From Candidatus Minthosoma equi (GTDB lineage Bacteria > Bacteroidota > Bacteroidia > Bacteroidales > Bacteroidaceae), in assembly GCA_018064885.1 (NCBI GenBank), contig JAGHUI010000016.1:1-39953 (forward strand): a stretch of 39,953 nucleotides of DNA, read 5' to 3'. Shown here piece after piece: positions 1 to 39,953 of this stretch. The first letter of the stretch is position 1, and each line of letters begins with the position of its first letter. Under the pieces are notes generated by a model. It did no database searches, was not told the DNA's origin, and saw only the letters and a list, made by a program, of their open reading frames with translations. Made by a program: the position numbers and the translations under genes.

Positions 1-327
1 TCACGATACCCTTCGTTCTTCCTTTGACAGAATACACATTTTGTCGCTTCATCCAAAGGTGGTGTTTTGGAACCACCCCCTTATTTTGCTAGTCCGACAA
101 AATGTCATTACAGATGTTCCCTTCACACAACCCCTCAGTCATATCCACAACCTCCATCTAGTCTTCAAAACACACCTTTATTATATATAAAAGCCAACTT
201 TTCGTCTTAAATAAAGTTAAAATCGTTAAATCTGCACGATTTTACATTCTCAAAATATCCTTGATAGGACTTTTCTACCGTATTACCTACAACTCACTGA
301 TTATCAATATGTGCCACAAACTCTGGC
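1..327. other. Gene-free left edge before the LRR repeats
   Basis: I see no convincing gene here. A short hairpin (GGTGGT at 58-63 pairing with ACCACC at 72-77, followed by a T-rich stretch) could be the terminator of a gene lying to the left. The segment from about 180 to 310 is AT-rich. It contains no TTTG, so no standard Bacteroidetes -33/-7 promoter can be read immediately ahead of the LRR gene. A stop codon at 298-300 closes the LRR frame on its upstream side. LRR-like sequence begins abruptly at about 321, where TCTGGC resembles the end of a repeat unit. Confidence 0.5.
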
Positions 328-534
328 TGTAGCGGCTTGACGAGTATCACGATTCCAGAGAGCGTGACTTCCATTGGCGATGAAGCCTTCAAGAAATGTA
401 GCGGCTTGACGAGCATCACGATTCCAGAGAGCGTGACTTCAATTGGCTCTTATGCCTTCTCCGGCTGTAGTCGCTTGACGAGCATCACGATACCAAATAG
501 CGTGACTTCCATTGGCAATGAAGCCTTCTCTGGT
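328..534 (+). repeat. Three 69-bp tandem LRR-coding repeats
   Basis: Units at 328-396, 397-465 and 466-534 each begin TGTAGCGGCTTGACGAG or a close variant and encode one 23-residue LRR. They are nearly identical at the nucleotide level, so they are recent duplicates and good substrates for homologous recombination. The first unit directly abuts non-LRR sequence at about 321, which marks the break in the gene. Confidence 0.85.
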
Positions 535-2766
535 TGCTCGAACATTAACAATATTTATGTTGATGCTGAGGTTCCTCTTGGTGGTATGAGTTCTACTGGA
601 TTAAGTACAGGAATTAACGTTTTTGTAAGCAAGCGCAGTATGATAGATGCTTACAAAAAAGCATCTTACTGGAAAAACAATCACATTTTTTATAATTGGG
701 ATGGCAATCTGGACGATTTGGACTTAGTAACTGTGACAAATAAGTCTGCAGGACAGTTGTCAAGCCGTATTATGCAGAAAGGATATAAGGTTGGAGATGT
801 TGCTGCTCTCAAGATTATAGGTGAAATGAATGATATTGACTGGGGTGTGATAAAAGGACAAATGAATCTTTCATACCTTGACCTTTCTGAGGCAAATGTG
901 AATGCTATTCCAGAAAGCGAATTCTCATATATGTCTCTCGTGACTATCTTGTTGCCACAAGATTTGACAGAGATAGGTGAAAATGCTTTCCGCAATTGTG
1001 CTCTTCTCGCAGAAACTCTTGAATTCAATAGCAATTTGCAGTCAATAGGCAGTCGTGCTTTTGAGAATTGCGATAATCTTGCCGAAGTGACTTTCAACGG
1101 CGATGTCAATTCTATAAGCGGCTATGCTTTCTCTGGTTGCGTTGATCTTGTCAAAGTGACTATCAAAGGTGATATCAATTCTATTGGCTACTGTGCTTTT
1201 GAGAATTGCGATAATCTTGCCGAAGTGACTTTCATTGGTAATGTAGGTTCTATTGACAAAGCTTTCTCTGGTTGCAATAATCTTGCCGTAGTGACTTTCA
1301 ACGGTAATGTGGGTTCTATTGGTGACGAAGCTTTCTCTGGTTTCTGCGATCTTACCGAAATGACTTTCCATGGTAATGTGGATTCTATTGGTGGCTATGC
1401 TTTCTCTGGTTGCAATGGTCTTACCGAAGTGACTTTCCATGGCGATGTCAATTCTATTGGCGGCTATGCTTTCTCTGGTTGCGAGAATCTTGCAACAGTA
1501 ACATTCGAAGGAAAGACTGAGGCGATCGGGGAATTTGCTTTTGACAATTGTAAAAAACTTAGGGAAATCGTATGGCCAATAGGGTTAAAAAGACTTGAAT
1601 ATGGATGTTTAAAAGGTACAGGCTTTACAAAGCTTGAACTGCCGGATGGATTGGAATACATAGGTCCTGGAATGTTTAGTGGCTGTAGTTCTTTGGAATA
1701 TATTGATATTCCTTCATCGGTGACAGAATGGGACGTTTGGGCACTGGATAGATATTATACATTCTACCATAATTACAACTTGGCAACGATATCCGTTCAT
1801 TGGGACACTCCTATCGGCATGAGCAATGATCTGACTGTAAATATAGACTGTTCTAAAATTGAATTGTTAGTGCCATTCTTCACATCTGGTATATATATGA
1901 ATGCTAATGGTTGGAAGGATTTTGGCAATAACATCAGAGAGGTGTATGCAACTTTATCTGTGACAGCAGGAGAAGGCGGCTCTGTGGAAGTTTATGGCAA
2001 GAAGGTGTGCAATGAGACAAAGGGTGTTCAGCTGATTTCTGGTGAGAAGCCTGTAATCACTATCACTCCAGACGGCAGCAACGAAATAGCAATGGTTACG
2101 CTTGATGGCAAGGATGTGACAGATGAACTTACTGGCGATGGTGCTGTTAAGGAATTCGTCATGGATGAAATGGATGACGACTACACTCTCGTTGTCACTT
2201 TCAGCAGCATCGTGACTCTCACCTCTTATGGCTATGCTACCTATTCTTCAAGCTGCGAACGCTCAGTGCCTGCTGGTGTTACTGCATACACAGGCGCAGT
2301 AGATGAGGAAGGCAAGGTTGTTACTTGGACAGCAATTGCAGATGGCATCATTCCTGCTAACGAAGGCGTATTGCTCAAAGGCGCAGCTAATGCATCTGTG
2401 ACACTTGCAGCTTCATCAACAGATAAGGCTCAGATTGAAGGTAACGATCTCAAGGCTAATCTTTCAGAAAAGACTAAGCCTGAGCTTGGAGAGTTTGTTT
2501 ATGTTCTTAGCGGTGCAACTGTTATACGTCTTTCTGATGACGGTTCACTTCCTGCAAACAAGGCATACTTCAATCTAAGCCAGTACATTACAGATACAGC
2601 CTCAGCGGCGAAAATGCTTTCTTTCAATTGGGATGATGCTAATGCAATTAATGCAATCAACGCTGTTGGCAAGGCAAGCAATGCTTACAACTTGAAAGGA
2701 CAGCGTGTGAAGTCTGACAGCAAGGGAATCATCATCATCGATGGCAAGAAGAAACTCGTGAAATAA
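337..2766 (+). CDS. BspA-like leucine-rich-repeat surface protein, 5' end missing
   Basis: This is a BspA-type (LRR_5) protein, a family of Bacteroidales surface proteins linked to adhesion. The frame is open from 301, but the only in-frame start is TTG at 337, inside a repeat unit, and there is no signal peptide. I therefore treat it as 5'-truncated. Three 23-residue repeats of the type LTSITIPESVTSIG..AF.GCS (about residues 1-66) are followed by a linker. A second run of seven repeats of the type LAEVTFNGDVNSIGGYAFSGC covers about residues 247-406. The C-terminal part has a VTAGEGGSVEVYG segment typical of secreted beta-rich modules. It ends in NLKGQRV...KGIIIIDGKKKLVK, the tail pattern common on exported Prevotella proteins and possibly a sorting signal. 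The truncation could be real (recombination between repeats, loss of the exported form) or an assembly artefact at repetitive DNA. Confidence 0.8.
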   Translation: MTSITIPESVTSIGDEAFKKCSGLTSITIPESVTSIGSYAFSGCSRLTSITIPNSVTSIGNEAFSGCSNINNIYVDAEVPLGGMSSTGLSTGINVFVSKRSMIDAYKKASYWKNNHIFYNWDGNLDDLDLVTVTNKSAGQLSSRIMQKGYKVGDVAALKIIGEMNDIDWGVIKGQMNLSYLDLSEANVNAIPESEFSYMSLVTILLPQDLTEIGENAFRNCALLAETLEFNSNLQSIGSRAFENCDNLAEVTFNGDVNSISGYAFSGCVDLVKVTIKGDINSIGYCAFENCDNLAEVTFIGNVGSIDKAFSGCNNLAVVTFNGNVGSIGDEAFSGFCDLTEMTFHGNVDSIGGYAFSGCNGLTEVTFHGDVNSIGGYAFSGCENLATVTFEGKTEAIGEFAFDNCKKLREIVWPIGLKRLEYGCLKGTGFTKLELPDGLEYIGPGMFSGCSSLEYIDIPSSVTEWDVWALDRYYTFYHNYNLATISVHWDTPIGMSNDLTVNIDCSKIELLVPFFTSGIYMNANGWKDFGNNIREVYATLSVTAGEGGSVEVYGKKVCNETKGVQLISGEKPVITITPDGSNEIAMVTLDGKDVTDELTGDGAVKEFVMDEMDDDYTLVVTFSSIVTLTSYGYATYSSSCERSVPAGVTAYTGAVDEEGKVVTWTAIADGIIPANEGVLLKGAANASVTLAASSTDKAQIEGNDLKANLSEKTKPELGEFVYVLSGATVIRLSDDGSLPANKAYFNLSQYITDTASAAKMLSFNWDDANAINAINAVGKASNAYNLKGQRVKSDSKGIIIIDGKKKLVK
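1075..1554 (+). repeat. Second block of seven LRR-coding repeats
   Basis: Units start at 1075, 1144, 1213, 1279, 1348, 1417 and 1486. All are 69 bp except the third, which is 66 bp and lacks one codon in the SIG..AF segment. Words such as GCTTTCTCTGGTTGC recur unchanged between units, which indicates recent expansion. The consensus differs from that of the first block (VTFNGDV in place of ITIPESV), so two repeat families have been joined in one gene. Confidence 0.8.
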
Positions 2767-2790
2767 TAACTGATTAACAAATTGAAGAAA

Positions 2791-2991
2791 ATGAAAAAAA
2801 TATATGTTTCTCCAGAAGTGGATGTAATTGAAGTAAAACAAGAAGAACTGCTTGTTTCTTCTCCTGGCTTCATGGACGGCGAAGTAAACACAGGCGATGC
2901 AGCTGAGCGCTTGGATGTAGAAGGTGTAATGGATATTCAGGATGCACTAGAAGACATCAACAAGAGCGTCGGATTGAGCGTTTGGGAATAA
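2791..2991 (+). CDS. Small 66-residue protein of unknown function
   Basis: I do not recognise a named family. The protein starts MKKIYVSPEVDVIEV, is strongly acidic and has no cysteine, membrane segment or ordinary signal peptide. Short Bacteroidales proteins that open MKK.Y..PE and carry a Leu-Leu-x-Ser-Ser segment near residue 20 (here LLVSS) are common beside secreted proteins, but their role is not known to me. I chose ATG 2791 over the in-frame TTG at 2782 because ATG is the normal start and the family-like MKKIY opening begins there. It lies 24 bp after the LRR gene and before a terminator, so the two are probably co-transcribed. The opening could belong to a secreted-peptide precursor, but nothing nearby (no modification enzyme or transporter) supports that directly. 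Confidence 0.65.
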   Translation: MKKIYVSPEVDVIEVKQEELLVSSPGFMDGEVNTGDAAERLDVEGVMDIQDALEDINKSVGLSVWE

Positions 2992-3013
2992 TAAAACATT
3001 CGCAACAAACAAT

Positions 3014-3049
3014 AACGGTTCCGCTATCCACTTGGGTAACGGAACCGTT
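3014..3049 (+). terminator. Rho-independent terminator after the small protein gene
   Basis: AACGGTTCCG at 3014-3023 pairs perfectly with CGGAACCGTT at 3040-3049, and inner bases (TATCC with GGGTA) can extend the stem. A T-rich stretch follows. It sits 23 bp after the stop of the 66-residue protein and closes the LRR transcription unit. Confidence 0.8.
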
Positions 3050-3074
3050 TACTATTTCTATGTCTTTAATGATG

Positions 3075-3185
3075 CAAAAAGGGTAAGTGAAGGGTAAATG
3101 TTGGGTAAGTGTTGAAGATAACACTTACCACATATAACATGCTACGGTTCAATCTATTACTACAAAAAGGGTAAGTGGGTAAGTG
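3075..3185. repeat. GGGTAAGTG repeat cluster with a perfect hairpin
   Basis: GGGTAAGTG occurs at 3081, 3103, 3169 and 3177, with a near copy (GGGTAAATG) at 3092. The 15-mer CAAAAAGGGTAAGTG is duplicated at 3075-3089 and 3163-3177. One copy forms a perfect 10-bp hairpin: GGTAAGTGTT at 3104-3113 pairs with AACACTTACC at 3120-3129 around a six-base loop. The cluster lies between two convergent transcription units. Its function is unknown. Confidence 0.75.
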
Positions 3186-3231
3186 TTTTTAAAATACACA
3201 AAAATCAATTGACAAAATACAAAGGAAAACT

Positions 3232-3252
3232 AATGACCTAAAATAGGTCATT
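3232..3252 (-). terminator. Likely terminator of the purH-mre-rodA operon
   Basis: AATGACCT at 3232-3239 and AGGTCATT at 3245-3252 form a perfect 8-bp stem with a 5-base loop, 8 bp past the rodA stop. Read on the minus strand, the stem is followed by the T-rich stretch AGTTTTCCTTTG. The stem is AT-rich and so of moderate strength. Confidence 0.6.
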
Positions 3253-3260
3253 GGGGGAAA

Positions 3261-4724
3261 TTATTGCCTTTTCAAGTTTCGTTCTGCATCCATTCGTAGA
3301 AGAATGAAGAGGAGCAGGGTGAAACCCCATAGGGAGGAACCTCCGTAGGAGAAGAATGGCAAAGGAATACCAATGACGGGCGTGAGACCAAGCACCATTC
3401 CTACATTTATGAAAAGATGGAAAAGGAAGATGCTTAGCACGGAATAGCCATACACTCGCCCTAATGTGTCTGGCTGTCGCTCTGCCACAACGATGAGTCG
3501 CCAGATGAAAAACAGATATACAACGAGTACTCCTGCAGAACCGATGAATCCTTCTTCTTCGCCAACTGTACAGAAGATGAAGTCGGTGTGCTGTTCTGGC
3601 ACATATTTCAGCTTTGTCTGAGTACCATTCAAGAAACCTTTTCCATAAAGTCCGCCAGAGCCTATGGCAATCTTTGCCTGATTCACATTATATCCTGCTC
3701 CACGTGGATCATCTTTCATGCCAAGAAGAACTTCTATACGAGTGCGCTGGTGGTCGGCAAGATGCTCGAACATGGTGTGACTCATATAGAAGAACGCTGT
3801 TGATGCTATGGCAAACAGCGCAATGAGGACATAGTTTATCAAACGTGTGTAAATTGCCATTCCAATAAGATAGCATATCATAAGGATGCACAAGCCTAAC
3901 ATTATGTAGCACACATTGAATGGTATGACGAAAATGGAGAACAGCATCGCTAAGAATGTTGTTCCAAGGCAGCTTGCCGCCATAACTTTTACGACAAACC
4001 AATTCTTGCAATACACCCAAGTCATGCCTATGGTAAATAGCATAGCAAGCAGAAGCACAGTAAATTCACCTATTGACACAGGCATGTTATGGATAAACTC
4101 GTCGCTAAACCTCAGTCCAACAACGAAATACACAACGCAGGCAAATCCGCAGAACAGCAAAGAGCCTGTCATTCCTTCTCTATAGAGCACAAGGAAAAAT
4201 GCAAAATAAACGAGGGCTGAACCTGTTTCCTTTTGTCCGATAATCAAGACCATAGGCAACAATATCATTCCTATGGCTCGGGCAATATGCTTGGTTTTCT
4301 TTATACTGAAGCCATATTCTCCCATGAACTTGCCCAATGCGAGAGCTACAGCAAACTTCGCAAATTCAGCAGGTTGGAGCTTAACAGGGCCTATTGGTAA
4401 CCACGATCGAGAACCTTTAGTATCTGGAGCTATAACTATGGTGACGACAAGCAACAGCATCAATGCTGTGTATATGACGTATGCCGCTGTATCGTAAAAA
4501 CGTTTTTCTACAAGCATGAGAACCGTTGCAAGCACCAGAGACGTACCCATCCACACAATCTGCTTGCCGGAATTTGTTTCCCATTCAAAGAGATTTGGAT
4601 TGTTGAAGTCGTAACAGGCACCACACACACTGAACCATCCCCATGTGATAAGTATCACGTAGAGGATGATTGTCATCCAATCGATGCTCATGAATATGCC
4701 TTTGTTATCGTTCTCTTGTACCAT
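3261..4724 (-). CDS. rodA: Rod-shape-determining protein RodA (SEDS peptidoglycan polymerase)
   Basis: This is an FtsW/RodA/SpoVE-family integral membrane protein. It polymerises lipid II into glycan strands in the elongation complex, working with PBP2. Many hydrophobic segments run from IDWMTIILYVILITWGW to the C-terminus. Family hallmarks are PAEFAKFAVALALGKF, the loop with IGSGGLYGKGFLNGTQT and PEQHTDFIF, and the terminal GIPLPFFSYGGSS. The longest frame starts at 4766. I chose ATG 4724 (487 residues, MVQENDNKGIF) because it leaves a short cytoplasmic tail before the first membrane segment. It overlaps the mrdA end by 20 bp. ATG 4691 is an alternative. It is the last gene of the operon, with its partner PBP2 directly upstream. 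Confidence 0.95.
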   Translation of the reverse strand: MVQENDNKGIFMSIDWMTIILYVILITWGWFSVCGACYDFNNPNLFEWETNSGKQIVWMGTSLVLATVLMLVEKRFYDTAAYVIYTALMLLLVVTIVIAPDTKGSRSWLPIGPVKLQPAEFAKFAVALALGKFMGEYGFSIKKTKHIARAIGMILLPMVLIIGQKETGSALVYFAFFLVLYREGMTGSLLFCGFACVVYFVVGLRFSDEFIHNMPVSIGEFTVLLLAMLFTIGMTWVYCKNWFVVKVMAASCLGTTFLAMLFSIFVIPFNVCYIMLGLCILMICYLIGMAIYTRLINYVLIALFAIASTAFFYMSHTMFEHLADHQRTRIEVLLGMKDDPRGAGYNVNQAKIAIGSGGLYGKGFLNGTQTKLKYVPEQHTDFIFCTVGEEEGFIGSAGVLVVYLFFIWRLIVVAERQPDTLGRVYGYSVLSIFLFHLFINVGMVLGLTPVIGIPLPFFSYGGSSLWGFTLLLFILLRMDAERNLKRQ

Positions 4725-6558
4725 AATTAATATGTCTATGCTGGAAAGCCGTTGCCTTGCTTTCACTTGCCTTTGAAAGTTCTCCGTTTATATACTGTTC
4801 CATCATTAGAGATCCGATAGGCACACCAAAGTGGGCACCGAAACCACCGTTCTCTACATATACGGCAATGGCAATCTTTGGATCGTTCATTGGAGCAAAG
4901 CCCATGAAAGCAGAGTGGTCGTGACCACGGTTCTGAGCCGTACCAGTCTTACCGCACACTTCGTACATCGAGGTGTTCGCAGACTTACACGTACCACCTT
5001 GAACGGCTTTTCTCATACCAGCAACAACCATCTCATAGTATTTCTTATCAACCTTTGTCACGTGCTTCTCCAAAAGACTGTCTGCCAACTGACCGCCTTC
5101 TACATTCCTCACAACATGAGGGGTGATGTAATAACCACGGTTTGCTATTGTAGCGCCAAGATTAGCAATCTGCAATGGCGTTAGAGTGACCTCTCCCTGT
5201 CCGATAGCAATGGATATGACACTTAATGGTGACCAGTTATCCTTATAAGCATTGTCATAGAAATCCGCATTAGGAATCATGCCTCGCGCTTCACCCGGCA
5301 AATCCACACCAAGACGATAGCCAAATCCCATGCTGACCATATAGTCCTTCCATGTTGTCATCGCCTCTTGAATGGTTTTGTACTTACTTCTATTATTTAG
5401 CATGTGATAGAGGCCCCAACAGAAATAACCGTTACAAGAAGTGGCTATAGCTGGCACAAGAGGAAGCGGAGCACCATGTCCGTGACATCCCACTTTCATT
5501 CTTCCGAAACGGAAACCACGACTGCAAGGGTATGCTGTTGAACCTGTTATGATGCCTTCTTGCAAGAATGTCAAACCTTGAGATGTCTTGAATGTAGAAC
5601 CTGGAGGATAAGTTCCAGAAATAGCGCGGTTGAGCATTGGTTTCATAGGATCTTTCTGCATCTCAACCATCTGCTTGCTTCGCTGCTTGCCCTCCATGCG
5701 ATGAGGATCATAGCTTGGAGCACTGACAAGACAAAGAATCTCGCCTGTCTTAGGTTCAATGGCAACAATACTACCCATCTTACCCTCCATAAGCCTTTCT
5801 CCAAGCGCTTGAAGCTTCATGTCAAGAGAAAGAGTAAGATTCTTTCCTGGCACAGGCTTACGGTCTTTCACTCCATTCTTATAATGTCCCTGAATGCGAC
5901 CACGAGCATCACGAAGCAGCACTTCCACACCTTTCTCACCACGCAAATCAGGTTCGTAACTGCGTTCCACGCCTTGCTTACCTATATAGTCACCAGGTTC
6001 ATAGTAATCATCTCTTTCAATATCAGTAGGTGAGACCTCTGCAACATCGCCAAGGATATGGGCACCAAAGTCAGTTGCATACCTGCGAATGGATCGTTCT
6101 CTGACATAGAAACCTCTATACCTGAATAGTTTCTCTTGGAAAACAGAGAAATCGGCTGCTGGTATTTGTCCTAAGAAAAGCTGCTGTGTATAAGTGGAAT
6201 AACCAGGATTCTTGTTGCGATCCTTGATAGTCTCCATACGGCTGATGAACTCTTCCTTTTCAATACCAAGAGTCTTACAGAGATCAAGGGTGTCCAAATC
6301 CTCTATCTCGCGCATGATGACCATGACATCATACGCAGGCTGATTGTAAACCAGTAATTCGCCATTGCGATCATAAATCACGCCACGGCTTGGGAATATA
6401 ACTTTATTATAGAAAGCATTACTTTCGGCACGGACTTTGTAATCATCTGTACCATTGACAAGCTGGAGGAATGCAAGACGCACAATGTAACTTAGCACCA
6501 CAAGAAGCGCTATGCCGCCAAGAACATATTTTCGGTTTTCATAATGATGATCCTGCAT
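4705..6558 (-). CDS. mrdA: Penicillin-binding protein 2 (elongation transpeptidase)
   Basis: This class B PBP cross-links peptidoglycan during lateral wall growth as RodA's partner. Its 617 residues carry an N-terminal membrane anchor (about 11-33). A dimerisation domain with FPSRGVIYDRNG follows. In the transpeptidase domain all three catalytic motifs are intact: S321-T-F-K (within GTYPPGSTFK), S374-C-N and K537-T-G (VCGKTGTAQN). The order (after mreD, overlapping rodA) is the usual Bacteroidales arrangement and implies translational coupling to rodA. Nothing suggests decay. Beta-lactams of the mecillinam type act on this family. Confidence 0.97.
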   Translation of the reverse strand: MQDHHYENRKYVLGGIALLVVLSYIVRLAFLQLVNGTDDYKVRAESNAFYNKVIFPSRGVIYDRNGELLVYNQPAYDVMVIMREIEDLDTLDLCKTLGIEKEEFISRMETIKDRNKNPGYSTYTQQLFLGQIPAADFSVFQEKLFRYRGFYVRERSIRRYATDFGAHILGDVAEVSPTDIERDDYYEPGDYIGKQGVERSYEPDLRGEKGVEVLLRDARGRIQGHYKNGVKDRKPVPGKNLTLSLDMKLQALGERLMEGKMGSIVAIEPKTGEILCLVSAPSYDPHRMEGKQRSKQMVEMQKDPMKPMLNRAISGTYPPGSTFKTSQGLTFLQEGIITGSTAYPCSRGFRFGRMKVGCHGHGAPLPLVPAIATSCNGYFCWGLYHMLNNRSKYKTIQEAMTTWKDYMVSMGFGYRLGVDLPGEARGMIPNADFYDNAYKDNWSPLSVISIAIGQGEVTLTPLQIANLGATIANRGYYITPHVVRNVEGGQLADSLLEKHVTKVDKKYYEMVVAGMRKAVQGGTCKSANTSMYEVCGKTGTAQNRGHDHSAFMGFAPMNDPKIAIAVYVENGGFGAHFGVPIGSLMMEQYINGELSKASESKATAFQHRHINYGTRER

Positions 6559-6576
6559 ACAGAAACACCCTCCTTT

Positions 6577-7086
6577 CTACATTTTTCGACTTCTTACAAG
6601 CAGTTCAATAAAAATGACAAGAACAGTAGAAAGCAGAGTACCAATGCCAATAGCCATAAGCGTCAATTGCCAATTAGCAAGGGTGAAAGCATCAAGCAGA
6701 TAGAACGCAGAATGAAGAACGAGCATCATGATAAACACAAACAAGAAATACTTCCAAAATCCCATTGCGCGAAAACATGGAGTAAAATCTTCACTGGCAT
6801 CACGTGGTGCTAAGGAATTAAGAAGAGGAGCCTGAATCATAGCGATGAGGGTACAAGATGCAGATGCCATTCCTGCCGTATCAGAGAATGTGTCAAAAAG
6901 AAAGCCAGTGATGAATCCCCAAATAAGCAATGCCACCCTTGATGTGCCTCGACGGAAGCACACCATCATGTAGCCGATAATGAGTGGCGTAGCATATCCT
7001 AACAGATGTACCTGATTAAGCACCAGTATCTGCAAGAACAATATCACCAGCAATCGCAGGATTCTTATAAAAAAAGTTGCTTTCAC
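6577..7086 (-). CDS. mreD: Rod-shape-determining protein MreD
   Basis: This is a small polytopic inner-membrane protein of 169 residues that links MreC and MreB to the wall synthases. Several hydrophobic segments are visible (LRLLVILFLQILVLNQVHL, ATPLIIGYMMVCF, ALLIWGFITGFLFDT and two nearer the C-terminus). The segment GFITGFLFDTFSDTAGM is typical of MreD. MreD diverges quickly in sequence, so the call rests on size, topology and position between mreC (24 bp away) and mrdA (18 bp away). Confidence 0.9.
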   Translation of the reverse strand: MKATFFIRILRLLVILFLQILVLNQVHLLGYATPLIIGYMMVCFRRGTSRVALLIWGFITGFLFDTFSDTAGMASASCTLIAMIQAPLLNSLAPRDASEDFTPCFRAMGFWKYFLFVFIMMLVLHSAFYLLDAFTLANWQLTLMAIGIGTLLSTVLVIFIELLVRSRKM

Positions 7087-7110
7087 AATGCTTTTTCTTT
7101 TTAATTAGTT

Positions 7111-7956
7111 TTACTCACCAACATTCAACGAATCGGCTTTCTCTTCCAACTCTTTTCGTTCTGGTTGAGAATAATTAGTGATGATAGACACTTCGCGAAG
7201 TGTAGAGAAGTCTGTGAACAGTTTCACTGTCAACAAATACGACAGTCCATCTTCAGAATCGCCAATTCCCGCTACAAGACCAATTGGTATTCCAGGAGGG
7301 AATATATCGCTAAAACCGTTGGTTTCAACAATATCACGTTTCTTAACCTTAGCATGACGAGGAATGCCTGTAGCATACGTGCTATATGGAGTAGCACGAT
7401 GCCAAGTCAATGTTCCGAAATACTCTGAATTGCGGAGTCGGCAGCTTACCTTTGAATTTGTGTTTAGTAAAGGTATAACAATACTGTAGTGACGGCTTGT
7501 CATATAAATAACGCCGACAACACCTCTTGAACAGACAACACCCATTTCCGGGCGAATACCATCTGCTTCTCCTTTATTTATAGTTATGAGATTATTGGCC
7601 TTATGGACAGTAGCCTTTACTATCTGGGCGCTTACAATGTTATACCCAACAAGCTCATCGCAAACAGCTGCAGTATCAAGAGAGGCTTCTGCCATCTTCT
7701 TTTTCATCGATTCCACCTCACGATACAGACGCTGGTTTTCGCTTTCCAATCTGCGATTGGCAGTTTGCAAATCCATATACGACGTAACACTGCTAATGGC
7801 GGAGTAGACATTGCCCACCACGCCATTAGCAGTTGTAAAGTACACACTTCGCTGGTAACCGTTATAACTGAAGAGGAACAAAAGGCTCACAGCTTCAAGC
7901 AACAGAAACACAAACCAGTGCTTACCCTGTATGAGTAAATCGATTAATGCACGCAT
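7111..7956 (-). CDS. mreC: Rod-shape-determining protein MreC
   Basis: This is a bitopic scaffold protein of the elongation complex: one N-terminal membrane segment (about residues 14-30) and the rest periplasmic. A coiled coil at about 60-97 (YMDLQTANRRLESENQRL) supports dimerisation. It is followed by the two beta-barrel-like subdomains of the family, with the signatures NNLITINKGEADGIRPEMGV and GVVGVIYMTSRHYSIV. Its 281 residues are normal. It lies 9 bp after mreB and 24 bp before mreD. Confidence 0.95.
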   Translation of the reverse strand: MRALIDLLIQGKHWFVFLLLEAVSLLFLFSYNGYQRSVYFTTANGVVGNVYSAISSVTSYMDLQTANRRLESENQRLYREVESMKKKMAEASLDTAAVCDELVGYNIVSAQIVKATVHKANNLITINKGEADGIRPEMGVVCSRGVVGVIYMTSRHYSIVIPLLNTNSKVSCRLRNSEYFGTLTWHRATPYSTYATGIPRHAKVKKRDIVETNGFSDIFPPGIPIGLVAGIGDSEDGLSYLLTVKLFTDFSTLREVSIITNYSQPERKELEEKADSLNVGE

Positions 7957-7965
7957 CTAATGTGC

Positions 7966-8988
7966 TTATCTCATCAAGAACTGGAAATTATGAACATTCT
8001 TAAGTGCGATGCCAGTACCCTTTGCAACTGAATGCAATGGATCGTCATCAACATGGAATGGAATCTGAATCTTATCTGTAAGGCGCTTATCAAGACCACG
8101 GAGGAGAGCGCCACCACCTGTAAGCCAAATACCATTTTTCACGATATCAGCATAAAGCTCAGGAGGAGTCTGCTCAAGCGCCTGAAGAACAGCTGTCTCA
8201 ATCTTTGCAATTGTCTTATCAATACAATGTGCAATTTCCTGATAACATACTGCAATCTCCATTGGAAGAGCTGTGATACGGTTAGGTCCGTGAACAATGA
8301 AATCCTCAGGAGCCTCCTCGCCAAGATCTGTCAGCGCAGAACCTACATTTATCTTGATGCGCTCAGCCATACGCTCAGAAACTTTCACGTTGTGCTGACG
8401 GCTCATGTACTCTTGAATATCAGCAGTAAGCTCATCGCCTGCAACGCGAATAGAATTGTTGCTGACAATACCGCCAAGTGAGATGACTGCAATCTCAGTA
8501 GAACCACCACCTATATCGACAATCATCTGTCCCTCTGGAGCCTCAACATCAATTCCACAACCGATAGCGGCTGCCATAGGCTCGAAAATAAGGTACACAT
8601 CACGGCCACCGCTATGCTCGGCACTATCGCGAACAGCACGGAGTTCAACTTCTGTAGAACCAGAAGGAACGCCAATGACCATACGGAGAGATGGAGTGAA
8701 GAGGTGATGGCCAATCTTAACCATCTTGATAAGACCACGCATCATCTGCTCGCAGGCATTAAAGTCTGCAATCACGCCATCGCGAAGAGGACGGCATGTA
8801 CGAATGCTCTCGTGAGTCTTTTCATACATAAGTTTTGCCTTGTTACCCACAGCAATCATCTTGTTTGTCTTTTTGTCGAGGGCAACAACTGATGGTTCGT
8901 CAACAACAATCTTACCATTACATGTGATAATGGTGTTTGCCGTTCCGAGGTCCATCGCAATATCTTGTGTCAAAGAGAAAAATCCCAT
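7966..8988 (-). CDS. mreB: Actin-like cell-shape protein MreB
   Basis: MreB is an actin-fold ATPase that forms membrane-bound filaments and directs side-wall synthesis. Its 340 residues show the nucleotide-binding motifs in order: DLGTANTI (phosphate 1, about residues 13-20), IVDIGGGSTEIAVI (phosphate 2) and LTGGGALLRGLDK (adenosine motif). It opens with MGFFSLTQDIAMDLGTA, so the start is well fixed. It lies 34 bp after purH and heads the mre genes. I see no separate promoter in that gap, so it is probably co-transcribed with purH. Confidence 0.97.
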   Translation of the reverse strand: MGFFSLTQDIAMDLGTANTIITCNGKIVVDEPSVVALDKKTNKMIAVGNKAKLMYEKTHESIRTCRPLRDGVIADFNACEQMMRGLIKMVKIGHHLFTPSLRMVIGVPSGSTEVELRAVRDSAEHSGGRDVYLIFEPMAAAIGCGIDVEAPEGQMIVDIGGGSTEIAVISLGGIVSNNSIRVAGDELTADIQEYMSRQHNVKVSERMAERIKINVGSALTDLGEEAPEDFIVHGPNRITALPMEIAVCYQEIAHCIDKTIAKIETAVLQALEQTPPELYADIVKNGIWLTGGGALLRGLDKRLTDKIQIPFHVDDDPLHSVAKGTGIALKNVHNFQFLMR

Positions 8989-9022
8989 TTTTTATTCAAT
9001 TCTTATTCTTATATATTCTTAA

Positions 9023-9616
9023 TTACTTTGCAAAGTACTCGTGGATTGCAGTATCGTAGTGGCTGCTTGTAGCGAATGCACGCTCAGCGAACTGCTTTCT
9101 CTGTGCCTTTGTAGTTTCTGCGCCCTGAGTCTTCACGATGTCTGTGAGCATCTGATATTCAGCCTTAGAAGGAACGATTACAACATCTGCAAAGTTTTTA
9201 GCAGCAGCACGGATGAGAGAAATACCGCCGATATCTATCTTCTCGATAATTGTTGGCTCGTCATTTGTGTTGGCAACAGTCTCCTCAAATGGATATAGAT
9301 CAACGATTACGAGATCTATTTCAGGAATCTCATACTTTGCCATTTCCTTCTGGTCGCTTTCCAACTCGCGGCGTCCGAGGATACCGCCGAACACCTTTGG
9401 GTGAAGTGTCTTCACACGACCGCCAAGGATTGATGGATATGTTGTGAGATCTTCCACCTTCTGGCATTCGTAGCCAAGGCTCTCAATAAATGATTGTGTA
9501 CCACCAGTTGACAAGAATTTCACACCGTTCTTGTTAAGCTCTGCGAGAAGCTCGTCGAGTCCGTCCTTGTGGAAGACAGAAATGAGCGCAGTCTTTATTT
9601 TCTTAGAATCAGCCAT
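9023..9616 (-). CDS. purH: IMP cyclohydrolase, stand-alone N-terminal PurH domain
   Basis: This is the MGS-like inosinicase domain of PurH, which closes FAICAR to IMP in the last step of purine synthesis. The visible signatures are LISVFHKDGLDELL, FLSTGGTQSFI, GGRVKTLHPKVFGGIL, DLVIVDLYPFE and IDIGGISLIRAAAKN. Usual bifunctional PurH is a little over 500 residues. This one stops at 197, just after the motif that ends the cyclohydrolase domain (SSHYDTAIHEYF). Only 34 bp separate its stop from mreB, so the AICAR transformylase half is absent here and must be encoded elsewhere. The end looks clean rather than frameshifted. It appears to be the first gene of the purH-mreBCD-mrdA-rodA operon. Confidence 0.92.
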   Translation of the reverse strand: MADSKKIKTALISVFHKDGLDELLAELNKNGVKFLSTGGTQSFIESLGYECQKVEDLTTYPSILGGRVKTLHPKVFGGILGRRELESDQKEMAKYEIPEIDLVIVDLYPFEETVANTNDEPTIIEKIDIGGISLIRAAAKNFADVVIVPSKAEYQMLTDIVKTQGAETTKAQRKQFAERAFATSSHYDTAIHEYFAK

Positions 9617-9668
9617 CTCTTTTTGATAAATTGTATATTATTTCACTTATTTTTATCCTATAAACGAC

Positions 9669-9686
9669 AATGTGTACGCACACATT
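9669..9686. promoter_or_regulatory. Palindrome in the purH leader
   Basis: AATGTGT at 9669-9675 and ACACATT at 9680-9686 form a perfect 7-bp inverted repeat around ACGC. It lies downstream of the proposed purH -7 box and upstream of the purH start, where an operator or RNA hairpin could act. No known repressor can be assigned from the sequence. Confidence 0.35.
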
Positions 9687-9701
9687 TGATATTTTGAACT
9701 G

Positions 9702-9729
9702 CAAAGTTAGGCATTTCTTGCGACACAAA
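9702..9729 (-). promoter_or_regulatory. Candidate promoter of the purH-mre-rodA operon
   Basis: On the minus strand TAACTTTG (9709-9702) fits the Bacteroidetes -7 consensus TAnnTTTG. An upstream TTTG (9729-9726) could serve as the -33 element, but the spacer is 16 rather than the usual 19-21 bases. The -7 call is therefore better than the -33 call. The resulting leader would be about 80-90 bases. Confidence 0.5.
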
Positions 9730-9770
9730 TTAAAATAAAATAACTTTTTTCTATGTAATTATGAAAATTT

Positions 9771-9802
9771 CTTGCTTGACACAAAAGTTTACACTAATTT
9801 TG
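9771..9802 (+). promoter_or_regulatory. Promoter of the TonB-domain/patatin unit
   Basis: TAATTTTG at 9795-9802 matches TAnnTTTG. CTTG at 9771-9774 is a near match to the -33 element at a 20-base spacing. The ATG follows 26 bp after the -7 box, giving a short leader. The gap to purH therefore carries two divergent promoters. Confidence 0.6.
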
Positions 9803-9828
9803 AACTCACAAACTTCAATTAGAAATTC

Positions 9829-10293
9829 ATGAAACGACTTTTTACACTGTTTTTCGGTCTGGCACTCAGCTCCACACTGTTCATCCTTCACGCCAATGCC
9901 CAATTCTTCTCATTTGGATTTCCAGGAGAGCGCCAGCAGCAAGTTCAAAGGCAAGAAAAATACAACGCACCACGCTTCAAAGGCGGAAAAGACCAAGACA
10001 AAGCCATGCGAGAATTTATGGAAAAGAATTTCCAAAACCCATCTGAGCGTCAAGCTGTAGATGGCAAGATTGTCGTAGCAATTGTGATCAATGAAAAAGG
10101 AAAAACAATCGAATCACAAGTTATCCGAGGAATAAACGACTCGCTTAATGCCGAGGCACTTCGTGTGGCAAGAAAAATGAAATTCGAGCCAGCCACTTTG
10201 GGCAAGAAAAAAGTTAAAGGAAGAGTCGATATCACATTTCCTATCAAGCATGGACGCTTGTCATTCATCAACCTTCCTACCATCGAAGTATGA
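9829..10293 (+). CDS. Exported protein with a TonB C-terminal domain
   Basis: The protein has 154 residues: a signal peptide (about 1-24, ending HANA) and a TonB_C-like domain at about 55-140 (FMEKNFQNPSE, VDGKIVVAIVINEKGK, NAEALRVARKMKFEPA). In TonB proteins this domain contacts the TonB box of outer-membrane receptors. Here there is no proline-rich spanner and no lasting membrane anchor, so it is probably a free periplasmic protein and not a classic energy transducer. Such short forms are common in Bacteroidetes and are poorly understood. Its stop overlaps the start of the patatin gene (ATGA), so the two are translationally coupled. Confidence 0.85.
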   Translation: MKRLFTLFFGLALSSTLFILHANAQFFSFGFPGERQQQVQRQEKYNAPRFKGGKDQDKAMREFMEKNFQNPSERQAVDGKIVVAIVINEKGKTIESQVIRGINDSLNAEALRVARKMKFEPATLGKKKVKGRVDITFPIKHGRLSFINLPTIEV

Positions 10294-11135
10294 AAACCGG
10301 ACTTGTTCTTGAGGGAGGTGGCATGCGCGGACTTTTCACCGAAGGTGTGCTTGATGTTATGCTGGAGCAAGGCATAACAGTTGATGGAATCATAGGAGTA
10401 TCAGCAGGTGCGCTGTTTGGATGCAACTTCAAATCTCATCAGCCAGAACGCGCACTGCGTTACAACTTACGCTTCAAGAATGATCCACGCTACATGAGCA
10501 TTCGTTCACTCATTACGACAGGAAATTTTGTCAACGCAAAATTCGCTTACCACACAGTCCCTCTTGAGCTTGATGTTTTCGACGATGACACCTTCCGTGC
10601 AGACCCAGCCAAATTCTATCTCGTATGCACAGACATTGTGACAGGAGAACCTGTTTACCACGAAATAGATTCCATAAATGACACTTCACTGGAATGGTTC
10701 AGGGCAACAGGTTCTATGCCTATTGTTTCAACACCAGTAAATATAGATGGAAAGAAAATGCTTGATGGCGGCATCGTTGACTGCATACCATTACAATATT
10801 TCCAGAGTATCGGCTACGAAAAGAATATTGTTATTCTCACACAACCAAAAGGTTACCAGAAGAAGCCAAACAAACTTGGCGCATTATGCAGACTTCGCCA
10901 TCCAAACTACCCGATGGTAGCAAAGAAAATGAACAGCCGTCATAAGATGTACAATGCTCAGCTGGAATTTGTCCATCAGCAAGCAAAACAAGGGAACACA
11001 CTCGTCATCTGCCCAGACTACCCGCTTGACATCGGACGCACAGAGCAAGGAGAAGAGAAAATGCACAATGTGTACAACCATGGAAAAGAAAAAGCAAAAG
11101 CTATGATAGAAGAAATCAAGCAGTTTTGCAAATAG
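10290..11135 (+). CDS. Patatin-like phospholipase family protein
   Basis: This is a 281-residue serine hydrolase of the patatin fold, which acts through a Ser-Asp dyad on acyl esters of lipids. All landmarks are present: the oxyanion loop EGGGMRG (8-14), the nucleophile elbow G-V-S38-A-G and the catalytic D159 in DGG. There is no signal peptide, so it is probably cytoplasmic or associated with the inner face of the membrane. The architecture resembles the YjjU-like subgroup. The substrate cannot be read from sequence. The 4-bp overlap with the TonB-domain gene suggests a linked envelope role, which is inference. Confidence 0.9.
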   Translation: MKTGLVLEGGGMRGLFTEGVLDVMLEQGITVDGIIGVSAGALFGCNFKSHQPERALRYNLRFKNDPRYMSIRSLITTGNFVNAKFAYHTVPLELDVFDDDTFRADPAKFYLVCTDIVTGEPVYHEIDSINDTSLEWFRATGSMPIVSTPVNIDGKKMLDGGIVDCIPLQYFQSIGYEKNIVILTQPKGYQKKPNKLGALCRLRHPNYPMVAKKMNSRHKMYNAQLEFVHQQAKQGNTLVICPDYPLDIGRTEQGEEKMHNVYNHGKEKAKAMIEEIKQFCK

Positions 11136-11138
11136 CAT

Positions 11139-11177
11139 AAAAAAGAGAGAAGAGGTTTACACCCTTCTCTCTTTTTT
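11139..11177. terminator. Strong bidirectional terminator
   Basis: The 14-base arms AAAAAAGAGAGAAG (11139-11152) and CTTCTCTCTTTTTT (11164-11177) pair perfectly. The A-run and T-run at the outer ends make it work on both strands. It separates the patatin gene (+) from the convergent small exported protein gene (-). Confidence 0.9.
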
Positions 11178-11195
11178 CGAATAATATTGTATTGG

Positions 11196-11645
11196 TTACT
11201 TTTTCTTGTAGTAAGGAGTGTTATAAACAAGTTTGATACCAGTAGCAGACTGAGTAAGAGCCATCGTTGTGCCATCCTTGTCAACAGAATAAGTCACCAC
11301 ACCATTCTCATTTGCTGTCTGGTGATAGATAACATTGAATACTGTTGTTGCAGCCTGGATTTCCTTGGCATCAGCAAAAGGAATCTCAACAATAAGCTGA
11401 CCTACGCGACCAGCCTCTGACACATCTGTAGTGTTCAAACTGAGATAGATCTGCTTGCCTTGGCAATTGCCTGTAAGACATCCCTTCTGGCTGTCATAAA
11501 CATAGCCCTTAGTAGAGATTTCACGACTTACCTGCTGCTGCTTGCCATTAAGGTCAATACCATCAAACTCATACGCATTAGCTTCTGTTGAGACAAAAAG
11601 CATTGCGACAAGCATCATTGCGAAAGAATAGAATAACTTCTTCAT
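11196..11645 (-). CDS. Small exported protein of unknown function
   Basis: The frame is open from 11753, but the upstream part overlaps a good promoter, and ATG 11645 gives a proper signal peptide (MKKLFYSFAMMLVAMLFVS, cleavage after ANA). The mature part is about 125 residues, has a likely disulfide pair in GCLTGNC and looks beta-rich (QIYLSLNTTDVSEAGRVGQL, VTYSVDKDGTTMAL). It ends in a basic tail (YYKKK). I do not recognise a family. It probably acts in the periplasm or at the cell surface. It has its own promoter and terminator, so it is monocistronic. Confidence 0.75.
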   Translation of the reverse strand: MKKLFYSFAMMLVAMLFVSTEANAYEFDGIDLNGKQQQVSREISTKGYVYDSQKGCLTGNCQGKQIYLSLNTTDVSEAGRVGQLIVEIPFADAKEIQAATTVFNVIYHQTANENGVVTYSVDKDGTTMALTQSATGIKLVYNTPYYKKK

Positions 11646-11699
11646 AATTTTAGAATTTTGTAGATTAATACGTTTTGACATTTTGTTAATTTTATATTG

Positions 11700-11729
11700 C
11701 AAATTTAGCACATTGCAATATAACAACAA
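11700..11729 (-). promoter_or_regulatory. Promoter of the small exported protein
   Basis: TAAATTTG on the minus strand (11707-11700) with TTG (11729-11727) at a 19-base spacing fits the Bacteroidetes sigma factor consensus. The chosen ATG at 11645 lies 54 bp after the -7 box, which supports rejecting the longer frame. Confidence 0.65.
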
Positions 11730-11800
11730 TGAAAATCCAAACAAAACAAGCAATTATCTTACACAATGAAACTTTCGGGCCTTATTTTGAAAACTAGACT

Positions 11801-12592
11801 TTACAAATTTCCTCTTTCCTTGTCAAGGTAGTACTTATAAGTACCAACAGTAAGTTCATCGCATGCAGGTTCGTCACACACAACGATAGCATGAGGATGC
11901 ATCTGAAGCATGGAAGCAGTCCACTTGTGACTAATCTCACCATCCACAATGTGCTTGAGAGCGCGTGACTTGTGATGTCCATTGCAAACCAAGAGAACTT
12001 CCTTTGCTGCCATCACAGTACCGATACCAACTGTGAGTGCCTGAGAAGGAACCTTGCTCAAGTCACCGTCAAAGAAACGAGAATTAGCAATAATAGTATC
12101 TGTTGTAAGAGTCTTCACGCGTGTCTTTGAAGTAAGAGAAGAACCTGGCTCATTGAATGCCAAGTGACCATCAGGGCCAACGCCTCCCATAAAGAGATCG
12201 ATACCGCCAGCATCCTCAATAGCCTTCTCGTAAGCTTCACATTCAGCAATAAGGTCTTTAGCATTGCCATTCAAGATATGAACATTCTCCTTCTTAATAT
12301 TAATATGTGAGAAGAAATTGTTCCACATGAAAGAATGATAGCTTTCTGGATGCTCCTCGGGAAGATTGACATACTCATCCATGTTGAAAGTCACAACATT
12401 CTCGAAGGAAAGCTCACCAGCTTCATACTTCCTAATAAGCTCCTTGTACAAACCAAGAGGAGAAGAACCTGTTGGACAACCCAGCTTGAAAGGTTTTTCT
12501 GGCGTTGGATTAGCCTCGATAATTCTTTTTGCCACATAATCTGCAGCCCATTTGGACATTTTGTCGTAGTCCGGTTCAATGATTACTCGCAT
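11801..12592 (-). CDS. nagB: Glucosamine-6-phosphate deaminase NagB
   Basis: NagB converts glucosamine-6-phosphate to fructose-6-phosphate and ammonia, feeding amino sugars into glycolysis. At 263 residues it is the usual length, and the catalytic positions match E. coli numbering: D72 (in NMDEY), D141 and H143 (GPDGH) and E148 (FNEPGSS). The phosphate loop is CPTGSSP. Clear function in amino-sugar use fits a host-glycan or peptidoglycan diet. It lies 72 bp after the TlpA-like gene on the same strand. No strong separate promoter is visible, so read-through from that gene is possible. Confidence 0.97.
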   Translation of the reverse strand: MRVIIEPDYDKMSKWAADYVAKRIIEANPTPEKPFKLGCPTGSSPLGLYKELIRKYEAGELSFENVVTFNMDEYVNLPEEHPESYHSFMWNNFFSHINIKKENVHILNGNAKDLIAECEAYEKAIEDAGGIDLFMGGVGPDGHLAFNEPGSSLTSKTRVKTLTTDTIIANSRFFDGDLSKVPSQALTVGIGTVMAAKEVLLVCNGHHKSRALKHIVDGEISHKWTASMLQMHPHAIVVCDEPACDELTVGTYKYYLDKERGNL

Positions 12593-12631
12593 AATTATTA
12601 TTGTTTGTTATTGTTGAAACATCGCACACAT

Positions 12632-12647
12632 AGAATCCGCTGATTCT
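12632..12647 (-). promoter_or_regulatory. Hairpin between the TlpA-like gene and nagB
   Basis: AGAATC and GATTCT pair across the four-base loop CGCT, and flanking GCAC/GTGC can extend the stem with mismatches. There is no T-run behind it. An mRNA-processing or leader structure for nagB is therefore more likely than a terminator. The call is weak. Confidence 0.3.
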
Positions 12648-12664
12648 CCGTGCCGCACATATTA

Positions 12665-13792
12665 TTATTTAAATAAGCTGTCAAGATAATTATAGAAATC
12701 TTCCGATTCACCAACAATAATCTTGGCTATCTTACCTTCAGGATCGATAACAATCTTTGTAGGATAACCCTCAACAGCATACATCACAGGCACATCACCA
12801 TTCTTTGGGTTATACACATGAAGCCAAGGAATCTGATGCTGCTCCACAGCCTTCTTCCACTTATCCTCCGTGTCATTGCAATCTACACCAAGTATTTCCA
12901 GTTTATCACCATACTTCTTGTAATACTCCTTCATCTTAGGCATACCCTTGATGCACCATCCGCACCAGCTGCCCCAAAAATCAAGAATAAGATATTTACC
13001 TCTCAATGAAGACATTGTGAGGTCATTGCCATTGATATCCTTCAGAGTGAAGTCTGGCGCCATCTTGCCAACAGCCACATTGTCTCTTGCAGCCTTCGTA
13101 CTTTCTATCTGCCTTTGCTTAGCAGCAGCCTCATCCTGAAGCTGCTTGATGTAATCGCTTACACGGCTGTTATTCTTCACCTTATCTGACATCACATCAA
13201 AAAGAGCCTTCTTGTCAGACAAATATGGCAGCCACATTGCCACGCACTCTGCATCCGGATTAGCTTTTGCATAATCAATTACAATCGACTGCTTCTTGCC
13301 TATATAATCAGTATAGACCTTCCATATTGCCTGCTTCAGAGAATCCTTGTTAGCACCCTCAGCCTGCACCTTCTCATTATGGTCCATCAGCGCAGCACGA
13401 TAAACCCTATCGTTCTCGTCCTGCTGTTTTTTTATTTCGCCAGCCTGGCGATAGAACTCCGAACCGTTCAATGACCAGCCATCAGCAGTACAATGCACCT
13501 CAATCGTTTCGCCAGGAACATAAAGCATAAACTGAGGCTGCGTAGCAGCGTTTTCCGACAAAGCATTAAACACTCCCATCTGCATCTTACTGATAGCCAG
13601 CGAGCGCTCTGCCTTTCCATCCACAAGCTGTATGGTGTCTGCTTTCGCATCACTGGCAGTATCATCAGCTGTAACCAGCAAGCATTTCTGCACACGACTA
13701 TCCTTATCAGATGTGATATGAATTTTACAATCTTGAGCATGCCCAACAGACATGCCCATCATCATAATAGCAGCAAGGACTATTTTTTTCAT
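12665..13792 (-). CDS. Exported TlpA-like thiol-disulfide oxidoreductase
   Basis: The protein has 375 residues: a signal peptide (about 1-19), an N-terminal beta-rich region (about 21-115), a lysine/glutamine-rich helical middle (about 117-238) and a C-terminal thioredoxin fold (about 243-375). The active site is C277-G-W-C280 within WCGWC, with the cis-proline at P344 (GYPTK). The N-terminal part resembles the DUF4369-type module common in Bacteroidetes TlpA/ResA relatives. It probably reduces or isomerises disulfides in the periplasm. The substrate is unknown. It has its own promoter, and nagB follows. Confidence 0.9.
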   Translation of the reverse strand: MKKIVLAAIMMMGMSVGHAQDCKIHITSDKDSRVQKCLLVTADDTASDAKADTIQLVDGKAERSLAISKMQMGVFNALSENAATQPQFMLYVPGETIEVHCTADGWSLNGSEFYRQAGEIKKQQDENDRVYRAALMDHNEKVQAEGANKDSLKQAIWKVYTDYIGKKQSIVIDYAKANPDAECVAMWLPYLSDKKALFDVMSDKVKNNSRVSDYIKQLQDEAAAKQRQIESTKAARDNVAVGKMAPDFTLKDINGNDLTMSSLRGKYLILDFWGSWCGWCIKGMPKMKEYYKKYGDKLEILGVDCNDTEDKWKKAVEQHQIPWLHVYNPKNGDVPVMYAVEGYPTKIVIDPEGKIAKIIVGESEDFYNYLDSLFK

Positions 13793-13817
13793 TTCAGTTA
13801 GTATCTATTTATTTTTG

Positions 13818-13848
13818 CAAAGTAACAACTTTTTTTTTTATTGCCAAA
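13818..13848 (-). promoter_or_regulatory. Promoter of the TlpA-like gene with a homopolymer spacer
   Basis: On the minus strand TTTG (13848-13845) is followed after 19 bases by TTACTTTG (13825-13818), one mismatch from TAnnTTTG. Ten of the 19 spacer bases are an A-run (T-run at 13830-13839 on the plus strand). The -7 box lies 25 bp before the start codon. Confidence 0.6.
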
Positions 13849-14202
13849 GAAAATAAAATAAAAAATGAAAAAAAACTAACATAGAAGCATCACACATCCT
13901 TCTGCGGCAAGCTTATGAGCTCCACATCATATTCATGGAAATGAAATATGACATTCTGCAACCTCCTACTCTAGATCGTAGAATTTCATAACTTTACAAA
14001 TTTCAAAGCACTATCATTGTTACAGTCAAGGCAATCTATGCGGATCGCAACCATCCTTCTTGGAACAAACATAATATAATCAGAAGATAGGGCATAAACG
14101 TCTTATTTTCTGTCATTTACTCGATACATTCTCATCCGCTTGCTCGTGTTTCCTTCTTACTTTCGCTAGTATTTATCTCTTCCTTTTGCCCGCATTTATC
14201 TA
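13849..14202. other. Gene-free stretch between the TlpA-like gene and the palindrome
   Basis: I see no gene, RNA gene or recognisable mobile element here. The only start-to-stop frames are very short (for example 16 codons from the ATG in GAAATGAAATATGACATT near 13940) and lack a convincing promoter. The base composition is ordinary intergenic. The spacer is long for this otherwise compact region and could hold a decayed gene or an unrecognised small RNA. Confidence 0.4.
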
Positions 14203-14263
14203 CATTTCATTATTTGAAATATACATTTCATTGTTTGAAATGTATATTTCAAATAATGAAATG
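14203..14263. repeat. Perfect 28-bp-arm palindrome made of three 17-bp boxes
   Basis: Bases 14203-14230 are the exact reverse complement of 14236-14263, around the loop TTGTT. The structure is also three copies of a 17-bp dyad ATTTCAnnnnnTGAAAT-like box starting at 14204, 14225 and 14246, that is, every 21 bp or two helical turns. It is AT-rich and lacks a terminator T-run. It could be a cooperative operator array or an intergenic palindromic repeat family. Confidence 0.85.
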
Positions 14264-14277
14264 CAGAGTTTAACGAG

Positions 14278-14359
14278 GAAAGAGTTGAGAGGAAGTTGAG
14301 GAAAGAGTTGAGAGAAAGTCGAGGGAGGAGTTGAGAGAAAGTCGAGGGAGGAGTTGAGG
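14278..14359. repeat. 23-bp purine-rich tandem repeat, about 3.5 copies
   Basis: Units at 14278-14300, 14301-14323 and 14324-14346, plus a partial unit to 14359, share GAGTTGAGAG and AAGT(T/C)GAG. The plus strand is almost entirely purine. There are no spacers, so it is not a CRISPR array. It directly follows the palindrome. Confidence 0.8.
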
Positions 14360-14383
14360 ATATGGGGTACTATAAGACAAAAG

Positions 14384-14422
14384 AAAAGCACCAGCGTACA
14401 TGAGCTGTATGCTGGTGCTTTT
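14384..14422 (-). terminator. Terminator of the 22-kb SusCD/FAS1 operon
   Basis: AAAAGCACCAGC at 14384-14395 pairs perfectly with GCTGGTGCTTTT at 14411-14422. Read on the minus strand, the stem is followed by CTTTTGTCTTATA. It lies about 60 bp past the stop of the last SusD gene and is the only good terminator seen between 14485 and 36750. Confidence 0.85.
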
Positions 14423-14484
14423 AAGTTTTATGTATTCGGCGTTTCAAGGAGAAACGCTATCAAGTGCTTTGTTCTGGCTTGAGA

Positions 14485-16647
14485 TTACTTTGTGCTCCAC
14501 TTTGGAAGTGAGAAGTACCAGTTCTTCTGGTCTTGAAGCTTGGCGAAGATGCTGGCATTGTAACCGTTGACAGCGGAGCTGTTGATGGTTGCTTTCTTTG
14601 TGCCACGGTTGGCAATCTTGTTGGCAAGCCAATCTGTTCCGTTGAAGCCTGATGCATTCTTGTGTTCGGCAATGCGGACAAGGTCTGTGAAGCGGTTGCC
14701 TTCGAACGCTGTCTCAAGTGCGAGCTCATCAACGATGATGTTCTCAACGGCATTGATGAGAGATTCGCGTGATGCTGTTGCTACGTTGACACCCTGTGCG
14801 AGAAGGAGCTTAGAGTAGTCGTAGTAAACAGAGTCACGAGTACCTGAGATGTTTGTTGTGATTTCGCCAGTATTGGATGTTGTCCATGAGCCTACACCTG
14901 TACCCTTGGCGTGAATGCCGTAAGTTGAGTTCCAGATTTCATCCTTGAAATTGAAGGCATTGTTGAACTGATTGATGAGGTCGCGGTCAGCTACATAGTA
15001 CATCTGATTTGAAGATGAGTATGCGATGGAGTCGTTTGCGATTGTGTCGCGAGCAACATTGTATCCGCTTGTTGATGATGTATATTCTGCGAGTTCTCCG
15101 TTCTCGTCGTAGCTCCAGTAGATGCCTGTCTCAATATCTTTATAAATATATGTGTCGGTTGCTGGACGATAGCATACGAGACGACCTTCTGCATCGTAGC
15201 GCTCTGGATAGCGATCTACAACACGTGGGATTGAGTACTGGTTGAGACCGTCCTTGAGGATTGCGAATGCAAACTCTGGGTAGCCTGCACGGTTGATAGC
15301 TTCGGCAAGACGGAGCCAGATGAGTGACTTGCGATAGATTGGGATGGCATAGTAGAACGAACCGCCGCGTGCAGCTTTGGCACAGAGTGGATAGCCCTTG
15401 CCTTCGTATTCGTACTTCTCTACAGAGATGATGTTGCGTCCATCCATGTTCTGGATGTAGGAAACAATTGGGCTTGTTGTTGTGCCTGTCCATCTAACGT
15501 ATGTCTGGTCGTTGCAAACATCGTCGAATGCCTCAGAAGGACCATACTGGCGCTGATAGTTGCGACTAACAGTAATGGCACCAGAAGGGTCGTATTCACC
15601 TGTTGACTCACCATCTTCGTCGAGAGTCTCTGAAGAAGACTGGCTTGATGATGGAGTGTAGCCATAGATGTCTGCTACGCGAGTGAGCATTGTGCCAAGA
15701 CCTGCATTGGCAGAACCAGGAATGGTTGTGATGACTTCGTTGGACGCTGCTGTATAGTTGTAAACCTGTCCCCATGCTCCCCAGCCATTGACAATCGTCG
15801 CCAAATTTAGATTGCCTTGATAAGGAAGGACATTAACATTAACGTACTGGAGCGGCATTGGAGCAACTTCCTTGTTGAGGAATGCCTTGTAGTGTTCGGC
15901 TGCCTTAACATAGTCGCTCACAGAACCGCCACGAAGGAGGTACATGTCGCCAAGGAGAACATTGATAGGGATGTAGCAGAGACGTGCTGAGATGTCTGTG
16001 AATCCGTTGTTCCAAGAGCCCCACTGGTTGGCAGGGTTTCCGTAAGAAGGATAGTTGGTGTCAACGAACTTGAGAAGTCCATCCTCAATTACCTTGTCAA
16101 CAAGGTTTTCCTTTGTTACCTGATTGTTGGCGTAGTTGAAGTTAGTGATGACAGAGATGTTGCTTACTGGCTCTGTGATGTATGGAACAGAACCGTAGTT
16201 CTTCACAAGCTGAAGGTAAGCCCAAGCGCGGATAGCCTTCACCTGTGCATACTCTGGAATCATGTACTTGATGTTTGACTTGATGGCAGATGTGTCGCAG
16301 TTGTAGATGTAGAAGTTACAATTGTTGATGACATTGTAGTAATCGCTAACCTGCAACATTGAGCATGTGCCGTCCTGCGGATTGTCGAAGTTTGAGATGG
16401 CAAAGAGCGTGTCGGTAGTGTAGTCTGTTGAGTTGACAAGATCACCGCGAATCTCGCCAAGGATAACCTGACGCTCTGCCACGTTCTGCATGCAGCGCAT
16501 GATGCCGAGGTAGGAGTAGAGTGTGTCCTGGGCATTGACGTAAGTCTTGTCGCCAGTATCTACGGTCATCATGTCTTCGCATGATGTTGCCACAAGACCT
16601 GTGGCAACAACTGATGCGATAGCTATGTTTCTAAATATATTCTTCAT
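14485..16647 (-). CDS. SusD/RagB-family nutrient-binding lipoprotein (second pair)
   Basis: This is a surface lipoprotein that captures substrate and acts as the lid of its SusC channel. Its 720 residues start with a lipoprotein signal (LVATSC, Cys23) followed by acidic residues, as in exported Bacteroidetes lipoproteins. The SusD-like helical (TPR) core is visible in IPEYAQVKAIRAWAYLQLVKNYG and YIPINVLLGDMYLLRGG, and the C-terminal conserved part in LETAFEGNRFTDLVRIAEHKN. It is longer than the common 500-600 residues. A Ser/acidic segment (about 328-352, TPSSSQSSSETLDEDGE) looks like a flexible loop. It follows SusC by 13 bp and is the last gene of the operon. Confidence 0.93.
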   Translation of the reverse strand: MKNIFRNIAIASVVATGLVATSCEDMMTVDTGDKTYVNAQDTLYSYLGIMRCMQNVAERQVILGEIRGDLVNSTDYTTDTLFAISNFDNPQDGTCSMLQVSDYYNVINNCNFYIYNCDTSAIKSNIKYMIPEYAQVKAIRAWAYLQLVKNYGSVPYITEPVSNISVITNFNYANNQVTKENLVDKVIEDGLLKFVDTNYPSYGNPANQWGSWNNGFTDISARLCYIPINVLLGDMYLLRGGSVSDYVKAAEHYKAFLNKEVAPMPLQYVNVNVLPYQGNLNLATIVNGWGAWGQVYNYTAASNEVITTIPGSANAGLGTMLTRVADIYGYTPSSSQSSSETLDEDGESTGEYDPSGAITVSRNYQRQYGPSEAFDDVCNDQTYVRWTGTTTSPIVSYIQNMDGRNIISVEKYEYEGKGYPLCAKAARGGSFYYAIPIYRKSLIWLRLAEAINRAGYPEFAFAILKDGLNQYSIPRVVDRYPERYDAEGRLVCYRPATDTYIYKDIETGIYWSYDENGELAEYTSSTSGYNVARDTIANDSIAYSSSNQMYYVADRDLINQFNNAFNFKDEIWNSTYGIHAKGTGVGSWTTSNTGEITTNISGTRDSVYYDYSKLLLAQGVNVATASRESLINAVENIIVDELALETAFEGNRFTDLVRIAEHKNASGFNGTDWLANKIANRGTKKATINSSAVNGYNASIFAKLQDQKNWYFSLPKWSTK

Positions 16648-16660
16648 GATTGTGATGAAA

Positions 16661-19600
16661 TTAGAGGTTGATCTTCACACCGATATTGAAGGAACGGTTG
16701 CTTGGGAGCAAGCCAGCATCGATGCCCTGATAGAGGACGCTGTTGCTGCAAGAGAACTCTGGATCCTTGCCTGTGTATTTGGTGATTGTGAAGAGGTTGT
16801 TTGCTTCGCCCCATACTGTGACACCCTGAATCCATGAGAGAGAGAGTGGAAGCTGATAAGAGAGGCGTACTTTCTTGAGCTTGAGGAATGATCCGTCTTC
16901 AATCCAACGGTCTGAGAAGCGCTCATTGTTAACCCAGAGGTCTGACTCCTGAGACATTGCACGAGGAACAGATGTAACCTGGCCTTCGCAAGTCCAGCGG
17001 TTTACTACTGCTGCTGTCTGATTGTAGAATGAGCTTCCTGTTTCGAGCTGTGAACGCTGGTAGTTGTAGATGTCACCTCCGATAGAGTACTTGAAGTTGA
17101 TGTCGAGACTCCAATTCTTGCAGAACTGAAGGTTTGTGTAGATTGTTCCGTAAACATCTGGATTTGGATCGCCAATGATTGTCTTGTCTGACTCATTGAT
17201 GATGCCGTCGCCATTGAGGTCAACGAAGCGGACATCGCCTGCCTGGAAGTTCTTGTATGGATTAGAAGTGATTCCTGTAGGATACTTGAGGTAGCCGTCT
17301 GCTGTTACTGTAGTTGCTGACTTAGCCTCTGCATCGCTTGCAAACACGCCTGCTGACTTGTAGCCGTAGAACACGCCTGCCGCATTGCCAACGGAAGTAA
17401 GGACTTCACCACCATAGATCTTAGTTGTGTAGCCGTTGTAGCCTGCAATATCGCTCTCGTTCTGTGGAAGAGAAGTGATCTTGTTCTTGTAGTGTCCCAT
17501 AGTGAGACCAACCTGCCACTTGACATCCTTTGTGTTCAAGAGGATAGCATTTGCCTTCACGTCAACACCGATGTTGCGGAGGGCACCATCGTTTGTGAAG
17601 TAGCCCTTAAGACCTGACATGTAGTTGACAGTCTTGTATGTGATGAGGTTATCTGTATTCTTCACATAGAATTCAGCACCTGCCTGAACACGGTTGTTGA
17701 GAAAAGAACCGTTGAGACCGATGTTCCAAGCGCGAGTCGTCTCCCACTGGATAGATGGATTCTCAATGTTCTCAAGCTGAAGACCTGTTGCTGTCTTGAG
17801 GTAAGTGTGTGACTTGAAATAAGTGCGAGAGAGTGAGTAGTCGAAGTTGTCGTTACCTGACTCGTCATAACCTGCATAAAGCTTGAGGTAGTTGACTGCA
17901 GGAGTCTTAGGGAACCACTTCTCGTTTGTAATAACCCAACCTGCCTGGAGACTTGGGAACACGCCCCACTCTACTCCAAACATCTTAATGCCTTCGTCGG
18001 TTGCCTTACCGAAACGTGATGATGTCTCTGTAGTGAGCGTACCTTCGAGGAAATAGATGTTATTGATGTTGTAGCGCGCATCAACATAGTATGCGAGATT
18101 CTTCCACTTATCCTCATTACCGTTAACGGAACGGAACTTGAGCGAGTTCTTCATGTCTGGCATGTTATCGTTACCTGAGCTATAACCTGACATGTAAGAA
18201 TCAGAGAAGCTGTTGCTTGTGAAACGCACACCACCGAAGACGTTGATGTTGTGGATGCCATAGCTGTTCTTCCAATCTGCACGGAACTCCTCATAGATAG
18301 AAGTTTCCTTTGAGAAGAGAGACTTGACGTGTGAAGTGACATCGCCGTAGCCTTCAAGGTTGTAGCGTGGAGTACCTGCCTCTGGAAGATAATACTTCTC
18401 GTTTGAGCGGTTGAGCTGATAAGCAAAACGGTTTGAAAGTGTGAGATTCTTGTTAATTTCCCACTTTGGCATGATGTTGAGATTGAACTGTGTCACTTCC
18501 TGACGGTTCTTGTTGTTGCCATCGCCATTCTCAAGAATCCAGTATGGGTTGGCAAGCGCTGTGTTTGAAGCATAGTCAGAAGCGAAGGCAAATGGATAGT
18601 TGTCATCGTCAATATACTTGCCTGCATACACAGATGAGAGATGAAGCTTTCCGTCATCGCCTGTATAGTAACCATACTTAGAGAGGAATGGTGACTGGAC
18701 AAGACCAAGTACGTTTGGAGAAGAGAGTGTGGAACTTGCATAACTCTCTGCCCAACCATTGTCACGAAGATTGTAAGTGAACTTTGAGTAGGAGAGGTCA
18801 AGCTGTGTGCTGACATTTTTCAAGAGCTTGATGTCAGTATTGAAACGAATGTTAAGACGATCAAACTGGTTCTTCTTAGCTGTTGACATTGAGTTTGCAT
18901 AACCGAGAGAGAGGTTATACATGGCAATGTCATCACCACCCTGAACATTAACCTTATAGTTCTGAGTGACAGCTGTGTTGTAGAGACCATTGCTCCAATC
19001 TGTGTCGTTGTGGTACATTGGATACCAGTAGTGAGCGCTGTTGTTGTTGAGGAACTTGATAGGCGTTGCAGCTGTGCTGTGCATCTGACCATACTCTGTC
19101 GTACCGATGAGGTCGGAGAGGTAGTTGCGATACTGCTCAGCATTCATCATTGATGGAGTGCCAGGAGTAGCTTCGAAACCGATGTTTGCGCTTACATTGA
19201 TACGTGTAGCCATTGAGTGACCACGCTTTGTATTGATGATGAGTACACCATTGCCGCCTCGCGCACCATAAAGTGATGTTCCATTCTTGAGAACCTCAAT
19301 GTTTTCAATATCCTCAGGATCAATGCCAGCAAGGACATTGTTGAAGAAGCCATCGTGGATTGTAGAGCGGTCAAGCTGAGGGTCAATAATCATGCCATCG
19401 AGAATGATGAGCGGCTGAGCATTGATGTTGAGCGAATTGAGACCGCGAACGAACATTGCCACGCCCTGACCGCGCATACCTGTGCGGTTGACTGTGTAGA
19501 TGTCGCCAGAAAGCTGATTGTCAACTTCCTCATCAAGAGTGATGGCGTTTGTATTTACAAGTGTAGCACCGTTCTTTGATGTCACACTTGTTTCTGTAGA

Positions 19601-20011
19601 ATACACCTTGTTGAATGCTGCCGAATAGAGTGCAACATCAGGAGCCTGATTGCCATCGAAAGCAACCTGAACGTCATTGTATTCTGGAACAGTAACGTAA
19701 AGTGAATTGACGAAAACTGGCACCTTGACAGTATATTTACCGTTTTCGTCTGTCATGGCAGAGTAGCGGCTGTTACCATAAGCCTGAACACGAGCACCGT
19801 CAACAGGAGTCTTTGTCGCAGCATCGTAAATGTAGCCGCTGACCTCCTTCATTTCATAGACTGGCTGCTTGCTCTCAACTTTCTTTACAGGCTTTGCAGC
19901 TGCTGATTCTTCTGGGGCATCCTGTGCCTGCACGCAAACGACTCCTGATAACATCATGAGACCAATGCTGGCACGAAGAATGCCTTGCTGAATATTAAAG
20001 TTGTTCTTCAT
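16661..20011 (-). CDS. SusC/RagA-family TonB-dependent outer-membrane transporter (second pair)
   Basis: This is a TonB-dependent barrel that imports the ligand bound by its SusD partner. The 1116 residues comprise a signal peptide (about 1-29), an Ala/Lys/Pro-rich spacer (about 30-50), a carboxypeptidase-regulatory-like beta domain (about 57-130, VSGYIYDAATKTPVDGA), a plug (about 150-275, with MFVRGLNSLNINAQPLIILDG and SLYGARGGNGVLIINTKRG) and a long barrel ending FNIGVKINL, a normal outer-membrane C-terminus. There is no STN domain, so it should not signal to an anti-sigma factor. It lies 25 bp after a FAS1 lipoprotein and 13 bp before its SusD. Confidence 0.95.
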   Translation of the reverse strand: MKNNFNIQQGILRASIGLMMLSGVVCVQAQDAPEESAAAKPVKKVESKQPVYEMKEVSGYIYDAATKTPVDGARVQAYGNSRYSAMTDENGKYTVKVPVFVNSLYVTVPEYNDVQVAFDGNQAPDVALYSAAFNKVYSTETSVTSKNGATLVNTNAITLDEEVDNQLSGDIYTVNRTGMRGQGVAMFVRGLNSLNINAQPLIILDGMIIDPQLDRSTIHDGFFNNVLAGIDPEDIENIEVLKNGTSLYGARGGNGVLIINTKRGHSMATRINVSANIGFEATPGTPSMMNAEQYRNYLSDLIGTTEYGQMHSTAATPIKFLNNNSAHYWYPMYHNDTDWSNGLYNTAVTQNYKVNVQGGDDIAMYNLSLGYANSMSTAKKNQFDRLNIRFNTDIKLLKNVSTQLDLSYSKFTYNLRDNGWAESYASSTLSSPNVLGLVQSPFLSKYGYYTGDDGKLHLSSVYAGKYIDDDNYPFAFASDYASNTALANPYWILENGDGNNKNRQEVTQFNLNIMPKWEINKNLTLSNRFAYQLNRSNEKYYLPEAGTPRYNLEGYGDVTSHVKSLFSKETSIYEEFRADWKNSYGIHNINVFGGVRFTSNSFSDSYMSGYSSGNDNMPDMKNSLKFRSVNGNEDKWKNLAYYVDARYNINNIYFLEGTLTTETSSRFGKATDEGIKMFGVEWGVFPSLQAGWVITNEKWFPKTPAVNYLKLYAGYDESGNDNFDYSLSRTYFKSHTYLKTATGLQLENIENPSIQWETTRAWNIGLNGSFLNNRVQAGAEFYVKNTDNLITYKTVNYMSGLKGYFTNDGALRNIGVDVKANAILLNTKDVKWQVGLTMGHYKNKITSLPQNESDIAGYNGYTTKIYGGEVLTSVGNAAGVFYGYKSAGVFASDAEAKSATTVTADGYLKYPTGITSNPYKNFQAGDVRFVDLNGDGIINESDKTIIGDPNPDVYGTIYTNLQFCKNWSLDINFKYSIGGDIYNYQRSQLETGSSFYNQTAAVVNRWTCEGQVTSVPRAMSQESDLWVNNERFSDRWIEDGSFLKLKKVRLSYQLPLSLSWIQGVTVWGEANNLFTITKYTGKDPEFSCSNSVLYQGIDAGLLPSNRSFNIGVKINL

Positions 20012-20036
20012 TTTCTTGTTATTTTAGGAGTTATAA

Positions 20037-21908
20037 TTATTCATCGTGACCTTTTGCCTTGAAGATAATGGCATTAACCCAGAGCTCACGGCAATAGTAC
20101 ACCTTCTCAGAGGAAGTAATGTTGCTCTTGAGCTGGATGAGCGGATAAGCCTGCTTCAATCCCATGTAGCTTACAGGAAACTCAAAGTCTTTGGCAATAC
20201 AGATAGTGTCGGTAAAGTCGATCTCACCCTTCTCGTTGAGGTGTGGAGGACGATTGACAAAGTAGTTGCTGCCAAACAATTCAGAGCCCTTTGCATCAAG
20301 CATATCTTCGTTAGGATTCTTCAAAGTGAAGTTGCTCTGACGCTTATCCTCTGTGTCATAGTCGATGTAAGCACGGAACTTGTTAGGCAAGTTGTAATCT
20401 GTATTGTAGCCGATGACAACATAGATATCATACTTGCAAGAAAGCACATCGTCAATCTTGAAGAAAGCACCAGGGTTGGAAGTCGCATTCTTATTACTCA
20501 TAACAAGATATGTGTAATTGAAAGTAGAGTCGCTGCTTGCCACCACCTCGCCATCAACTGTCAACATAGGCTTGACGTAGGTCTGACGCAAAGTGCTTGC
20601 AGCACACTGCTGGTCAACAGAGTTGACAGCCATCGTCGCATCCGCATTGATGTTTGGAGCATAAACGGTAGAAGGGTACTTGAACTCATCAACGATGTAA
20701 GCATAACCGTTGCTTGTCTCGATAGGCTCAGCATTGCCAAACATATCGGCGAAGTTATCTACCTCAAGCGTCTCATCCCATGGGTTCGTGATGTTGAGTG
20801 TGCCAGTCTTCTTATACGTCATGCCCGATGCTGTGAGCAATGAATCCTTGCGAGCATCAGCAGCCTTGATGTCGGCAATGCTTGTCACAGGAATCTGACG
20901 GTACTGCCAGTTAGCATTGAACACAAGATCCTTCGCAATGCCACTCTTGGCATAGTAATCGTTCAGAGAGTCAAGCTCAGCTTCGGTGAAGTTAGTCTCA
21001 GCACCAGTGATAGTGGTGTCTGCACCAGCCTCTGTCTGAGTCTTCACATCCTGCTTGTACGATGCCTTGAAATGGAAATACTTCTTAGTCTTCTTCAGAG
21101 TCTCTCTCCACGCATTGTTTGTCGGAATGATCATCACATAGTTGCTGTCCTCGCTTGCCAGCTGAGCACCCATAGTGCGGCTGCTGTAGGAATTATAGAC
21201 GTATGTGACAGAGTCAACCCAAGTGACCTTGCCATCAATAGTAGGACCAGGGGTAGAAGCAAACTCATCAAACTGATGCTTCTCGAAACTCTTGATGAAA
21301 GCATTGATAGAATCCAGCTGACCTGAACGAGAAGACAAGAACTCATAGAGGTTAGGCTGATAAGCCGCAGGAGCCTTAGTTATGTGGAGCACACCATTGG
21401 AGGCACCGATGTTAGACTTTGTGATGTCCTGTCCTTTGAATGTGCAAGACTTGTTGTTCAGCCAAGCAGCCTTAGCATTGAAGAGCTCCAGCTTGATGGA
21501 GTCAGAGCCATTGACAACATGAGAATAGCGAGTCATGTTGTTGCGGATAAGTTCCTTCTCAACCTTGTAGATAGAATCACGAATACCTGTCGCAAGCAGA
21601 CTCTTATAATATGAATAGTTGAAAGAGTCATTCACAGGAGCCCAGACAGTGAAAGTCTGATTGCTGTTGAAGATGTCGGCATAGGTCTCAGGAGTCGTCT
21701 TGATCTCTGTGGAAGAGTAATAGACACTCTGCAAGATGTCGGCATACTGAGAGAGAGAAGGCTCGCTCTTGATGTTCTCCCAGATTGTAGCCTTGCCAAG
21801 GACATCGGAATTTATGTCGAAATGGTCGTCGGAGCAGGCTGTGATGCCGGCAGCAAGAGCCGCCGTCATCAGTGAACCTGTGAACCATTTAGTTATTTTT
21901 GAATTCAT
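20037..21908 (-). CDS. Fasciclin (FAS1) domain lipoprotein, 623 residues
   Basis: This is probably a surface-exposed binding lipoprotein. The lipobox is GITAC (Cys25) followed by SDD, an acidic surface-export pattern. Two FAS1-type regions are visible: about 40-185 (FTVWAPVNDSF and GVLHITKAP) and about 195-430 (VMIIPTNNAW and AYIVDEFKYPS). A C-terminal beta-rich module (about 440-623) has KYDIYVVIGYN and YYCRELWVNAIIF. FAS1 domains mediate adhesion or ligand binding in many organisms. Here the ligand is unknown. The gene is 63 bp after another FAS1 gene and 25 bp before the second SusC, which suggests that it is an accessory binder of that channel. Confidence 0.85.
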   Translation of the reverse strand: MNSKITKWFTGSLMTAALAAGITACSDDHFDINSDVLGKATIWENIKSEPSLSQYADILQSVYYSSTEIKTTPETYADIFNSNQTFTVWAPVNDSFNYSYYKSLLATGIRDSIYKVEKELIRNNMTRYSHVVNGSDSIKLELFNAKAAWLNNKSCTFKGQDITKSNIGASNGVLHITKAPAAYQPNLYEFLSSRSGQLDSINAFIKSFEKHQFDEFASTPGPTIDGKVTWVDSVTYVYNSYSSRTMGAQLASEDSNYVMIIPTNNAWRETLKKTKKYFHFKASYKQDVKTQTEAGADTTITGAETNFTEAELDSLNDYYAKSGIAKDLVFNANWQYRQIPVTSIADIKAADARKDSLLTASGMTYKKTGTLNITNPWDETLEVDNFADMFGNAEPIETSNGYAYIVDEFKYPSTVYAPNINADATMAVNSVDQQCAASTLRQTYVKPMLTVDGEVVASSDSTFNYTYLVMSNKNATSNPGAFFKIDDVLSCKYDIYVVIGYNTDYNLPNKFRAYIDYDTEDKRQSNFTLKNPNEDMLDAKGSELFGSNYFVNRPPHLNEKGEIDFTDTICIAKDFEFPVSYMGLKQAYPLIQLKSNITSSEKVYYCRELWVNAIIFKAKGHDE

Positions 21909-21971
21909 ATAATTTAGTTCTTAAGTTTTTGAGTTTGTCCAAATGGAACTTTTAACTTTTAACTATTTATC

Positions 21972-24068
21972 TTACCAGATGTCTTCGTTGTTCTCTCCTG
22001 CATAAACAGACTTTGGAACAAGTTCGAGATAATCGTAGAAGAACTCTGAATTATCTTTTGAGAGTACAGACTTGAAACGGATGTAATATGTCTGTCCAGC
22101 CTCAAGCATACCTGTGAAGATAATCTTACGGAGGTTATCCTGCGAGTCACGACCAGTACCGTTGCTCACCTGAATGTACTTAGAACCCTTCATGAAGCCC
22201 ATGTTGCGCATAGTCTTCTGGTTCTCGTAGAGTGCAGTTGAGTCGGAACCAACTGGTGTGATTGTGCTCTCTGCAACCCAACCTGTTGATGAAGGGTTTG
22301 TGCCAGAGTTACGAAGGTCAATTGGAATACCGATGGCTGGAAGGTTGTTTGGATTCTTACCAAGATAAATCTGTGCCATGCCTCGGTTGTTGTTAGCCCA
22401 TACACCATAACGGATTTCGTAAGTACCAGTGTAAGGTACTGGAGGAAGCTTCATAGTGAAGTCGTACTGACCTTGAATGTTGAACTCATCGTTCTGGTAG
22501 TCAAGCCATCCAGTAGTTGAGTTGCCCCAGCTCTGGTTTGGAAGATACTGGAAGAGAGTCTCATCTGTCATTGCAACAACATTGTCAAGATATTCGAGGT
22601 TGAAGATCCAGTTGCCTACACGGTTCTGACGCACGTTGTTTGTGACAAACTCAGGGAAGAGAGAAGTGATGTCATAGCGGAGACGCTCATTGAGCACCTT
22701 GTTTGGAACATCAGCATCCCAGATGAGAATGTCATCAATTGGATAGATAGAACCGTTGAGGGCATCATTGTTGTAAGTACCGTTTGTTGGGTTTACCTTG
22801 ATGCCAGGAATCTTGATTTCAGATGTACGCTCCTTGTAGTTAGTCTGATTGTAGATAGACTGACGGTTGATGCGACGCTGGAGTTCACCGTTGACACGGC
22901 AACCTGTAATCTTTACAGAACGGCGCTGAACGCCGATTGTCTCCCAGTATTCCCATACGTTAACATAGAACTGGTTTGCTGTGCGTGACTTCATCATATC
23001 ACCGCTACAACCATACTCGTTAGCGAATGTCACCATATTATTATATGAGAGACGTTCTGGCAGAACGTGGTAAGCAACGAACTGGTTGAGCCAGTTGTAA
23101 TCGTTCTCGTAGTCATTCTCCCAACTGGTAGGAATGCCACAGCTTGTGTCATCGCCATAGTTATTGTGCTCCTTCACATAATCCTTGAGAGTCGTCTCAA
23201 AATCTTTTTCTGTGATACCATGTACATTGAACACAGAGTCAGTCTCAACAAAGATAGTGAAACCCTTGTAGCGATGCTCTGGATACCATGCGCTGAAGGA
23301 ACCCTTAGGAGTCTGAGTACCACGGATATCGTCATACTTATCCTCCCATGCCTGATCCTTATACTCGGTGAGCTTGTCGGCAATGCCTGTAATCTCAAGC
23401 AGTTTGCCAAAAATTTGAGTATTCTCCGTAGCCATGATAAGCTCAGCCACAGAAGCGTTAGAAGGAGAAAGCACCTTGTCGATAGTATGAATATAACCAT
23501 TCTCAACCTCAATATCGCTATCAATGATCTTAGAATTGACATTCACATAAGTGATAGTGTTACGCATCTCATCAACACCGTATGAGATAGAAATGTAACG
23601 GTCGTTCATGTTGGTGAGGGCAAGAGCACCTTCCTCAAAAGAAGTTGAAGCAAAAGCCTCCTGTTCACCATTCTCGATGATAGAGTTGAAAACGATAGAT
23701 TCTGCTACAGAATCAGGAATCTCGTTGATATTTGTTGAAGACACTTCGCCAATAAGGAGAAGCGAGTCAAGATAATATGCAATGGCTTCGTTTGTAGGCG
23801 CAAAGCAAGTATAGTTGCCTCGTGCATCAAGCAATTCCTTCATTGTTGATGAAGAACGCTTGCTTGGGTGAACCTTGCCAAGAATTGTGAGGTAACTGCC
23901 GAATGTCTCAGGATTATTCTCGAAATGGTCAACCATCATCTCACCTGTGAAAGTGTAGAGAGAGCTGTCATCGATTTTCTCCGTACAGGAATTCAGAGTT
24001 ACTGCAGCTGCAGCACCAACGAGAAGTGCAGCTCCGCAATAGTTCTTTATATTATTAATGATTTTCAT
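21972..24068 (-). CDS. Fasciclin (FAS1) domain lipoprotein, 698 residues
   Basis: The lipoprotein signal ends TLNSC (Cys28), followed by TEKIDD. The first FAS1 domain spans about 40-200, with the classic H1-like FAPTNEAI and H2-like GYIHTIDKVL. A second FAS1-like region (about 210-470) includes FTIFVETDSVF and YPIDDILIW. The C-terminal module (about 530-698) has the beta-strand patterns TYEIRYGVWANNNRGMAQIYL and TYYIRFKSVLS, resembling a ligand-binding beta-sandwich. The similar layout of the 623-residue neighbour suggests that the two are diverged paralogues. It lies 6 bp after the first SusD, so it is tightly linked to that pair. Confidence 0.87.
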   Translation of the reverse strand: MKIINNIKNYCGAALLVGAAAAVTLNSCTEKIDDSSLYTFTGEMMVDHFENNPETFGSYLTILGKVHPSKRSSSTMKELLDARGNYTCFAPTNEAIAYYLDSLLLIGEVSSTNINEIPDSVAESIVFNSIIENGEQEAFASTSFEEGALALTNMNDRYISISYGVDEMRNTITYVNVNSKIIDSDIEVENGYIHTIDKVLSPSNASVAELIMATENTQIFGKLLEITGIADKLTEYKDQAWEDKYDDIRGTQTPKGSFSAWYPEHRYKGFTIFVETDSVFNVHGITEKDFETTLKDYVKEHNNYGDDTSCGIPTSWENDYENDYNWLNQFVAYHVLPERLSYNNMVTFANEYGCSGDMMKSRTANQFYVNVWEYWETIGVQRRSVKITGCRVNGELQRRINRQSIYNQTNYKERTSEIKIPGIKVNPTNGTYNNDALNGSIYPIDDILIWDADVPNKVLNERLRYDITSLFPEFVTNNVRQNRVGNWIFNLEYLDNVVAMTDETLFQYLPNQSWGNSTTGWLDYQNDEFNIQGQYDFTMKLPPVPYTGTYEIRYGVWANNNRGMAQIYLGKNPNNLPAIGIPIDLRNSGTNPSSTGWVAESTITPVGSDSTALYENQKTMRNMGFMKGSKYIQVSNGTGRDSQDNLRKIIFTGMLEAGQTYYIRFKSVLSKDNSEFFYDYLELVPKSVYAGENNEDIW

Positions 24069-24074
24069 TGTTCC

Positions 24075-25961
24075 TTAAAGATTATCTGTCTTTGATGATG
24101 ATTCGTTCACGTTCCAGACACCATTCTGATAGAGAAGGTTATTGTTCTTTATCTCATTGTTATATACAGGAGAGTAAAGACTCTGCATATCAGCAAGCTT
24201 CGACTGGATAGCCTTCTTGTTTGTTGCATACTTGCGGCTGAGAATTTCTACCATCTCCGATGTGTTTCCTCTGCGAAGAGCAAAGCGAACCAAGTCGAAC
24301 CAGCGCTTGCCCTCTGCCACAAACTCACGGCGACGCTCAGCAAGCACCAGCTTCTCCATCTCTGTCTGAGACTCAAAGTTGCCCTCAAACTTGAGAGAGT
24401 CAGTAGCAACGGTGTTGCTTGGAGCATAAGCGTATGGATTAGAACGCTTGAACACCTCACGCACATAGTTGAAGGCAGTCTTCAAATTCTCAGAATCACT
24501 ATAAAGCTGTGACATTGCCTCAGCCTTCATGAGATAGATTTCAGACATACGGTAAACTATCCAGTTGCAGTCGAGCGTTGAAGCAGTGCGGACAACATAT
24601 ACTGGATGATTGTTATTAGCCTCAGTGAACTTAGTATTATCAGTAACATACTGTGAAGGCGTGTTGCTTTGACTAACCTGACGATTCACATACTTGCCAA
24701 TGAGGAAAGAACCCTGATCGGCAGTCCAGACAACATCCTCAAATCTGCGCATATCAGTTCTTGTGAAGATATAAGACGAAGTAGATATATTAGGATTACT
24801 CTCGGCAGACTCCCAAGCAGAAGCAGCACCAGTGAACTCACCAGCCTTCTTGTCCAATCCCATAAAGATTCCTGTGATCATCGAGTTGGCGTATGTGTCA
24901 CCATCCACCTGAAGCTCGAATATTGACTCATCAGAATTGCCTGTTGTGAAGAGCGAAGTGTAAGCAGATTTGTTTGAAGTGAGAGACATGTTCTCTTCGA
25001 GAAGGTCTTCAAGCTCAACCTTCACCTCACCGCCGCCAACATTCTTGCCTGACTCATTGAGTTCCTTGATATACTCCTTAGTTCTCATATCAATAATGAG
25101 ATTGCAGTACTCAACACACTTCTGATAGTCAGACTCGGCAGTTGTGGAATACTCCTCGTGACGATTGGCAAGCTGCCTCTCTGTCATTTCGCCCTGATAG
25201 AAAGATGCGAGTTTAATCTTTGTGAAAGGCTGATTGTTACCAGCCTTGTAGCTGGCACGCCAGAGATAAACATCAGCAAGCAGAGCATAAAGCGCCTTCT
25301 TCGTGATACGTCCCTTGTTGAGCACCCTGTTGCCATAGTCCTCCATAGCATCATTTTTCACAGACTCAAGGTCACTGATGATAGAATCGAGAACGCAAAG
25401 CTGGGTAGATTGAGGAAGACGCAAATCCTCAGAGTCATTATTGTAATCCTTAGTCACATAAGGAATCTCACCGTATGTTCTGAGGAGAAGGAAATGACAG
25501 AAAGCACGCAAAGTCAGCATCTCAGCCTTGATAGGCTTCCAGTCATTCTCAGAGAAAGACTCATCATTCTCAATAACCTCAGGAGCATGAGCAAGCACCT
25601 TATTGCAAAGGTTAATAGAATAATACACAGGAGTCCAGTTGAACTGCCAATAAGTAGGCAGCAGGTTAGCATTCATGATGTTAGCCACCTGACCAGTAGC
25701 AGCAGTAGATGTTGAACGCTCAAAATTATCAGAACGCTCCTCACCCCAGTAAACATATTTACCAAGCATTTCATTAGAGACCAAACTCTTGTAACAGCCA
25801 TTAACAGCATTGTTCAAGTCGTTTTTGTCCTTCCAGAAATCTTCCTCCACAATCTTGTCCGTAGGAGTGACAGTCAGATAATCCTCGCAAGAAGACAAAC
25901 CGAATCCAGCACCCACAAGAGCAAGACCGCAAAAGGCAATATTCTTTATTATTGATTTCAT
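24075..25961 (-). CDS. SusD/RagB-family nutrient-binding lipoprotein (first pair)
   Basis: This SusD homologue has 628 residues, a lipobox GLSSC (Cys25) followed by EDYL and the typical N-terminal pattern EDFWKDKNDLNNAVNGCYKSL. The helical core includes MLTLRAFCHFLLLRTYGEIPYV and LYALLADVYLWRASY. The C-terminal part has VYRMSEIYLMKAEAM and LAERRREFVAEGKRWFDLVRF, among the most conserved SusD signatures. It binds the substrate at the cell surface for its SusC, which ends 12 bp upstream. The size is near normal. No feature reveals the ligand. Confidence 0.96.
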   Translation of the reverse strand: MKSIIKNIAFCGLALVGAGFGLSSCEDYLTVTPTDKIVEEDFWKDKNDLNNAVNGCYKSLVSNEMLGKYVYWGEERSDNFERSTSTAATGQVANIMNANLLPTYWQFNWTPVYYSINLCNKVLAHAPEVIENDESFSENDWKPIKAEMLTLRAFCHFLLLRTYGEIPYVTKDYNNDSEDLRLPQSTQLCVLDSIISDLESVKNDAMEDYGNRVLNKGRITKKALYALLADVYLWRASYKAGNNQPFTKIKLASFYQGEMTERQLANRHEEYSTTAESDYQKCVEYCNLIIDMRTKEYIKELNESGKNVGGGEVKVELEDLLEENMSLTSNKSAYTSLFTTGNSDESIFELQVDGDTYANSMITGIFMGLDKKAGEFTGAASAWESAESNPNISTSSYIFTRTDMRRFEDVVWTADQGSFLIGKYVNRQVSQSNTPSQYVTDNTKFTEANNNHPVYVVRTASTLDCNWIVYRMSEIYLMKAEAMSQLYSDSENLKTAFNYVREVFKRSNPYAYAPSNTVATDSLKFEGNFESQTEMEKLVLAERRREFVAEGKRWFDLVRFALRRGNTSEMVEILSRKYATNKKAIQSKLADMQSLYSPVYNNEIKNNNLLYQNGVWNVNESSSKTDNL

Positions 25962-25973
25962 TAGTTTCAGGTA

Positions 25974-28900
25974 TTAAAATCCAACATTTACACTAAGAGT
26001 GAATGACTTTGCACGCGGAGTCTTGCTCTTATCCTCACAAACGCCCCATGTACCATAAGAAACCTCAGGGTCAACACCAGTGTATTTCGTGAGGCAGAAG
26101 AGGTTGTTTGCTGACAAGTTGAAACGGAGACTCTGCAAGCCCCAATCCTTTACAGTCTTTTGAGGCACTGTGTAAGAGAGCTGAGCGTACTGGAGACGCA
26201 AGAAGTCACCTCTCTCCACATAACGGTCAGATGCAAGAGAATTGTATGAAGCACCGATACGAGAGTTCATTGCTCTTGGAATCTCAGTAACATCACCGTT
26301 CTTGCGCCAGCGCCATGCAACAGCCTGAGACTGGTTGATGTTTGAACGCATGGACTCATTGTTCAAACGCGCAAGGTTAGCAATCTTGTTGCCCCAACGG
26401 TAGTTGAAAGAAAGGTTGAGAGCCCAAGCACCATAGTTGAACTTCAAACCGAAACCACCATTCATCTTAGGGTTAGAATTGCCAAGATAAACGATATCAA
26501 GCTCATTTATCTGACCATCGCTGTTCACATCTTCATAGATAACATCTCCACCCTTGAACTCATAGCCGATACCGCCATAGTTGAAGTACATGTGGAGAGG
26601 GTTACCCTTTGAATCATAAAGAATCTGACCATCAGCATCGCGAGCAACAGGCACAGTAGCATTGTCACCCCTTGCTGCAGCCGCTGCAGCAGTGTTGTCA
26701 CCATAAGTGTTTGCAGAAAGCTCTGTATAACCGCTATGATCATAATCATAAGCATAAACACCCTTATAGTGGAAACCGTAGATAGAACCAACAGCATTAC
26801 CCACCTGAATGCGCTTGAGGTACTCAGCATTGTTGTAAGAATACTCACCGTTCATGCTAGAAAGCACTGACTCATCCATAGAAGTGATTGTGTTGATATT
26901 CTGAGCAACGTTGAAGTTTACCTGCATAGAGAACTTGCCCTTCTTAAGGAACTTGCCTGTGTTCATATACAACTCCCATCCACGGTTGCGCAAACCGCCC
27001 ACATTTCTCTTGGCGAGGTTGCTGTAACCTGTTGAATTTGGAATGCCGACATTAGGCATGAGCAGATTATCTGTCTGCTTGTTGTAGTAGTTGAAATCGA
27101 ACTGGAGCAAATCGTTGAAGAGATTCAAGTTAGCACCAAGGTTCCAAGATGTGACAGTCTCCCACTTGATGTTAGTAAGACGAAGGTTGCCTGCCTGAAT
27201 AGCTGGATACTTGTAAATACCAGAACCATAAACGCCTGCATCATTGTAAGAGTTATACATCAGATACTCCTGACCTGGAGTACGACCAACTCTACCCCAT
27301 GATGGTCGGAAAGCAAGTCTTGAGATAACATTCTCAACATGAAGCTTCTCAAAGAATGGCTCCTGGTTGATGTTCCAAATGAAAGACACACCAGGGAAAG
27401 TTCCCCACTTGCTGCCCTTACCGAACTGTGTAGAACCGTCGCGGCGAACAGTGACAGTGAAAGCATAGCGACCATCGAAGAAACCGAAGTGTCCCATTCC
27501 GAGGAACGCCATATTTCTCCATTCACCAGTACCAGAAGATGTGCTCTGGTTGTAAGCCTCAGCAACAGAAGAGCTGATGCCTGTTGGTGTACCAGTCTTA
27601 GCAATGTACTGAGAAGTGCTGCTACCTGTTGTGAACTCAAACTGACCGAGGAAGTTCATTGTGAAGTTCTCGTTGTTGATATGAGGAATGAAGATGAGCT
27701 TCTCACGGTTGGTGAATGCAAGCGACTTGTATTCGTCGTTTGTTGTCTTGTTCACACCTGCTGACCATGAGTCGGAAGTGAGTGAGTTTGGATAGTATGA
27801 ATTCTCTGACTTGTTGAAGATGTCCATATAAACTTCAGCATTGAGGTTGAGCTGATGAGTGTCAGCATCTTTGCCCATAAGCTTATACTGAAGATTGAAC
27901 TGTGGATTGATTCGGTAAGTTGACTGATTGTTGAATGCCTGATGAGCAATAGCAACAGGGTTACCGAGGCTCTTCATGTCGGAGAGATAGTAAGAGGAGT
28001 AGTTGTTGTCGCCGCCTGCATAAGCCACAGGAGTTGTTGGCAGCATCTTGTAGTAGTCGCCTGTGAGATTGCCAAACTGGTCGTACTCATAGATTGACAT
28101 GTTTGGCATTGCATTATATGCTTTGCCGAGTATGGATGCTGTTGAGCCGCCATCCCAGTTGCGGTGGTTGTCGGTGTAAGCAAGGGCGAAGTTAGTAGAG
28201 AATGTGATACGGTCGGAAACGAAGTAGTCAAGTACGACACGTGTTGTCAACTGATCAAGATTCTGCTTGATGATTGTACCACTCTGGTTTGTATAGTTAC
28301 CTGAGATACGGAATGTAGCCTTTTCACCACCACCAGAGAGCGTGATGCCATACTCGTGCTTTGCGCCAAACTGGTTCACAGCATCTACCCAGTCAGTATT
28401 CTTGTTGAAGTTGTAGTACTGAACAGGATAAGCCTGATCGTAGTTGAGCTCAACCATGTTGGATGTAGCAGTATTCTGCTTTGGATTGAAGTATGCCTCC
28501 TTGAGCATCATGGTGTAGCCGTCACCGCTGAGCATGTTAAGTCCAGATGGCATCCATGAGCCAGAGAACTTATAAGAGAAATTGATCTTTGTCTTTCCTC
28601 TTGCACCACGGCGAGTAGTGATTTCGAGCACACCGTTAGCACCACGAGAACCCCAGATGGCTGTTGATGCAGCATCCTTCAACACCTTGATTTCCTTGAT
28701 GTCTTCTGTGCTGACAGAGAGAAGAGTAGCAAACTGCTCCTCGTTGTCAAGGTCTTCAAAGTCAATGTCTGTGGCATTGTCTGGAAGGTCGAAGATGTTG
28801 CCATCCACAACGATGAGTGGCTCTGCAGAACCATTGATGGTGCTGACACCACGCATACGCATGGATGTACCAGAACCAAGGTTACCTGAGTTGGCAATGA

Positions 28901-29381
28901 TGTCGAGACCTGCGATCTTACCCTGAAGGGCTTCGTCGGCAGATGCGAAGGAAAGACCTTCAACATCGTCCATGCTCATAGTCTGCTGAGCAACAGAAAT
29001 TTCCTTCAATGGGATGGACATACCGTTCTGCTTCACCATTGGCTTTGCCTTTACGACAACTTCGGTGAGCTGAGTGTTGTCCTGCAACTTAATGTTGAAC
29101 TTTGTTGTTGTGCCGATAACCTGACTCCATGTCTTGTAGCCGACGTAGCTGACTACGAGCTTGTCCTTAGGATTCTTGATAACCATGGTGAAGTTACCAT
29201 TGATATCGGTAACGGCAGCTTCGACAATACGGTTGTTGTTGTCTCGCTCAACAACGTTTGCCATCATGATACCGCCAAGATCATCATATACAGTACCTGA
29301 AATACGATGTCCTTGTGCGAATGCTGAACTTACACAGAAGAACAGCACTACGGATGTGAGGATGAATTTAATTCTATTCAT
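25974..29381 (-). CDS. SusC/RagA-family TonB-dependent outer-membrane transporter (first pair)
   Basis: This is a canonical SusC of 1135 residues. A signal peptide (about 1-23, ending AFAQ) precedes a carboxypeptidase-regulatory-like domain (about 27-100, ISGTVYDDLGG) and a TonB-box-like LTEVVVKA (about 105-112). The plug (about 130-265) carries GSAEPLIVVDGN and STAIWGSRGANGVLEITTRRG, and the barrel ends FTLSVNVGF with a terminal aromatic. There is no STN domain. It is more canonical than the second SusC in the operon and the two are clearly not recent duplicates. It lies 20 bp after the large FAS1 gene and 12 bp before its SusD. Confidence 0.97.
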   Translation of the reverse strand: MNRIKFILTSVVLFFCVSSAFAQGHRISGTVYDDLGGIMMANVVERDNNNRIVEAAVTDINGNFTMVIKNPKDKLVVSYVGYKTWSQVIGTTTKFNIKLQDNTQLTEVVVKAKPMVKQNGMSIPLKEISVAQQTMSMDDVEGLSFASADEALQGKIAGLDIIANSGNLGSGTSMRMRGVSTINGSAEPLIVVDGNIFDLPDNATDIDFEDLDNEEQFATLLSVSTEDIKEIKVLKDAASTAIWGSRGANGVLEITTRRGARGKTKINFSYKFSGSWMPSGLNMLSGDGYTMMLKEAYFNPKQNTATSNMVELNYDQAYPVQYYNFNKNTDWVDAVNQFGAKHEYGITLSGGGEKATFRISGNYTNQSGTIIKQNLDQLTTRVVLDYFVSDRITFSTNFALAYTDNHRNWDGGSTASILGKAYNAMPNMSIYEYDQFGNLTGDYYKMLPTTPVAYAGGDNNYSSYYLSDMKSLGNPVAIAHQAFNNQSTYRINPQFNLQYKLMGKDADTHQLNLNAEVYMDIFNKSENSYYPNSLTSDSWSAGVNKTTNDEYKSLAFTNREKLIFIPHINNENFTMNFLGQFEFTTGSSTSQYIAKTGTPTGISSSVAEAYNQSTSSGTGEWRNMAFLGMGHFGFFDGRYAFTVTVRRDGSTQFGKGSKWGTFPGVSFIWNINQEPFFEKLHVENVISRLAFRPSWGRVGRTPGQEYLMYNSYNDAGVYGSGIYKYPAIQAGNLRLTNIKWETVTSWNLGANLNLFNDLLQFDFNYYNKQTDNLLMPNVGIPNSTGYSNLAKRNVGGLRNRGWELYMNTGKFLKKGKFSMQVNFNVAQNINTITSMDESVLSSMNGEYSYNNAEYLKRIQVGNAVGSIYGFHYKGVYAYDYDHSGYTELSANTYGDNTAAAAAARGDNATVPVARDADGQILYDSKGNPLHMYFNYGGIGYEFKGGDVIYEDVNSDGQINELDIVYLGNSNPKMNGGFGLKFNYGAWALNLSFNYRWGNKIANLARLNNESMRSNINQSQAVAWRWRKNGDVTEIPRAMNSRIGASYNSLASDRYVERGDFLRLQYAQLSYTVPQKTVKDWGLQSLRFNLSANNLFCLTKYTGVDPEVSYGTWGVCEDKSKTPRAKSFTLSVNVGF

Positions 29382-29401
29382 ATTGTTCTATGTAAGTTTG
29401 A

Positions 29402-32392
29402 TTATTCTGAAAGTTTATATGATTTGAGATAGTTACGAGCCTTTGCTGCTGATGACCAGTCAGAATCGTAGCGGCCATTAGCGTAAGTCTTGTAATCAAG
29501 AACACCATCAATGCCATGAATTACAGCTGATGAAGAAGATGTGAGTGTGTTCTGGATAGCGGAAGCCTTGCCTGCTGTGATGTAGTCGCGAACAATGATG
29601 TTCTTGTCTGAAGTGATATTGCGAGTGTGACCAGCAACATCCTTTACTGTAAGAGAACCATTGCCATTAGAAGAAACATTCACCTTAATGTAAACACCTG
29701 TCTCAGCATTTACTGTTGCAGTTTCGTAAGGAGTAGTGGCAATAGCAGGAGTGTCGGCAAAGATGCTGTTATCCTGGAAGTGATACTTCACGAAGTTCAC
29801 AATAGCTGTAATCATTGCAAGTGCCTTCGCATTGCGCGCTTCTTCCTGCTCACTTGTGAGGTCTGTCTTCTGGTCGTCATCAAGGTCGAGTTCGAGGAAG
29901 TCACGAACATCCTGCCATGTTGGCAAACCGAGTTTCTCTGCTTCTTCCATTGCACTGTTAGTAGGAACATAGACAGTGTAGTTATAGTTATTGAAGAAAC
30001 GAACATTTGTTGCAGAGTTAACCAAATTACCAGTTACGTGGTCGTAGCAAGGGAGTCCCTTCTGGTCAACGAAAATGTTGTACTTGTTCTGTTCTGATGT
30101 TGTCTTTATGCCAATCTCCTTGAGAACTTCCTGATCTGTCTGGCAAAGCTCAAAGAACTTGCTGAAGTTTGGATTGTTATACATTGCAGAATAAACAGAT
30201 TCGATAGTTGGAACCATTGGCTGGGTGAGCATGTAAGCAAAACCGTTACCGTAGCCAGTACTCTGTTTTGACTTATCGTCAAAGCCGATTACGTCACATT
30301 CCTGCTTGTTATCAATCTGCCATCCCCCCTGTACTGTCATGCCTGTCTTGCGCTTTTCAGCATCTTCAACACGGATAACGGAGTAGTTCTTTGAGATGAA
30401 ATAGTGCTGATTGCACTCAACACCTGTAGAAGTCTCATCAATGCCTGTGCTTTCGCTCTTATCCTCATGGATAATGGTATGAGTCTCAAGCATATCCTTC
30501 AAACGGTTGCCGAAGCAAGTCTCAGAGACATTTTCATTAGAGATAAGGTCTCCAATCTGACCTTGACGTGTTGTGATATCGTAGTTGTACTCGTAGGATG
30601 CCGCCTTAGGTTTCTTGTTCTTATCATCCCATGTATAGAGATAAGCACGTCCCTTGAGCACAGCACCAGAACCGCTGTTTGTCACTTCAGGAGCATAGAA
30701 TGAAAGTGGGTCAACATACCAGAAATTGTCATCATTTGGAACAAAGAATGAGAAACGAGAGCTCATTGCCAAAAGATAAGCATAGTAGCTGGTAGGAATA
30801 CCGCCAAGAGCATCGCTCTGAATTGCCCAGTTGAAAATGCGCTTGTCTGTCTCAACGTATGCTGGCGCAGAAACGGCTGCATATTCGGCAGGAGTTGTAA
30901 CTTCGTTCATGAGGTAGATAACACCGTTGTTGGCAATGAGAGTGCCGAGCACATTGTTACGATGATAATCATTATCCTCATTGAACATAGCATCTTGAGC
31001 AGAGTTCTTGATTGTCTCAAACTTGCTTGGGACAGTATTGTTGAAAGACTCCTTCATAAGGTTATTGAGAAGAGCGCGGATTGTCTGGCGAGGAATCTGG
31101 TCAATAGCCTGATAAACCTTTGTGAGATCTGTCTCATTCTCTGTAATCTTATCTGCGAGATCTGGGGCATATGCTTTCACAAGGAATTTACCACCACCGC
31201 CACCAGTTTCGCCGTCCTTCTTATTATCATCGCCGAAGAAGTATTTCATGAGCATAGCATCCGTTGGACAGAAGATAGCAGCCATATCCTGCTCCTTAGC
31301 CTTGCGGTCATCAGCAGTATATGTGTTCCATCCTGGGTCGAAAGGAAGCGGCTTGTTTGAGCTTGCATCGAACACAGTGTTACCAGATGGGTTGGCAATA
31401 GGCTCTGTACCCTTGTCAGAGTAAAGCGTTGCATTGCCCTGTGAACGCATAGAGAAATATCTCTTCTCGAACACAGAGTCAACGGCATTGCCATAAATTA
31501 GGCGATAGCGCTCTGTAAGGTCTGCATTGTAGAATGGTGCAGAGAAACGGTCGAGCATGTGAGAGAAGATGTTTGTCTTGCCATTTGTACGAAGCACTTC
31601 TGCCATGTTCTGTGGAGTGATGAGAACTTTGTCAAGCACATTCACATAACCATTCTGGCAAGTAACATCCTGCTCAAGCACCTTGCTGTCATAAATAAAA
31701 GCATCCTTCTTGGTTCTTTCGTGACCAGTGATGATGCGGAAATCCTCGTCTGTGATGTTGTAGTTAGCCATCTGGGTAGCGAGGAAGTGAGTCATCATTG
31801 GAGTAGTAGCATCAAGAGCAAGGTAGATACCCTTGTCATTGTTGCGGAAGCGAGCCCAATAATCCTGCTCATCAGCGTTGTAACTGATAGGGAGATCAGC
31901 CGCAAAGAAATGAGTCACAGAGTCAGTGACGTCAGAAGCAGTCTCACGACGGAGACACTGTCCCTTGTTAGGTTCATCGTTAGTACCTGTTCCGGCAGCT
32001 GTAGATGACATCATCTCAAGCAGATAAGCATTATTAACCATTGCGGAGTTCAGAAGCAGTTTCTTCTGAGCCAAAGAAAGCCCATCATAGCTGCGAACAC
32101 CCCAGGCATTGTTAGCGTAGAATTGTGAGAAGGCATCGTCGTTAGCAACGAACAGCGTCTTCGAACCCGTACGTGACAACACCTCTTTGTAGCCAAGATC
32201 GTCAATCAGCTTGACGAAATTCTTGTAATTGCCCTTCGCTTCCAAAGACTCATAGATGCTCTTGCCAAGCCACTCAGGGTCACCATCGTCCCATTTGTAG
32301 TCGTCAGCGCAAGAATAAGTCATTCCGCAAACGGCAATCAGGAAAAATGCTTTCGAAGCATAATCTCCTAATTTACAAAAACGTTTGTTCAT
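29402..32392 (-). CDS. Large four-domain fasciclin (FAS1) lipoprotein
   Basis: This lipoprotein has 996 residues and a lipobox MTYSC (Cys28) followed by ADDYKWDD. Four FAS1-like segments are visible by their H1-type motifs: TLFVANDDAF (about 79), MAAIFCPTDAML (about 370), FSFFVPNDDNF (about 547) and YTVYVPTNSAM (about 840). Matching H2-type motifs include GYVNVLDKVL (about 248), GVIYLMNEVTT (about 490) and IHGIDGVLDY near the end. A glycine run (GGGGG, about 397-401) forms a flexible linker. Its length and beads-on-a-string layout suggest an extended surface adhesin or substrate-capture arm. It lies between the hydrolase gene (87 bp) and the first SusC (20 bp). Confidence 0.87.
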   Translation of the reverse strand: MNKRFCKLGDYASKAFFLIAVCGMTYSCADDYKWDDGDPEWLGKSIYESLEAKGNYKNFVKLIDDLGYKEVLSRTGSKTLFVANDDAFSQFYANNAWGVRSYDGLSLAQKKLLLNSAMVNNAYLLEMMSSTAAGTGTNDEPNKGQCLRRETASDVTDSVTHFFAADLPISYNADEQDYWARFRNNDKGIYLALDATTPMMTHFLATQMANYNITDEDFRIITGHERTKKDAFIYDSKVLEQDVTCQNGYVNVLDKVLITPQNMAEVLRTNGKTNIFSHMLDRFSAPFYNADLTERYRLIYGNAVDSVFEKRYFSMRSQGNATLYSDKGTEPIANPSGNTVFDASSNKPLPFDPGWNTYTADDRKAKEQDMAAIFCPTDAMLMKYFFGDDNKKDGETGGGGGKFLVKAYAPDLADKITENETDLTKVYQAIDQIPRQTIRALLNNLMKESFNNTVPSKFETIKNSAQDAMFNEDNDYHRNNVLGTLIANNGVIYLMNEVTTPAEYAAVSAPAYVETDKRIFNWAIQSDALGGIPTSYYAYLLAMSSRFSFFVPNDDNFWYVDPLSFYAPEVTNSGSGAVLKGRAYLYTWDDKNKKPKAASYEYNYDITTRQGQIGDLISNENVSETCFGNRLKDMLETHTIIHEDKSESTGIDETSTGVECNQHYFISKNYSVIRVEDAEKRKTGMTVQGGWQIDNKQECDVIGFDDKSKQSTGYGNGFAYMLTQPMVPTIESVYSAMYNNPNFSKFFELCQTDQEVLKEIGIKTTSEQNKYNIFVDQKGLPCYDHVTGNLVNSATNVRFFNNYNYTVYVPTNSAMEEAEKLGLPTWQDVRDFLELDLDDDQKTDLTSEQEEARNAKALAMITAIVNFVKYHFQDNSIFADTPAIATTPYETATVNAETGVYIKVNVSSNGNGSLTVKDVAGHTRNITSDKNIIVRDYITAGKASAIQNTLTSSSSAVIHGIDGVLDYKTYANGRYDSDWSSAAKARNYLKSYKLSE

Positions 32393-32479
32393 AAATTGGT
32401 TTTAGTTATTATTAGTTTATTTTGTTTTTTTCTATATATAAATAATGTGTAGTGAACTTTCTACTCCTCAAAACCTCAC

Positions 32480-35287
32480 TTATTTCACTCTCACGACAGC
32501 AGCCTGCTTGCCAGTTGAAGTGACTATGTAGAGTCCTGCTGGCTGTGCAGCTTTTGGATTCACCTTGCTTCCTGCCATTGTATAGATGCTGTAAGGCACA
32601 TCATCAAGGACAGAAATAACACCATTCTCAACCTTCACACGAAGCTGACTGCCATTTGCCGCAGCCTCAGAGTCAATGATGGCAGATGGATCGGATGGAA
32701 CGGATGCTCCCTCAGCACGCTCTGCAATGACAACCCAGCCGAAGACATCAGCAAAGTCAGAACTGCTCTTGTTGTCTTTTGTAGAACTTGAGGTATCTAC
32801 CATTCTCTTCACATTTGCACCAGTAACCATACCATTGTGCTCACCTTCATCAGATGAAGTTTTGTCACCATGACGGCGGAGCAATGTCGCACTATGGTAG
32901 TTGCGTGTCTGAAGACCACCGAAAAGAAGAGGATTCTTGAAATACAGCTGTTCTTCGCCATTGACAAAGTTCTGGGCGCGGTATGTTGATCCGTAAAGTC
33001 CTTCCTCGCAACGTCCTGCAGCAATAATAAGATCATTAGCCTCATCAAGATAAGCAATACCAGGAGTGATGGCGAAGTAGCAGACATTCTGGTCGAGGGA
33101 AATGGAAAGGTTGAAGCCTTCCTCATATTCGATGAACAGCTTGAAGCCTTCGTTAGTGACATCCCATGTGCTGATGCTGATTGGGCGACTCTTCAAGCTT
33201 GCATTGCGAATCTCAGCAATCACAACAGGAGTGACTCCTTTTGGGAATGGTGTGCGGAACTTCACTTCCACTGTGTCCTTTGATGCTTCCACAACACCAA
33301 CCTCTGTCTGCAAGTCGCCATACTTCTCGTTTGAATTGTCTTTGAGAGCAAGGAAAGGTATCTCTTCTGTGGCAGTAAGCTTTGTCTCTGAGTTGCTCTG
33401 CTTTGCCCAAGGAAGAATTGCGTAAGTGAATTTCTTGTTAGTGACACCAGTGAGAAGGTTGCCAGGATAAAGCTTTGTGTTCTTGTTAGTACAAAGTCCC
33501 ATGAAAACAGCTGGTGTCTCAGCAAATGCTTCTGAATAGTCAGTAGCAACAGCCTCTGTGCCTGTCATGAATAGCTTGCCATACTGATAAGCATCTGTTC
33601 CTCTTGAAGAACCGACAGTGACACTTGTCTCATCAGAATACTTAGCAGTCTTGCTGCCGATTGGGTAAGCTGCGACTCTATAATATGTAGCACCCGCCTC
33701 TGGCTGATCTGTAAAGGTGTATTTCACAACCTTATCGTTCATATCCTTCAAAGGAACATTTGCCAGCCAAGTGAATTTGCTTTCCCCTTGCTTCTTAGCT
33801 TCCACTACAAGCGAGTCAAGCATATCACCATTGGCGTCGTTCCATGTGAGGGTGAATGTTCCCTTTGTCTTATTGTAAGTTCCTGCAAGGTCAGTAGGAG
33901 CATTGTAAACAACTTTTGGCACATACTCATTCTTTCTCTTGAAAGCAAGACCTGTTTCCATTGTAGAATAGTACTTGCCAAGAGTACTCATCTTGCCATC
34001 CTTTATAATCTTTGAGCAGTTAGCCTCGCTGTTCCAATAGAAATAGCGCTCCACCCTATCGTTAGCATTCAGAACTTCAAGAATAGGCTTTGTTCCATCA
34101 TAATTCTTGCTCCAGTTGCCCTCGTAATCACCACGATTGCCGACAGCAAAAATTCCGTTATTATTCCAGCTTGCGCCCCATACCCACTCTGAAATCCAGA
34201 TTGGACGGCCGTTGCCATAGTTGTCGCTGTACCAAGTGAGGTTATTGAAAGTGCCAGCCTGCCAGTAGCAGTGCAGATCAAGGATGTCACATCGCCAGCC
34301 ACGCTTGTCAATCTCCTCAATAAATGTCTTAAGGTGGTTCATAGAGCCATCATGTGAAGACTCAGAACAGAGGCGCATTCCTGTACGCATCAGGTTCTGC
34401 CAGTTGTTAAGCACAGTCTCCACATCCTGAGGATGATCGTCTGCCGAGTTGCCAGGCTCATTGTTTGTCTTCATGTGGCAAGAACCTGTCACGCTTCCGC
34501 AAGTGGATGCTGATGGCCAATCCTCATAAATATGGTTTGGAACCCATTCCACATCAGGAAGAAGGCTTGCATTGCCCTGCGCCCAGTCAAAGCAAGAAGT
34601 TGTGTTCAGAGCATCGTTTGTTGCAGCAGAAGTGTCGTGAATACCAGCCTTTGAGGCATCCCACCATTTGAAGAGACGGTATGAAGAAACACGACCGCTC
34701 ATGTTTGTTGGGAGATTCATTTCAAGGTCTTCCGCATCAGCAATGAAGCAGCGGCTGTAGCCCCAGCCAGAAGAACCGAGGGCGAAAGTCACCATGTAGC
34801 CTCTCTTCAGCTTGAACGACTTGAAATTATTGTTGAGTTCCTTTTCTGTCAATGACTTCATGAAACCGCTGTAGCTTCCCTCTGTATAATTGTTGTACGA
34901 CTCACCCTCAAAGTTTGACTCAGTATAGCAAGTAAGAGGCATGAAATCCTTGCCGTATGGCATAATGATAGCACCGCGGTTATACATCTTCACCTGACAG
35001 TTCACGCCATCGGCAGCCTGCTCGCCATTGATATAGATATTACCCATCCAGTTCTTGATAACCTTGCTTGGCTTCACCTTCTGGAAAATCAGCACAGCAT
35101 GCTCTGTGTTCTGGATATCCACGCTGCCAGTTGTGGCAAATGGAGTCTCACCAGTGATAGTGTAGTCAATATCAGTAGTCAGAGCAACAGCATCTGTCAC
35201 CTGACCTACAGACTTTTTCTCGTTGGCAGCATTTGCAGAAAGCGCCAACATTGCAATAAGCATTAAAGCAAAAAAATTTATTTTCAT
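32480..35287 (-). CDS. Exported GH128-like (Asl1-type) glycoside hydrolase with C-terminal sorting-like tail
   Basis: This is a predicted secreted glycosidase of 935 residues. The signal peptide is about 1-20. An N-terminal beta-rich region (about 35-195) precedes a TIM-barrel core with the retaining-enzyme landmarks TNNEPGN (E277, probable acid/base), DLHCYW (about 337-342) and IWISEWVWG (E367, probable nucleophile). This resembles the Asl1/GH128 catalytic fold, whose known members act on beta-1,3-glucan. A fibronectin-III-like domain lies at about 463-560. A beta-rich C-terminal region follows and ends PAGLYIVTSTGKQAAVVRVK, a type IX secretion-like tail. The substrate here is not certain. 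The gene is 14 bp after the M64 peptidase gene. Confidence 0.78.
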   Translation of the reverse strand: MKINFFALMLIAMLALSANAANEKKSVGQVTDAVALTTDIDYTITGETPFATTGSVDIQNTEHAVLIFQKVKPSKVIKNWMGNIYINGEQAADGVNCQVKMYNRGAIIMPYGKDFMPLTCYTESNFEGESYNNYTEGSYSGFMKSLTEKELNNNFKSFKLKRGYMVTFALGSSGWGYSRCFIADAEDLEMNLPTNMSGRVSSYRLFKWWDASKAGIHDTSAATNDALNTTSCFDWAQGNASLLPDVEWVPNHIYEDWPSASTCGSVTGSCHMKTNNEPGNSADDHPQDVETVLNNWQNLMRTGMRLCSESSHDGSMNHLKTFIEEIDKRGWRCDILDLHCYWQAGTFNNLTWYSDNYGNGRPIWISEWVWGASWNNNGIFAVGNRGDYEGNWSKNYDGTKPILEVLNANDRVERYFYWNSEANCSKIIKDGKMSTLGKYYSTMETGLAFKRKNEYVPKVVYNAPTDLAGTYNKTKGTFTLTWNDANGDMLDSLVVEAKKQGESKFTWLANVPLKDMNDKVVKYTFTDQPEAGATYYRVAAYPIGSKTAKYSDETSVTVGSSRGTDAYQYGKLFMTGTEAVATDYSEAFAETPAVFMGLCTNKNTKLYPGNLLTGVTNKKFTYAILPWAKQSNSETKLTATEEIPFLALKDNSNEKYGDLQTEVGVVEASKDTVEVKFRTPFPKGVTPVVIAEIRNASLKSRPISISTWDVTNEGFKLFIEYEEGFNLSISLDQNVCYFAITPGIAYLDEANDLIIAAGRCEEGLYGSTYRAQNFVNGEEQLYFKNPLLFGGLQTRNYHSATLLRRHGDKTSSDEGEHNGMVTGANVKRMVDTSSSTKDNKSSSDFADVFGWVVIAERAEGASVPSDPSAIIDSEAAANGSQLRVKVENGVISVLDDVPYSIYTMAGSKVNPKAAQPAGLYIVTSTGKQAAVVRVK

Positions 35288-35301
35288 GATAGTGATTTAT
35301 G

Positions 35302-36750
35302 TTATTTAGCAGTATAGAAATCTGTGATTCTCTGAATAGCCCTCGTACATACAGGACAGAAGTCTTGCACCTCATTGATCTTCATGCGGCATTCCTGTGC
35401 AGGACGATAGCATCCCTTGGTCTGATAACCCGCACCCTCAAACACACCAACAACCTGGGTGCATTTGTTCAAAGCTTCCATTGCCTTTGCATCGTTCTTA
35501 TCAATCATCCTGAAGTTTGGAACCTTTGGATCAAGAGGAGTAGGAATAGGAGTCTTTTTTGGCATAAGGTCAGCCCACTTGCTCTGGAAATCCTTGAGAG
35601 TTGTGATGTTTGGTTCCCAAGGCTCTGTGTCAGCAGGATACCATTCTGTGTCCATATCATCGTAAGCATACTCATCGGCAAGACCGCCATAGCTGTGACC
35701 GAACTCATGAACAAACACTTCCTTGAAAGTAGGATGATCGCTTGTAGAGAAAGTCACCTGATTGTAAATGCCACCACCACCGTAAGTGTCGCTATTCACA
35801 AGCACCATAATGTGCTCAAAAGGCACACCGCTAAGCAGGTCGTAAATCTTATGCATATCCTGCGACATAAGGTAACGGTCGCTATAGAATGTGTCGTAAT
35901 GGCTGCTGGCTGGAGTGTTCTTCCAGATGCCCTTATGAGGAACAGAAGGACCTGCTCCCTGACTTGGCGCAGCAACGGCAACGACATTGAATCGGTTTTT
36001 CAAACTCTTGAAAGGTTCCCAAGCAAACAGAGCATCGACAGCACGCTGGCAGTCGTTGTAGAACTTGCCCATCTGAGCCTCCGTGTAACCTTCTGCCACA
36101 ATTGCCAAATCGATGCAATCTGTGATGTTCACGCCTTGGAAAGGATCATATTCCGTAGGGATGTAGTTTCTTCCAGAACCATTGCGAACCTTGTCATCTG
36201 CTCTGCCAGCAATAGTATTGCCATCTGGATTGCCCTTCCAAACATAGAAAAAAGGAATGCCGTTGTCCCCAATTCTTCTGATGAGAATATCCTTAGGGTC
36301 AACGGTATGAGTGAGCTCGGAAGTCACCTTGTTGTGATTATCAGTAAGAGAAATGGTGACATCAACTGGAGCCTTTGGGAAAGGAATATTGTAAGAAGTT
36401 TCAAAAGCCTTGTTCACCTGCTTTGCCTCGTCATACTGCTGCCACTCCTGAAAGAGCGTTGAGAATGTCCACACATAGATAACTTCCTGAGAAACATGAT
36501 CCTTGACCGTCAGTTGTCCATTGCCATTCAGGAACTTTTCTGCCAGGCGGCTCTTGCGTCCAGCCCATCTGTCTTGCTTCTTCAAGTCTTCAAGATAGAT
36601 GTGCTGCTCATGGTCGTTGCCAGCAAAAATATAGTCAATACGGAGTGTTGCGTCCTCGAAATACTTATCGAAAGACTGCGCAAATGATTTATTAGTAGAG
36701 AAAAGTAAGGTTAATGCGAAGATTGATACTATCGCAAAGAAACGTTTCAT
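35302..36750 (-). CDS. Exported M64-family zinc metallopeptidase
   Basis: This is an IgA-peptidase-type (M64) zinc endopeptidase of 482 residues. The signal peptide is about 1-24 (ending SFAQ), the N-terminal beta domain (M64_N-like) about 25-160 and the catalytic domain about 205-480. The zinc motif is HEFGHSYGGLADEY, giving H348, E349 and H352 with D359 as the likely third ligand. The DLAIVAEGYTEAQM and NSDTYGGGGIYN segments are typical of the family. Cysteines near the end (CRMKINEVQDFCPVC) may form disulfides. Some family members cut IgA; others have unknown targets, so the IgA role should not be assumed. It is the first gene of the 22-kb operon, with a promoter directly upstream. Confidence 0.92.
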   Translation of the reverse strand: MKRFFAIVSIFALTLLFSTNKSFAQSFDKYFEDATLRIDYIFAGNDHEQHIYLEDLKKQDRWAGRKSRLAEKFLNGNGQLTVKDHVSQEVIYVWTFSTLFQEWQQYDEAKQVNKAFETSYNIPFPKAPVDVTISLTDNHNKVTSELTHTVDPKDILIRRIGDNGIPFFYVWKGNPDGNTIAGRADDKVRNGSGRNYIPTEYDPFQGVNITDCIDLAIVAEGYTEAQMGKFYNDCQRAVDALFAWEPFKSLKNRFNVVAVAAPSQGAGPSVPHKGIWKNTPASSHYDTFYSDRYLMSQDMHKIYDLLSGVPFEHIMVLVNSDTYGGGGIYNQVTFSTSDHPTFKEVFVHEFGHSYGGLADEYAYDDMDTEWYPADTEPWEPNITTLKDFQSKWADLMPKKTPIPTPLDPKVPNFRMIDKNDAKAMEALNKCTQVVGVFEGAGYQTKGCYRPAQECRMKINEVQDFCPVCTRAIQRITDFYTAK

Positions 36751-36789
36751 TGTAGGTTTTGTAGATTAGTAGTTATTGCAATTGCTTTG

Positions 36790-36820
36790 CAAAAATACAA
36801 AATAATCTAAAAAACTACAA
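36790..36820 (-). promoter_or_regulatory. Promoter of the M64-GH-FAS1-SusCD operon
   Basis: On the minus strand TATTTTTG (36797-36790) matches TAnnTTTG. TTG (36820-36818) lies 20 bases upstream, the preferred spacing. The M64 start is 39 bp past the -7 box. Just upstream, a perfect AT-rich palindrome, ATAATTAT at 36828-36835 and 36838-36845, could be an activator site. No comparable promoter is obvious in the later gaps. Confidence 0.65.
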
Positions 36821-36850
36821 GGAAAAGATAATTATTTATAATTATTCTAT

Positions 36851-36876
36851 AAAAAAAATACTAAATATCCATATTT
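36851..36876 (-). terminator. Weak terminator after uvrA
   Basis: AAATAT (36863-36868) and ATATTT (36871-36876) form an AT-only stem, followed on the minus strand by eight T (36858-36851). The stem lies within 20 bp of the uvrA stop. Because it is so weak, read-through from uvrA into the M64 operon is possible. Confidence 0.35.
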
Positions 36877-36880
36877 TGGC

Positions 36881-39823
36881 TTACAAAACCTTCTCACCAA
36901 GAAATTGTCCAGTATAACTCCATGCACATTTAGCAACATCTTCTGGAGTACCCGTTGCAACAATGTTGCCGCCAGCCTCACCGCCTTCTGGTCCCAAATC
37001 GATGATATGGTCAGCACATTTTATCACATCCATGTTATGCTCAATGATAACAATAGTGTGGCCTCTTTCTATCAATGCACTGAAAGCGGCAAGCAGCTTC
37101 TTAATATCGTGGAAATGAAGTCCTGTTGTTGGCTCATCAAAGATGAACATCGTCGGAGCACTTCTCTCCTGACTGAGATAATAAGCCAGCTTTATTCGCT
37201 GATTCTCACCGCCCGACAGCGTGCTTGAAGTCTGCCCCATCTTGATGTAGCCCAAGCCTACCTGCTGCAAAGGACGAATCTTATCGACAATCTTCTTCTG
37301 ACCATGTTTCTCAAAGAACTCCACAGCCTGATTGATGGTCATTTCAAGCATCTCGTAAGCATTCACGCCCTCATACTTCACATCCAGCACATCGTTCTTG
37401 AAACGGCGACCATGACATTGCTCACATTCCAGCACGATATCGTTCATGAACTGCATCTCCACAGTCACAGTACCGTCACCTTTGCACTCCTCACAGCGAC
37501 CACCCTCAGTATTGAATGAGAAGTAAGCAGGAGTATAGCCCATCTGCTTGGCAAGTTGCTGATTTGCATAAAGTTTTCTTATCTCATCCCAAGCGCCTAT
37601 GTACGTTACAGGATTGCTTCGTGAACTCGTGCCAATCGGGTTCTGATCAATGAAATCCACCTTCTTCACCATCGCCACATCGCCAGTAAGTCCGCCAAAG
37701 GTTCCTGGTTTGTCGCCAGCCCCCTCTATCGAGCGTTTCAATGCCTTGTAAAGTATGTCTCTGATGAGCGTGCTCTTTCCCGAGCCAGACACACCCGTCA
37801 CACAAGTCATCACGTTCAGCGGAACCCTCACATCAATACCTTTCAGATTGTTCTGGCTTGCCCCATGAATGTCTATATAGTTGTTCCAAGGACGACGACT
37901 TGAAGGAATCTCAATCTTTTCCCAGCCAAGCAGGTAGTCCATCGTGTGACTTTCTCCTGCCTTGATGCCCTTGTATTCAAGCTTTCCGTTTTCGGAGTAT
38001 ATTCCCCCCTCCATAGAAGGGAGGGGGAGGGGCAGGGGGAGGGTCTTGCTCTCTCCTCCCAATCTTCCTGCATCAGGACCTATGTCAATAATGTAGTCAG
38101 CAGCACGCATTATCTCCTCATCATGCTCAACTACAATCACAGTATTACCAAGCTGTTGAAGTTCACGAAGAACGCGTATCAGTCGCTGGGTGTCGCGAGA
38201 ATGAAGACCGATGCTTGGCTCGTCAAGGATATACATGCTGCCCACAAGAGCCGAACCGAGACTGGTGGCAAGGTTGATGCGCTGACTCTCGCCACCCGAC
38301 AGCGTGTTGCTCAATCTGTTCAGAGTGAGATACTCCAATCCCACGTCAGTCAGGAACTTAAGTCTGCTGCGAATCTCCACCAGCAAGCGCTTTGCCACCT
38401 CCTTGTCATGAGCATTCAGCTTCATCGTACGGAAGAACTCGCTCGCCTCGCTGATGCTCATCATGCAGATGTCGCTGATGCTCTTTCCGCAAATCTTCAC
38501 ATACTCAGCCTCCTTCTTCAATCGTCTGCCGTGACACGTTGGACAGTTCGTCTTACCCCTGTAGCGTGCAAGCATCACACGATACTGAATCTTATACTGA
38601 TTCTCCTTCAGCATCCTGAAAAACTCGTCAATGCAGATAGAACGGTTGCCCCATTCGTTTCTCTCTTCCACACCATGCCAAAGAAAATCCTTTTGTTCCT
38701 GAGTAAGCTCACAATAAGGAGTGAATACAGGGAATCCATATCGCTCTGCCGTTCTCACAAACTCATTCTTCCACTCCGACATCTTATCACCTTTCCAGCA
38801 CACCACGCAGCCATCATACACGCTCTGTTTCATATCAGGAATCACAAGACTCTCATCAATGCCGATAACCTTGCCATAACCCTCACACCCAGGACATGCG
38901 CCCACAGGAGAATTGAACGAGAACATCTGATCAGTAGGCTCTTCGAACTCTATGCCATCAGCCTCAAATTTCAGAGAATATTCCAGTCTTTCGCCATCTT
39001 CAAATTTCAGCAAGCACTTGCCCTCACCTTCGTAAAGCGCCGTGTTGGCAGAATCCACAAGACGGTTGACTGTCGATTTCTCTTCACTCACCTTCAAACG
39101 GTCAATGACAAGGTTGATAGTTTTCGTTTCAGCATTCGTTTTCGTTTCAGCATTCATCCCGAATGGCTCCCCCTCGCCCTTTACGGGAGAGGGTTCGGGG
39201 AGAGGGTCTTTTGAGAGATAATCGGTTATTTTCACTACTTCGTTATCCACTTCAATTCGCTGAAAACCCGTCTTGTAGTCAACATCTAACTGTTCTTTCA
39301 GAGTGCGTCCGTTTCTCACGATGAGCGGTGTAAGCACCATGAACTTCGTTCCCTCAGGATGAGACAGCATACCCTGAATTATATCGTCAGTAGTATTCTT
39401 CTTCACCTCCTTGCCGCTCACAGGCGAATACGTCTTTCCTATTCTGGCAAACAGCATTCTCAGGTAGTCATAAATCTCCGTGCTTGTGCCGACAGTGCTT
39501 CGTGGATTGCGGCTGCTCACCTTTTGTTCAATAGCAATAGCAGGGGATATTCCTTCGATAAAATCGCACTCAGGCTTCTTCAGTCGCCCCATGAACTGGC
39601 GAGCATACGTGCTCAAGCTCTCGACATACCTGCGCTGGCCTTCCGCATAGAGAGTATCGAAAGCGAGTGACGACTTGCCCGAACCGCTGACACCAGTGAT
39701 TACCACGAACTTATCGTGAGGAATTTCCACATCAATATTCTTCAGGTTATTCACCCTCGCACCCCTCACGCTGATCACATTCCTGCCGTCCGCGCCATTC
39801 ATTTTGCTGTATTTTATCTTCAT
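36881..39823 (-). CDS. uvrA: Excinuclease ABC subunit A (UvrA) with two in-frame repeat insertions
   Basis: UvrA recognises DNA damage in nucleotide excision repair and loads UvrB. Its 980 residues carry both ABC modules: Walker A GVSGSGKS at 44-51 and 677-684, signatures LSGGE at 509-513 and 869-873, and Walker B ILDEP (about 532) and IFDEP (about 894). Zinc-binding cysteine pairs are at 310/313 with 427/430 and at 777/780 with 800/803. The length exceeds the usual 930-950 because of two extra segments, at about 203-235 (PLPEPSPVKGEGE, then NAETKT twice) and about 592-612 (LPLPLPLPSMEGG). Neither touches a catalytic motif, so the protein is probably functional. It is monocistronic. Confidence 0.97.
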   Translation of the reverse strand: MKIKYSKMNGADGRNVISVRGARVNNLKNIDVEIPHDKFVVITGVSGSGKSSLAFDTLYAEGQRRYVESLSTYARQFMGRLKKPECDFIEGISPAIAIEQKVSSRNPRSTVGTSTEIYDYLRMLFARIGKTYSPVSGKEVKKNTTDDIIQGMLSHPEGTKFMVLTPLIVRNGRTLKEQLDVDYKTGFQRIEVDNEVVKITDYLSKDPLPEPSPVKGEGEPFGMNAETKTNAETKTINLVIDRLKVSEEKSTVNRLVDSANTALYEGEGKCLLKFEDGERLEYSLKFEADGIEFEEPTDQMFSFNSPVGACPGCEGYGKVIGIDESLVIPDMKQSVYDGCVVCWKGDKMSEWKNEFVRTAERYGFPVFTPYCELTQEQKDFLWHGVEERNEWGNRSICIDEFFRMLKENQYKIQYRVMLARYRGKTNCPTCHGRRLKKEAEYVKICGKSISDICMMSISEASEFFRTMKLNAHDKEVAKRLLVEIRSRLKFLTDVGLEYLTLNRLSNTLSGGESQRINLATSLGSALVGSMYILDEPSIGLHSRDTQRLIRVLRELQQLGNTVIVVEHDEEIMRAADYIIDIGPDAGRLGGESKTLPLPLPLPSMEGGIYSENGKLEYKGIKAGESHTMDYLLGWEKIEIPSSRRPWNNYIDIHGASQNNLKGIDVRVPLNVMTCVTGVSGSGKSTLIRDILYKALKRSIEGAGDKPGTFGGLTGDVAMVKKVDFIDQNPIGTSSRSNPVTYIGAWDEIRKLYANQQLAKQMGYTPAYFSFNTEGGRCEECKGDGTVTVEMQFMNDIVLECEQCHGRRFKNDVLDVKYEGVNAYEMLEMTINQAVEFFEKHGQKKIVDKIRPLQQVGLGYIKMGQTSSTLSGGENQRIKLAYYLSQERSAPTMFIFDEPTTGLHFHDIKKLLAAFSALIERGHTIVIIEHNMDVIKCADHIIDLGPEGGEAGGNIVATGTPEDVAKCAWSYTGQFLGEKVL
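37990..38050. repeat. G/C-run palindromic element inserted in uvrA (site B)
   Basis: CCCCTCC and GGAGGGG pair around ATAGAAG (about 37994-38025), and further G-runs (GGGGGAGGGGCAGGGGGAGGG) continue to 38050. Bases are extremely strand-biased compared with the surrounding gene. It encodes LPLPLPLPSMEGG in a place where UvrA relatives have a few linker residues before domain II. Confidence 0.7.
39121..39156. repeat. 18-bp tandem duplication in uvrA
   Basis: TTTTCGTTTCAGCATTCG at 39121-39138 is followed directly by a copy with one change at its last base, at 39139-39156. It encodes NAETKT twice. It flanks the site A palindromic insert, so the duplication may have formed with or after that insertion. 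Confidence 0.9.
39167..39215. repeat. G/C-rich palindromic element inserted in uvrA (site A)
   Basis: CTCCCCCTCGCCC and GGGAGAGGGTTCGGGGAG form an imperfect inverted repeat around TTTAC. In the uvrA frame this encodes DPLPEPSPVKGEGEPF. The word CCCTCTCCC...GGGCGAGGGGG resembles site B and the Pro-Leu-Pro-Ser-Pro peptides that arise when dispersed bacterial palindromic repeats are read through. Confidence 0.7.
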
Positions 39824-39854
39824 ATCCTTGCCTTGCTGTTTGCTAATTTCATTA

Positions 39855-39886
39855 CAAAGGTACGATTAAGCGAGCGAAATACCAAA
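39855..39886 (-). promoter_or_regulatory. uvrA promoter overlapping a repeat
   Basis: On the minus strand TTTG (39886-39883) is followed after 20 bases by TACCTTTG (39862-39855), a full match to the Bacteroidetes consensus. The uvrA ATG is 31 bp past the -7 box. The -33 element and the spacer lie inside the repeat unit at 39862-39934. Confidence 0.75.
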
Positions 39887-39953
39887 TTTATTTGAGGATT
39901 TCCGAGCGTGAGTACCTTCGGCGACAGCCAACGGACGATTAAGCGAGCGAAAT
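39862..39953. repeat. 73-bp-period repeat at the right edge
   Basis: ACGATTAAGCGAGCGAAAT occurs at 39862-39880 and again at 39935-39953, where the window ends. The 54 bases between them include TTTATTTGAGGATTTCCGAG and are otherwise gene-free. The exact stop at the end of the second copy suggests an assembly break in a dispersed or tandem repeat. Confidence 0.85.

Follow-up and report, generated by a model that had tools for sequence, protein, structure and literature searches.

A conserved gene block of two SusC/SusD pairs and three FAS1 lipoproteins in Bacteroidaceae, a probable glycan capture-and-import platform with varying neighboring enzymes

The closest described counterparts of the locus presented here are PULs of the Sus type. 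Classical Sus-like PULs contain adjacent SusC and SusD genes, genes for extra surface lipoproteins and a neighboring glycosidase gene, as far as the available part of the source describes them (PMC11351036). In the cluster xusABCD of Prevotella bryantii two SusC/SusD pairs stand together, of which XusB and XusD are xylan-binding SusD homologs and XusA and XusC are the transporters; the accessible text presents this cluster as feeding in the oligomers of one polymer (PMC8002723).

The locus of this study is part of a stretch of 39,953 nucleotides of Candidatus Minthosoma equi, termed the window in the following. An initial annotation of this DNA had described nine co-directional genes with short gaps between one promoter and one terminator and had assigned them to two SusC/SusD pairs, three FAS1 proteins, an M64 peptidase and a GH128-like hydrolase. 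Order, gaps and ends were recovered for the ORFs running from 36750 down to 14485, and the gene identities were confirmed by Pfam, NCBIfam, profile and fold comparisons. The features are as follows.

36881..39823, minus strand: uvrA, upstream neighbor outside the system (TIGR00630, 1097.9 bits)
36790..36820, minus strand: promoter of the Bacteroidales type, TTG-N20-TATTTTTG, before M64
35302..36750, minus strand: M64 metallopeptidase (M64_N and Peptidase_M64) with signal peptide (Pfam, PDB match, motif)
32480..35287, minus strand: GH128 subgroup-I-like enzyme (GH), predicted to be secreted, with signal peptide (profile, Foldseek, alignment)
29402..32392, minus strand: FAS_a, FAS1 lipoprotein of 996 aa, lipobox C28 (Pfam, alignment, model)
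25974..29381, minus strand: SusC1, TonB-dependent SusC/RagA transporter (Pfam, TIGR04056, PDB matches)
24075..25961, minus strand: SusD1, SusD/RagB lipoprotein (Pfam, NCBIfam)
21972..24068, minus strand: FAS_b, FAS1 lipoprotein, lipobox C28; C-terminal part conserved and without Pfam family
20037..21908, minus strand: FAS_c, FAS1 lipoprotein, lipobox C25; C-terminal part without Pfam family
16661..20011, minus strand: SusC2, second SusC/RagA transporter, of a lineage apart from SusC1 (NCBIfam, distances)
14485..16647, minus strand: SusD2, divergent SusD-like lipoprotein (Pfam, distances)
14384..14422, minus strand: terminator stem-loop after SusD2, 17-pair stem with T-rich tail

We numbered M64 as gene 1, GH as gene 2 and the block FAS_a-SusC1-SusD1-FAS_b-FAS_c-SusC2-SusD2 as genes 3-9. 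From M64 to SusD2 the nine minus-strand ORFs are separated by 14, 87, 20, 12, 6, 63, 25 and 13 bp, and uvrA is located 130 bp upstream of M64 on the same strand. The promoter follows what we take to be the Bacteroidales consensus. The scan reported the terminator stem on the plus strand; the coding minus strand likewise has a T-rich tail after the stem. Rfam yielded no matches at gathering scores, and neither an HTCS nor an ECF sigma/anti-sigma pair was found among the 20 window proteins scanned, a set that leaves out the ORFs at 11196-11753 and 11801-12592. Two pairs of adjacent SusC and SusD homologs and a carbohydrate-active enzyme, encoded by the GH128-like gene directly before FAS_a, characterize the locus, by gene content, as a PUL.

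Two further genes of the window deserve mention. At 337-2766 a BspA-type leucine-rich-repeat protein of 809 aa is encoded. At 9023-9616, beside mreB, lies a 197-aa ORF of the IMP-cyclohydrolase type, which is one piece of a split PurH; another contig (C78) carries the remainder of the AICARFT domain. Both pieces occur in 14 of 16 genomes of the genus and one piece each in the other two. Among ten genomes from the order but from other families, nine gave a full-length match, one of them with a second partial match, and one gave none.

For the analysis of the gene order 60 stretches were fetched, 20 each by GH, by FAS_a orthologs or near relatives, and by FAS_a paralogs. FAS_a is present in 49 of them and absent from 11, one of which is a 3-kb contig. 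Conserved synteny had been set beforehand as a test, and it was passed: all 49 FAS_a-bearing loci keep the SusCD/FAS1 order of genes 3-9 as far as each stretch runs, with SusD2 reached by only a part of them, two block genes visible in L149 and four in L114. Thirty-eight loci show a prefix of the full order, nine are without FAS_b at its usual place (in L155 it is displaced to the front of FAS_a) and two are special cases, namely L156 with SusC1 in two ORFs and L159 with GH behind the full block order. Loci with FAS_b in place have median gaps of 11-27 bp within the block; in those without it there, the median gap between SusD1 and FAS_c is 84 bp. Pairwise distances of the block proteins correlate with each other at r = 0.94-0.99 and with those of GH at 0.68-0.81, the latter from fewer and closer loci and all of them without an unrelated gene as control. 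Stronger evidence of inheritance as a whole block comes from the lineages of the Sus proteins. With labels assigned according to which window protein matched best, SusC1 and SusC2 separate cleanly with 0 of 85 misplaced and a support of 1.0, which shows that whole blocks were duplicated. SusD1 and SusD2, labeled in the same way, separate as well (0 of 55 misplaced, only six of these being SusD2). At least four blocks occur in a single genome (G065, loci L152-L155). At E up to 1e-20, FAS_a matches occur in 258 of the 399 family genomes, distributed over 16 of 30 genera, and a sample of 296 genomes of the phylum gave seven matches, the window's own and six partial ones. Judged by these comparisons, the window carries, as genes 3-9, one copy of a fixed, multi-copy block which is widespread in the family.

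All three FAS1 proteins exceed the Pfam cut-off of 22 for PF02469, with 44.4, 55.1 and 27.6 bits. Their lipobox cysteines (C28, C28 and C25) are invariant and would therefore place them on the cell surface. FAS_a possibly comprises four FAS1-like domains, in a model of moderate confidence (pLDDT 73). For the C-terminal parts of FAS_b and FAS_c neither a Pfam match nor a convincing PDB sequence match was obtained. Both SusC proteins pass TIGR04056, and SusD2 falls just under both Pfam cut-offs (26.8 vs 27 and 23.0 vs 23.1). We consider it fairly probable that the block is a platform for the capture and import of glycans which works with exchangeable enzymes and which, in the window, serves a polymer containing beta-1,3-glucan. 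The three FAS1 lipoproteins would replace the other surface glycan-binding proteins of classical PULs and may hold the polymer, bridge the two different SusCD transporters, or both. SusC1D1 and SusC2D2 would import oligomers, possibly of two product classes. Peptide import in the manner of RagAB was also considered as a reading of the block; the best PDB matches of SusC1 by phmmer, 8aa4 and 5t3r, rank ahead of RagA and are titled only "SusC homolog", which is not decisive. The best structural relatives of the FAS1 proteins are TGFBIp and periostin, adhesive proteins of the matrix, and they speak for FAS1 proteins whose main function is adhesion of the cell to particles of plant or fungal origin, import being secondary. 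However, in 49 loci these proteins flank and separate the two SusCD pairs at fixed places, which seems to exceed what adhesion needs, and we regard this role as distinctly unlikely.

The enzyme in front of the block, with 935 aa, has no Pfam glycosidase match of its own. Glyco_hydro_cc is matched by 22 of 42 GH relatives at E up to 0.1, and the profile of these 42 relatives matches the GH128 structure 6uaq at E 1.3e-13. With the predicted structure of GH (pLDDT 88) the first Foldseek match was GH128 subgroup I, represented by 6uas and 6uaq (6uas: E 1.4e-10, TMt 0.76), so that the fold of this subgroup is found in the model. E277 and E367, invariant in all 42 relatives, correspond in the alignment to positions 96 and 193 of the 6uaq chain, which an offset of 6 would turn into E102 and E199; the title of PDB entry 6uas names an E199A mutant, and E102 we take to be the other catalytic residue of GH128. 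Both catalytic glutamates of subgroup I have counterparts in this alignment. Taken together, sequence and model make GH a probable endo-beta-1,3-glucanase, GH128 subgroup-I-like. An H-type-lectin-like domain is located at 673-722 and matched in 35 of the 42 relatives; beta-gamma-crystallin-like and FN3-like parts were indicated by Foldseek (3hzb, 3mpc), a search that gives no position. The C-terminal tail resembles those of T9SS cargo. The type A sorting domain TIGR04183 was not matched in the window's GH and was matched in two of the 42 relatives at E up to 0.1; the genome encodes SprA, a T9SS component, and contains nine TIGR04183 matches elsewhere. The type IX system is the putative export route of GH. 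In the window, GH would cut beta-1,3-glucan outside the cell. Since the neighboring enzyme is GH128-like, the likely substrate is a wall polymer containing beta-1,3-glucan, such as callose or fungal and yeast glucan in the herbivore gut.

The relatives of GH differ in several respects. Seven of them (L038, L040, L041, L045, L047, L083, L098) end, by eye, in dockerin-like repeats and not in a T9SS-like tail, and Pfam detects dockerin in eight of 42. In ten loci of the genus with the block behind GH, GH shares 33-63% identity with the window vs 74-83% for SusC1 and is thus far more variable. In a Prevotella MAG a rhamnogalacturonan lyase (PL11-type, PF21348; L102:5360-9943) directly precedes a longer GH128-like form, which hints at pectin-rich material.

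The coupling of GH and block was assessed in 45 genomes of the genus including the window, counted by hand and with FAS_a orthologs defined by 55% identity or more. GH is present in 43 of them. Among the 27 genomes with a FAS_a ortholog, the block stands behind GH in 19 and not in five, and contig ends leave three undecidable. GH and FAS_a are separated by a further, diverged GH128-like gene in three of the 19 (G029, G031 with locus L114, and G037) and also in locus L087. Three of the five have the block clearly apart, with about 9-17 kb seen behind GH without it (G034, G025, G030); in the other two the contig continues for about 1 kb beyond GH, and the block is preceded by other ORFs (G041, G004). 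Sixteen of the 43 GH genomes are without a FAS_a ortholog, 12 of them with paralogs and four without any FAS_a. Because of these five of 24 decidable genomes and these 16 of 43, the coupling is loose. The gap between GH and FAS_a, 87 bp in the window, amounts to 144-606 bp (median 278) in ten relatives, and one tight nine-gene unit was rejected on this gap and on the blocks away from GH. What stands of the initial annotation is the conserved surface system, in which FAS1 proteins are integrated into the SusCD units. Its single nine-gene machine is not supported, and the nine genes probably do not work as one unit.

The separate blocks, the GH genomes without an orthologous block and the weaker distance correlations of GH would also fit an independent importer which landed behind M64 and GH, GH serving another purpose and the block substrate being unrelated to beta-1,3-glucan. 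We judge this rather unlikely, as GH accompanies the same kind of block elsewhere. Among 46 genomes outside the genus, any FAS_a match was found in 12 of 13 genomes with GH vs 11 of 33 without (p = 6e-4) and, by genus, in 9/9 vs 7/20 (p = 1e-3), p values which are rough because species are not independent. In 15 of 80 named loci GH precedes a diverged block, with ORFs in between in L049, L081 and L085, and in L159 it lies on the 3' side. Related arrangements include a GH43/GH32-like gene preceding the diverged GH-FAS_a neighborhood of L057, with four more loci looking alike by their starts, and relatives of SusC2-SusD2 that are located upstream of the longer GH form and separated from it by one or two ORFs (L091, L099, L100, L101). 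We therefore retain the glycan platform, with a loosely attached GH, as the preferred reading.

Gene 1 belongs to the M64 peptidases, with PF09471 at 222.9 bits, M64_N in addition, the zinc motif HEFGHSYGGLADE and a match to PDB 3p1v/4df9 at E about 1e-133. The initial annotation had assumed a mixed protein-glycan target, and M64, GH and both SusCD/FAS1 units may indeed be pictured as acting jointly on a glycoprotein or a proteoglycan-like polymer: the spacing of 14 and 87 bp and the one good promoter before M64 agree with this, as does the genus, in which M64 (at least 70% identity) occurs in 36 of 45 genomes including the window and is directly followed by GH in 35 of the 36. Co-transcription of M64 and GH is likely in the genus for the latter reason. 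However, the pair of uvrA and M64 is followed by neither GH nor block in four genomes (G002, G062, G064, G087, with 6.5, 5.2, 5.6 and 1.2 kb of sequence available after M64), and GH stands beside uvrA without M64 in two (G008, G040). M64 was found in 117 of 150 relatives, and outside the genus (46 genomes) it shows no association with GH (Fisher p = 1). Around the 20 paralog blocks the fetched stretches gave no M64 match, nor did those around the further FAS_a blocks, whose 5' sides cover about 6 kb or less and three of which begin at GH and so could not show it. The adjacency of uvrA and M64 itself is not family-wide, being limited in other genera to G062, G064 and G087 (27 genomes searched for uvrA), and in G086 the two genes are 3.5 kb apart. 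We hold joint action on a mixed target to be very unlikely; the assumption was not borne out, and M64 as a functional part of the machine was rejected on the four pairs without GH or block and on the missing association outside the genus. By its genomic context M64 is probably a neighbor of uvrA and incidental to the import platform.

Some copies of the block have neither M64 nor GH in front. The 5' neighbors of the paralog blocks were scanned except for those of L152, L159, L160, L162, L164, L166, L169 and L171. They comprise GH67 (L153), GH43 (L161, L163 and L165; L162 looks alike), GH92 with GH95 (L168), DUF5695 with GH127 (L157) and a PD40 protein (L170), and in L154 and L158 large proteins without Pfam match and with T9SS-like ends. 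A recognised glycosidase is thus encoded directly or nearly directly 5' of about 7 of 20 paralog blocks. The flanks of another block set (41 proteins) hold varied families, many of the housekeeping type, and GH2, GH5 and a sulfatase are among the 25 of 63 families listed. In the platform reading, the chains would be cut by an enzyme which is exchangeable and not part of the block, its gene lying next to the block or elsewhere. It is conceivable, and we put it forward tentatively, that the block is a general "chassis" of glycan uptake, a single surface assembly of two non-equivalent SusCD pairs connected by three FAS1 lipoproteins, which is copied as a whole inside genomes and gains new targets by swapping of the neighboring exported enzyme.

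The titles of 56 of the 80 named GH loci are of the herbivore-gut type, 41 naming a ruminant, a horse or a rumen sample and 15 bearing RUG, presumably for rumen uncultured genome; 24 titles are silent. These titles, together with the presence of FAS_a in 258 of the 399 family genomes, suggest that sugars of plant or fungal walls may commonly be taken up through the platform in the herbivore gut. If this holds true, a transporter/FAS1 unit that stays constant while its enzymes change would uncouple the imported material from the material being cut, and bacterial FAS1 domains would gain a testable role in nutrient capture. No FAS1-SusCD platform is described among the literature matches listed, whose coverage leaves out most subscription papers and makes this weak evidence of absence.

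Compared with AmGH128_I, the GH128 subgroup I enzyme of PDB entries 6uaq and 6uas, GH has the same fold and both catalytic glutamates; it differs by an identity of only 22% and by its additional lectin-like, FN3-like and crystallin-like parts. Likened by gene content, the block shares two SusCD pairs per cluster with xusABCD, whereas the available text on that cluster names no FAS1 proteins and the block has three, with neighbor enzymes varying by copy (PMC8002723). From classical Sus-like PULs, as the accessible part of the source presents them, the block is distinguished by FAS1 proteins in place of other glycan-binding lipoproteins and by enzymes that lie outside the conserved unit (PMC11351036). 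The locus is a PUL of unusual design and not a new kind of system, tandem SusCD pairs being already known.
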